The translations under genes and the position numbers were made by a program. This document shows positions 1-46,001 of a stretch of 46,001 bases of DNA, piece after piece; position 1 is the stretch's first letter; each line of letters opens with the position of its first letter. The notes beneath the pieces were generated by a model. It was not told the origin of the DNA. It was given only the letters and a program-made list of their open reading frames with translations, and did not search any database. The DNA comes from an uncultured Prevotellaceae bacterium (GTDB lineage Bacteria > Bacteroidota > Bacteroidia > Bacteroidales > Muribaculaceae), in assembly GCA_900318335.1 (NCBI GenBank), contig ONKF01000021.1, forward strand, positions 1 to 46,001, read 5' to 3'.

Positions 1-44
1 CCGATTTTCTTGAATACAGGTGGGAATAAATAACTGTAATTCAT
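1..44 (-). CDS. N-terminal fragment of an unidentified protein, cut by the left edge
   Basis: An ATG at position 44 on the minus strand opens a frame that stays open to the window edge and reads MNYSYLFPPVFKKIG. A Bacteroidetes-type promoter lies about 60 bp upstream on the same strand (101-131), and the stretch just before the ATG holds AAAGAGG, a possible ribosome binding site. The peptide resembles the starts of small Bacteroidetes membrane proteins with an xxFKKIGW-like segment, but only 14-15 residues are visible, so no function can be given. The promoter and the position downstream of aroB support a real gene start; the call rests on that context. Confidence 0.45.
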   Translation of the reverse strand, partial: MNYSYLFPPVFKKI

Positions 45-100
45 AATTGAAACCTCTTTAAATTGTTGAACATGGTTGTCTTTGTAATCGATTACGGCGG

Positions 101-131
101 CAAAGGTAAAGTAAACTTTTCAAAATGACAA
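101..131 (-). promoter_or_regulatory. Bacteroidetes-type promoter for the left-edge gene
   Basis: On the minus strand, TACCTTTG (101-108) matches the -7 consensus TAnnTTTG. A TTG (129-131) sits 20 bp upstream in the -33 position. It lies between the aroB stop and the ATG at 44, so the left-edge gene is probably transcribed separately from aroB. Confidence 0.6.
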
Positions 132-196
132 GCAAACTTGACAAAAAGTTATGAAAAATTTACAAAATGGAGATATTCAGGTGTTTTGGGGCTTGT

Positions 197-1231
197 CTAA
201 AGGCCGAGGTGGTCGCGCAGGATGTCGAGGGCTGCAGTGACGTCGTCGGGGCTGACGGTCTGGTCGATGCGGTAGTCGCCGATATTGGCCAGCAACGTGC
301 AGGTAATCTCACCGTCGCGGCTTTTCTTGTCGTGGCGCATCAGGTCCAGCAGTTCGTCATAGTCGTCGCAGGTAAACGGGAAATCGCGGTAATTGTCGCG
401 TACAAAGTTGCCCAATAGGTGGACATCCTCGCTGGGGAATTTCAGCAGGATGTGTGAAAGGACAGCCTCGGTGACCAATCCCCATGCCACGGCATAGCCG
501 TGAGGCACGGGTTTGCCTCGTTTCATCGCCAGGCTCTCGAACGCATGACCGACGGTGTGCCCCAGGTTGAGGGCCTTGCGCTCGCCCTGTTCATTGGGAT
601 CACGGGCGACAATGTCACATTTGACCTGCACTGAGTGACGCAGGCGTTCCAGCAAGTTATTGTGGTCGATTGGAGCGTTGAAATCATGTTCCATCAGGCG
701 AAGGAACTCGTCATGGTCGCTCAGCATCGCGTGCTTGATGACTTCGGCAAAGCCTGATTTCATTTCCTCGACGGGTAGGCTGTCAAAATAGCGTGTCGAA
801 ATAATCACGTCACTGGCAGGTGCAAAGGCCCCTATCTCGTTTTTCAGCCCATTGTAGTTAAATCCGGTCTTGCCCCCCACGGCAGCATCCACGGCACCTA
901 ATAGGGTGGTGGGCACATTGATGAATCTCATGCCCCGCTTGAACGTCGCTGCGGCAAATCCTCCCAGGTCGGTCACCATGCCGCCACCCAGGTTGATGAC
1001 CAGCGAGTGACGAGTTGCCCCAAAGTCTTCCAAGGCATCCCACACGCGGCAGACCGTTGCCAGCGACTTGCCCGTGTCCCCGTCGGGAATGACAATCATC
1101 CTCTCCTGCCCCAAGGCAAAGCGGGACGTGTTGACATCAGCAATGCACACGGTCATGTTGGGGGCCATGTTTACCTTTAAGCGTTCAATGGCCTCCTCGA
1201 CATCGTTGGTGAAGATGAGATTCTGTTGCAT
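197..1231 (-). CDS. aroB: 3-dehydroquinate synthase
   Basis: Cytoplasmic enzyme of the shikimate pathway. It converts DAHP to 3-dehydroquinate using NAD and a divalent metal. The 344-residue protein has the family motifs in order: the nucleotide-binding GGGMVTDLGG, VPTTLLGAVDAAVGGKTG, FAEVIKHA, and the metal-binding NLGHTVGHAFE and PHGYAVAWG. Length is normal for the family. I chose the ATG at 1231 over an in-frame TTG two codons upstream. It is the last gene of a minus-strand series after a DUF5715 lipoprotein and a HAD phosphatase. An intrinsic terminator ends only four bases before its start codon, so its transcription either reads through or starts from a promoter I cannot identify. Confidence 0.95.
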   Translation of the reverse strand: MQQNLIFTNDVEEAIERLKVNMAPNMTVCIADVNTSRFALGQERMIVIPDGDTGKSLATVCRVWDALEDFGATRHSLVINLGGGMVTDLGGFAAATFKRGMRFINVPTTLLGAVDAAVGGKTGFNYNGLKNEIGAFAPASDVIISTRYFDSLPVEEMKSGFAEVIKHAMLSDHDEFLRLMEHDFNAPIDHNNLLERLRHSVQVKCDIVARDPNEQGERKALNLGHTVGHAFESLAMKRGKPVPHGYAVAWGLVTEAVLSHILLKFPSEDVHLLGNFVRDNYRDFPFTCDDYDELLDLMRHDKKSRDGEITCTLLANIGDYRIDQTVSPDDVTAALDILRDHLGL

Positions 1232-1235
1232 AATC

Positions 1236-1293
1236 AAAAAAACACGAATTATACAAATTAATTAAGGAGGATGTTAATTCGTATAATTCGTGT
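1236..1293 (-). terminator. Intrinsic terminator between HAD gene and aroB
   Basis: Arms 1242-1261 and 1274-1293 pair over 20 bp with one mismatch or wobble around a 12-base loop. On the minus strand the stem is followed at once by seven Ts (1236-1242, the innermost shared with the stem). The aroB ATG lies four bases beyond the T-run. It would end HAD transcripts and limit expression of aroB. Confidence 0.7.
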
Positions 1294-1312
1294 AATTCGT
1301 AGTTAAAACTGT

Positions 1313-2053
1313 TTAGGCCTTGACGAGCGTCAGCGCCACGAGCAGTGATGGCAGGGCGGCAGCCAGCTCATCCATGTTCTTATAAACGAGGTCGGCACCA
1401 GCCTTGTACAGGTCCTTCTCGGGGATGGGGCCCGTCGTCACGCCGATGGTGAAGCAACCGGCGGCATGGGCAGCCTGAACGCCCAGCGGGGCATTCTCAA
1501 TGACGATACACTGGTTGGATTTCTTCTCGGACTTGGCCATCGCTTTCAGATAGGGCTCAGGATTGGGTTTGCCCTTGCGCACGTCATGTCCCGTTACTTT
1601 CACTTCACCGAACAGATCGGGAAAATCCTTAGAGATGCGCTCCAGCAGGGTGTCCTGTTGTGATCCGGTCACCAGCACGTTCTCCACGCCTGATTCCTTC
1701 AGTGTCTTCAGTACCCGAATGGCACCTGGCATTATGGGAGCTTCGCCCAGCTCACGGAAATAGCGCGTTTTCACGCCATACAGGGCGAGGGCCTCGTCGT
1801 CGGTGATGTTTTTGCCAGCACCGGTCTTGAACTTTGTCTTGATGATTTCGCTACCGGTCATGCCTTCCATCTCGTAGAACTCGTCGCGGGTACACTTAAT
1901 ACCGTTTTTCTTCATGAGTTTCACCCAGGCCTGGGTGTGCAGCTTCATTGAGTCATAGAGTACGCCGTCACAGTCGATGAGAGCGGCGTGAATGTCAAAG
2001 CCCTTGTGACCTGTATATTTCAGGTACTCGGCTATCGTCTGTTGTAAGGTCAT
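1313..2053 (-). CDS. HAD-superfamily phosphatase (beta-phosphoglucomutase-like subfamily)
   Basis: A 246-residue cytoplasmic hydrolase of the haloacid dehalogenase superfamily. The nucleophile motif I is ALIDCDGVLYDSM (DxD at about residues 28-30), motif II is VLVTGS, the motif III lysine lies in KGKPNPEPYLKAM, and motif IV is VIENAPLGVQAAHAAG. The DxDGVLxDS form and the KPxPEPY element place it in the beta-phosphoglucomutase/phosphoglycolate phosphatase-like group. The helical cap follows motif I. Substrate cannot be told from sequence; sugar phosphates are typical. It starts 33 bp after the DUF5715 gene and probably shares its promoter. An intrinsic terminator follows its stop codon. Confidence 0.85.
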   Translation of the reverse strand: MTLQQTIAEYLKYTGHKGFDIHAALIDCDGVLYDSMKLHTQAWVKLMKKNGIKCTRDEFYEMEGMTGSEIIKTKFKTGAGKNITDDEALALYGVKTRYFRELGEAPIMPGAIRVLKTLKESGVENVLVTGSQQDTLLERISKDFPDLFGEVKVTGHDVRKGKPNPEPYLKAMAKSEKKSNQCIVIENAPLGVQAAHAAGCFTIGVTTGPIPEKDLYKAGADLVYKNMDELAAALPSLLVALTLVKA

Positions 2054-2086
2054 TGGATTGATTGATTAATATAATTGTACATTTTT

Positions 2087-2842
2087 TTATCTCACAGTGA
2101 TGTGCAGGCATCCCGACTTGCGCTCAAAGATGGCATAACAGCGTCCCTTCTGCCGGAAGTCCTGCACGACCTCGGCAAGGATGTTCTTCAGATCCTCAAG
2201 TGACACCACCATGCTCGGGTCCAAGCAGTCAAACTTTACCCAACTGATGTCGAATGTCGTGCCATAGCGGTGGCATGAGTTCTCGGTCGCGGCCCGATTG
2301 CGGCGCATGAGCTTGGACACGCTATAAACCGTGCGCGTGACACTGGTTACCTTGATGCGGTAATCCTTGCCGCCGCGCTTCCTGATACTGTCTTGAAAGG
2401 CATAGCCGATTTCCTTGAGCAGCTGGGCAGCTTTGGGCACGAGGTATGGAACCGATGCGCTCAGGTCATCGAGCATATAGGCTTCACACGAGAAAATCCT
2501 GATGAGGGGTTTGTCGATACGGTATGCATCGCGCAGGCTTGTGATGGGCTTGATGCCGTTCTTCTCGGCTGCCACAAGTTGTAGGGCATTGCTGTCGTTG
2601 AAGATTTGCTTGAGAGGGCGCTGCTCGATGTAAGTGGGCAGGCGGTGTATTTCGGCATTGGCGATGAGGCCCATGCTGTCACCGGTGATGCTGCGGTTGA
2701 TGGGCATGGGTGGCGGAGCCTTGTAGTCCCATGCCGTGGTATCTTGTTGCTGCTTGCTGCCATGTCCGCACGAAGTGGCGCTTGCCAGGGCAAGGCCCAT
2801 CAGCAATAGCAGCGGTAGCAGACGCAAGATGTCTCGGTTCAT
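2087..2842 (-). CDS. DUF5715-family lipoprotein with M15/VanY-like metallopeptidase motif
   Basis: A 251-residue predicted lipoprotein with a hydrophobic signal and lipobox Cys25 (ASATSC). The C-terminal half carries SCHRYGTTFD (His191, Asp198), which fits the zinc-binding SxHxxGxxxD motif of M15 D-Ala-D-Ala carboxypeptidases, and ends in LHITVR with His247 as the probable third ligand. Active M15 enzymes normally have Glu three residues before that last His (ExxH), but here the position is Gly (GCLH). A catalytic role is therefore doubtful and a peptidoglycan-binding or remodelling role is inference. It is first in the minus-strand unit with the HAD phosphatase and has its own -7 element upstream. 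Confidence 0.7.
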   Translation of the reverse strand: MNRDILRLLPLLLLMGLALASATSCGHGSKQQQDTTAWDYKAPPPMPINRSITGDSMGLIANAEIHRLPTYIEQRPLKQIFNDSNALQLVAAEKNGIKPITSLRDAYRIDKPLIRIFSCEAYMLDDLSASVPYLVPKAAQLLKEIGYAFQDSIRKRGGKDYRIKVTSVTRTVYSVSKLMRRNRAATENSCHRYGTTFDISWVKFDCLDPSMVVSLEDLKNILAEVVQDFRQKGRCYAIFERKSGCLHITVR

Positions 2843-2877
2843 TTCTTTATATTACGGTAGTTTCTTGTTTCAGCAAG

Positions 2878-2885
2878 CAAAGTTA
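2878..2885 (-). promoter_or_regulatory. -7 element for the DUF5715/HAD unit
   Basis: Minus-strand TAACTTTG matches TAnnTTTG exactly, 35 bp upstream of the ATG at 2842. No convincing -33 TTG is present at the usual spacing. Confidence 0.5.
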
Positions 2886-2958
2886 CATATAAATAATGAA
2901 AAATCCGTCCCTATTAGCATCAAAATTGCCACATTTTTTGTAATATTGCACCTTCAAA

Positions 2959-3459
2959 ATGGCAGAACCCTTGAAATACAGCGTGCTTTTCGTCTGTCTG
3001 GGCAACATTTGCCGGTCACCGGCGGCCCAGGCGGTGATGCAGCGCATGGTGGATGAGCGGGGCTTGACCGACCGTTTCTATATCGACTCGGCGGGTACGG
3101 GTGGTTACCACATCGGCGACCTGCCCGACAAGCGTATGCGCGTTCATGCCCGCCCGCGCGGCTATGAGTTGACCCATCGGGCAAGAAAGGTTAAATCGGC
3201 TGATTTTGATGACTTTGATCTTATAGTGGGAATGGATGCCGCCAACGTGGACGACCTGCGCTACAAGGCTGCCACCATCGAGCAGCAGGACAAGGTGGTG
3301 ATGATGGGTGACTACATCCGCCAGTTCCCCCACTATGACTATGTGCCAGACCCCTACTATGAGGGCAGTGAGGGCTTTGAACTCGTGCTCGACTTGCTGG
3401 AGGATGCCTGTGACAACCTATTGAACCGAATAATAGAAAAAAACAAGATATTAAAATGA
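2959..3459 (+). CDS. Low-molecular-weight protein tyrosine phosphatase
   Basis: A 166-residue cytoplasmic phosphatase. The catalytic P-loop CLGNICRSP (nucleophile Cys13, Arg19) sits near the N-terminus as in all LMW-PTPs, and the general-acid loop is PDPYYEG near the C-terminal third. Length is typical of the family. In Bacteroidetes such enzymes often act on tyrosine kinases of exopolysaccharide export, but no kinase is nearby. The ATG at 2959 follows a near-consensus -7 element (TAATATTG, 2941-2948) by only ten bases, so the mRNA leader would be very short. Its stop overlaps the start of the GH20 gene by 4 bp (ATGA), so the two are cotranscribed. Confidence 0.9.
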   Translation: MAEPLKYSVLFVCLGNICRSPAAQAVMQRMVDERGLTDRFYIDSAGTGGYHIGDLPDKRMRVHARPRGYELTHRARKVKSADFDDFDLIVGMDAANVDDLRYKAATIEQQDKVVMMGDYIRQFPHYDYVPDPYYEGSEGFELVLDLLEDACDNLLNRIIEKNKILK

Positions 3460-5933
3460 AGAGATTCAAATTATTAGCAATGCTCTCATGTGCCCTCGTC
3501 GCACTCGCAATGAGCGCCCAGTCGCCCATTGCCGTGAATTGGCACATGGGACAGAACAACACCGCTGACAATAACTACAGTTCGCGGTTTGTCATCAAGA
3601 ACGTGTCCAAGCAGCCCCTGGGCAACGACTGGCAGTTCTTCTTTAACCAGTTCTCCCGCTCGGTGACCCTGCCCGCTGGTTGTCCTGTTGACATCGACGA
3701 GGTATCGACAACCTATTACCGCGTTAAGCCCAATGCCAATTATAAGCCCCTTGCCGCTGGCGACTCGCTCGTGATTGAGATGATAATGGGCGGAGCCGTC
3801 ATCAACAAGTGCTATATGCCAGCTGGCGGTCATGTGGTGATGGGTGGCGACATGACGCATCCCATCGCAGTCAAAATCAACTGCTCGCCGCTCGACAAGC
3901 CTGGCCAGTGGCGTGACCACAAGGCCTATCCTGACGGCAACTATATGTATAGCTACAACGAGGCTATCAACGGATTTGGCGATGGCTACACGGGCAATGA
4001 CTATGACATCTTCCCTGCCCCCAAGCAGGTGGATATCGAGGACGGCTTTACCCAGTTGGGTACCATTGTGAGCATCAAGACGGGTAAATTCCTCCAGTGG
4101 GGTGGATATAGCCGTGCCAAGAAGTTCCTCACCAATGAGTTGGAGAAACGAGGCATCTATGTCTCGAGCGGTCAGAAGACCGTCATCCAACTATTGCTCG
4201 ATAAGAAGATGAGCAAGAACCGTGAGTATTACAGCCTGCGTGTGCATGACGGCCGCATCATCATCCGTGGTGTCACGAGTTCGGCCTTGATGAACGGTGT
4301 CAAGACCCTCATCGCCGCTCTGGACCACAGCAAGGGCAACCGCCTGCAGAACTGCTTCGTCATCGACTGGCCCGACTTCAAGTATCGTGGTTTCCATCTC
4401 GATATTGCCCGCAACTACATTGGCGGCCTTACTGAACTCAAGCGCTTTGTGGATCTGCTGGCCTATTACAAAATCAACACGTGGCAGTTCCACTTCACCG
4501 ACGACGAGGCTTGGCGCCTTGAGATTCCCGGCTTCCCCGAGCTGACTCAAGTGGCCTCGCGCCGTGGCGCTACCCTCGACGAGAAGGGCTATCTGGCTCA
4601 GATATTTGATGGCAACGGCAATCCCGATGACTTGAGCCAGAGTGCCAACGGCTATCTCACCCGCAGTGAGTTTATCGACCTGCTGCGCTATGCCTGGCAG
4701 CGAGGCGTGAACATCATTCCCGAGATTGAGACCCCCGGCCATGCCCGTGCCGCCATCATAGCGATGAAGAACCGTGCCACGAGCAATCCCACTGCCGAGC
4801 AATTCCGCCTCTGGGACGAAAAGGATGCGAGCGTTTATACCTCGGCCCAGAGCTATCATGACAATGTGCTCAACGTGGCCAGCGATGACGTTTACCGCTT
4901 TATCGACCGCGTGGTTGCTGAGTTGCAGAAGATGTACAAGGAGGCAGGCCTCAAACTCGAGGTGGTTCATCTGGGTGGCGACGAGGTGGCTCGTGGCGCA
5001 TGGGACAAGAGTCCTGATGTGCAGGCGCTCATGCAGCGCGAGGGGCTCAAGAACCAGCACGACGTGCACGCCTATTTCCTCAAGCGTATCAGCGGCCTGC
5101 TCGAGGCCCGCAAAATCCGCATCGAGGGTTGGCAGGAAGTGGGTCTCGACAACACACCCGAATACAATGCGCTGATGACCCATCGCGTGGCGGGCGTGAA
5201 TGCATGGAGCACAGTGGGCTCCCACAGTGATGTGCCTTACCGCCTGGCCAATGACGGCTATCCCGTCATCCTGTCTAATGTGACCAACTTCTATATGGAT
5301 ATGGGCTATAGCTGGCACCAGAACGAGCAAGGTCTGCACTGGGGCGGAAAGGTCGATGAAATCGATGCTTGGAGCGCATTGCCAGCCAACATCTATGCCA
5401 GCGCGCGCACTGCCGTTGATGGCACTCCCATTGACATCTCTACCGCTGCCGATGGCAAGGTAAAACTCGAAAAGCCCGAAAACATCATCGGTGTTCAGGC
5501 TCAGTTGTGGGGAGAAACCTTGCGTAACTTTGACCAGGTGCAGTACATGATGTTGCCCAAGATGATGGGCGTGAGCGAGCGCGCATGGAATGCCATCCCC
5601 GACTGGAGCAAGGACCTGACCGACACCAAGGCCTATAACGAGGCCCGCCACCAGTATAACCTCAAGATCGGCACACGCGAGTTGCCCTTGCTGCACAGTA
5701 TGGGCTTCAATTTCCGCGTGGGGCCTCCGGGTATCAAGCTGGTTGACGGCAAGTTGCTGATTAACACCCAGTACCCCGACGAGATGGTGACCTATACCCT
5801 CGATGGCAGCGAACCCACCATAACCTCACCCCGCTGGACAGCTCCTGTCACCATCAAGAACCAGCCGCAGGTTATCAAGGCAAAGGCCTTCTATCTGGGT
5901 CATGAGAGCGTGACGACCTACTTGTTCAAGTAA
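3456..5933 (+). CDS. Secreted beta-N-acetylhexosaminidase, GH20
   Basis: An 825-residue exo-acting enzyme that removes terminal beta-linked GlcNAc or GalNAc. Residues 1-22 form a signal peptide (MKRFKLLAMLSCALVALAMSA). A chitobiase N-terminal beta domain follows (about 25-170), then the GH20b domain, then the catalytic barrel from about residue 305 (RGFHLDIARNYIG, FHFTDDEAWRLEIPGFPEL, IPEIETPGHARA). HLGGDEV holds the catalytic Asp509-Glu510 pair. The C-terminal domain, with YTLDGSEPT, is an Fn3-associated chitobiase C domain. There is no lipobox, so a periplasmic or secreted location is likely. It is coupled to the upstream phosphatase by a 4-bp overlap. Its activity would suit the glycan locus that starts 300 bp downstream. 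Confidence 0.95.
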   Translation: MKRFKLLAMLSCALVALAMSAQSPIAVNWHMGQNNTADNNYSSRFVIKNVSKQPLGNDWQFFFNQFSRSVTLPAGCPVDIDEVSTTYYRVKPNANYKPLAAGDSLVIEMIMGGAVINKCYMPAGGHVVMGGDMTHPIAVKINCSPLDKPGQWRDHKAYPDGNYMYSYNEAINGFGDGYTGNDYDIFPAPKQVDIEDGFTQLGTIVSIKTGKFLQWGGYSRAKKFLTNELEKRGIYVSSGQKTVIQLLLDKKMSKNREYYSLRVHDGRIIIRGVTSSALMNGVKTLIAALDHSKGNRLQNCFVIDWPDFKYRGFHLDIARNYIGGLTELKRFVDLLAYYKINTWQFHFTDDEAWRLEIPGFPELTQVASRRGATLDEKGYLAQIFDGNGNPDDLSQSANGYLTRSEFIDLLRYAWQRGVNIIPEIETPGHARAAIIAMKNRATSNPTAEQFRLWDEKDASVYTSAQSYHDNVLNVASDDVYRFIDRVVAELQKMYKEAGLKLEVVHLGGDEVARGAWDKSPDVQALMQREGLKNQHDVHAYFLKRISGLLEARKIRIEGWQEVGLDNTPEYNALMTHRVAGVNAWSTVGSHSDVPYRLANDGYPVILSNVTNFYMDMGYSWHQNEQGLHWGGKVDEIDAWSALPANIYASARTAVDGTPIDISTAADGKVKLEKPENIIGVQAQLWGETLRNFDQVQYMMLPKMMGVSERAWNAIPDWSKDLTDTKAYNEARHQYNLKIGTRELPLLHSMGFNFRVGPPGIKLVDGKLLINTQYPDEMVTYTLDGSEPTITSPRWTAPVTIKNQPQVIKAKAFYLGHESVTTYLFK

Positions 5934-5948
5934 CACCAGACTACTGGT

Positions 5949-6042
5949 AGAAGGAAGACAATAAGTACAATAAATACAATGTTGTGAAGCGGTGTTTACG
6001 CTTAGCACCTGTTGTATTTATTGTATTTATTGTTTTCTTTTT
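5949..6042 (+). terminator. Very long hairpin terminator after GH20
   Basis: Arms 5958-5979 and 6012-6033 pair over 22 bp with one G-U wobble. The pairing extends outward to 5949-5957 and 6034-6042 through a purine-rich arm and a T-rich arm with further G-U pairs, giving about 31 bp. A smaller stem (AAGCG/CGCTT) lies in the loop. The right arm ends in a T-run, as expected of an intrinsic terminator. The rest of the 301-bp gene-free interval 5934-6234 holds the susC promoter and leader. Confidence 0.7.
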
Positions 6043-6164
6043 GGTAGAGATGAAAGCTTGTGTTAATATGCAAAAAATCATGAAAATTTGTTGTTAAATC
6101 AAAAATTTCGAATTTTTCAATGTTAAAGTCATGACTAATGGTTTAACAATTGAAAAATAATGTG

Positions 6165-6172
6165 TATGTTTG
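6165..6172 (+). promoter_or_regulatory. -7 element of the susC-led locus
   Basis: TATGTTTG matches TAnnTTTG, and a TTT lies about 20 bp upstream in the -33 position. The leader to the susC ATG at 6235 would be about 55 bases. No other strong promoter is seen before 18.2 kb, so this probably drives the first half of the locus. Confidence 0.6.
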
Positions 6173-6234
6173 TAGTTCAATCTACAGCCAACTTTCGCTT
6201 ACAATTATTACCTAACAATAAAACCTATTGAAGA

Positions 6235-9200
6235 ATGAGAAAACAGTTACTATTGCTACTCTGCCTAAGCCTCTTGTCGCTGCCGGGACTTGCCCGTGTG
6301 GTGACAGGCATGGTGACGCAGTCGAGCGACGGCGAGCCGATTATCGGCGCGTCGGTCAAGGTGCACGGCACAACGCGCGGCACGGCGACCGACTTTGACG
6401 GCCATTTCTCGATTGAGGCCAACGACGGCGACGTGCTCGACGTGAGCTACGTGGGCATGAATCCCAAGAGCGTGAAGATTGGCCCGGGCCAGACCGTGGT
6501 CAATATCGCCCTTGAAGATAACGCCCAGGTGCTGGGTGAGGTCGTGGTGACCGCCATGGGCCAGACCCAAGAGAAAAAGAAACTGAACTTTGCCGTTCAG
6601 TCCCTTGACGAAGAGGCGGTGACCGCTGGCGGTTCCACCAACTTTGCCAACACCCTGCAGGGCAAGATTGCCGGTCTGCAAGTGAACACTGGCGGCAGTT
6701 CGCCCAACTCCTCGACCCAGGTCATCATTCGTGCCATCTCGTCGATGAACAACTCCCAGAGTAACGAGCCGTTGCTCATCGTGGACGGTATGGCCATCCG
6801 TGGTGGTGGCTCGACGCTGGCCGACATGAACCCCAACGACATCGAGAACATCACGGTCCTCAAGGGTGCTGCCGCATCGGCACTCTATGGCCAGGAAGGT
6901 GCCAACGGTGTCATCATGATCACCACCAAGGGCGGTGGCAAGGGTGGCGAAGTCACCGTTACAGCGTCGGCAACACTGGAATTGAACACGCCCGCCCGTC
7001 TTCCCAAAATCCAGAGCACCTTCATTCCCGGTGCCAAGGGTATGTACAAGGAGAACATGGGCAGCGGTGGCTGGGGCCCCTACATGAGTAAGGATGACAC
7101 CTATTACAACAACTTGAAGGATTTCCTCAAGACGGGCATCATGCAGAAATATGATGTCAGCGTCAGTGGCGGTACCGAGAGGTTCTCGTCCTATGCCTCG
7201 GTTTCCTATAGCGACAACCAAGGTATTGTTCCCAAGGACTACCGCCGTCAGGTGAATGCCCTCATCAAGGGCACTTACAAGCCCAGTGACAAAGTGACGA
7301 TTCAGTTGAGCGCCAACTTCATGAACCGCAAGGCGCGCGGCTTTGGCAACTCGATGTCCACCATCTATAATTGGGGTATCAATAAGGACATGAGCAACTA
7401 TCGCACACTGGAGGGACACGTTAACTGGTGGGCATACTACGATCATTGGGAGAATCTGCTCGACACTGAGCGCATCAACGGTGCCGTGTCGCCCTACTTT
7501 GGCCGTTACATGGACTGGAGCGAGACCGAAGGCAACCGCTTCATCATCAACGGCCAGATTAGCTATGAGCCAATAAAGAACCTGGTATTTACAGGCAAGA
7601 TGGGATATGATAAGGGCTACTCGATGTATGACTCTTACACTGTGCCCCGCCTCTATGACGGCGACCTGGTGGATCCTACCGCCGAGGATGTGCAGACCAA
7701 GCTCTCGGATATGCAGTCCCGCTATGGTTCCTACAGTTTCCAGCCCTCACGCAGTTCATTGCTCAATATGCAGTTCTTGGCCACCTACCAGCATACCTTT
7801 GCCGAGGATTATACCGTGAGTGCCCTTTACGGTCTCGAGTACAAGGAGACGCATGGCTTGGAGTCATCGATTTACAATGAGCACTTCCAGCTTGGTGGAG
7901 AATTCTACAGCTTCAACAACACCGATTTCACCAATGGTGACCTGCTTATCAGCAACCATCCCACGTTGTACCATTCGACTTACAACAAGTATGGCCACTT
8001 CGGCGAGTTAAGGTTTGACTACAAGGGCATGGCGCAGCTTTCGGTCACTGGCCGTATGGACGGTTCGTCGGCCTTTAAGCAGGCATCCAAGACCAATTAT
8101 TTCTATCCCTCGGTTACGGCAGGTGTCATCTTCAGTGAACTGTTCAACCTGAGCAATAACTGGTTCAGTTACGGTAAGTTGCGCGGCAACTGGGCTAAGG
8201 TGGGTAAAGACAGTCCCCGATACCTGTTTACCGACACCTACAAGCAGTGGACGCTGTTCCCCGATGGCGGTTACGGAGTGGATCCCACCACATCACGCGC
8301 CATTGACCTGGAGCCCGAGATGACCAAGTCGTGGGAGATTGGTGCTGACTTGCGCTTCTTCCACAACTGGACACGCCTTGACATCGCCTACTACTCGACC
8401 ACTGTAGATAATCAGATTGTGAGTGTGCGTGTTTCACCGGCTTCGGGAACGATTCTGCAAACCCGCAATGAGGGAAGCCTGAAGAATCACGGTATGGAAA
8501 TCTCGTTGAATCAGGACATCATCAAGGCAACTGATTTCACTTGGTCGGCACTGGCCAACTTCTCGTTCAACCGCAGCAAGGTGCTTTACTTGCCTAACGA
8601 TATCACCGAGATTCAGGGCACGCAGTATGGTGACATCTTCCCCGTTGCCCGCCTGGGTGAATCCTCGACGGGTATCTCGGGTAAGGACTACGTGCGTGAC
8701 CCGGACGGCAACGTTGTGTGTGACGAGAACGGTTATCCCATCATCAATGCAGCCAAGGGTCTCTACATCGGTAATCGTGAGCCTGACTGGCTGCTGGGTG
8801 TAGGTAGCACGTTGCGTTATAAGAATGCGACACTGTCCTTCCTGTTTGATGGCCGCAAGGGTGGTGACGTGGTCAACGTCACGGGCCGTAGCCAGATTAC
8901 CAACGGCATGAGCAGCCTGTATGACCGCTATCGCAACCGCGAGTACATCATCGACGGTGTGCAGGCCGTGGCTGGTCCTGATGGAACGACAACCTATGTC
9001 AAGAACACGACACCTATCGTGCTTGACTCCTATTTCATCAACACCTATTACTCGACTGTATCGTCCAACTTCATTGAGGACGGTTCCTATATCCGCTTGA
9101 GTTATGTGACGCTGAGCTATGACTTCGGCAAGCACTTCAAGCGCACTTGGCCCGTCAAGGGCTTGTCGCTTACCGCTACAGCACGCAACCTGTTCCTGCT

Positions 9201-9330
9201 GACCAAGTACCGCGGCAACGACCCCGCAGTGCTTGCAGGTACTGGTGGTGGTACTGGTAGCGCCGGTATCGACAACTACAACGTGCCCAGCACGCGCAGT
9301 TTCAATTTCACGCTTAAAGCAACATTCTAA
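6235..9330 (+). CDS. SusC/RagA-family TonB-dependent outer-membrane transporter
   Basis: A 1031-residue outer-membrane porin that imports oligosaccharides using TonB energy. A signal peptide (residues 1-20) is followed by a carboxypeptidase-regulatory-like beta domain (about 21-100; VTGMVTQSSDGEPIIGASV, SYVGM), a TonB-box-like EVVVTAMG segment, the plug (LQGKIAGLQV, PLLIVDGMAIRGG, LKGAAASALYGQEGANGVIMITTKGG) and the 22-strand barrel, ending in aromatic FNFTLKATF. There is no N-terminal STN signalling domain, so it is not of the sigma/anti-sigma coupled type. It pairs with the SusD protein 17 bp downstream. Substrate is not encoded in recognisable motifs; the enzymes downstream are the best guide. 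Confidence 0.95.
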   Translation: MRKQLLLLLCLSLLSLPGLARVVTGMVTQSSDGEPIIGASVKVHGTTRGTATDFDGHFSIEANDGDVLDVSYVGMNPKSVKIGPGQTVVNIALEDNAQVLGEVVVTAMGQTQEKKKLNFAVQSLDEEAVTAGGSTNFANTLQGKIAGLQVNTGGSSPNSSTQVIIRAISSMNNSQSNEPLLIVDGMAIRGGGSTLADMNPNDIENITVLKGAAASALYGQEGANGVIMITTKGGGKGGEVTVTASATLELNTPARLPKIQSTFIPGAKGMYKENMGSGGWGPYMSKDDTYYNNLKDFLKTGIMQKYDVSVSGGTERFSSYASVSYSDNQGIVPKDYRRQVNALIKGTYKPSDKVTIQLSANFMNRKARGFGNSMSTIYNWGINKDMSNYRTLEGHVNWWAYYDHWENLLDTERINGAVSPYFGRYMDWSETEGNRFIINGQISYEPIKNLVFTGKMGYDKGYSMYDSYTVPRLYDGDLVDPTAEDVQTKLSDMQSRYGSYSFQPSRSSLLNMQFLATYQHTFAEDYTVSALYGLEYKETHGLESSIYNEHFQLGGEFYSFNNTDFTNGDLLISNHPTLYHSTYNKYGHFGELRFDYKGMAQLSVTGRMDGSSAFKQASKTNYFYPSVTAGVIFSELFNLSNNWFSYGKLRGNWAKVGKDSPRYLFTDTYKQWTLFPDGGYGVDPTTSRAIDLEPEMTKSWEIGADLRFFHNWTRLDIAYYSTTVDNQIVSVRVSPASGTILQTRNEGSLKNHGMEISLNQDIIKATDFTWSALANFSFNRSKVLYLPNDITEIQGTQYGDIFPVARLGESSTGISGKDYVRDPDGNVVCDENGYPIINAAKGLYIGNREPDWLLGVGSTLRYKNATLSFLFDGRKGGDVVNVTGRSQITNGMSSLYDRYRNREYIIDGVQAVAGPDGTTTYVKNTTPIVLDSYFINTYYSTVSSNFIEDGSYIRLSYVTLSYDFGKHFKRTWPVKGLSLTATARNLFLLTKYRGNDPAVLAGTGGGTGSAGIDNYNVPSTRSFNFTLKATF

Positions 9331-9332
9331 AC

Positions 9333-9338
9333 AGGAGG
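9333..9338 (+). promoter_or_regulatory. Shine-Dalgarno-like site of susD
   Basis: AGGAGG lies 9 bases before the susD ATG. Such a site is unusual in this window, where most genes lack any Shine-Dalgarno sequence. Confidence 0.5.
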
Positions 9339-9347
9339 CCAACGATT

Positions 9348-11261
9348 ATGAAAAAGATTAAATTTATAGCATTGTTAATGCTGGTTGGCCTGGTGTCGGT
9401 TGGTTGCAACGATATCCTTGACGATAACATCAACCCTGACAGGGGCCATAAGATTGAGGCTAAGGACGGCCTGCCGGTCATCATCTATTATGCCCAGCAG
9501 ATTGTCTACGACCACAGTGAATATTACGCCTACTTCTCCCAGATGCTTACCACTGGCGGCAAGAGTTCGGTGGGTGCATATAGCTATAAGTGTGAGTGGG
9601 AGATGTTGACGATGAACCGCCACCCGATGTGGCGCCGCCACTTCTATGACATCGGTAAGAATACCGATAACCTGGTGAAGAATTCCCAGGCTATCAATTC
9701 GCCCAACTATGAACTCATCGGGCGCACCATCATGCTGATGTCCACCCAGTTGACGACCGACGCCTTTGGCGACATTCCCCGCAGTGAGTCCTATCAGAGC
9801 GTCGCTCCCAAGTATGACACCCAGGCCTCGGTCTATGCGTGGATGATGCAGGAGTGCGATGACCTCATCAGGATGTATGAGGATCCCGCGATAGTCGATA
9901 ACCCCGATAATCAAGTGATTGACGCCTCGGTGGACCGCGTCTATGGCGGAGACCTCGAGAAGTGGAAAGGCCTGGTATATGCCATCAAGGCAAGATTGCT
10001 GCTGCGTAACATTCCCAATGTGGATCGCAGCCCTGCCATGTGCCAGAAGATTATCGACGCGGCCGATGCTGCCATCAACCAGTGGCGCAAGGGTGACGTG
10101 TTTGATTATCAAGGCGGCCGTGACCCATGGTTCGGCAATGAGCCGCGTTACTACTGGGATGGCGGCACCGGTACACAGAATGCCGTGTGGAGTGTTGCCC
10201 AGCCCGTTATCAACTCATGGGAATCGCGTGCCAATCTCTTGGGTAGTGCTATCCCCAGCAAGTTCTTTATGGTTGATCTGTTAGGTATCAGTAAGCCCGA
10301 CAACGAGATGACTTGCGGCATGTTTAATGCCGAGGGCGCCCATGACGGCTTTGCCAATGACCCGCGTTGCGGCCTGCTGATGATTGCACGTACGGGTCCT
10401 GCCAGCCCCTCGGTGACCAGCGAGCGCATCAAGATGCGTTACCTGGAGAACAACATCGGTATGGGTACCTCTTACAAGATTGCCAATTATCCTAACCTGT
10501 ACATGGGTGCCTATGCTGGCGCTGCCGATGCTTATAATCCCATCTTCACGATGGAGGAACTGTACTTCATCAAGGCCGAGGCCATGTACTGGATGGGCAA
10601 CAAAACTGAGGCTTGTGCCCTCGCCAAGGAGGCCACCCAGTGGAATATCCAGCGTCATCTTGCCGCATTCCTGCGCCTCTATCCCAACGAGAATTACAAT
10701 GCCAACACCGACAACAAGTACCCCGGTAACTCGGTAGCGGGCGGAAAGCCCGGTTTCCAAGCTGCTGAGTACTGGAACGCACAGGTTGCTGCCTTCCTCG
10801 ATAACGAGGACTATTACAAGGGTAAGAACGTGGCTGTGCACAAGGTGACCGACCGTGGCAACAAGCACTGGTACTTCAATCCCAGCGAATTCACGTTGAG
10901 CGACCTGATGCAGCAGAAGTACATCGCCATGTACCTGCAGCCCGAGCAGTGGACCGACATGCGCCGTTACCATTACAGTAACAACCGCAACCACTACGGC
11001 ATCGGCGACAATCAGGAAATCGTTTATCCCACCCTGCGCAGGCCTTACAACCTGTATGCCGCCTACTGGATTGACGGCTTGACCGAGGAGCAGAAGGAGA
11101 ACACCTGGATTCAGCGCATCAACTACGACCCCGAGACCGAGGAGAAGTACAATCGCCAGGAGCTCGAGCGCCTGGGTGCCTACAAGAACTACAAGTGGTT
11201 GCAGGAACCCATGAACTGGGCCCACAACTATGGTGAAGTTTCCTCGCTGACGCAAGAGTAG
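9348..11261 (+). CDS. SusD/RagB-family surface glycan-binding lipoprotein
   Basis: A 637-residue lipoprotein with a lipobox Cys20 (LVSVGC). It would form the lid of the SusC transporter and bind glycan at the cell surface. The N-terminal CNDILDDNINPDRGHKIEAKDG segment and the later FTMEELYFIKAEAMYWMG helix fit the SusD-like family 2 form (helical TPR-like core). WTDMRRYHYS near the C-terminus is also family-typical. The length is somewhat over the usual 500-600. It lies 17 bp after susC and has a Shine-Dalgarno-like site, which may raise its translation relative to susC. Confidence 0.93.
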   Translation: MKKIKFIALLMLVGLVSVGCNDILDDNINPDRGHKIEAKDGLPVIIYYAQQIVYDHSEYYAYFSQMLTTGGKSSVGAYSYKCEWEMLTMNRHPMWRRHFYDIGKNTDNLVKNSQAINSPNYELIGRTIMLMSTQLTTDAFGDIPRSESYQSVAPKYDTQASVYAWMMQECDDLIRMYEDPAIVDNPDNQVIDASVDRVYGGDLEKWKGLVYAIKARLLLRNIPNVDRSPAMCQKIIDAADAAINQWRKGDVFDYQGGRDPWFGNEPRYYWDGGTGTQNAVWSVAQPVINSWESRANLLGSAIPSKFFMVDLLGISKPDNEMTCGMFNAEGAHDGFANDPRCGLLMIARTGPASPSVTSERIKMRYLENNIGMGTSYKIANYPNLYMGAYAGAADAYNPIFTMEELYFIKAEAMYWMGNKTEACALAKEATQWNIQRHLAAFLRLYPNENYNANTDNKYPGNSVAGGKPGFQAAEYWNAQVAAFLDNEDYYKGKNVAVHKVTDRGNKHWYFNPSEFTLSDLMQQKYIAMYLQPEQWTDMRRYHYSNNRNHYGIGDNQEIVYPTLRRPYNLYAAYWIDGLTEEQKENTWIQRINYDPETEEKYNRQELERLGAYKNYKWLQEPMNWAHNYGEVSSLTQE

Positions 11262-11294
11262 TTAATAGTTAATAGATAATAGTTAATAGTTGAC
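11257..11294 (+). repeat. Intergenic AGTTAATA-type short repeat, copy 1
   Basis: The gap after susD is made of repeats of AGTTAATA and close variants (AGATAATA). Related copies fill the next two gaps of the same locus (12345-12382 and 14126-14146). Function unknown; they may affect transcript stability or arise from slippage. Confidence 0.6.
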
Positions 11295-11301
11295 AACAAT
11301 T

Positions 11302-12348
11302 ATGAAACGATACAATATATATGGCCTCTTAGCTCTGATGGCATTGCTCACCGCCTCGTGTGCGATACACGACCCGTTTGCCGACAACGGACAACTCGGT
11401 CAGGTGTTGCCCACGGTCGATTGGGAACAAGGTTCCACAGTGGTCAAGGCGGGCCGTTATGCCACCTTCAAGGGTAAGTACTATACCACCAGCGAGAAAG
11501 CGATTGACCATAGTGAGGTGTGGTGCCTCATCAAGCGTGAGCAGACCGCCACAGCGACCAGCAAGTTGACGACCTCGCTGGCTTATACCAAGAACTACTC
11601 CCTGACCGACACGGTGCGTTCCAGCCAGATGGTTGCCACCTATCCCCACAGCAAGGCCGAGTGGGACGGTTACGAGTATGTGTTGACCGACAGTTTCCCC
11701 ACCTCGCGCACCCTGGCCCCCGTGACCTGGGTCAATCCCGAGGAGTGGGATCAGGAGAAGTTTGACAGTTATTATCCCTCAACGTTCCAGCAGGAGTTTA
11801 AGGCCTATATGGTCAACGCGTTGACCAAGGACAGCACCTACTACAACGACCTGCGCAACGTTTATATCAAGTACAACTTCCCCATCGAGTTGTTTGAGCA
11901 GCTAAATGCCCAATACAATATCGATTTCCCGACCGACACGACCACCGATGACAAGTCCAACGCCTGGTTCACCACCGATGAAGTGGATCATTACTACTAC
12001 ATCACTGTGGCCGACGACGGCAGCTCGGTCTATCACGAGATTGCTCAAGAGAGCGACGCTCCATCGGGCGTGAATGTCCAGCCAGTCTATCAATCGGCTT
12101 TCTGGCTCTTCTCGCGCTACAGCGACGATACGGGCGGTAAGATCACCACGGTGCGCCGCCAGTACATGCCCTATTTCAAGAGCATGCTTGAGACGATACC
12201 TTTCACGTCGTGGATTTACAACACGGCCGACAAGGCCTATACGGTGAACTTCAACCGCACTTACTATCTGGAACCCCAATTCCGAGTATATGATACTGAT
12301 GGTAAGGTGGGAGTGACTACCGATAACAAAGAAGTAACACTCAATTAG
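11302..12348 (+). CDS. Surface lipoprotein in the SusE position, unrecognised family
   Basis: A 348-residue protein with a lipoprotein signal and lipobox Cys20 (LLTASC). I chose the ATG at 11302 over an in-frame TTG at 11290. No catalytic motif is seen. The sequence is rich in aromatic and acidic residues with predicted beta segments. Its place directly after susD suggests a surface glycan-binding protein (SusE-like role), which is inference from position. The 5' gap and 3' gap both carry AGTTAATA repeats. Confidence 0.7.
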   Translation: MKRYNIYGLLALMALLTASCAIHDPFADNGQLGQVLPTVDWEQGSTVVKAGRYATFKGKYYTTSEKAIDHSEVWCLIKREQTATATSKLTTSLAYTKNYSLTDTVRSSQMVATYPHSKAEWDGYEYVLTDSFPTSRTLAPVTWVNPEEWDQEKFDSYYPSTFQQEFKAYMVNALTKDSTYYNDLRNVYIKYNFPIELFEQLNAQYNIDFPTDTTTDDKSNAWFTTDEVDHYYYITVADDGSSVYHEIAQESDAPSGVNVQPVYQSAFWLFSRYSDDTGGKITTVRRQYMPYFKSMLETIPFTSWIYNTADKAYTVNFNRTYYLEPQFRVYDTDGKVGVTTDNKEVTLN

Positions 12349-12382
12349 TTAACAGTTAATAGAGAATAGTTAATAGTTAACG
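12345..12382 (+). repeat. Intergenic AGTTAATA-type short repeat, copy 2
   Basis: Three to four imperfect units (TAGTTAACAGTTAATAG and variants) begin at the stop codon of the preceding lipoprotein. They are related to the repeats after susD and before the GH10-like gene. Confidence 0.6.
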
Positions 12383-12399
12383 CTCAAAATTGAAAGAAG

Positions 12400-14130
12400 A
12401 TGAAGACATTCAATAAAATAGTGTTCCTTGCCCTGATGGCGATGATGGCCGTGTCGTGTGTCGACAAGACTCCCGACTATGACAATTTTGCCACCAAGGA
12501 TGTGGACTTCACCTATCGGGTGGACGATGACCGTTATGGCCTGGACTTCTATGTAGTATCGACAGTGGAGTTTACCAACACGTCTTCCAAGTCGGGACAG
12601 GTGACGTGGGACTTCGGCGACGGCACGACCTCGACCGACATGAATCCTTCCCACAAATATGCCAAGGCTGGCATCTATCAAGTGACCTTGACGGTTGAGG
12701 GTGTGGGAAGCCGCACCTACCCGCTGCTCATCTATGACATCGCTCCGCTGCTCAGTGTCGCCGAGCAGAGCGCTACACCCGTGGTCATCAACGATGTGAA
12801 CGTGAAACTCGACATCGAGCTTCCCAATCCCGAGAACTTGACCTGCAAGTACCTGTGGACTTTCCCTGATGGCACCCGCGACGAGCAGGGTAACCTGCTT
12901 ACCACATTTGAGGGTTATAGCCATGAGGATGGAACAATCGACAATCCCGGCAAGTTGACGTTCAGTAACATCGGTTCGCAGCGCATCACACTGCAGACGT
13001 GGTTTGACATCTACGGCGAGAACCGCCGCCTGGAGGACAGCTATGTCAATGTGCAGGTGGGCTCGTCGATTCCTGCCCCCACGCTCTACTATGCGACTCA
13101 GGGCGGTAACATCATGGCTGTGAAACTGGTGGATCTTTCTCAGTTGCCCCCTGGCACCAAGAACTTGCCCTTTGATATGGGTGTAAGTTCGGGTAATATG
13201 CCCACTACACTCGTGTTTGCCACCGAGAAGACGGTGACCGACAGTGCCACGATTGAGCAGGACAACGTGTATATCCTGGACTGCGGCAAGCAGTATTACT
13301 ACATTAACGATGAGGCCGGTAACCTGGGTGACGGCAAGATCACCGTCATGAGCGCCGACGGCTTGACAACCAATGTCATGGTCACCAATGTGGGCGGTCC
13401 CGCCTTCAACGACCCGTTCCAGGGTTGCACCGACGGCACCACCCTCTATTATACCGACCGTAACACGGGAATCCGCACTCTCCCGCTCACTGCGCGTGGC
13501 GAGACCGAGCAGACCAACTACACCAGCACGGCTGGCTACTTTGTGATCAACAACCAGTTGAGCTATTATGGCCAGGGTATTGCCTATGGCGCTATCCACA
13601 CGGGACTCTACCTTGACCGCACTGGCATGTTCTGGTGGAGCAAGAACTATTCGGGTAACGGCATCTACCGCTTCAGGACTTCAGATATCGGCAAGACCGG
13701 TACAGGTGTTCCCATTCCGCATCCCATCGTGCTCGAGACCACCCAGCCGCGAGCCTTCACGCTCGATGAGGACCTGGGCTACCTGTATGTGTGGATGACC
13801 AAGGGCACCACCCCTGGTGTGGGCTTTACCCAGTATGCCATCCCGGCCGAGAATGCCACGGTGACCTATGACAAGTACATCAACTTCATCACCATGGAGG
13901 CCGATCCCATCAACACGACCGATGCCGAGGGTGTTTACACCACCCAGTTTGCCGTGGATGCCCAGACACACTACGTTTATTTCGGCTTCCGTGCCGCCAC
14001 GACCGAGAAGACCTACACCACAGGCCTTTACTACTTCAATCCCGCCGATGGTAAGGTCTATAACTTCAACGGCAACAAGGACAAGATCCTGGGTGTATGC
14101 ATCAACCCCCGATTGACTAACTTGTTTTAG
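12400..14130 (+). CDS. PKD-domain surface lipoprotein
   Basis: A 576-residue lipoprotein with lipobox Cys20 (MMAVSC). A PKD domain occupies about residues 45-110, with the hallmark VTWDFGDGTTS and HKYAKAGIYQVTLTV. A second, PKD-like beta domain follows (WTFPDGT). The remaining 350 residues look like a beta-propeller or repeated beta-sheet region (VLETTQPRAFTLDEDLGYLYVW and similar blades) without catalytic motifs. In other Bacteroidetes loci such proteins bind glycan at the surface, so I infer the same here. It lies between another lipoprotein and a glycoside hydrolase on the same strand. Confidence 0.8.
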   Translation: MKTFNKIVFLALMAMMAVSCVDKTPDYDNFATKDVDFTYRVDDDRYGLDFYVVSTVEFTNTSSKSGQVTWDFGDGTTSTDMNPSHKYAKAGIYQVTLTVEGVGSRTYPLLIYDIAPLLSVAEQSATPVVINDVNVKLDIELPNPENLTCKYLWTFPDGTRDEQGNLLTTFEGYSHEDGTIDNPGKLTFSNIGSQRITLQTWFDIYGENRRLEDSYVNVQVGSSIPAPTLYYATQGGNIMAVKLVDLSQLPPGTKNLPFDMGVSSGNMPTTLVFATEKTVTDSATIEQDNVYILDCGKQYYYINDEAGNLGDGKITVMSADGLTTNVMVTNVGGPAFNDPFQGCTDGTTLYYTDRNTGIRTLPLTARGETEQTNYTSTAGYFVINNQLSYYGQGIAYGAIHTGLYLDRTGMFWWSKNYSGNGIYRFRTSDIGKTGTGVPIPHPIVLETTQPRAFTLDEDLGYLYVWMTKGTTPGVGFTQYAIPAENATVTYDKYINFITMEADPINTTDAEGVYTTQFAVDAQTHYVYFGFRAATTEKTYTTGLYYFNPADGKVYNFNGNKDKILGVCINPRLTNLF

Positions 14131-14146
14131 TTAATAGTTAACTTAA
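14126..14146 (+). repeat. Intergenic AGTTAATA-type short repeat, copy 3
   Basis: A short AGTTAATAGTTAAC tract fills the gap between the PKD lipoprotein and the GH10-like gene and overlaps the stop codon. Confidence 0.55.
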
Positions 14147-14149
14147 AAA

Positions 14150-16720
14150 ATGAATCGAAGAAGATTGACCCTGATAGCATTACTGGCGGCGATGGTCGCC
14201 AGTTTTGCCATGACGGCAGCCGATGTCATTCCCAAGCGTGAGCAGCGTGGCATGTGGATAACGGCATACCTCAGTGACTGGCCCAGTGGTGCCATCACCG
14301 AGCGCAATACACCCACGGTGCAGAATGCCTGCCGCAAGATGCTCGACACCCTGCGCGTGAACCACATCAATGCGGTTTATTACCACGTCAGGGCCATGTG
14401 TGACGCGATGTACAACTCGGCCTATGAGCCGTGGTCCAGCTACGTTTCGGGCGCCCGCGGAGTGGCTCCGGCGTTTGACCCCCTTGAGTACCTCGTTCAG
14501 GAGGCTCACAAGCGGGGCATCGAGGTCTATGCCTGGGTCAATCCCTATCGATACGGTCACGGCAGCAACTTGTGGGGTGAGAGCCCGCTTGACTATATCC
14601 ACACCCATCCCGAGTGGTTGTTGACCACGAGTTATGAGACGGTGCTCAATCCCGGCCTCCCCGAGGTGCGTCAACGAGTCGTGGATGTCTGCAAGGACAT
14701 TCTTGTGAAATATGATGTTGACGGACTGGTGTTCGATGACTATTTTTATAATCAGGACAATCCCTCGTTCACCCTTGATGCCGACCTGTATAATGCCTAC
14801 AAGGCTGATGGCGGCACAATGTCCCAGGGCGATTGGCGCCGCGAGAACGTCAACCAGATGGTCAAGGATGTCAACGACATGGTTAAGACGACCAAGCCAT
14901 GGGTGCGCTTCGGTATCGGCCCTGCTGGCGTGGCGTGCAGTTCACAGGCTGTCGCCGACCAGTATGGTGTGGAGCCCAGCCCCGGCTCCGACTGGCAGTA
15001 TAACCAGATTTACAGTGACCCGATGGCATGGCTCACGCGCGGAACGGTCGATTTCCTGGCTCCACAGGTCTATTGGAAGACCACGGGCACTTTTACGGGT
15101 GTGACAACATGGTGGGGCAAGATGGCTGCACGTTTCAACCGTCATGTCTATATCAGCCAGTGGGTTCCCGACGAGGAGGGCTGGACGCTGGACGAGTTTG
15201 TCAAGCAGGGTCATGTCATGCGTGAGGCAATGGCCGCAGGCGGTAATCCAGGCATGGTTTACTTCCGTTACGGCACTTGGCGCAACAAGAAAGAGATGAT
15301 TGATGGCCGGGTGCGCCAGTTGCGCACGTGGCTCAAGGACAGCCTCTATCCGACCATTGCCCTCAATCCCGCTCCCGCGTGGCTCAAACCCAGTCAGACC
15401 TATACCACGGTGACCAACCTGGATTATAGCGACGGCACGCTCTCGTGGGACAGCATCCCCAATGTGCGGTATGTCGTCTATACCATCCCCGATGGGGTGG
15501 AGGACCGTGACTTCCATTGTCAGGCATGCTATATCGATGGCGTGAGCTATTGGGCCAGTTACACCTTGCCTGCTGCCAAGCGCGAGGGCTACCGCTATGC
15601 CGTGACGATTCTTGATCGCTGGGAGAACGAGTATGCGCCTGTCATGCCTGGCGTGGAACCCACTCAGGCGGCCCAACCCGTGCTGCTCTATCCCGATGAT
15701 GGCGCCGAGGTGCCTGAATTGTCATTCCTGCAATGGAAGGGCGATGGGTCTAACTATGTCGTGCAGATTTATGCCGACGCGATGATGGACTCTCTCGTGG
15801 CTCAGGTAGAGGTGGACTCGATGAGTTGTCCGTTGCCCCGCATCCCGTGCCTCACTGCTGGCACCTACTGGTGGCGCGTGGTGGCGCGTGGCCTTAACCA
15901 GTGGGATAATGCCAGTGAGTTGCGCCAGTTCACAATAGGGCAGATGCTGATCACTTCTCCTGCCAGTGCTGCCGCGTCGGTGCCGTTAGAGCCGGTGATT
16001 GCTTGGACTGAAGGTGCTCCGGGCACGTCCTACTTGCTGGAATTGTCCATGGCCGCTAACATGAACAATCCTGACACTGTCGCCTTGAACGAGGCGCGAT
16101 GGCAGGTGCCCAAGTACTGGCTGTCGGGTGCTACAACCTATTATGCCCGTGTCACCGCCACCTATGGCGCTGCTACCATCACGACCCCGGTATCGTCGTT
16201 CACGACAGTTGAGGTCATTCCGCCCGTGCCTGTTTACTTGTGTCCTGCCGAGGGTGAAACAGTGCTTTACTCGACCGATGTTGTGCGCTTTGCTCCTGTC
16301 GAGGGCATCCAGTCGTTAAGGGTGCAGATCAGCAGCAGCGAGTCGTTCCCCACGCGCACAACCTACAACGGCACGCTCGAGAGAGGTACCTTTGAGACGC
16401 CGCAGTTGGGCAATATCAAGGGCACCGGTAAGTTGGTTGACGGAAAGACCTATTATGTGCGTGCACGTAATGCCTATCGCACGCTCGCGACGGGCAGTAA
16501 CATCCAGTATACCGACTACAGCGAAATCCGTTCGTTTGTCTATCACGAAGCCATCCAGGGTGACGTGAATGGCGACAGTGAGGTAAACATCGCCGACATC
16601 AATGCGCTCATCGACATTATCCTTACTGGGGGCAGTGGTGATGCCCGCTCGGATGTCAATGGTGACGGTGAGGTGAACATTGCAGATGTCAATGCGGTGA
16701 TTGATCTCATCCTTCAATAA
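14150..16720 (+). CDS. GH10-like (DUF187/DigH-type) glycoside hydrolase with dockerin-like tail
   Basis: An 856-residue secreted protein. A signal peptide (1-24) is followed by the GHL10 catalytic barrel at about 30-400 (EQRGMWITAYLSDWPSG, AWVNPYR, DGLVFDDYFYN, VDFLAPQVYWK). Characterised relatives such as E. coli DigH cleave peptidoglycan glycan strands stripped of peptides. Three Fn3-like beta domains span about 405-800. Residues 804-856 form two dockerin-like repeats (GDVNGDSEVNIADINALID and SDVNGDGEVNIADVNAVID), each with a D-x-N-x-D calcium loop. The Fn3 plus dockerin-like extension is absent from DigH itself. It probably acts outside the cell or in the periplasm on a GlcNAc-containing polymer. 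Confidence 0.85.
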   Translation: MNRRRLTLIALLAAMVASFAMTAADVIPKREQRGMWITAYLSDWPSGAITERNTPTVQNACRKMLDTLRVNHINAVYYHVRAMCDAMYNSAYEPWSSYVSGARGVAPAFDPLEYLVQEAHKRGIEVYAWVNPYRYGHGSNLWGESPLDYIHTHPEWLLTTSYETVLNPGLPEVRQRVVDVCKDILVKYDVDGLVFDDYFYNQDNPSFTLDADLYNAYKADGGTMSQGDWRRENVNQMVKDVNDMVKTTKPWVRFGIGPAGVACSSQAVADQYGVEPSPGSDWQYNQIYSDPMAWLTRGTVDFLAPQVYWKTTGTFTGVTTWWGKMAARFNRHVYISQWVPDEEGWTLDEFVKQGHVMREAMAAGGNPGMVYFRYGTWRNKKEMIDGRVRQLRTWLKDSLYPTIALNPAPAWLKPSQTYTTVTNLDYSDGTLSWDSIPNVRYVVYTIPDGVEDRDFHCQACYIDGVSYWASYTLPAAKREGYRYAVTILDRWENEYAPVMPGVEPTQAAQPVLLYPDDGAEVPELSFLQWKGDGSNYVVQIYADAMMDSLVAQVEVDSMSCPLPRIPCLTAGTYWWRVVARGLNQWDNASELRQFTIGQMLITSPASAAASVPLEPVIAWTEGAPGTSYLLELSMAANMNNPDTVALNEARWQVPKYWLSGATTYYARVTATYGAATITTPVSSFTTVEVIPPVPVYLCPAEGETVLYSTDVVRFAPVEGIQSLRVQISSSESFPTRTTYNGTLERGTFETPQLGNIKGTGKLVDGKTYYVRARNAYRTLATGSNIQYTDYSEIRSFVYHEAIQGDVNGDSEVNIADINALIDIILTGGSGDARSDVNGDGEVNIADVNAVIDLILQ

Positions 16721-16736
16721 CGTTAAAGAGTTGTAA

Positions 16737-18164
16737 ATGAATAGATTGGTTTTCATAGTAGTATTGATGATGGTGTTCATGGCTTGCAAGCGTGATCCCA
16801 ACAACAATTATCCGCCCGACAACACCGATGTCGAGCTCACCTCGACCAACCTGCCCATTGTGTGGATTGAGGTGAAAGACCGGACGATTGACCGCTACCA
16901 GCGCATCGATGCCTACATGAAAATCATCGACAATGGCAAGGGCCGGCTTAACTATGCCGATCTTGAGCAGTATCCTGACCAGCGTGTTGACTACGAGGGG
17001 CACGTGGCTCTGCGCTACCGTGGCAACTCCACCTTTAACGATAGTCCCAAGAAACCTATATCGTTCCGCACCCTGGACCAGCCGATAAAGTATGCCTCGA
17101 AGCAGAAGGTCAAGATTTTAGGGATGGGTAAGGACGATAACTGGGCTCTGCTTGCCCCTTACTCCGACAGGAGTATGATGCGTAACTTGCTGGCCTATGA
17201 ATTGGCACGTCCGTGGATGGAATATGCCCCGCATGGCCGCTTTTGCGAGGTGTTCATCGATGGCACCTATTATGGGGTGTATATCCTGTGTGAGGTGGTG
17301 TCCAAGGGCAAGCACCGTCTTAACCTTGCCTCTCCCAAGAAGACGGGTGACGCCCTCACTGGTGATTACTTGATTGAGGTGGACTATGACGACGACGTGC
17401 ATTACCGTTCCAAGCATCACCCTGTGGACAGCAACGGCCGTCCGTTGACCAATAGGTTTATCCATATCCAGTACAAGTCGCCTAATCCCGATGACCTCAA
17501 CAAGGATCAGATCCAGTACATCAACAGCCGCTTTGACCAGATGGAGGACGCGCTCGCGTCGCCCGGCTATCGTGACCCTGTGACAGGTTACAGCAAGTAT
17601 ATCGATGTGATGTCGTTTATCGACTACCAACTGGCCATGGAATTGGGTCACAACGTGGATGGCTACCGCAAGAGCTGTAAACTCTATAAGCGCCGTGACA
17701 GTGTTGACGGGCGTTTCAAGACGGTCGTGTGGGACATGAATCTGGCCTATGGTAACTGCAATCTGCACGATGGATGGCGCACCGATGGGTGGGTGTATGA
17801 GTGCAATGACCTGCTCTATGCCCATGGTGAGGACTTCCTGATACCCTTCTGGTGGGGGCGCCTCAACGCCGACGAGAACTATCAGAGAATGTTGCGTGAG
17901 CGCTGGGCGCAGTACCGCAGCACAACCTTGACCGAGGACCATGTCATGGCCGTTATCGACTCGCTGGCCAACGAATTGACCGTTCAGGGCGCAATCGAGC
18001 GCAATAGCCAGGCTTGGCCCCGTTGGGGCGTGTGGGTGTGGCCTAACCATTACGTCTCTAAGGACTTTAACGACGAGGTGTCCTTCCTCAAGCAATGGCT
18101 GCATGACCGCATTGCGTGGATGGACCAGGCTCTTGGGTTCAAGGACCCTAATTTAACCAATTAA
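16737..18164 (+). CDS. CotH-kinase-family lipoprotein
   Basis: A 475-residue lipoprotein with lipobox Cys17 (FMAC). The CotH domain covers most of it: RGNSTFNDSPKKPISFR near residue 100, LLAPYSDRSMMRNLLAYELA, EVFIDGTYYGVYILCEVV, and WDMNLAYGN at about 330. Spore-coat CotH proteins are atypical kinases that phosphorylate partner proteins. In Bacteroidetes such proteins occur on the surface with adhesin-like domains and their substrates are unknown. The usual WDxDxxxG metal-site motif here reads WDMNLAYG, with Asn in place of the second Asp, so activity is uncertain. It is the only enzyme-like member of the locus that is a lipoprotein. It lies 16 bp after the GH10-like gene. Confidence 0.82.
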   Translation: MNRLVFIVVLMMVFMACKRDPNNNYPPDNTDVELTSTNLPIVWIEVKDRTIDRYQRIDAYMKIIDNGKGRLNYADLEQYPDQRVDYEGHVALRYRGNSTFNDSPKKPISFRTLDQPIKYASKQKVKILGMGKDDNWALLAPYSDRSMMRNLLAYELARPWMEYAPHGRFCEVFIDGTYYGVYILCEVVSKGKHRLNLASPKKTGDALTGDYLIEVDYDDDVHYRSKHHPVDSNGRPLTNRFIHIQYKSPNPDDLNKDQIQYINSRFDQMEDALASPGYRDPVTGYSKYIDVMSFIDYQLAMELGHNVDGYRKSCKLYKRRDSVDGRFKTVVWDMNLAYGNCNLHDGWRTDGWVYECNDLLYAHGEDFLIPFWWGRLNADENYQRMLRERWAQYRSTTLTEDHVMAVIDSLANELTVQGAIERNSQAWPRWGVWVWPNHYVSKDFNDEVSFLKQWLHDRIAWMDQALGFKDPNLTN

Positions 18165-18179
18165 AAATCAGAAAAGATT

Positions 18180-18209
18180 TTGAAAATCAGGTTTTTTTTT
18201 GTTTCTTTG
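18180..18209 (+). promoter_or_regulatory. Promoter inside the glycan locus, before the paralogue pair
   Basis: TTG (18180-18182) and TTTCTTTG (18202-18209; one mismatch to TAnnTTTG) are separated by 19 bp, the usual Bacteroidetes spacing. A GATTTTGAAAATC palindrome plus a T-tract just upstream may weakly terminate the CotH transcript. The second half of the locus may therefore be expressed independently. Confidence 0.5.
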
Positions 18210-18256
18210 CTATCTTGATAATTCACTTAAACTAAAATATTAATAACCAACTGATT

Positions 18257-19645
18257 ATGAAGAAATTATTACTCCTGCTACTTGTTTTGGCATCTGCTGT
18301 TGCCAGCGCTTGGGCAACAACCGATGGCGTGAAGTATGAACCGGTTAACGATATCAACATCGTGAACCTCTGGATCCAGGATCGCGCCCACACCCCCGAG
18401 GTGTGGGGCAGTCAGCCCTATTGCAACACCTATGCCCGCACAGCGGTGATGCACGACGGCTTCATCTACATCGCCCGCTCTAACGCTAACACGGTGATTA
18501 TGGGTACCGACACCCTGTTGCAGAGTGTGGTTTACAAGCTGGATGCCGCCAATGGCCATCTGGTGAAGGAACTGCCGTTGACTCTGGACGGGGCCATCTA
18601 TGGTGGCGCTGTATTGAGCAGCAACACGGTGGGCGTGGATAACTTCGGCCACCTGTTTATCGCTCCTTATACCAGTGAACTGGCCACCGTGTCACCCATC
18701 TATCTGCTTGACGGCGAGACGGGTGAACTTGAACTGGTGGCAGAACTCGAGAAGGGCGATGTGCTGGCACGTTGCGACTACATGGACGTGATGGGTGACT
18801 TGACCCGCGAGGAAGCCGAGTGTAACATCATGACCGTGGGCACAAGTTCGGAGGTCATCTACCGCTGGCATGCCGACCAGGGTAGTGACTTTGAGGGCGG
18901 ATTTGAGGGAGACCCCTATCTGGCCATTCTGGACTTTTATCCCGAGACGGTGACCCAGTGGGGTTATGGACCTGTCGTGAAGATGATTCTGGGCGAGGAC
19001 GAGGATACCCGCTACAGTGGCGAACTGTTCTACGTCGACGGTTTCACCACTTCACCCATCCTCTATGACGTGACGGGTACCAAGGTGGATGATTTTGAGA
19101 ACGTGGATCCTGCCCTCTGGCCGATGGATGTGGGCGCCAATGGTGTGTGTGAGTTCACCCTTGAAGGCCGCAACTTCATTACCTATGTGGCTGCTCAGTA
19201 CACCGGTGTTGACGAGGCCACTATGGTCAACAAGGCCTGCCAGAGCTACATCTGTGAGTTGGGCGAGGGCATGACACTCGGGGGTATGCAGCGTTACTGG
19301 ATGGTCCCCGACGAGCTGGGCGCCATGAGTGATGGCGGCACGCGCGTGCAGAGCATGAACGTCGAGTACGGCACCGACAGCGAGGGCAACGAGGAAGTGA
19401 CCCTGTTCATCTTCAAGTGCTATAACGGCATGGCCGTTTACAAGATTGGCAAGAATGTGAGTGGCGGTGAGGAGCCTGGCGTGCCCGGTGATGTGAACGG
19501 TGACGGCGAGGTGAGCATTGCCGACGTCAATGCCGTTATTGATATGATCCTGAACGGCAACCCGAGCATGAATGGTGACGTCAACGGCGACGGCGAGGTA
19601 GGTATTGCCGACGTTAATGCCGTTATCGACTTGATCTTGAACTAA
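18257..19645 (+). CDS. Secreted protein of unrecognised family with dockerin-like tail, paralogue 1
   Basis: A 462-residue protein with a signal peptide (1-20, MKKLLLLLLVLASAVASAWA). The main domain (about 22-405) has recurring beta motifs (ARTAVMHDGFIYIARSN, DNFGHLFIAPYTS, YLLDGETGELELVAELEKG, YNGMAVYKIG) that suggest a beta-propeller. I recognise no family and see no catalytic signature. Residues 411-462 are two dockerin-like repeats (GDVNGDGEVSIADVNAVID, GDVNGDGEVGIADVNAVID). The neighbour at 19767 is a paralogue of the same length. Location between a surface kinase-like protein and a phosphodiester glycosidase suggests binding or structural duty in the same glycan system. Confidence 0.75.
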   Translation: MKKLLLLLLVLASAVASAWATTDGVKYEPVNDINIVNLWIQDRAHTPEVWGSQPYCNTYARTAVMHDGFIYIARSNANTVIMGTDTLLQSVVYKLDAANGHLVKELPLTLDGAIYGGAVLSSNTVGVDNFGHLFIAPYTSELATVSPIYLLDGETGELELVAELEKGDVLARCDYMDVMGDLTREEAECNIMTVGTSSEVIYRWHADQGSDFEGGFEGDPYLAILDFYPETVTQWGYGPVVKMILGEDEDTRYSGELFYVDGFTTSPILYDVTGTKVDDFENVDPALWPMDVGANGVCEFTLEGRNFITYVAAQYTGVDEATMVNKACQSYICELGEGMTLGGMQRYWMVPDELGAMSDGGTRVQSMNVEYGTDSEGNEEVTLFIFKCYNGMAVYKIGKNVSGGEEPGVPGDVNGDGEVSIADVNAVIDMILNGNPSMNGDVNGDGEVGIADVNAVIDLILN

Positions 19646-19686
19646 AACCGGCGAGGTTGTGTCAACACAGCCTCACTTTATCCATA

Positions 19687-19740
19687 GCCGCGGACCACAC
19701 GGAGCGTCAACCACGTCCGCGTCGGGTCCGCGGCAGTTTT
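19687..19740 (+). terminator. GC-rich hairpin with T-tract between the paralogues
   Basis: GCCGCGGACC (19687-19696) and GGTCCGCGGC (19725-19734) form a perfect 10-bp stem, followed by AGTTTTATT. The 28-base loop can fold further. It could terminate or attenuate between the two paralogous genes, or protect the upstream mRNA end. Confidence 0.65.
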
Positions 19741-19766
19741 ATTCATCCTGCAAAACCTCAATAACA

Positions 19767-21155
19767 ATGAAAAAATCAGTACTTCTCCTTATGTTTGTGC
19801 TCACCGCCGCAATCAATGCGCTGGCGGTGACCGATGGCCAGACCTATGCTGAGGTCAATGGCATCAAGATTGCCAACCAGTGGATATTTGACCGCGTTCA
19901 CTGTGGCACGGATTATACCGACAACGTTATCTGCAGCCAGCGTGCCCGCACGGCGACGATGGACCAGGGTATCATCTATGTGGCCCGCAGCGAGGAACTC
20001 CCCGTGATTATCGGTACCGATACCATTGCCCAATCGGTTATCCACCGCTTCTCGGCTGCCGACGGTCACCAACTCCCCGACCTGCCCTTGACGCTTGATG
20101 GCGCCCCCTATGGCCGTTTCCTGGGCGTGGCCAGCATCGGTAAGGACAGTTTCCACCACATCTGGGTGGCTCCCATGACAAGCACGGTTCAGCAGTATGT
20201 GCCTGTCTATCTGGTAGATACCGAAACTGGCGAACTCACCCTGGTTGTTGAAATGGACAAGGGTGATGCTCCGCAGCGTACCGACTACCTTGATGTTATC
20301 GGGGACCTGAAGCTTGAGCAGGCCGAGTGCAACATCATGACGGTGTCTGGTTCGACGGCCGATCCCGGATTCCCGACCCTGTACCGCATGCATGCCGACC
20401 AGGGCGGCGAGTGGGAAGGCGGCTTTGAGGGTGACCCATATATGGACATCATCAATTTCTACCCCGAGACCAAGACCGGCTTCTCGCTGGCTCCTGTCAT
20501 CAAGATGATCGAGGGTCCTGACGAGGAATCGCGTTACAGTGGTGGAATGTTCTATATCGACTGCTTTGACACAGCGCCTGTAATTTATGACTTCTCGGGT
20601 TCGGTCATCGACTCCTTTGAGGATACAGACCCCGCCTTGTGGCCTCAGTCCCAGCCCAACGGTTGCATCGAGTTCCAACTCGAGGGCCGCAATTTCCTGG
20701 TATATGTTAACGCCGACATGAACGGCAACGGTCACGGTTGTCAGGCCAACATCTGTGAGTTGGGCGAGGGCCAGTCTTTGGGTGGTATGACCAAGTACTG
20801 GAAGATTCCCGCCGACAGCCTTGGCAAGGTCAACGACAGCGGTCTGCGTGTACATTGCTTTGCTGTGGAGTATGGCATTGATAGCGAGGGCTACGAGGAA
20901 GTGACCCTGTTCACTTTCAAGGCCTACAATGGCATGGCTGTTTACAAGATTGGCCGCAACGTGAGCGGTGCAGGGCCCCAGCCCGGCGTGCCTGGTGACG
21001 TGAACGGCGACGGCGAGGTGAGCATCGCCGATGTCAATGCCGTGATCGACATGATTCTGTCAGGCATTCAAGATCAATCCGGTGATGTGAATGGAGATGG
21101 CGAGGTGGGCATTGCCGATGTCAACTCGCTCATCGATATGATTTTGCAAGGATGA
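19767..21155 (+). CDS. Secreted protein of unrecognised family with dockerin-like tail, paralogue 2
   Basis: A 462-residue protein. I chose the ATG at 19767, which gives a clean signal peptide (MKKSVLLLMFVLTAAINALA); an in-frame ATG at 19659 would add 36 residues with no sense and overlap the hairpin. It aligns end to end with paralogue 1: shared blocks include ARTATM, WHADQG/MHADQG, DPALWP, LEGRNF, ICELGEG, EYGxDSEGxEEVTLF and YNGMAVYKIG. Residues 410-462 are two dockerin-like repeats. No catalytic motif. Its stop overlaps the next start by 4 bp (ATGA), coupling it to the phosphodiester glycosidase. Confidence 0.78.
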   Translation: MKKSVLLLMFVLTAAINALAVTDGQTYAEVNGIKIANQWIFDRVHCGTDYTDNVICSQRARTATMDQGIIYVARSEELPVIIGTDTIAQSVIHRFSAADGHQLPDLPLTLDGAPYGRFLGVASIGKDSFHHIWVAPMTSTVQQYVPVYLVDTETGELTLVVEMDKGDAPQRTDYLDVIGDLKLEQAECNIMTVSGSTADPGFPTLYRMHADQGGEWEGGFEGDPYMDIINFYPETKTGFSLAPVIKMIEGPDEESRYSGGMFYIDCFDTAPVIYDFSGSVIDSFEDTDPALWPQSQPNGCIEFQLEGRNFLVYVNADMNGNGHGCQANICELGEGQSLGGMTKYWKIPADSLGKVNDSGLRVHCFAVEYGIDSEGYEEVTLFTFKAYNGMAVYKIGRNVSGAGPQPGVPGDVNGDGEVSIADVNAVIDMILSGIQDQSGDVNGDGEVGIADVNSLIDMILQG

Positions 21156-23524
21156 GAAAGCAGTCTATCCTACTGGCGCTTGCCGCGATACTGATGGGCA
21201 CGGTCACGGGTTCTGCCCGTGACCAGTGGACCATCGGTGACAAGGCTTATGATGTGGACACGCTCATTTTCCCGCATCTGGTGGGGCCTGGTGTGACAGC
21301 AGCCAAGTTTGACATCCCGGCCTTGCCGCTCAAGGTGAGTGTGACCGAGATGGACCTCACCAACCCCTATATTGTGATGGAGACCTGCTTGGGCGGCGAG
21401 AAATCGGTAGCCTGTGAGACACCCGTCAACATGGCAATACGCAACACGCGGCCCGGTCATGAGGTGGTGGCTGCCGTCAATGGTGACTTCTTTATGACTT
21501 CTCCCACCAACGAGGTGGGATTGCCGCTCAGCGGGCAGGTGCGTGACGGTGAGCTGGTGCTCAGCAGCCACAACCGCGCTTGCCTCGTTCTTGACGAGGG
21601 CAAGCATCCCTTTATGGACCGATTGACCTTTACGGGTCAGGTAACGAGTGGCAGCACTTCGTTCCCGCTTAATCTGGTGAACCGAATGCGCTATGCCTAC
21701 GAGAACATTGCCGCCAACCAGTCCATCCTCTTTACCCGCAGTTATGGCCCAGTGACCTATGACGGCTCCACTTCGGGCAAGATGATTGTCCTGAAACCTA
21801 CTGGCGAACCCTTCCGCTGGGCAGCCAATGGCGCTGAGCAATGCGTTATCGAGGCTATCGTTGACGCCCAGGGCTCGATGGCGATTCCTGACGGCAAAGC
21901 CATTCTGTGGCTCAAGGGCACCTATGCCAACTATGCTGAGTCCTTGCACGAGGGCGACCCGATGACCGTCAGTTTCAGGCTCACGCTCAACAATGGCCCC
22001 CAGGACATCCAGATGGATCAACTCATCGGCGGCAGTAACCACATCATCATGCAGAATGGCCAGTTCATGGAGGATTGGGCCGAACGCCATCCCCGTACCG
22101 CCATCGGTTTCAATGCCGACAGCACACGGCTCTACTTTGTCGTAGTGGATGGCCGCCATCTCACCTCGACGGGTGTCACACTGCGCGAGATGATGGGCAT
22201 CTTTGAGGCCCTCGGTGCCGTCAATGCCGTGAACCTGGACGGCGGCGGCTCATCGTGCATGGTCGTCAATGACGAGGTCATCAACCACCCCAGCGACGGC
22301 TCGGTGCGGGCTGTGGGCAACGGTTGCCTGCTGGTGTCCATCGCTCCCGAGGACGAAGCCATCGGCATCATCAACTATGAGCCCAGGTGCTACAATCTGT
22401 CGATATCGGCAACCACCAGATTTGGTGTCTGGGGCTATAATCAGTATGGCGTCCTCAAGACGCGTGACCTGCAGGGCTGCACCTTCTCGTGCGACCCGTG
22501 GGTGGGCAGCTTTGACGAGCAAGGCTATTTCCATGCTGTTTCAACGCCTGCGTCGGGTAACCTCTATGTGACCTACAACGGTATCACCGCCAGTCAATCG
22601 GTCACCATTATGGAGGCACAGTGGCTACTGGTGAGCGACAGCGTGGTTATCGACAGGTTTCACCCCTATGCCATCAACATCAATGGCGTGAGCGGTTACG
22701 GGTTGGACAAGGTGGACCCTTCGGTCGTGGATTGGACTTCGGCCGATGAGGGGGTCTGTACCGTGGATCAGCAGGGTATTATCACCGCTGTTGCCGACGG
22801 TCAGACCTTTGTGGGCAGTTCCAATCCACTGTTGCTTGATTCCATCATGGTCAACGTCGAGAATCCCAAGGCACGCATCACTACGGTTGAGAATGCCCCC
22901 ATCGACCCCACAACCTGGCAGATCACCCAGAGCGGAGGCAAGGACCGTGTGATTACAGCGCTGGATAACGGCATGCAGATTGATTTCACGGGTTCCTCGT
23001 CGCGCAACCCCTATATCAAGATTTCCAAGTCAATGAGAATCTGGGGCGTGCCCGATAGCCTGCGCCTGCGCATGGAGCCAGGAGACTTGCAGCTCAAGAC
23101 GGTCAAGATTCTGCTCGAGAATGCCTATGGTGGACGCGTCACAGTCGAGTATCCCGTTACGGCTGCTGACGGCAAAATCACCCTCGACATCCCCGTGACC
23201 GACATCTGCGAGGCCGCCGACCTCGGCAATTTCCCGCTCCACTTGCTCTATTACTACATCACCTACGAGCCGGTGACGGTAGGCTCGCCTTATTCACTTA
23301 AAATCCCGGGTATAGAACTCGTCTATGCCAATATGCCTCAAGATGAGCCGCAACCCGTGGTGGGTGACGTCAACGGCGACGGTGAGGTCGGCATTGCCGA
23401 TGTCAATGCCATTATCGATCTCATCCTCATGGGTGGGGGCTATCAGTCATCTGCCGATGTCAACAAGGACCACGAGGTGAACATCGCTGATGTCAATGCC
23501 GTCATCAATCTCATCCTCGGGTGA
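21152..23524 (+). CDS. NAGPA-type phosphodiester glycosidase with dockerin-like tail
   Basis: A 790-residue secreted protein with signal peptide 1-22. The phosphodiester glycosidase (NAGPA) domain spans about 95-405. VVAAVNGDFFMTSPTNEVGLP, RTAIGFNADSTRLYFVVVDGR and VNLDGGGSSCMVVNDEVIN are its typical blocks. The mammalian namesake removes GlcNAc from GlcNAc-1-phospho-mannose; bacterial homologues are thought to cleave phosphodiester-linked sugars. Beta-sandwich regions follow (about 410-735), with a Big2-like segment (TADEGVCTVDQQGIITAVADGQ). Residues 738-790 are two dockerin-like repeats. Translationally coupled to paralogue 2. It points to a substrate with sugar-phosphate links, e.g. teichoic acid or phosphorylated glycan; that is inference. 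Confidence 0.85.
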   Translation: MRKQSILLALAAILMGTVTGSARDQWTIGDKAYDVDTLIFPHLVGPGVTAAKFDIPALPLKVSVTEMDLTNPYIVMETCLGGEKSVACETPVNMAIRNTRPGHEVVAAVNGDFFMTSPTNEVGLPLSGQVRDGELVLSSHNRACLVLDEGKHPFMDRLTFTGQVTSGSTSFPLNLVNRMRYAYENIAANQSILFTRSYGPVTYDGSTSGKMIVLKPTGEPFRWAANGAEQCVIEAIVDAQGSMAIPDGKAILWLKGTYANYAESLHEGDPMTVSFRLTLNNGPQDIQMDQLIGGSNHIIMQNGQFMEDWAERHPRTAIGFNADSTRLYFVVVDGRHLTSTGVTLREMMGIFEALGAVNAVNLDGGGSSCMVVNDEVINHPSDGSVRAVGNGCLLVSIAPEDEAIGIINYEPRCYNLSISATTRFGVWGYNQYGVLKTRDLQGCTFSCDPWVGSFDEQGYFHAVSTPASGNLYVTYNGITASQSVTIMEAQWLLVSDSVVIDRFHPYAININGVSGYGLDKVDPSVVDWTSADEGVCTVDQQGIITAVADGQTFVGSSNPLLLDSIMVNVENPKARITTVENAPIDPTTWQITQSGGKDRVITALDNGMQIDFTGSSSRNPYIKISKSMRIWGVPDSLRLRMEPGDLQLKTVKILLENAYGGRVTVEYPVTAADGKITLDIPVTDICEAADLGNFPLHLLYYYITYEPVTVGSPYSLKIPGIELVYANMPQDEPQPVVGDVNGDGEVGIADVNAIIDLILMGGGYQSSADVNKDHEVNIADVNAVINLILG

Positions 23525-23587
23525 AAGGAGGGATTTTTCATTGATGTGTTTTTGAAGCTTTATAATAATCTAATACATAGTTAATTG

Positions 23588-24340
23588 ATGAAACGTGAGG
23601 AATTTATGGTGGAAGTGTGTGCCAATGGGGTGGAGTCCTGCATTGCTGCACAAGAAGGGGGAGCCGACCGTGTGGAACTGTGTGCCGGCATCCCTGAGGG
23701 CGGCACGACGCCCAGCTATGGCGAAATCAAGGTGGCAAGGCGTGTGCTGACCACAACACGCCTTCATGTGATTATCCGTCCTCGAGGCGGTGATTTTCTC
23801 TATACCGACTTGGAGGTCGAGCGTATGGCTGCCGACATCGCCGTGTGCCGTGAGTTGGGCGTGGATGGGGTAGTGTTTGGTTGCCTGAATGCCGATGGCG
23901 CCATCAACGAGGCCCAAAACCGTTACTTGATGGAGTGCTCGCGAGGCATGAGCGTGACTTGTCACAGGGCCTTTGACCGCGTGTCCAATCCCGAGCAGGC
24001 CCTCGAGACCATCATCGGCCTCGGCTTTGACCGTATCCTGACCTCTGGCCAGCAACCCAAGGCGATACAGGGTGTGGAACTGTTGGCGAAACTTAACCGT
24101 CAAGCTGCTGGTCGCATCATCCTCATGGCCGGCAGTGGCGTGACAGAGCAGAACATACGTGAATTGTGTGATGCAACGGGCCTGCACGAGTTCCATTTCT
24201 CGGCTCGGGAATCAAGGGCCAGCGGGATGCGGTATGTCAATCCTAACCTGTACATGGGCCGTCCTGGCGCTAACGAGGCAGCCCTCGATTACACCACGGC
24301 CCGCCGTGTAGCGACCACTATTAGCCAGCTCATCGACTGA
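23588..24340 (+). CDS. cutC: CutC family protein
   Basis: A 250-residue TIM-barrel cytoplasmic protein of the CutC family, with EVCANGVESCIAAQEGGADR at the N-terminus, LCAGIPEGGTTPSYG, IRPRGGDFLYT, VTCHRAFDRV, ILTSGQ and HFSARE. I chose the ATG at 23588 over the TTG one codon upstream. The family is named for copper homeostasis in E. coli but the biochemical role is unsettled. No copper transporter is nearby. It lies 63 bp after the glycan locus, and no clear promoter or terminator separates them, so it may be carried on the same transcript. Confidence 0.88.
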   Translation: MKREEFMVEVCANGVESCIAAQEGGADRVELCAGIPEGGTTPSYGEIKVARRVLTTTRLHVIIRPRGGDFLYTDLEVERMAADIAVCRELGVDGVVFGCLNADGAINEAQNRYLMECSRGMSVTCHRAFDRVSNPEQALETIIGLGFDRILTSGQQPKAIQGVELLAKLNRQAAGRIILMAGSGVTEQNIRELCDATGLHEFHFSARESRASGMRYVNPNLYMGRPGANEAALDYTTARRVATTISQLID

Positions 24341-24376
24341 TAGCCGGCATTAAAAATAATTGTTTCCATGTTCATA

Positions 24377-24408
24377 TTGGGGAAACTTCCCAAAAAGTGT
24401 TACCTTTG
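24377..24408 (+). promoter_or_regulatory. Promoter of C10 protease 1, with an inverted repeat
   Basis: TTG (24377-24379) and TACCTTTG (24401-24408) are separated by 21 bp. An imperfect inverted repeat, TTGGGGAAACTTCCCAA (24377-24393), overlaps the -33 element and could be an operator; the binding protein is unknown. Confidence 0.65.
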
Positions 24409-24457
24409 CGAATCTTTATAACGCAAATGCTAATATTTCATAACCAGATAAACAGAA

Positions 24458-27037
24458 ATGAAGCGATTTTTATCTTTCCTGATCATTACTGTGGCTGTGG
24501 CATGCGCGATGCAAGCGAGCCAAGTTACCGTGTCTGAAGCCCGCCAAGTGGCAGGCCAGTTTTTAAAGGCAAAATCTACGCGGTTATCGGCCCCGGCAGG
24601 CCATGCAACAATGAGTCTTGCTTATACTGCCGAAGCCGGGCGCTTCTACATTTTTAACCGTGGCGAGGCTGGCGGCTATGTCATTGTCGCCGGCGATGAC
24701 AGGTTACCGCAGGTGCTGGGTTACAGCCTGTCGGGGACATTCACACCTGGCAATATTCCTCCTGGCATGCAGGATTGGATGGCTGAGATGAACCGTGAGA
24801 TTGCCTATCTGGAAGCGCACAAGGACACTCCTGTGCATCAGCCCGTCAAGAGAGAGACTACGGTGCCGCCATTGATGACCACACTGTGGAATCAGGAATG
24901 GCCCTACAATCTGTATTGTCCCACTTACACGGTAGGAAGCGGTGAACCCATGCGTGCCGTTACGGGTTGTATAGCCACAGCGATGGCCCAAATCATGAAC
25001 TACCATCAGTGGCCGGAGCGTGGCACGGGTAGCCATTCCTACCAATGCAATGTGAACGGTACCGACCCGACTACGCTTAGCGCCGATTTCAGTCAATCGG
25101 TTTATGAGTGGGACAAGATGTTGGACACCTATGACCAAAACAGCAGTGAAGAGTCTTGTGCTGCTGTCGCAAGGCTGATGAGCGATTGCGGTATCTCTGT
25201 TGACATGAGTTACGGCAATTCGAGTGGCGCGTCAGAAACAGATGTGCTCACTGCCCTGTCCCGTTACTTCGGTTATAGTGGCAAGCAGTATCTGCTCCAG
25301 CGCGACTTGTTTGGCGCAGCCGAGTGGGACCAGTTGCTGGTTGACGAACTCAGTGCCCAGCGTCCGGTGCTCTATTGCGGATATGCCTACTCGCAAGGCT
25401 CATTGGGTGGCCATGCATTTGTGTTTGATGGATATGATGGCGATGGCTATTTCCATGTCAATTGGGGATGGGGCGGACACTATGACAACTATTTCCTGGT
25501 GTCAGTATTGGCTCCCTCTTCAGATTCTAATTTCAAATATGGTCAAGATGCCATCTTCGGTATCGCTCCGCCTGCAGTAGCCGCCGATGTGCCAGATGTG
25601 CTGTATATCCGTGGCCTGATGCAACCCGACATGTACAGTGTGCCTCGTGGTGAAATAGCAAAAGTGAAGTTTTCTGAAGTTTATGTGCAAGGCAATCTGG
25701 TGGATACTGTCGGTTATGATAATATGGGATACTGGTCGATACCTTACGATACCATCCCCATGGAACTGCGTGTCATCGACCAGGATGGCATTAACCGGCA
25801 GTCATATCGGTTCACTTATAAAGTGCTCATCGACAGTTGGTGGTCAAGGGAACCGAGTATCGATTTCATTCCCGACGAGTCTCTTGCCGATGGTGAGTAC
25901 AAGATTAAAGTTGTCTACTCGACCCATAAGGACGGCAACTATGATTCATGGGTCTGTGATGATTACGGGAATGACGCATATTGCGACATGCTCCTGAAGG
26001 ATGGCATGGTTTATATGTCGGATTGCACTTTGGCCTCAAAGTATTTCCTTATATCCATGACTCCCGATCAAAGCATCTTTGCCAACGAGTCCTTTGATGT
26101 TGATGTGACACTCAGTTATCCTCAGGGATATGGTCCAGCTCCCGCACCGACCACTGGAAATGTGCACCTGTCATTGATGAAGGACGGACACGAAGTAGCT
26201 ACCAGTGACCCGCTGACCATCTCGTTGGCTTACGGCACTTCAGCGACTTATACATTACAGATGATGGCGCCTGCCGAGTGGGGACGTTACCGGTTGATGC
26301 TGGTGGATGAAAGTGGCAGGAGGTTTTCGCCCGATGTCGACTGGATAGAGGCGACTGGCGAAGAAGGTATCATGAATATCATTGTGGTGCCCAAGAGTGA
26401 CGAACTCGTCGAGGACTTTGAGACGATGACGGCCAACAGCAGCACGAGTGACAAGAATGTGCAGGGCCGCTTCACCTCATGGAGCTTCAATAAGAGCGGT
26501 GTGCGTGCGCCCGGAGAAGGCAAGTGCTACGGCACCAATTCGGTGATGATGAAGAAACCGAGCACGTTCTATAGTGTAGAGCCTGTCAGCCATCATATCT
26601 TTATGGCTGCTGCGACATTCTTCAACAACTCGTCGACGGATGCGAAATTCACCTTGGAATTTTCTCTGGACAATGCGGAAACTTGGGTGAAAGCCCTTAC
26701 TATTGACGATACTGATGCCGCTATAGTTCCTGCCACAAGCGCTACTCAAGTCATCTGGCAACTCAACCTGTCACAGCGTGACCAGGTGTTGTTCCGCATT
26801 GCCATGACTGGTGGTGGATCGGCTGCGGCCTATGTCGATGACTTTATCCTGCGATACAAGGATTCGTCCGTTGCTGGTGATGCCAATTTTGACGGGGAAG
26901 TCAATATTGCCGATGTGAACGCCATCATCGATATGGTTATTAACGATATCGTCAATCTTGATGCCGACGTCAATGGTGACGGAGAGATAAATATCGCCGA
27001 CGTGAATGCCGTTATCGATATCATCCTGGGGTCTTAA
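24458..27037 (+). CDS. C10 (SpeB/streptopain-like) cysteine protease 1 with dockerin-like tail
   Basis: An 859-residue secreted protease precursor. Signal peptide 1-20; Spi-inhibitor-like propeptide about 21-140 (ARQVAGQFLKAKS, FYIFNRGEAGGYVIVAGDDRLPQVLGYS); peptidase C10 domain about 145-375. The catalytic cysteine is Cys171 in TGCIATAMAQ, the catalytic histidine is His319 in GGHAFVFDGYDG, and the HVNWGWGG loop follows. The oxyanion Gln lies in LWNQEWPYN. Beta-sandwich domains fill 376-640 and a jelly-roll-like segment 645-790 (VEDFETM to DDFILRY). Residues 807-859 are two dockerin-like repeats of the IADVNAIID class, the same class as in the glycan locus upstream. The active-site set is complete, so it should be active after propeptide removal. 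Confidence 0.92.
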   Translation: MKRFLSFLIITVAVACAMQASQVTVSEARQVAGQFLKAKSTRLSAPAGHATMSLAYTAEAGRFYIFNRGEAGGYVIVAGDDRLPQVLGYSLSGTFTPGNIPPGMQDWMAEMNREIAYLEAHKDTPVHQPVKRETTVPPLMTTLWNQEWPYNLYCPTYTVGSGEPMRAVTGCIATAMAQIMNYHQWPERGTGSHSYQCNVNGTDPTTLSADFSQSVYEWDKMLDTYDQNSSEESCAAVARLMSDCGISVDMSYGNSSGASETDVLTALSRYFGYSGKQYLLQRDLFGAAEWDQLLVDELSAQRPVLYCGYAYSQGSLGGHAFVFDGYDGDGYFHVNWGWGGHYDNYFLVSVLAPSSDSNFKYGQDAIFGIAPPAVAADVPDVLYIRGLMQPDMYSVPRGEIAKVKFSEVYVQGNLVDTVGYDNMGYWSIPYDTIPMELRVIDQDGINRQSYRFTYKVLIDSWWSREPSIDFIPDESLADGEYKIKVVYSTHKDGNYDSWVCDDYGNDAYCDMLLKDGMVYMSDCTLASKYFLISMTPDQSIFANESFDVDVTLSYPQGYGPAPAPTTGNVHLSLMKDGHEVATSDPLTISLAYGTSATYTLQMMAPAEWGRYRLMLVDESGRRFSPDVDWIEATGEEGIMNIIVVPKSDELVEDFETMTANSSTSDKNVQGRFTSWSFNKSGVRAPGEGKCYGTNSVMMKKPSTFYSVEPVSHHIFMAAATFFNNSSTDAKFTLEFSLDNAETWVKALTIDDTDAAIVPATSATQVIWQLNLSQRDQVLFRIAMTGGGSAAAYVDDFILRYKDSSVAGDANFDGEVNIADVNAIIDMVINDIVNLDADVNGDGEINIADVNAVIDIILGS

Positions 27038-27064
27038 AGGATTCCTCAAGTGATGGAGATGATT

Positions 27065-27103
27065 AAAGACAACCTCATGACCGCTGGCTATGAGGTTGTC
27101 TTT
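27065..27103 (+). terminator. Intrinsic terminator after C10 protease 1
   Basis: AAAGACAACCTCAT (27065-27078) and ATGAGGTTGTCTTT (27090-27103) form a perfect 14-bp stem with an 11-base loop. The rest of the 327-bp gene-free interval 27038-27364 holds the promoter and leader hairpin of protease 2. Confidence 0.85.
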
Positions 27104-27226
27104 CTGTTATTGGGAAACCGACGGGAAAATACTTGCGATTCATTATTGTTTTTCAGCAATTTATGGTTTCTTGAATAATGCTGTTAAAATCCTCGCTAAA
27201 TATATCGCTTATTGAAATTATTTCAA

Positions 27227-27234
27227 TATTTTTG
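27227..27234 (+). promoter_or_regulatory. -7 element of C10 protease 2
   Basis: TATTTTTG matches TAnnTTTG. The predicted start of transcription is about 27241, giving a leader of about 120 bases. No clear TTG lies at the -33 distance. Confidence 0.5.
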
Positions 27235-27242
27235 CCCGTAGG

Positions 27243-27298
27243 AAATATAGCGGTTGTTTTTGGGCACTTCAAAATCACAACAACAATCCGCTATATTT
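27243..27298 (+). promoter_or_regulatory. 5'-end leader hairpin of C10 protease 2
   Basis: AAATATAGCGG (27243-27253) and CCGCTATATTT (27288-27298) pair perfectly, and the pairing continues inward through TTGTTTTT and AACAACAA-type sequence with one bulge. It begins within a few bases of the predicted transcription start, so it could protect the mRNA 5' end or, with the following TTTT, attenuate. Confidence 0.6.
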
Positions 27299-27364
27299 TA
27301 AAATTCAACTAATTATTTTTTTACCAAATTCATGTATTATTAACACCATCAAATTTTTCAAATC

Positions 27365-28705
27365 ATGTCTAATAAAATTTCAATTCACATCATGATGTTG
27401 ATGGCTATGTTCTTGTTGAGTGCGCCCGCATGGAGCGCTCCACGCGACAAGCAAGCCATGCTGCAGTCGGCCAGAGAAGCCTTGATGACAATGACCTCAG
27501 GCGGCCATCGTTTCAATGCCTCATCGCCCCTGATCGAGTCAAGGACAACCAGTGCCTACACCCTTTATGAAACTCGCCAAGGTGACTTTGCCATGATTGC
27601 TGCCGATGACCGCCTGCCGGCAGTCCTGGCAGTGGGCAACGGTCCATCATCGGTTACAGCGCAGCCCAATCCGGGATTTGAGTGGTTCTGTAAAAGTATC
27701 GAGCAAGTGTCACGCATCCTCACCAGTGGAAACATGACCTTCACGACCACGCTGCCCGATCCTGCCAAATATCCCGCCAAAATGGATGCCCTGATCACGT
27801 CGCAATGGGGCCAGGATGCACCATACAGTTATTGGTGCCCGACTGGCTATGGCGAAATCTGTGACGACTACACCCCCGATGTTGTTCATTGCTGTGTGGG
27901 ATGCGTGGCTACCGCACTGGCCCAGTTAACCCGCTATTACCGCTTTCCCGCCCATGCCGCGGGCACGGCCAATTTCATGATTGGCGACAAGGAAGCCAGT
28001 GCAAGTTTTGACGCAACCTTTGACTGGGACAATATGCTGGACACCTATCCCGAGGGGCAGTACACCGAGACCCAGGGACGTGCCGTAGCCCTGTTGTCCT
28101 ACGTCTGCGGACTGATTAGCGGGATGACCTATGCCACCAACGAGTCTGGGTCGAGCAACCATTCAGCCCTGGCGGGTGCAAAGAACTACTTCGGCTACAG
28201 TCAGGATGCTTCCATCGTCGTGCGCAGTGACTACGGCGAGCCGGAGTGGATGGACATGGTTTATAACGAGTTGAGCCATCAGCGCCCCTTGTACTATCAG
28301 GGAGTCTATCTCAAATTTGATCCCTCGGTGGGCCTGTTGGCTGCCGGCCACTCATTTCTCATCGATGGATACAACGAGGAGGGACTGGTTCACGTCAACT
28401 GGGGATGGTATGGCAACTATGATGGCTACTTTGACATCGCTTTGCTTGACGTGCGAGGCATGCAGTTCAATGCCTATCAAGACATGGTCATCAATTTTGT
28501 GCCCGACCCAAGTCTGGTGGGCCTCACCGGGGATGTCAATAATGACGGCGAAGCCAATATCCAGGACGTGACCGACCTCATTGACTATCTGTTAAACCGC
28601 GACTCGATGCTGATTAATATGGCTAATGCCGATGTGGACGCTGACGGAGCCGTCAACATCTCGGATGTGCCGGAACTTATGGACTATCTGCTCGGGCAGC
28701 ATTGA
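27365..28705 (+). CDS. C10 cysteine protease 2, short form with dockerin-like tail
   Basis: A 446-residue secreted protease precursor, the shortest of the set. Signal peptide 1-24 (to AWSA); Spi-like propeptide to about 140 (TLYETRQGDFAMIAADDRLPAVLAVGNG); C10 domain about 145-385. The catalytic residues are Cys180 in VGCVATALAQ and His329 in AGHSFLIDGYNE, followed by HVNWGWYGNYDGYF. Two more cysteines stand close to the nucleophile (HCCVGC). There are no Ig-like domains: the dockerin-like pair (389-446; GDVNNDGEANIQDVTDLID, ADVDADGAVNISDVPELMD) follows the protease directly. It converges on miaA with only 7 bp between stop codons. Confidence 0.92.
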   Translation: MSNKISIHIMMLMAMFLLSAPAWSAPRDKQAMLQSAREALMTMTSGGHRFNASSPLIESRTTSAYTLYETRQGDFAMIAADDRLPAVLAVGNGPSSVTAQPNPGFEWFCKSIEQVSRILTSGNMTFTTTLPDPAKYPAKMDALITSQWGQDAPYSYWCPTGYGEICDDYTPDVVHCCVGCVATALAQLTRYYRFPAHAAGTANFMIGDKEASASFDATFDWDNMLDTYPEGQYTETQGRAVALLSYVCGLISGMTYATNESGSSNHSALAGAKNYFGYSQDASIVVRSDYGEPEWMDMVYNELSHQRPLYYQGVYLKFDPSVGLLAAGHSFLIDGYNEEGLVHVNWGWYGNYDGYFDIALLDVRGMQFNAYQDMVINFVPDPSLVGLTGDVNNDGEANIQDVTDLIDYLLNRDSMLINMANADVDADGAVNISDVPELMDYLLGQH

Positions 28706-28712
28706 TTACATT

Positions 28713-29603
28713 CTATAGCAGGTTGATGGCTGTGTCGATGGCTTGGTCGGGGGTGACCCAGATAATGGAGGGGTCACGGCGGTACCAGGTGAGTTGCTTC
28801 TTGGCGTACACGCGGGTGTTTTTCTTCATGCGCTCGATGGCGGTATGGCGGTCCATCGTGCCGTCAAAGATAGCAAACATCTCCTTCATCCCCACGGTGT
28901 TGAGTGAGTTGAGGTGTCGCAGGTGATATACCGAGCGGGCCTCTTGCTCCAGCCCCATCTCAATCATGCGGTCCACCCGCTTGTTGATGCGTGAAAACAG
29001 CAGTTCGCGCTCGATGTTGAGGGCGAGTTTGATGATGCGGAAGTCGCGTTGCTTGGCCTTGCCGGTGCGCAGGGTGGAGTAGGGCACGCCCGCCTGGCGG
29101 CATATTTCCACACCGTGGCACACTCTGCTGGTATTCTTGCGGTCAATCGTTGCGGCATACTGCGGGTCCAACTGTTCCAATTCCTCGACAAGGCTCTCCA
29201 GGCCCTCCTGCTGCAGTTTCTGCTTGACAGCGTTGCGCACCTCGGGCGTGACGTCGGGCAACTGGTCGATACCGCGGCACACGGCGTCAACATAGAGCAT
29301 CGACCCGCCGCACATCACCACATAATCACCCTGTTGCCACAACGAGGGCAACAACTGTAACACGTCGGTCTCAAATTGAGCGGCGTTGTAACTCTCATCC
29401 AAATCCTTGAATTCCACAAAGTGGTGGCGTGCTGCCGCCTGTTCCTCGGCCGTGGGGGCGGCTGTGCAGATGGGGATGCCGCGGTAAATCTGGCGGGAGT
29501 CGGCGTTGATAATGTCACAATGGAGATGCTTGGCCAGTCCGATGGCCGCAGCAGTCTTGCCCACTCCAGTGGGTCCCGTGATGACAATCAACGTCTTGTC
29601 CAT
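28713..29603 (-). CDS. miaA: tRNA dimethylallyltransferase
   Basis: A 296-residue cytoplasmic enzyme that adds a dimethylallyl group to A37 of tRNAs reading UNN codons. The P-loop GPTGVGKTAAA is at residues 10-17, followed by INADSRQIYRGIPICTAAPT, the substrate-binding VVMCGGSMLYVDAVCRGI and the C-terminal MKKNTRVYAKKQLTWYRRD. Length is normal. The usual NPxRVxRALE motif is diverged to NTSRVCHGVEI, as seen in other Bacteroidetes. It is last in a minus-strand unit with the permease (21 bp gap) and exodeoxyribonuclease III. It has no visible terminator before the convergent protease gene. Confidence 0.95.
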   Translation of the reverse strand: MDKTLIVITGPTGVGKTAAAIGLAKHLHCDIINADSRQIYRGIPICTAAPTAEEQAAARHHFVEFKDLDESYNAAQFETDVLQLLPSLWQQGDYVVMCGGSMLYVDAVCRGIDQLPDVTPEVRNAVKQKLQQEGLESLVEELEQLDPQYAATIDRKNTSRVCHGVEICRQAGVPYSTLRTGKAKQRDFRIIKLALNIERELLFSRINKRVDRMIEMGLEQEARSVYHLRHLNSLNTVGMKEMFAIFDGTMDRHTAIERMKKNTRVYAKKQLTWYRRDPSIIWVTPDQAIDTAINLL

Positions 29604-29624
29604 ATCAGGTTTTACAGGAATGAC

Positions 29625-30806
29625 TTACTTCTCGTTGCGGTAATTGTCGAGCAGCGAGGATGTTATCGCGAGAGGCGCTTTTTTGTCCTGCGCCTCTTTT
29701 TTCTTGTTCTTGTGCAGCGGGTTAGGCTGATGCAGCACAAACTCGCAGTAATAGGAAATAATGAGCGTGGTCAACGGCAAGCCGATAATCAGTCCGATAA
29801 AGCCCATCACATAGACCCATAACGACAACGACAGGAAGATGATGGCGGGATTAAGGCCCATCTGTGACTTCATGATGGTGGGGATGAGCACCATGTCCTG
29901 GATGACCTGGCAGATGATGTAGGCCGCGATGACCCAGGCAAACATCACCCAGAAACTGCCGCCTGTTGCCGCAGTGGCAACCAGGCACAGGAAGGCTGCG
30001 ATGGGGATGGAGATGAGTTGCAGGTAGGGTACCATGTTCAATAGACCCACAAACAAGCCAAAGGCGATAGCCATGGGCAGTCCGATGATGTAGAACTCGA
30101 TTGCGAAAATCACTCCCACAAAGAAGGACACTGCGGCCTGTCCGCGGAAGTAGCGGCTCATCGTGTCGGCCACGTCGCCAAAGATGCGTAACGCCATGCG
30201 GCGGTATTTGCCGGGGATGGCCGCCTTGAATGCGCGTGACAACTTGTTGAAATCCAGTAGGATGAAGAACATGTACAGCAGTACAATGAACCAGGACAGA
30301 ATGTTGAAAATCACGCTCATGGTGCCACCCACCACCGACCAGGCGCCCGAGGCGGCCTTGTTGATGAGGTCCATCCACTGTTGCTTGCTGAACATCTCGT
30401 TGATCTTCTCCAGGTCGATGTAACGCTGGATGAACTCGTTGATTTCGGCAGGGACATAGGGGATGCGCAACGAGGACTTGGCGTAGGCTGCCAGTTGCTT
30501 GGACATCGCGCCAAACTCGTCAATCAGGTAAGGGATGACCAGCCAGCACAAGCCGGTGATTACCGCAATGACAATGAGCAGGGCAATCACCACCGCAAAG
30601 CCGCGGGACTTGATGCGCGCCTTGCGTTGGAGCCACTCGACAAGAGGCTCGATAAGATAGGCCAGAATAAAGCCCACCACAAAGGGCATCAACACGGGAC
30701 TCAGATAATTCACGAGCCACACGCCCACAGCCACGCTGATAAGGGTGAGCACCATTCTCACCACGCGGTCAAAATCGTATTTCTTCTGTACTGTTGTCTG
30801 TGACAT
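29625..30806 (-). CDS. AI-2E family permease
   Basis: A 393-residue inner-membrane protein with six to eight hydrophobic segments: about 16-60 (two spans, LISVAVGVWLVNYLSPVLMPFVVGFILAY), 70-90, and five more between 165 and 360. The AI-2E transporter family (formerly UPF0118) includes exporters of varied small molecules and some Na+/H+ antiporters, so the name does not prove autoinducer transport. The C-terminal tail is Lys-rich and cytoplasmic. The region between spans 3 and 4 (about 95-160) is a soluble loop as in the family. It is flanked by exodeoxyribonuclease III and miaA in the same direction. Confidence 0.88.
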   Translation of the reverse strand: MSQTTVQKKYDFDRVVRMVLTLISVAVGVWLVNYLSPVLMPFVVGFILAYLIEPLVEWLQRKARIKSRGFAVVIALLIVIAVITGLCWLVIPYLIDEFGAMSKQLAAYAKSSLRIPYVPAEINEFIQRYIDLEKINEMFSKQQWMDLINKAASGAWSVVGGTMSVIFNILSWFIVLLYMFFILLDFNKLSRAFKAAIPGKYRRMALRIFGDVADTMSRYFRGQAAVSFFVGVIFAIEFYIIGLPMAIAFGLFVGLLNMVPYLQLISIPIAAFLCLVATAATGGSFWVMFAWVIAAYIICQVIQDMVLIPTIMKSQMGLNPAIIFLSLSLWVYVMGFIGLIIGLPLTTLIISYYCEFVLHQPNPLHKNKKKEAQDKKAPLAITSSLLDNYRNEK

Positions 30807-30843
30807 ATCTGGATAATCGGAATATAGCCTAAAAACCTAACAC

Positions 30844-31599
30844 CTAAAACCTGATATCCACCTCCACGGGGCAGTGATCACTGCCGTAGATTCCGGTGTG
30901 GATCTTGGCATCGGTCAGTTGCTCCTGCAGGCGGTTGCTCACCAGGAAGTAGTCGATGCGCCATCCCGCATTCTTCTCGCGTGCCTTGAAGCGGTAACTC
31001 CACCACGAGTACACATCGGTCACCTCGGGATTGAAGAAGCGCCACGTGTCGGTGAAACCGGCATTGAGCAGCACAGTCATCTTCTCGCGTTCCTCGTCGG
31101 TGAAGCCGGCATTCTTGCGGTTGGACTTGGGGTTCTTCAAGTCTATCTCCTGGTGTGCCACGTTCAGGTCTCCGCACACGATGACGGGTTTCTTCTTGTC
31201 CAGCTCCAGCAGATAGTTGCGGAAAGCATCCTCCCACGTCATGCGGTAATCCAAGCGGCGCAGGCCGTCCTGGCTGTTGGGCGTGTAGCAGGTAACCAGA
31301 TAGAAATCAGGCATCTCCAATGTGATGACGCGTCCCTCGTGGTCGTGTTCCTCGATGCCTATGCCATACGTCACGCTCACTGGCTCATGGCGGCTGTAAA
31401 TGGCAGTGCCCGAGTAGCCTTTTTTCTCGGCATAGTTCCAATAGGAGCGGTAACCCTCAAATTCCAGGTCGAGTTGCCCCTGTTGCATCTTGGTCTCCTG
31501 CAGGCAGAAGAAGTCGGCGTCCAGTTCCTTGAAAATGTCGCCAAATCCTTTACCCACCACGGCTCTCAGGCCGTTCACGTTCCACGAGATAAATTTCAT
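30844..31599 (-). CDS. xth: Exodeoxyribonuclease III (AP endonuclease)
   Basis: A 251-residue DNA-repair enzyme that cleaves at abasic sites and degrades 3' ends. The exonuclease-endonuclease-phosphatase motifs are complete: ISWNVNGLRA, CLQETK (metal-binding Glu), GYSGTAIYSR, VIVCGDLNVAH, WWSYRFKAREKNAGWRIDYFLVS and the C-terminal GSDHCPVEV with catalytic His. I chose the ATG at 31599; an upstream in-frame start at 31677 would lie before the promoter and add 26 unrelated residues. It heads the minus-strand unit with the permease and miaA, 37 bp apart from the former. Confidence 0.94.
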   Translation of the reverse strand: MKFISWNVNGLRAVVGKGFGDIFKELDADFFCLQETKMQQGQLDLEFEGYRSYWNYAEKKGYSGTAIYSRHEPVSVTYGIGIEEHDHEGRVITLEMPDFYLVTCYTPNSQDGLRRLDYRMTWEDAFRNYLLELDKKKPVIVCGDLNVAHQEIDLKNPKSNRKNAGFTDEEREKMTVLLNAGFTDTWRFFNPEVTDVYSWWSYRFKAREKNAGWRIDYFLVSNRLQEQLTDAKIHTGIYGSDHCPVEVDIRF

Positions 31600-31651
31600 T
31601 GCTGATCGACGGTGTTTATAATGAATTGTCGTTAACTTTGGTTGTACGTTG

Positions 31652-31659
31652 CAAATATA
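31652..31659 (-). promoter_or_regulatory. -7 element of the xth-permease-miaA unit
   Basis: Minus-strand TATATTTG matches TAnnTTTG, 52 bp upstream of the xth ATG. No -33 TTG sits at the usual distance. It is divergent from the RluA promoter 45 bp away. Confidence 0.5.
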
Positions 31660-31704
31660 GTGCAAAACTTGGGTCAAATCACCATAATGGAAGATAAAAA
31701 ACTG

Positions 31705-31712
31705 TAATTTTG
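31705..31712 (+). promoter_or_regulatory. -7 element of the RluA-family gene
   Basis: TAATTTTG matches TAnnTTTG and lies only six bases before the ATG at 31719, so the transcript would be leaderless or nearly so. Confidence 0.5.
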
Positions 31713-31718
31713 CGCTTG

Positions 31719-33344
31719 ATGATAGAAAAGTTCCACCCTCTCGACGTTGACACGGCTGCCATGGAGCTGCCGCGGCGCTTCACGTGCCCGTTCTGTTATG
31801 AGCCGCATCCGTTGGCGCTGATGGCGGCCAAGCATGTGCAGCAGTATGTCGCCTCGCGTGACGATTGGGCCGATGAACTGTCGGCTGGCAAGATGCTGGG
31901 CGTCCTCGTGGTGAGGAGTGAAGATAGCCAATTGGGATACCTGGCTGCCTTCTCGGGCAATCTGGCAGGCAGCGTGCGTCACGACTTTTTTGTGCCCCCT
32001 GTCTATGACCTGCTTGACCCGCAGGGGGAATTCAAGCAGGGCGAAGCCCAGATCACGGCTATCAACCATGAACTGGAACGCATGGAGCAGTCTCCCGAGC
32101 TAGCCGATATCAGGCGGCGTGAGTCGCTCGCACGGCAGGAACAGGCCGATGAAATCGGGGATTTCAAGGCGCTGATGGCGCGCCACAAGCTCGAACGGGA
32201 CGAGCGGCGACAGCGTGGGAACCTCACCCCCGAGGACCAGGAGGCTTTGTTAAACCAGAGCCGCTATGAAAAGGCCGAACTCAAGCGCATACGCCAGCGC
32301 CATGAGGCAAGAATCAGCGAAATCGTCGAAGAAATGGACGTTTTTTGCCGTAACATGGCAGCGATGAGGGCGCGCCGTAAGGCCATGAGTGAGGCTTTGC
32401 AGGAGAGGATTTTCCGCCTTTTTGTCGTGAGCAATGCCCGAGGCGAGCGCCGGGATCTGGTCGAGGTGTTCAAGCCATTGGGAACCTTGCCGCCTGCCGG
32501 TGCAGGGGAGTGTTGTGCCCCGCGGTTGCTCAACTATGCCTATGCCAACCACTTGCTGCCCGTGTGCATGGCCGAGTTCTGGTGGGGCGCGTCGCCGGTG
32601 GGCGAAGTGAGGCATCATGGACATTTCTACCCCGCTTGCCGAAGCAAGTGCAAGCCCATTCTCGATTTCATGCTCCAGGGGCTGGATGTAGAGGACAACC
32701 CGTTGGAGCAACCGATGGGTGATGCAGGCCTTGACATCATCTATGACGACCGGTGGCTGACCGTGGTGAATAAGCCCTCGGGGATGCTCACTGTACCCGG
32801 CAAGGCACTGGAGGACTCGCTGCTCACCCGTTATCAGGCAGCCCACCCCGAGGCGACAGGACCTATCGTAGTGCACCGCTTGGACCAAGAGACGTCGGGT
32901 CTTGTCCTGTTTGCCAAGGACAAGGCATCACACAAGGCCCTGCAGCAACAGTTTGAGAATCACACCATCAGTAAACGCTATATCGCCCTGCTCGATGGCG
33001 TCGTGCAACAGGACGAGGGCGTTATCGACCTGCCCATCCGTCCTGATGTGGACGATCGCCCCCGCCAGCGGGTGGACCATGAGCATGGCAAACCCGCCGT
33101 GACACGTTACCGCGTGCTGGAACGTCGAGGGCCAGTTACCCGTATCGAGTTGGAACCCCTCACGGGCCGCACCCACCAGTTGCGGGTCCATGCCTCCCAT
33201 CCGCTGGGACTGAACTGCCCCATTGTGGGCGACCGCCTCTATGGCACAGCCTCCTCGCGCCTGATGCTGCACGCACAGTCTATCACATTCACTCATCCCG
33301 CCACAGGTCGGGAATTATCCGTTGAGGCCCCTCCAGAATTTTAG
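31719..33344 (+). CDS. RluA-family pseudouridine synthase, long form
   Basis: A 541-residue cytoplasmic RNA-modifying enzyme. The C-terminal part (about 345-541) is the synthase: VVNKPSGMLTVPG, VHRLDQETSGLVLF with catalytic Asp389, and LTGRTHQLRVHASHPLG. The N-terminal 340 residues contain CPFCYEP, a long charged coiled coil (about 125-235, MERMEQSPEL to QERIFR) and a Cys-rich GECCAPRLLNYAY ... FYPACRSKC segment that may bind metal. This long form is known from other bacteria; it is not a fusion unique to this genome. I chose the ATG at 31719 over a TTG at 31710, which overlaps the -7 element. Target RNA unknown. Confidence 0.9.
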   Translation: MIEKFHPLDVDTAAMELPRRFTCPFCYEPHPLALMAAKHVQQYVASRDDWADELSAGKMLGVLVVRSEDSQLGYLAAFSGNLAGSVRHDFFVPPVYDLLDPQGEFKQGEAQITAINHELERMEQSPELADIRRRESLARQEQADEIGDFKALMARHKLERDERRQRGNLTPEDQEALLNQSRYEKAELKRIRQRHEARISEIVEEMDVFCRNMAAMRARRKAMSEALQERIFRLFVVSNARGERRDLVEVFKPLGTLPPAGAGECCAPRLLNYAYANHLLPVCMAEFWWGASPVGEVRHHGHFYPACRSKCKPILDFMLQGLDVEDNPLEQPMGDAGLDIIYDDRWLTVVNKPSGMLTVPGKALEDSLLTRYQAAHPEATGPIVVHRLDQETSGLVLFAKDKASHKALQQQFENHTISKRYIALLDGVVQQDEGVIDLPIRPDVDDRPRQRVDHEHGKPAVTRYRVLERRGPVTRIELEPLTGRTHQLRVHASHPLGLNCPIVGDRLYGTASSRLMLHAQSITFTHPATGRELSVEAPPEF

Positions 33345-33451
33345 GTTGAAAGCTAAAAACTGAAAATATTTACATTTTTTTTGATATATGCCTGTTTTAG
33401 TCAAAAAGACTGAAACAATGCTAATTGTTTACAAAAATAAATTAAAACATT

Positions 33452-33481
33452 TTGAAGTTTGCAATCGTAACTCTATATTTG
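33452..33481 (+). promoter_or_regulatory. Promoter of the TonB-C-domain gene
   Basis: TTG (33452-33454) and TATATTTG (33474-33481) are spaced 19 bp apart, a full match to the Bacteroidetes promoter. The leader is about 55 bases. Confidence 0.7.
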
Positions 33482-33541
33482 CGGGGTAAAAGAAATGCAT
33501 TTAAGCGTTTTCCATAGCAGTGACCATAAACTAAATTGCCT

Positions 33542-33982
33542 ATGCTCAAACAATTACGCTTTGGATTATTGACATTGTTGACCTTGACAGCAGTGTTGCC
33601 TCTGGCAGCACAAGTGCGTCATGTGACAACAGTCAACCCACAGTCCAAGCAGTCCTATATGGAGGTCTATGAGTTTGACTACGTGGACATCCAGCCGCAG
33701 TTTCCCGGCGGTGAGCGTGGGCTCATCAACTTCATCAACAAGACCCGCGAGTATCCTTACCATGCCTACAAGAAGCGCATCCAGGGCCGTGTCCTGTGCA
33801 GCTTCATTGTGGGTACCGATGGCAAGGTGAGTGACGTGCGCGTGATTCGTGGAGCGGGCGACGAGAGTCTGAACCGTGAGGCCATCCGCGTCATCGGTGC
33901 GATGCCCAAGTGGAGTGTGGGCAAGGTCGGCAAACAAGCCGTCCCCGTACGCGTGGTGCTGCCCATCAACTTCAGGTTGTAA
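33542..33982 (+). CDS. Secreted TonB C-terminal-domain protein
   Basis: A 146-residue protein. The N-terminus is a cleavable-looking signal peptide (MLKQLRFGLLTLLTLTAVLPLAAQ). The C-terminal about 80 residues are a TonB C-terminal domain (FPGGERGLINFINKTREYP, GRVLCSFIVGTDGKVSDVRVIRGA, LPINFRL). The Pro/Lys-rich spacer of true TonB is missing, so the domain would be free in the periplasm rather than bound to ExbBD. Similar short proteins occur widely in Bacteroidetes; whether they energise transporters is unknown. I chose the ATG at 33542 over the TTG at 33536. A single-gene unit with its own promoter and terminator. Confidence 0.85.
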   Translation: MLKQLRFGLLTLLTLTAVLPLAAQVRHVTTVNPQSKQSYMEVYEFDYVDIQPQFPGGERGLINFINKTREYPYHAYKKRIQGRVLCSFIVGTDGKVSDVRVIRGAGDESLNREAIRVIGAMPKWSVGKVGKQAVPVRVVLPINFRL

Positions 33983-34012
33983 TCATCAATGATATAGATA
34001 AACCCAAGATAT

Positions 34013-34038
34013 AAACCGTCAATATTGGCGGTTTTTTT
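34013..34038 (+). terminator. Intrinsic terminator after the TonB-C-domain gene
   Basis: AAACCGTC (34013-34020) pairs with GGCGGTTT (34027-34034), one G-U pair, six-base loop, then a run of Ts. Confidence 0.8.
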
Positions 34039-34081
34039 GCGCATTTACAGGTTATGAAAAATGAAAGCCTTTTTCTATAGT

Positions 34082-34122
34082 TTATGTCAGTTTTTGACAT
34101 TTGCTGGCTTATGTCGGTTTTT
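34082..34122 (+). promoter_or_regulatory. Direct repeat upstream of the C10 protease 3 promoter
   Basis: TTATGTCAGTTTTT (34082-34095) and TTATGTCGGTTTTT (34109-34122) are repeated with a 27-bp period, ending 12 bp before the -33 element. The layout suits an activator site. The AraC-type regulator at 39399 is a candidate; this is inference. Confidence 0.45.
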
Positions 34123-34133
34123 CTTGCAATTTG

Positions 34134-34164
34134 TTGTATATTCAAGATATTGTGTGTAATTTTG
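34134..34164 (+). promoter_or_regulatory. Promoter of C10 protease 3
   Basis: TTG (34134-34136) and TAATTTTG (34157-34164) are 20 bp apart. The leader of about 80 bases contains a short element (34199-34220) also found upstream of protease 6. Confidence 0.7.
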
Positions 34165-34249
34165 CCACACTAAATAATCAGGATAAGGATATTGAACTAT
34201 ACTAACCGATAATACTATTTATTCTTTATTCTTTTAAAATTTTTATTAT

Positions 34250-36649
34250 ATGAAAAAAATTCTCGTATTAATTGCTATCGTGTTTGCAGCTATGCAACTC
34301 ACGGCAGCCAATGTTGACCTTGTTTCTGCTCAGCAGTCCGCACAACGTTTCCTGATGAGCCAGACCGCCAAGGGTCGCTTCATGACCTCGGCCCCCACAG
34401 TTAAGTGGACCCATGAGGTGAAAAACTCAAGCAATGCCGCTCTGGCAGCTTATTACATCGTCAACACCGAATGTGGCTATGTCATTGTATCTGGTGACGA
34501 CCGCGCCAAGACAGTCCTCGCCTATGGTGATGGCTCACTGTCCAGCCTTAACGACCTTCCCGAGGCAGTACAATACTTCCTCGACATCTATCAGAAGCAG
34601 ATGGAATACCTCCAGGCTCATCCTGGACTGGTCGTGAAGAAAATCGCCAATACCCGTGGCGTTTCTGTTGAACCCCTGCTGCAAACCGCTTGGGCTCAGG
34701 ATAAGCCTTATAACAAGCAGTGCCCCAAGGTGGGTTCCACTTATTGCAAGGTGGGCTGCACCGCAGTGGCTCTGGCTCAAGTGATGAGGTTCTGGGAATA
34801 TCCCACTACGTCACCTGCGCTGCCCGCTTACAAGTGTGAGGATTCAGGCATTAATGTGTCAGCATTACCCGAATACACCTTTGATTGGGATAATATGTAT
34901 GACACCTACTATGGAGTGGATCTTGACCGACTGCCCCAGGTGAATGAGGATGCTATCGCTTACCTGATGCGTTATGTGGGTCAGGCTGAGCATGTGGACT
35001 ATAATACCGACAAGACAGGTACCAGAAATCCTGAGATTCTTACCGCAATCAATACTTTCGGCTTTGACGAGGGCGCAAGCATCGTGAAGAAGTGTGACTC
35101 TCCTGATACTCAAGAAGAACTCAGCCAGGGTGCATATACCGAAGAAGAGTATTACAATGATGAAGAATGGGCTGAAGCAATTCAGGCTGAGTTGCGTGCC
35201 GGCCGTCCACTGATTTATTGTGCTTATGACATGTCGTCTGACTCGACCGGCCTGGGTGGCCATGCCTTCAATGTTGACGGCTATAATGCTGAGACCGACA
35301 TGTATCACGTTAACTTCGGAATGAATCCGTCGTTGAACACCTATTATGCACTCAATGCATTCTCAACTGATGGTTGGATGATCGTTTACGACTTCTGGCC
35401 CATCTTCTTCGGTGGCGTTCAGCCTCCTGGCTTATCGACCGATCCCCGCATCTTGGTTAGCACTCAGGACGTGTCAATGGAATGCTATGCTGGAGAAACC
35501 GCTACCGACACCATCACTGTCAATGGTCAATATCTGACCGAGGGCATCAGTGTGGCTCTCAACGACGAGAACGATGTCTTCTCTATCAATGTTACCTCTA
35601 TCGCTCTTGAAGATGCCGGTAATGCCTCCATTGTTGTGACCTATGCACCCCAGGCCGTAGGTACCCACACTGCCACTATTACCCTGAGCAGTGAGGGCGC
35701 TGCCGACAAGGTGGTTCACCTCGTGGGCACTGCTACCAGCGCACCTCTTGTAGTCTATGATCCCGTGATGCTCCCCGCCGATGAGAGCAAGATCACTGCC
35801 ACCTCGTTCCGCGCCGACTGGACTGACCAGACTGTGCCTGAGAATGTTGCCAGCTACACCCTCGAAGTGAAGGAGAAGCCAGGTGCTGGTGGCGTGCTTG
35901 TTGATGTGGATTGGAGCACAGCATCGGGCAATGCCGAAGATTATCTGCCTGAGGGTTGGACCGTAGGTGATTATTCTATCTTCTTTGATGAAGGCGGTAT
36001 CGCAATCACAAGTGATAGCTACATTAAGACTGATGTCCTTGACCTCGCTGGTTGTGATAAGGTTACCATTGTCATGAGGGCAAAGAACTACTCTCCCTGG
36101 TTCAATTCCACCATCACGGTGAAGACCAGCATTGATCAGAAGTATTTGGAACTGACCTCGGATTATACCGATTACACCATTGTCTTGAATTGCGCTGAAA
36201 ATGATCAGGTTGAGTTCTTCGCTAACGCTTATTACCCCACAATTCAGGCCATCAAGATTTATGCTGGTGAAGTTACCGCTCCGCAGATGCGTGCTACCGA
36301 GGAGGGCGATGCTTCATCGCGCATTATCACGGGTATCACCGATAAGTTCTACACCGTCAACGACCTCACCGCCAATGGCACTTTCCGCTACAAGGTGAAG
36401 GCTGTCTACAACGATGGCACCGAGAGCGCTTGGAGTAATGTTGAGGAGGTAACCCTGGTGGGTCATGCTTATTCCATCGGCGACGTTAACCACGATGGTA
36501 ATGTGAACATTACCGATGTTACCGCTCTGATTGACTACCTGCTGGGTGATATTACCGCAGCGCCTGCCGAGGCCGACGTCAATGGCGAGGGTGGTGTGAC
36601 CATCACCGACATGACCGCTCTTATCGACTTGCTGCTCGGCAGTAATTAA
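34250..36649 (+). CDS. C10 cysteine protease 3 with dockerin-like tail
   Basis: A 799-residue secreted protease precursor. Signal peptide 1-20; Spi-like propeptide to about 135 (AAYYIVNTECGYVIVSGDDRAKTVLAYG); C10 domain about 140-390 with Cys170 in VGCTAVALAQ and His338 in GGHAFNVDGYNA. The following loop reads HVNFGMN instead of the usual HVNWGW, so both active-site tryptophans are lost while the Asn remains. An Ig-like domain (about 400-500, ILVSTQDVSMECYAGETATD) and an Fn3 pair with a jelly-roll insert (505-740, FRADWTDQTVPENVASYTLEV) follow. The dockerin-like pair is 744-799; its second loop is altered (DVNGEGGV, Glu for Asp). Monocistronic: own promoter and terminator. Confidence 0.92.
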   Translation: MKKILVLIAIVFAAMQLTAANVDLVSAQQSAQRFLMSQTAKGRFMTSAPTVKWTHEVKNSSNAALAAYYIVNTECGYVIVSGDDRAKTVLAYGDGSLSSLNDLPEAVQYFLDIYQKQMEYLQAHPGLVVKKIANTRGVSVEPLLQTAWAQDKPYNKQCPKVGSTYCKVGCTAVALAQVMRFWEYPTTSPALPAYKCEDSGINVSALPEYTFDWDNMYDTYYGVDLDRLPQVNEDAIAYLMRYVGQAEHVDYNTDKTGTRNPEILTAINTFGFDEGASIVKKCDSPDTQEELSQGAYTEEEYYNDEEWAEAIQAELRAGRPLIYCAYDMSSDSTGLGGHAFNVDGYNAETDMYHVNFGMNPSLNTYYALNAFSTDGWMIVYDFWPIFFGGVQPPGLSTDPRILVSTQDVSMECYAGETATDTITVNGQYLTEGISVALNDENDVFSINVTSIALEDAGNASIVVTYAPQAVGTHTATITLSSEGAADKVVHLVGTATSAPLVVYDPVMLPADESKITATSFRADWTDQTVPENVASYTLEVKEKPGAGGVLVDVDWSTASGNAEDYLPEGWTVGDYSIFFDEGGIAITSDSYIKTDVLDLAGCDKVTIVMRAKNYSPWFNSTITVKTSIDQKYLELTSDYTDYTIVLNCAENDQVEFFANAYYPTIQAIKIYAGEVTAPQMRATEEGDASSRIITGITDKFYTVNDLTANGTFRYKVKAVYNDGTESAWSNVEEVTLVGHAYSIGDVNHDGNVNITDVTALIDYLLGDITAAPAEADVNGEGGVTITDMTALIDLLLGSN

Positions 36650-36696
36650 TGAGTCATAATCAAGGTTACGTCACGGCGTAGCCTTAGCAACTGAAT

Positions 36697-36730
36697 AAAA
36701 AGCCTGGAGTCAAGCCGCTCCAGGCTTTTT
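36697..36730 (+). terminator. Intrinsic terminator after C10 protease 3
   Basis: AAAAAGCCTGGAG (36697-36709) and CTCCAGGCTTTTT (36718-36730) form a perfect 13-bp stem with an 8-base loop; it could work in both directions. Confidence 0.9.
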
Positions 36731-36772
36731 GGCGTTTTTTGCAAGGGAGAAATGAGTTTTTTCGCCAAAATA

Positions 36773-36803
36773 TTGCTGAATGCCGAAAAAAGGTATAAAT
36801 TCG
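36773..36803 (+). promoter_or_regulatory. Probable promoter of C10 protease 4
   Basis: TTG (36773-36775) and TAAATTCG (36796-36803; one mismatch to TAnnTTTG) are 20 bp apart. Two GTTTTTT-containing segments just upstream (about 36734 and 36757) weakly resemble the direct repeat before protease 3. Confidence 0.45.
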
Positions 36804-36889
36804 CATAATTTTTTGAGTAGGAGTCTATGAGAAAAATGCTAACCATTAACTATCAATCATTTAACCTCATTATTATTTGTAATATTCAC

Positions 36890-39265
36890 ATGAAGAGGAT
36901 ACTTTTTTTAGCAGCATCGCTTGTGATGGCTGTCATGTGCGTCTCGGCAGCCGATGTGGACTTGGCGATGGCTCAGGCCGCGGCCCAGCGTTTTGTTGAT
37001 AACAATGCCGCAGGAAAGCGCTTTTCGGGACGGCCGGCGGGCAATCTCAGGCTATTGCATGCCGAGTCCAATTCAGTCAGTGCCGGAAAAAATGTCTATT
37101 ACATCTTTAACACTGACAACAGTTTTGTCATTGTGGCTGGTGATGACCGTGCTCAGCAGATTCTTGCCCATGGCGAGCGTCCCCTGGACATGAGCCAAAT
37201 GCCCGAGAACATGAAAAACTGGCTTACCACCTACAAGCGCCAGATAGAATTCCTGCAGTCCCACCCCGATGTGCAAGTCGATGCTCCCGCGCGGGGAACG
37301 CTCAGGAGCATCCCCACGGTCGCCCCCTTGCTCACTGCCGAGTGGGACCAGATAGACCCTTACTGGAACCATTGTCCGGTTTATAACGGGGAGTATTGCT
37401 TGACAGGATGTCCTGCCACCTCGCTCTCGATGGTGTTCTACTACTGGAAGTATCCCAAGGATCCCACTCCCGAGGTGGAGAGTTATATCAACCTGGGTAC
37501 CGGTGGCCGCTTGCCGGCGCTTCCCTCGATAACATTTGACTGGGACAATATGCTCGATAAGTATGAAGGCGTGGATTATACCGAGGCCCAGGCCGATGCT
37601 GTAGCTTGGCTCATGCGCTATATTGGCCAAGTAGAGCACATGGATTACACCCCTGAGGGTAGTGGCGCACAAGGCACCGACATCTTGAGGGCTGTCAAAT
37701 TCTTTGGCTACGACGAAGAGGCTAAACTGTTGACCAAGTCGTTTGCCGATAACTTCGGCAACGAGATTGAGCAATACTTCAGTGATGAGGAATGGGCCGA
37801 TATACTCCAAAAGGAGCTCTACGAGGGTCGTCCTGTAGTGTATTGCGCCTTTGATTACAATAACGAGCGTGGCTGGAGTGGCCATGCGTTCAATGTCGAT
37901 GGTTATGATGCTGTTGACAACACCTATCACGTCAACTTTGGTTGGAGCGGCATCGGCAACGGCGACTATGTGTTGAATGCTTTTTCATACAGGGATTATA
38001 CCTTCAATATCGAACAGCAGATGATTACGGGCATTCAGCCACCCATCATTGAACCCACAATCAGGGTCAATGCTTACCAGTTGAATCTGCAGTCCTATGT
38101 GGACCAGACTGCCACGGCATCGATATTGGTCAGGGGTAAGGAACTCCAGAATGACATTACGATTACTGTCAATGATGAAAACGGGGTGTTCTCGATTGAT
38201 GAAACCCAGGTCAGTGTCGCTGATGCCGACTCGGGCAAATTGGTCACAATAACCTATGCTCCGCTGGCCAGTGGCCATCACAGCGCTACCATTGTGCTCA
38301 GCAGTCCTGATGCCGACGATGTGACGGTATCGCTCAATGGCGAAGCCTCTCTTGAGACTTTCAGGCCCGTGATGCTGGCCCCTGTCGAGGAGTTTATCGG
38401 CCTGACGCAATTCCGTGCCGACTGGAGTGACGTGACCCTGGATAAGTATGTGACCAGCTATGACCTTGAGGTGAATACCAAGCCCGGTCTCGCGCTTGTC
38501 GGTGAAACCGACTGGAGCGGTAACACCGAGATTCCTGGCAATTTTGCCGACTATCCTGGTGACCTGCTGCCCGAGGGATGGACATTTACGGGTACCGGCC
38601 TGTGGTATGAGGATGGCGGAGTATCGATAAATAACAGGAGCACATTTATCACACCGCCCTATGATATCGCTGGCTACGAGAAGATGACCATAGTGGTGAA
38701 TGCCAAATCATCCATGACCTATAGCAATTCCAAGTTTGCTGTTTCGACCAGTATTGACAGCATAGAGTTTACTGCCACTGGAGGCACGCCGATTACCGAA
38801 TATGTTGCCGTGCTCAATTGCAACGAATTGGAGCAAGTGAAAATTGCTGGCAAGAGTGGCTTCCCCGTGTTCGAGAGCATCAAGGTCTATGCTGGAGAGT
38901 TTGATGATTCCCTGTTGCGTGCTGCCCACGAAGAGGGTGGCGCCAACTCGCGCTACGTCACAGGTATTACCGGCAAGCACTACACGGTTACCGACCTCAC
39001 GCCCGGTGGTATGTTCTACTACAGGGTCAAGGCCTACTATATTGATGGCACCTGCAGCGCTTGGAGCAAGAGTAAGAATGTGACCCTGCGTGAGAATGGT
39101 CATGCCTTTGAGTTGGGCGACGTGGACCATGACGGCAAAGTGACGATTACTGATGTCACCGTTTTGATTGACTACCTGCTGGGAAGCCAGGAAGATGCTT
39201 GTCTTATCTGTGCAGATGTCGATCTTGACGGCATAGTAACGATTACTGATGTCACCGAATTGTGA
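36890..39265 (+). CDS. C10 cysteine protease 4 with truncated dockerin-like tail
   Basis: A 791-residue secreted protease precursor. I chose the ATG at 36890 because it begins a proper signal peptide (MKRILFLAASLVMAVMCVSA); an in-frame ATG at 36827 would place 21 residues before it. Spi-like propeptide to about 140; C10 domain about 145-390 with Cys174 in TGCPATSLSM and His332 in SGHAFNVDGYDA, then HVNFGWSG. Ig-like and Fn3/jelly-roll domains follow as in proteases 3 and 5. Residues 743-791 hold one full dockerin-like repeat and a second that stops after TDVTEL, lacking its last helix. The DNA for this tail is nearly identical to that of protease 5. Confidence 0.92.
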   Translation: MKRILFLAASLVMAVMCVSAADVDLAMAQAAAQRFVDNNAAGKRFSGRPAGNLRLLHAESNSVSAGKNVYYIFNTDNSFVIVAGDDRAQQILAHGERPLDMSQMPENMKNWLTTYKRQIEFLQSHPDVQVDAPARGTLRSIPTVAPLLTAEWDQIDPYWNHCPVYNGEYCLTGCPATSLSMVFYYWKYPKDPTPEVESYINLGTGGRLPALPSITFDWDNMLDKYEGVDYTEAQADAVAWLMRYIGQVEHMDYTPEGSGAQGTDILRAVKFFGYDEEAKLLTKSFADNFGNEIEQYFSDEEWADILQKELYEGRPVVYCAFDYNNERGWSGHAFNVDGYDAVDNTYHVNFGWSGIGNGDYVLNAFSYRDYTFNIEQQMITGIQPPIIEPTIRVNAYQLNLQSYVDQTATASILVRGKELQNDITITVNDENGVFSIDETQVSVADADSGKLVTITYAPLASGHHSATIVLSSPDADDVTVSLNGEASLETFRPVMLAPVEEFIGLTQFRADWSDVTLDKYVTSYDLEVNTKPGLALVGETDWSGNTEIPGNFADYPGDLLPEGWTFTGTGLWYEDGGVSINNRSTFITPPYDIAGYEKMTIVVNAKSSMTYSNSKFAVSTSIDSIEFTATGGTPITEYVAVLNCNELEQVKIAGKSGFPVFESIKVYAGEFDDSLLRAAHEEGGANSRYVTGITGKHYTVTDLTPGGMFYYRVKAYYIDGTCSAWSKSKNVTLRENGHAFELGDVDHDGKVTITDVTVLIDYLLGSQEDACLICADVDLDGIVTITDVTEL
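39122..39262 (+). repeat. 141-bp near-identical segment, copy in protease 4
   Basis: Matches 45371-45511 at 137 of 141 positions. The last 99 bp (39164-39262) are identical, although the genes differ clearly upstream. It encodes the dockerin-like tail, and this copy ends at the stop codon. Probably the product of gene conversion. Confidence 0.9.
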
Positions 39266-39297
39266 TAAAAGACTGTCTAATAATGTGAAATAATATG

Positions 39298-39330
39298 TTG
39301 GGGTCCATCCTGCATGGATTCCAACTTTTT
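39298..39330 (+). terminator. Intrinsic terminator after C10 protease 4
   Basis: TTGGGGTCCAT (39298-39308) pairs with ATGGATTCCAA (39314-39324) with two G-U pairs, five-base loop, then CTTTTT. Confidence 0.7.
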
Positions 39331-39366
39331 GTTGGTGGATATGCGGCCCGATTATCAAAAAAGAAT

Positions 39367-39374
39367 TACCTTTG
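39367..39374 (+). promoter_or_regulatory. -7 element of the AraC-type regulator
   Basis: TACCTTTG matches TAnnTTTG, about 25 bp before the ATG at 39399. There is no TTG at -33, which fits a weak or activator-dependent promoter. Confidence 0.5.
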
Positions 39375-39398
39375 CATCTTTAGGCGCGGACTGGATTA

Positions 39399-41066
39399 AT
39401 GAATGTAAAACGGAGATATATCATTCTTTTAGCATCAATACTTTACCTAGTGGCGATGGCAACTCACGTGCCCTACAGTGTGGACCAATACAATCGCTGG
39501 ACTAAACTGAGCATCTCCGAGCTAATGCATCGTGGGCAGCATTTTTTACAGGATCTGTGCCAAGTCGATAGTGCGCTTGTGTGTTACACCATTGTGTCAA
39601 ACCGGGTCACTGATAAGAGTCTGAGCCGCGACTCGGTGTATCTCGTGGCACGCGCCTTCAATAATTTGGGCTATATTTATGGCGCTTACTACTTCGACTA
39701 TGAGAAGGCGTATGAGAGTTTGAACCGTTCGCTTGAAATCTCTGAACAATATGGCTTTGAGGTCAATAAAGCCTATGCCTACATGAACTTGGCCTCGTTG
39801 ATGGATAGCCGCGATGAGCTATTTGGTGAGGAAACGCTCTCGAATGAAGCACTTGACAACACGAAACTCGCTTTTAATCAAGCTGTTAAGGTCAAAGAAT
39901 GGAACGTGGCCGTGACGAGTGTCTATAATATGTTGACCATGCTGGACAGCAAGTCTGGCATTCGGCCGATTAAGCCCGAATTGGACCGTTTTAAGCAGTT
40001 GCCACTCGACCAGAGCGTGGAGATGTGGCAGTGCACCCTCATGTTTTGCCAAGGCGTGGAGGCTTTTCTGGAAGGGCAATATTCCCAAGCATTGGATTTC
40101 TACAAGCAGATGGCGCTACAGTCCGAGCGCGTGACGACTAACCGCCAGCAGTGCATCATTAGGGCTCGAATGCAGCAGGCTGAAGTACTGGCCGCCTTGC
40201 ACCGCTATACCGAAGCCGTGGCGTGTCTCGAGCAGAATGTGGCCGATGCGCAAAGTCAGGGTTTGGATACCGACCTGATCAACACCTATCAAGAAATGAT
40301 CCGAGTCTATGAGGCAATGGGTGATAAGCAGAAAGCCAACGAGTTTGAATACATATACCTCAAGACACGTGACAAGTTTATCCACAAGAGCCACGCCGAG
40401 AGGTTAGAAAAGTCGCGCTTTCTGGATGAGATGCGTCGTGTCAATGAGCAAGTAGCGCAGATTCAAGCCAAACATGAACGTGCCCATCAGTTGCTGCTCA
40501 TGATGAGCCTGATCGCCGCCATCATCCTCATTGCCCTGGTATTGCTTGTTCGCAGCAATATCAAGCAACGCAACTACATCAGGCACCTCTATGAGAAAAA
40601 TGTTCAATTGCTTGATGTCAAAGTCGCCGATACTGTGCCGGCAGCGCAAGCCGAAGGCGAGCAGGAGGAAAACGCACCCAAGTATCAAGGCCTGCTTGAC
40701 CAGGAGAGCAAGGACCGTCTTTTTAACCAGATTAAACGGGTGATGGATGACATGAGCATCATATGCAAGCCCGACTTCTCTCTACAGCAGTTGGCCGACC
40801 AAGTGGGCAGCAATTATAAGTACGTCTCCCAAGTGCTGAACGAGTGCTACGGCAAGAGTTTCAAGCAGGTGCTCAACGAGCTGCGGGTGAGAGAGGCGTG
40901 CCGCATGTTTAACGATACCGAGCGGTATGGTAACTTGACCATTGAGGCTATCGCTGCGAATCTGGGGTTCAATTCCCGCAGCAATTTCACGGTAACATTC
41001 AAGCGCATCACTGGCATATCACCATCTGATTTCATGAAGATGGCTAAGGAAAAAATAAGCAGATGA
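39399..41066 (+). CDS. Membrane-spanning TPR / AraC-type transcriptional regulator
   Basis: A 555-residue one-protein signalling regulator. A hydrophobic N-terminal segment (about 6-22, IILLASILYLVAMATHV) is a signal or anchor. Residues 35-320 are TPR-like helical repeats (ARAFNNLGYIYGAYY, KAYAYMNLASLMDS, ALDFYKQMALQSE). A charged helix (325-360) leads into a transmembrane span at about 364-385 (LLLMMSLIAAIILIALVLLVRS). The C-terminal 100 residues are an AraC/XylS helix-turn-helix pair (FSLQQLADQVGSNYKYVSQVLN, LTIEAIAANLGFNSRSNFTVTFKRITGISP). Topology implies a periplasmic sensor and cytoplasmic DNA-binding part. It sits in the protease cluster, so control of those genes is likely but inferred. 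Confidence 0.9.
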   Translation: MNVKRRYIILLASILYLVAMATHVPYSVDQYNRWTKLSISELMHRGQHFLQDLCQVDSALVCYTIVSNRVTDKSLSRDSVYLVARAFNNLGYIYGAYYFDYEKAYESLNRSLEISEQYGFEVNKAYAYMNLASLMDSRDELFGEETLSNEALDNTKLAFNQAVKVKEWNVAVTSVYNMLTMLDSKSGIRPIKPELDRFKQLPLDQSVEMWQCTLMFCQGVEAFLEGQYSQALDFYKQMALQSERVTTNRQQCIIRARMQQAEVLAALHRYTEAVACLEQNVADAQSQGLDTDLINTYQEMIRVYEAMGDKQKANEFEYIYLKTRDKFIHKSHAERLEKSRFLDEMRRVNEQVAQIQAKHERAHQLLLMMSLIAAIILIALVLLVRSNIKQRNYIRHLYEKNVQLLDVKVADTVPAAQAEGEQEENAPKYQGLLDQESKDRLFNQIKRVMDDMSIICKPDFSLQQLADQVGSNYKYVSQVLNECYGKSFKQVLNELRVREACRMFNDTERYGNLTIEAIAANLGFNSRSNFTVTFKRITGISPSDFMKMAKEKISR

Positions 41067-41113
41067 CAGAGGGCTTGATTCACTGAAAGAAGTCCATCAA
41101 TACACGGTTTTTC

Positions 41114-41136
41114 GTTCTGTTTCACTGAAACAGAAC
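41114..41136 (+). promoter_or_regulatory. Perfect 11-bp palindrome downstream of the regulator
   Basis: GTTCTGTTTCA (41114-41124) and TGAAACAGAAC (41126-41136) flank a single C. The symmetry and tiny spacer suit a protein-binding site better than an RNA hairpin. It lies 20 bp upstream of the -33 element of the next gene. Confidence 0.5.
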
Positions 41137-41147
41137 ATAGGTACTGA

Positions 41148-41177
41148 CCATTTTCTTGCCAAAGAGAATGGCCTTTT
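41148..41177 (+). terminator. Intrinsic terminator after the regulator gene
   Basis: CCATTTTCTT (41148-41157) pairs with AAGAGAATGG (41162-41171) with one G-U pair, then GCC and six Ts. It overlaps the promoter of the next gene. Confidence 0.7.
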
Positions 41178-41186
41178 TTAATTTTG
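41156..41186 (+). promoter_or_regulatory. Promoter of the secreted repeat protein / protease 5 unit
   Basis: TTG (41156-41158) and TAATTTTG (41179-41186) are 20 bp apart. The -33 lies in the stem and the -7 begins in the T-run of the preceding terminator. The leader is about 118 bases and contains a 28-codon open frame. Confidence 0.65.
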
Positions 41187-41218
41187 CGAAACAAAATCTT
41201 GAGGCCATCATCCGCCCA

Positions 41219-41305
41219 ATGCCAGCAAAGCCAAGACAAGTGGTGATTCTGAAAGAAGATCCAAACATAGACAAAATTCAGCCATTTTATAACCGTTTAA
41301 ATTAA
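41219..41305 (+). CDS. Possible 28-residue leader peptide
   Basis: A short frame starting MPAKPRQVVILKEDP lies in the mRNA leader and ends 6 bases before the ATG of the next gene. It could be a regulatory upstream frame or chance. There is no ribosome binding site, no known family, and no stalling motif I recognise. Confidence 0.2.
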   Translation: MPAKPRQVVILKEDPNIDKIQPFYNRLN

Positions 41306-41311
41306 GTATTT

Positions 41312-43117
41312 ATGAAAAAGATTTTCTTACTTCTAGCAGCAATGACTCTAGCCATTGGATCATCGGCTAGTGTGCAAGTGAAATCACAACGTGCCATCAA
41401 GAATCATCGTCCCTTATCTCACAACGAGAAAATTGCAAGGGGCAACAGTCTTAACATGATTACCACCCAACCCGAGGGCGAGTTGAAAGTTTACAAACGT
41501 TCTGGTCAGACGCTTGATGGCTATGGCGGTTATGTGACCCCTACCACCCAGAGCGGTGAGTGCAACATCGTGTATGCCCCTGATGGCGTGACCATCTACA
41601 TACAGGACCCCATCTCGGGTTATAAGACCGGCGCATGGGTCGAGGGAACCATCGACGGCAACACTATCACGGTGCCCCTAGGACAAGAACTTGAGTATGA
41701 CAGTTACTATGATGCCTATGTGGTGCTGACCTTCGGCACAACCTATTACTATTACGACAATGGAGGTAAATATATCGAGGTCGATGATACAGGCTATGAG
41801 GTAGCCTCCTTTACCATCGATGGCAACACCATCCGCCTCAATGGTTCGGCTGGCGACGTTTATGCCTATGGCGACGATGCATATATCGCCACGGGACTGG
41901 CAGCCAAGTGGAGTGACGTTAATAGCTGGTCCGGAGACCTGGACATGCTCACCGTGTTGACTGAGGTTCAGACACAGCCCGATGACCCTGATCCCATTGA
42001 TGTGCCCACCGTGATTTCAGAGACCCCCGAAGGAACACTCCTCACCTATCACCGTACCGGTGGCTACATCTACCACAAGTTCCTGGAGACGGGTATCACC
42101 GAATTTGAAGACGATATGAACGTTGTCTTTGCCGAGGATGGAAAGGTTTATATACAGAATCCGATCACTACGCTTACCAATGGCAATTGGGTTGCGGGCA
42201 CCTACGACCAGGAAACTGGTATCATCAGCATCCCCACCGGCCAGTGTGTGTCTTGGATGGCCAACTATGGCTACGGTGGCCTGCTGGTATGGGGACACAC
42301 ATGGTATGAGCAGATCGGATGGGACTATGACTACGACGAGCCCGTTTATTGGCTCTATGGCGCCTATGACCCCGATGTGACCGAAATCCGCTATCAGGTG
42401 GAGGGTAACACCATCACGCTGCTCGATGGCCAGGGCGATGTGTGGGCACCCTATCCCGAGTGGGGCAACACCACGGGCCCGTGCCTGATTTATACCGACA
42501 CTAAAGAATGGGCCAATGTGCTCCAGTTCAGCACTGTAGGCGTTCTCACCGATCAGGGACCTGCCGTTCCTGCCAATCCCACTGCCGACAGTTGGTATGA
42601 CTGTGGCGACGAGTATGGTGCCAGCATCTTCAGTTTTACCTTGCCCACCACCGACATCAATGGCAATCCCATTAACCCCGAAAACTTGAGCTACAGCATC
42701 TATCTCGATGATGATGAGATATTTACCTTCGACACGTTCTACTATTATTATGATGTCGAGAGTGACATGACTGTTATTCCTTACAGTATCTATTCCAATG
42801 GCTATGACATCACCGACGATGCGGTTTATATCTATGGCACCAACTATTGCGATTGGCCCATCTTCACCTGGCGCATCGGTATCAAGGTTTACTACACTGT
42901 GGGCAGCATCACCAACGAGAGCGACATCGTTTATTTGGAGGTATACCCCAACCCGAACCCTGGCACTGCAGTCAACGAGGTGAATGCCGGCAAGACCATT
43001 GCTGGTGTAAGGTACTACAATGTGGCTGGTCAGGAGATGGCCGAGCCTCAAGGGCTAACCATCCAGGTAACCACTTTTACCGATGGAACAACGAGCACCG
43101 TTAAGGTGGTCAAGTGA
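41312..43117 (+). CDS. Secreted repeat protein with C-terminal sorting-like domain
   Basis: A 601-residue protein with signal peptide 1-19. Two related blocks, about 50-225 and 230-410, share PEGELKVYKRSG / PEGTLLTYHRTG, NIVYAPDGVTIYIQDPI / NVVFAEDGKVYIQNPI, GAWVEGTID / GNWVAGTYD and TITVPLGQ / IISIPTGQ. They are very rich in Tyr, Trp and Asp, as in beta-rich binding proteins. A third beta domain follows. The last 35 residues (AGVRYYNVAGQEM, IQVTTFTDGTTSTVKVVK) resemble the C-terminal domains carried by many secreted Prevotella and Muribaculaceae proteins, possibly for type IX secretion. No family or activity is recognised. The 54-bp gap to protease 5 has no promoter, so the two are probably cotranscribed. 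Confidence 0.75.
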   Translation: MKKIFLLLAAMTLAIGSSASVQVKSQRAIKNHRPLSHNEKIARGNSLNMITTQPEGELKVYKRSGQTLDGYGGYVTPTTQSGECNIVYAPDGVTIYIQDPISGYKTGAWVEGTIDGNTITVPLGQELEYDSYYDAYVVLTFGTTYYYYDNGGKYIEVDDTGYEVASFTIDGNTIRLNGSAGDVYAYGDDAYIATGLAAKWSDVNSWSGDLDMLTVLTEVQTQPDDPDPIDVPTVISETPEGTLLTYHRTGGYIYHKFLETGITEFEDDMNVVFAEDGKVYIQNPITTLTNGNWVAGTYDQETGIISIPTGQCVSWMANYGYGGLLVWGHTWYEQIGWDYDYDEPVYWLYGAYDPDVTEIRYQVEGNTITLLDGQGDVWAPYPEWGNTTGPCLIYTDTKEWANVLQFSTVGVLTDQGPAVPANPTADSWYDCGDEYGASIFSFTLPTTDINGNPINPENLSYSIYLDDDEIFTFDTFYYYYDVESDMTVIPYSIYSNGYDITDDAVYIYGTNYCDWPIFTWRIGIKVYYTVGSITNESDIVYLEVYPNPNPGTAVNEVNAGKTIAGVRYYNVAGQEMAEPQGLTIQVTTFTDGTTSTVKVVK

Positions 43118-43171
43118 TTACGTGTCAAACAAGATGATTATTATTCATTATCAACCTAATAACAAATTGTC

Positions 43172-45526
43172 ATGAAGAGATTTTTGTTTTTAACTGCCCT
43201 TGTCGTTGCGGCTATGCAAATGATGGGCGCCAATGTGGACCTGGCGACGGCCAAGGCAACCGCACAACAGTATGCTGCCAGCAAGATGGCTAATGGTAAG
43301 TTGATGGCTCCGTCGGCTATTGACATGAAACTGGTCAAACAGGAAATGAATTCCGACAAGCCTGGTACGGCGGTGTACTACATTTTCAACACTGCCGATC
43401 ACTTCATCATCATTTCGGGTGATGACCGCGCAAGAACCGTGCTCGCCTATGGTGACCGCTCCATCAAGGATATTAACAGCATGCCCGCCAACATGAAGTA
43501 CTGGCTTGGTGTTTATAAGAAGGAACTGGAGTACTTGCAGGCACATCCCGAGATTGCCGCCGATCAGTCGCTCAATGCAGGCGGCACCAGGGGTGTCAGC
43601 GTGGAGCCGCTGCTCACCGCCATGTGGGATCAGCAGGAGCCATACTACAACCACTGCCCGGTGTATAACGGCCAGTTGTGTGTCACCGGCTGCCCCGCCA
43701 CATCGCTGGCGATGGTGTTCTACTACTGGAAATTCCCCGTTGGCCCAGTTCCCGCAGTGAGTGGCTATAACAACTACAGCTATGGCTTCCAGGTCGAGCC
43801 CTTGCCCGGAACGACTTTTGACTGGGATAACATGATTGACGATTACACCCATGGCTATACCGAGGCACAAGCCGATGCCGTGGCATGGCTCATGCGCTAC
43901 ATCGGCCAGGAGGAGCAGATGGACTACACGCCTCAGGGCAGTGGTGCCTATGGTAGTGACATACTGCGTGCCGTCAAGTTCTTCGGTTACAACAACGAGA
44001 TGGCTGAGATCTACTACAAGTACTCCTATAACAATAACATGTGGGCTGCCATGATACAGGAGGAACTGGTGAACAACCGCCCCATCGTGTACTGTGCTTA
44101 TGACAGCTATGCAGGTGGTCATGCCTTCAATGTTGACGGCTATGACGCTAATGACGACACCTACCACATCAACTGGGGCTGGAGCGGCGACTACAACTGC
44201 TACTGTGCTTTGAACGCCTTCAGTGACGGCGAGTACAACTTCACCAACGACCAGCAGATGGTCATCGGTATTCAGCCGCCTTATTTGGGCCCGACCATTA
44301 CTGCCAGCGCCTTGAATATGGCCATCGAGTCCTATGCCGAGAAGTCGGCCACCCAGGTACTCTCTGTCTTCGGCTACTACCTCGACCATGACGTGACCGT
44401 TACCCTCGACGACCCCAATGGAGTCTTCTCGATTGACGTTAACCATATCGCCTTGAGCGAGGTCGAGAGTGGCAAGGACATCACCATCACTTATGCTCCC
44501 CAGGAGGTAGGCACCCACAACGCTACCATCACCCTGAGCAGCGAGAATGCCGAGGACGTAGTCGTCAGCATCGTGGGCACCTCAGTGTTTGAGAAGCACG
44601 ACCCCGTGATGCTTGAGGCCAATGAGGACTTCATTAAGCTCACCGAGTTCCGTGCCGACTGGACCGACGAGACCCCCGACAAGAATGTCGAGAGCTACAC
44701 CCTCGAAGTAGCCACCAAGCCCATCACCGCTCTCCTGGGCGAGACCGACTGGAGCGACCTCACTTACAGCAGTTCCAGTGTGATTTCTCACTGGCAGGAC
44801 TACTTCCCTGAGGGTTGGACCTATGATGGCCGCCAGCTGTTCACAGGCAATGGTTACCTTCAGTTAGGTTCTGGCGGTGGCATCATCACGCCGCAATATG
44901 ACCTGACGGGCTACGAGAAAGTAACCGTCGTCCTGCGAGCATCGGGTTACAATACCTGGCGCACTGCCGGCGTGACGGTTTCTACCAGTCTCCAGTCAGA
45001 ACACGTGGATTTGACACCTGGTAATTTTGCCGACTATATCTTTGTGCTGGATTGCACCGAGAGTGAGCAGATCACTATCCGTGGTGACTATTACCCCAAT
45101 GATTATGGCCAGATCGAGAGCATCAAGGTTTATGCCGGCGATGCCAGCGAGCCTTCGAAGCTCAGGGCCGTGAACGAGGAAGGCGATGCTACCTATCGTC
45201 TTATCACAGGCATCACTCCCGACAAGTTCTACACGGTTAAGAATCTGACTGCCGGTGGCACCTTCTTCTTCCGCGTGAAGGCCCACTACACCGACGATAC
45301 CTGGAGCAACTGGAGCAAGGCTAAGACAGTTGTCCTCGCTGGTGAAGGCCACGGTTACACGATAGGTGATGTGGACCATGACGGCAAAGTGACAATTACT
45401 GATGTTACCATGTTGATTGACTACCTGCTGGGAAGCCAGGAAGATGCTTGTCTTATCTGTGCAGATGTCGATCTTGACGGCATAGTAACGATTACTGATG
45501 TCACCGAATTGGGCGGAGGCAATTAA
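43172..45526 (+). CDS. C10 cysteine protease 5 with truncated dockerin-like tail
   Basis: A 784-residue secreted protease precursor. Signal peptide 1-19 (MKRFLFLTALVVAAMQMMG); Spi-like propeptide to about 135 (AVYYIFNTADHFIIISGDDRARTVLAYG); C10 domain about 140-380 with Cys174 in TGCPATSLAM and His317 in GGHAFNVDGYDA, then HINWGWSG. The Ig-like and Fn3/jelly-roll domains match those of protease 4. Residues 732-784 hold one complete dockerin-like repeat and a second that ends TDVTELGGGN, without the final helix. The tail is nearly identical at DNA level to that of protease 4. It follows the secreted repeat protein with no promoter between. Confidence 0.93.
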   Translation: MKRFLFLTALVVAAMQMMGANVDLATAKATAQQYAASKMANGKLMAPSAIDMKLVKQEMNSDKPGTAVYYIFNTADHFIIISGDDRARTVLAYGDRSIKDINSMPANMKYWLGVYKKELEYLQAHPEIAADQSLNAGGTRGVSVEPLLTAMWDQQEPYYNHCPVYNGQLCVTGCPATSLAMVFYYWKFPVGPVPAVSGYNNYSYGFQVEPLPGTTFDWDNMIDDYTHGYTEAQADAVAWLMRYIGQEEQMDYTPQGSGAYGSDILRAVKFFGYNNEMAEIYYKYSYNNNMWAAMIQEELVNNRPIVYCAYDSYAGGHAFNVDGYDANDDTYHINWGWSGDYNCYCALNAFSDGEYNFTNDQQMVIGIQPPYLGPTITASALNMAIESYAEKSATQVLSVFGYYLDHDVTVTLDDPNGVFSIDVNHIALSEVESGKDITITYAPQEVGTHNATITLSSENAEDVVVSIVGTSVFEKHDPVMLEANEDFIKLTEFRADWTDETPDKNVESYTLEVATKPITALLGETDWSDLTYSSSSVISHWQDYFPEGWTYDGRQLFTGNGYLQLGSGGGIITPQYDLTGYEKVTVVLRASGYNTWRTAGVTVSTSLQSEHVDLTPGNFADYIFVLDCTESEQITIRGDYYPNDYGQIESIKVYAGDASEPSKLRAVNEEGDATYRLITGITPDKFYTVKNLTAGGTFFFRVKAHYTDDTWSNWSKAKTVVLAGEGHGYTIGDVDHDGKVTITDVTMLIDYLLGSQEDACLICADVDLDGIVTITDVTELGGGN
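45371..45511 (+). repeat. 141-bp near-identical segment, copy in protease 5
   Basis: Partner of 39122-39262, with four mismatches, all in the first 42 bp. Downstream of the segment the two genes diverge at once: here GGCGGAGGCAAT precedes the stop. Confidence 0.9.
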
Positions 45527-45554
45527 GGCTATCGTTCTTATCAGGACGCGATTT

Positions 45555-45590
45555 CAGGGTTTGGGCATTCATGTGCCCGAACCCTGTTTT
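45555..45590 (+). terminator. Intrinsic terminator after C10 protease 5
   Basis: CAGGGTTTGGGCA (45555-45567) and TGCCCGAACCCTG (45574-45586) form a 13-bp stem with one G-U pair, then a T-run. Confidence 0.88.
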
Positions 45591-45667
45591 TCTTTAAGTG
45601 ATGATGCCCATCGCGGTAATGGTATGATAGCTCAGCGGGTGTGTGTATGGGTATTTTGCCTTTTGAT

Positions 45668-45698
45668 TTGCATAGGCGGTTGATTTTGTGTATCTTTG
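45668..45698 (+). promoter_or_regulatory. Promoter of C10 protease 6
   Basis: TTG (45668-45670) and TATCTTTG (45691-45698) are 20 bp apart. The leader of about 57 bases contains the element at 45722-45744 shared with protease 3. Confidence 0.7.
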
Positions 45699-45761
45699 GG
45701 CGCACATTTCATCGATTAACGATACTAACCCTTACATACTATTTTTTAACCGGTATTATTT

Positions 45762-46001
45762 ATGAGAAAAATGCTACTTCTTGTCGCCCTCATGATGGCG
45801 ACGATGCAGGCGATGGCGGCCGATGTTGACTTGGCTGCTGCCCAATCAATGGCTCAACAGTTCTTGATGGGCCACTCCAGCAAGCGGGGCTTTAATGCCA
45901 CGACGCCCAACGTCAAGAGTGTACATCAGGAATTGAATTCCTCCAATGCCAGTAAGACGGCCTATTATGTCATCAACACCGACATGGGCTTTGTCGTTGT
46001 C
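45762..46001 (+). CDS. C10 cysteine protease 6, N-terminal part, cut by the right edge
   Basis: Eighty residues are visible. Signal peptide MRKMLLLVALMMATMQAMA, then the start of the Spi-inhibitor-like propeptide (ADVDLAAAQSMAQQFLMG, TAYYVINTDMGFVVV), collinear with proteases 3, 4 and 5. The catalytic domain lies beyond the window, so activity cannot be judged. It has its own promoter after the protease 5 terminator and shows that the protease family continues to the right. Confidence 0.85.
   Translation, partial: MRKMLLLVALMMATMQAMAADVDLAAAQSMAQQFLMGHSSKRGFNATTPNVKSVHQELNSSNASKTAYYVINTDMGFVVV

Follow-up and report, generated by a model that had tools for sequence, protein, structure and literature searches.

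Dockerin-tailed proteins and divergent cohesins in a Muribaculaceae-type genus point to a probable cellulosome-like surface assembly

Nine proteins with dockerin tails at one locus

The stretch of DNA analyzed here (the window; 46,001 nucleotides) is contig C59 of the draft genome GCA_900318335.1 (G000; 3.15 Mb, 92.9% complete). It encodes nine proteins that end in paired calcium-loop repeats: a GHL10 protein, two paralogues, a 790-residue protein and five C10 proteases (Table 1). The calcium-loop motif, which was drawn up after the tails had been seen, had exactly two matches in each of the nine, all near the C terminus, and none in the 16 other window open reading frames (ORFs); its chance level was 0.018 matches per set of nine (1,000 shuffles). 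Pfam Dockerin_1 (PF00404) matched at all nine tail positions, which bears out the initial annotation of paired, dockerin-like tails, and an AlphaFold model of the tail of paralogue 1 has two helices with a pLDDT of 95. The GHL10 and C10 identities proposed at the same time were upheld by PF02638 and PF01640 matches.

Two details of that description stood only in part. Both paralogues had been given 462 residues; for the second, this length holds if translation starts at ATG 19767, but the ORF as listed (19659 to 21155) starts at GTG 19659. Two repeats had been described for every tail, and the calcium loops are indeed present in all nine, but the helix of repeat 2 is shortened in C10 proteases 4 and 5 (36827 to 39265 and 43172 to 45526), where the second loop is kept and the repeat ends after ...ITDVTEL. 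One intact half may be enough for these tails, if either repeat binds. Neither paralogue (18257 to 19645 and 19767 to 21155) matched any Pfam family besides dockerin at E ≤ 0.01.

Two neighboring proteins do not carry the tail. A 475-residue protein with a lipobox-like start (16737 to 18164) lies inside the dockerin gene run and had no dockerin match. A 601-residue protein amid the C10 proteases (41312 to 43117) has a signal-peptide-like start, a T9SS-like tail by pattern and no dockerin; at E ≤ 0.1 it matched nothing in Pfam or NCBIfam. As first reported, the window holds no cohesin: the PF00963, A1 and A2 cohesin profiles had no match on C59.

Table 1. Dockerin proteins and tails of the window, and cohesin proteins of the same genome
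Feature	Position	Strand	Evidence or remark
GHL10 protein with C-terminal dockerin pair	14150..16720	+	PF02638 E 5.5e-53, PF00404 E 8.3e-8
GHL10 dockerin tail, N class	16559..16711	+	PF00404 38.6 bits
462-residue paralogue 1	18257..19645	+	Dockerin the sole Pfam family at E ≤ 0.01
Paralogue 1 dockerin tail, N class	19484..19636	+	PF00404 31.4 bits
462-residue paralogue 2	19767..21155	+	ORF as listed begins at GTG 19659
Paralogue 2 dockerin tail, N class	20991..21146	+	PF00404 40.2 bits
790-residue protein, putative phosphodiester glycosidase (name from the initial annotation)	21152..23524	+	
790-residue protein dockerin tail, N class	23363..23518	+	PF00404 34.3 bits
C10 protease 1	24458..27037	+	PF01640 E 1.3e-69, PF13734 E 6e-24
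C10 protease 1 dockerin tail, N class	26873..27025	+	PF00404 24.1 bits
C10 protease 2	27365..28705	+	PF01640 E 4.1e-55
C10 protease 2 dockerin tail, repeat 1 T type, repeat 2 unclassified	28529..28693	+	PF00404 39.1 bits
C10 protease 3	34250..36649	+	PF01640 E 6.7e-42
C10 protease 3 dockerin tail, T class	36479..36637	+	PF00404 48.5 bits
C10 protease 4	36827..39265	+	PF01640 match at 37343-37963
C10 protease 4 dockerin tail, T class, second helix truncated by stop codon	39113..39262	+	PF00404 41.9 bits
C10 protease 5	43172..45526	+	PF01640 match at 43625-44203
C10 protease 5 dockerin tail, T class, GGGN-stop instead of second helix	45365..45511	+	PF00404 42.3 bits
Cohesin protein SP-LRR-Big2-COH-DOC-COH-CTD	This genome		CTD by pattern
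Cohesin protein SP-COH-DOC	This genome		
Cohesin protein SP-LRR-COH-DOC	This genome		
Two cohesin proteins SP-LRR-DOC-COH-CTD	This genome		CTD by pattern
Cohesin protein SP-COH-CTD	This genome		CTD by pattern

The dockerin set of the genome and its cargo

The tail set is not confined to the nine proteins first described. A PF00404 profile search of the genome gave 152 matches from the 150 of 235 candidates that were scored, so the resulting count of at least 147 dockerin-carrying frames (145 of them usable) is a lower bound. Beyond the window, frames were read from the fetched surroundings of listed PF00404 matches. The dockerin is C-terminal in 118 usable frames, internal in 13, and directly after the signal peptide in 12 (e.g., C54:21424 and C67:125423); the remaining two are a short fragment and an end-truncated frame. 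PF00404 matched at E ≤ 0.001 in 141 of the 145 proteins, the tails matched PDB dockerins (E 5.5e-12), and both repeats were located, with the F-hand pattern D1-x-[ND]3-x-D5...D12, in 137 of 148 tails. D1 and D12 were near-invariant, both positions having been weighted when repeats were located. A signal-peptide-like start was present in 138 of the 145 frames by a crude home-made rule. Lipoprotein anchoring of the dockerin proteins was rejected, since a lipobox-like motif was found in only 6 of these 138, none convincing by eye.

Cargo families were counted among the 25 listed of 53 and of 56 (two halves of the 145 proteins). Among these listed families, LRR_5 (28 of 145 proteins) and C10 protease (22 of 145) lead, with further contributions from Spi propeptide (21), CotH (9), subtilase (6), M6 peptidase (6), CBM26 (6), alpha-amylase (5), endonuclease I (at least 4) and GHL10 (at least 3). 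GH53, amylase and GHL10 are few in this listing, and many dockerin proteins belong to none of the named families. Proteases and proteins that resemble adhesins are numerous in the set. The genome had 24 C10 (PF01640) matches, in comparison to 0 to 12 in the 58 other sampled family genomes. Two dockerin proteins with the look of subtilisin-like proteases lie just upstream of sprA on the same strand (C35 13586 to 15864; L089).

Cohesin proteins and anchors

Dockerins bind cohesins in cellulosomes. A search of the whole genome for cohesins, proposed as a check in the initial annotation, recovered seven cohesin domains in six proteins (Table 1), none on C59. Two domains exceeded the PF00963 cut-off, two were recognized by eye and three were reached via the A1 profile, and the beta-sandwich fold of cohesins was found. 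The A2 profile had seven matches, all to its own training rows, and added no further cohesin in this genome; two weak partial matches on C42 (A1 E 6e-4 and 0.01; A2 0.007 and 0.005) were left uncounted. No protein of this 92.9% complete assembly has more than two cohesins, and one protein of 213 residues combines a dockerin and a cohesin. In comparison, congeners G303 and G378 encode a 919-residue scaffoldin that has six cohesins and ends in a dockerin, adjoining a DOC-COH-CTD protein. TIGR04183 reached 8 of 10 cohesin anchors, only 1 of 10 above its curated cut-off, and 1 of the 4 anchors with a CTD-like end in our genome (C32 only, E 0.044).

The initial annotation had proposed that an undescribed partner, on the cell surface or on vesicles, could gather glycan enzymes and proteases. 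Surface gathering is indeed the most likely job of the tails, but a partner of an undescribed kind is unnecessary, since divergent cohesins encoded elsewhere in the same genome are the most likely partner. We consider it probable that type I dockerin tails plug exported proteins into the genome's own divergent cohesins in a cellulosome-like surface assembly, with LRR proteins and C10 proteases at the head of its cargo.

Repeat symmetry and a genome-specific recognition code

Across the 137 paired tails, repeats 1 and 2 agreed more than shuffled pairs did; the excess was clearest at positions 7, 9, 11, 14 and 20 and absent at positions 2, 4, 6, 8 and 13. The tails fall into a T14/L20 class (80) and an N14/I20 class (43), with 14 unclassified; mixed-class tails were expected 55.9 times and observed 0 times. 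Of 40 pairs of neighboring genes, 34 had a common class, against a mean of 21.6 after shuffling. Unit-wise spread of tails would also make each tail uniform in class, though it would not account for the variation allowed elsewhere in the repeats.

Recognition residues of ruminococcal and clostridial dockerins include positions 17 and 18. Others lie at about positions 10 to 12 of each repeat in both groups, according to the portion of PMC5301203 cited here. At these positions the code is genome-specific, near-uniform within a genome and differing between congeners. The 285 repeats of our genome have I10 in 261, I17 in 261 and D18 in 250. Among congeners, for which only the best-scoring tails were compared, Y17 occurs in 40 of 40 repeats of G303, 34 of 34 of G378 and 16 of 16 of G283 (the last with G or A at position 10), G365 has V10-S11-I17-N18 in 10 of 10, and G338 has G10, I17 and N18 each in 11 of 12. 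Thin samples were less uniform: two G261 tails have A, A, V and T at position 10, and two G352 tails have N or T at position 18.

A single code for all dockerins was nevertheless rejected, because ten dockerins of large anchors, which lie within or next to the cohesins, deviate from the enzyme code, whereas the terminal ones conform. This second type (L027 on C55; L155 to L162 of congeners, in COH-DOC-COH anchors) is alike in seven congeners and our genome, mostly with V10 and A17, the latter in repeat 1 of 8 of the 10. The terminal dockerins of cohesin proteins match the code of their own genome in 8 of 8 comparable cases (G000 twice, G303, G378 twice, G283 and G338 twice). The LRR-DOC-COH-CTD proteins of congeners are mixed, following the enzyme code only in part. 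That the enzyme code varies across congeners while the anchor type is constant argues against plain drift.

The enzyme code on the terminal dockerins of the genome's own cohesin proteins also bears on a cross-species alternative, in which the tails would bind cohesins made by other rumen bacteria and the own cohesins would serve only the few cohesin-borne proteins. Such cross-species docking would draw on the large cohesin sets of ruminococci (in the portions of PMC5301203 and PMC6118326 cited here), and the named relatives of our cohesin protein come from ruminant gut metagenome-assembled genomes (MAGs). However, six-cohesin scaffoldins are encoded by the congeners themselves, and together with the shared code this makes foreign partners highly improbable.

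Distribution across the genus, family and order

The family sample comprised 149 genomes, 10 of them from the same Muribaculaceae-type genus and 139 from outside it. All 10 genus genomes had at least 40 dockerin matches each (capped scoring of 93 to 232 candidates) and 3 to 16 cohesin matches. Outside the genus, more than four dockerin matches were found in only 2 of the 139, G247 (31) and G285 (9). Across the order, dockerins above the cut-off were present in 84 of 247 genomes, and 10 or more matches in 14 of 247. Among 60 genomes picked from the order, 12 of the 14 rich in dockerins had cohesins, as did 16 of the 26 with intermediate numbers and 4 of the 20 that lacked dockerins. Within the family but outside the genus, 23 of the 139 genomes had both domains (Fisher P = 1e-7, a value that ignores kinship and is partly trivial, since one protein can hold both). 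A 5,621-residue frame of G196 had at least eight cohesin matches listed.

Some observations count against docking. G247, with its 31 dockerins, had no cohesin match, and neither had the dockerin-rich Bacteroidales genomes G075 and G179; in these three, the partner may be more distant or may fall in gaps of the assembly. Seven cohesins for about 147 dockerins in our genome, taken as a presumptive stoichiometry, is likewise a poor ratio. Both this ratio and G247 would suit a tail that is a calcium-stabilized end cap, protecting against proteases or aiding folding with no specific partner, cohesins being incidental in a few LRR proteins; the shortened second helix of two window tails and the one C10 tail of this genome without loops point the same way. 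An end cap leaves unexplained, however, why the residues at positions 10, 17 and 18 hardly vary inside one genome yet differ from congener to congener, why anchor-internal dockerins are alike across the genus, why tail classes are unmixed, and why cohesins and dockerins co-occur across the 60 genomes. We judge it improbable. The initial suggestion that the tail might be a secretion or stability module only also fits poorly with the recognition code, the unmixed classes and the dockerins directly after the signal peptide.

Replacement of T9SS tails on C10 proteases

SprA, the T9SS translocon, was found in 20 of 20 genomes tested. Outside the genus, 27 C10 loci were fetched and 21 were read to the stop codon; all 21 had T9SS-like tails by eye. 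PF18962, which is insensitive here (6 matches at E ≤ 1 in our genome, 1 above the cut-off), was found on at least 17 C10 frames outside the genus and on none among the 33 genus matches listed. In comparison, 18 of the 19 C10 frames listed for our genome have a dockerin and the 19th has a degenerate one; a dockerin is also present on the single G261 C10 protein whose end was read. C10 proteases carry dockerins here where those of sister genera have T9SS tails. The degenerate dockerin-like tail of one C10 protease of this genome (L051; C30:76276 to 77990) has lost the calcium loops and kept the helices. The A4 CTD profile (E < 0.01) matched 0 of the 118 C-terminal-dockerin proteins, including all nine window proteins. 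CTD counts per genome had a median of 12.5 in 10 genus genomes and 17 in 32 outside (one-sided P = 0.03); because this difference is weak, a strong genus-wide loss of T9SS tails was rejected, and replacement is claimed for C10 proteases only.

The exchange of tails on C10 proteases, the presence of SprA and the lack of CTD matches on C-terminal-dockerin proteins would also be expected if the dockerin were a sorting signal read by the T9SS instead of the CTD, with cohesins unrelated to export. The 12 dockerins after the signal peptide and the 13 internal ones, however, stand where a C-terminal signal could not act, and the code varies among congeners even though SprA was present in every one of the 20 genomes tested, which leaves such a signal very improbable.

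A proposed docking assembly and its relation to known systems

If the tails dock onto the genome's own cohesins, the dockerin proteins would be exported, and their symmetric tails would bind cohesin with calcium via either repeat. The T9SS would place the CTD-bearing cohesin proteins on the surface, where they would hold enzymes, COH-DOC proteins would act as adaptors that extend the network, and the second dockerin type would tie anchors to another cohesin. A more specific scenario is possible but doubtful: the dockerin code may have replaced the individual T9SS tail on many proteins while cohesin carriers kept theirs, so that docking brings enzymes to the surface or keeps them there, possibly through periplasmic predocking and passage of the folded complex through the T9SS pore, with a species-specific code keeping enzymes off neighbors' scaffolds and a conserved type joining the anchors.

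Like the clostridial and ruminococcal cellulosome, this system has paired F-hand dockerins on enzyme ends, two-fold symmetric tails, the cohesin fold, cohesin-dockerin adaptors and a second dockerin type on anchors; two congeners also share the scaffoldin, which in them has six cohesins and a dockerin of its own. Cellulosome anchors in those groups rely on the S-layer or sortase. Here, in contrast, the host has an outer membrane and several cohesin proteins have T9SS-type tails, scaffoldin and enzyme dockerins are under one code, no protein of our genome exceeds two cohesins, and LRR proteins and C10 proteases lead the cargo. The proposed assembly would work like a cellulosome, yet it is not classed as one here, since the scaffoldin, cargo and anchor features of this genome decide the matter neither way. 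With T9SS cargo (TIGR04183/PF18962), it shares the C10 family and the C-terminal place seen in sister genera, but the tail here is a dockerin; CTD-like ends persist on some proteins, cohesin carriers included.

Many dockerins with very few cohesins are also found in Ruminococcus albus and R. bromii, which are thought to have surface-held enzymes or small complexes (PMC6118326, in the portion cited here). Our genus differs from them in phylum, secretion system and cargo and is a whole genus with genome-specific codes. Dockerins of rumen Bacteroidetes bins appear in the portions of PMC6071333, PMC7260996, PMC7480376 and PMC5830445 cited here, with at most 11 per bin among the Bacteroidetes rows listed, mostly without cohesin and with an undefined role, and those portions describe no code, anchor or genus-wide system. 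Within them, Bin136 has five dockerins and one tandem cohesin gene and Bin129 has two cohesins (PMC6071333), RUG606 has a two-cohesin protein (PMC5830445), and the role of Bacteroidetes dockerins is left undefined (PMC7480376). The cited portion of PMC5831590 reports no cohesins or dockerins, "consistent with other Bacteroidetes." The literature searched (titles and abstract openings, the top-ranked ones in the larger searches, with preprints and most subscription papers outside its scope) described no Bacteroidota cohesin-dockerin assembly, nor did it show a genus-wide system that combines a code, anchors and a link to the T9SS; Bin136, Bin129 and RUG606 are partial precedents.

In the portion cited here, PMC7260996 asks whether cohesins are absent from such bacteria or too distant for recognition. 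For our genus, the present results favor the latter. Since the cohesin genes are now named, binding is open to direct test. If the proposed assembly exists, it would add outer-membrane bacteria, and the breakdown of proteins, to the range of surface docking assemblies. It would also pose the problem of how dockerin enzymes leave the cell when they lack a T9SS tail, and its genome-specific cohesin-dockerin pairs would be a natural toolkit for constructing enzyme assemblies.
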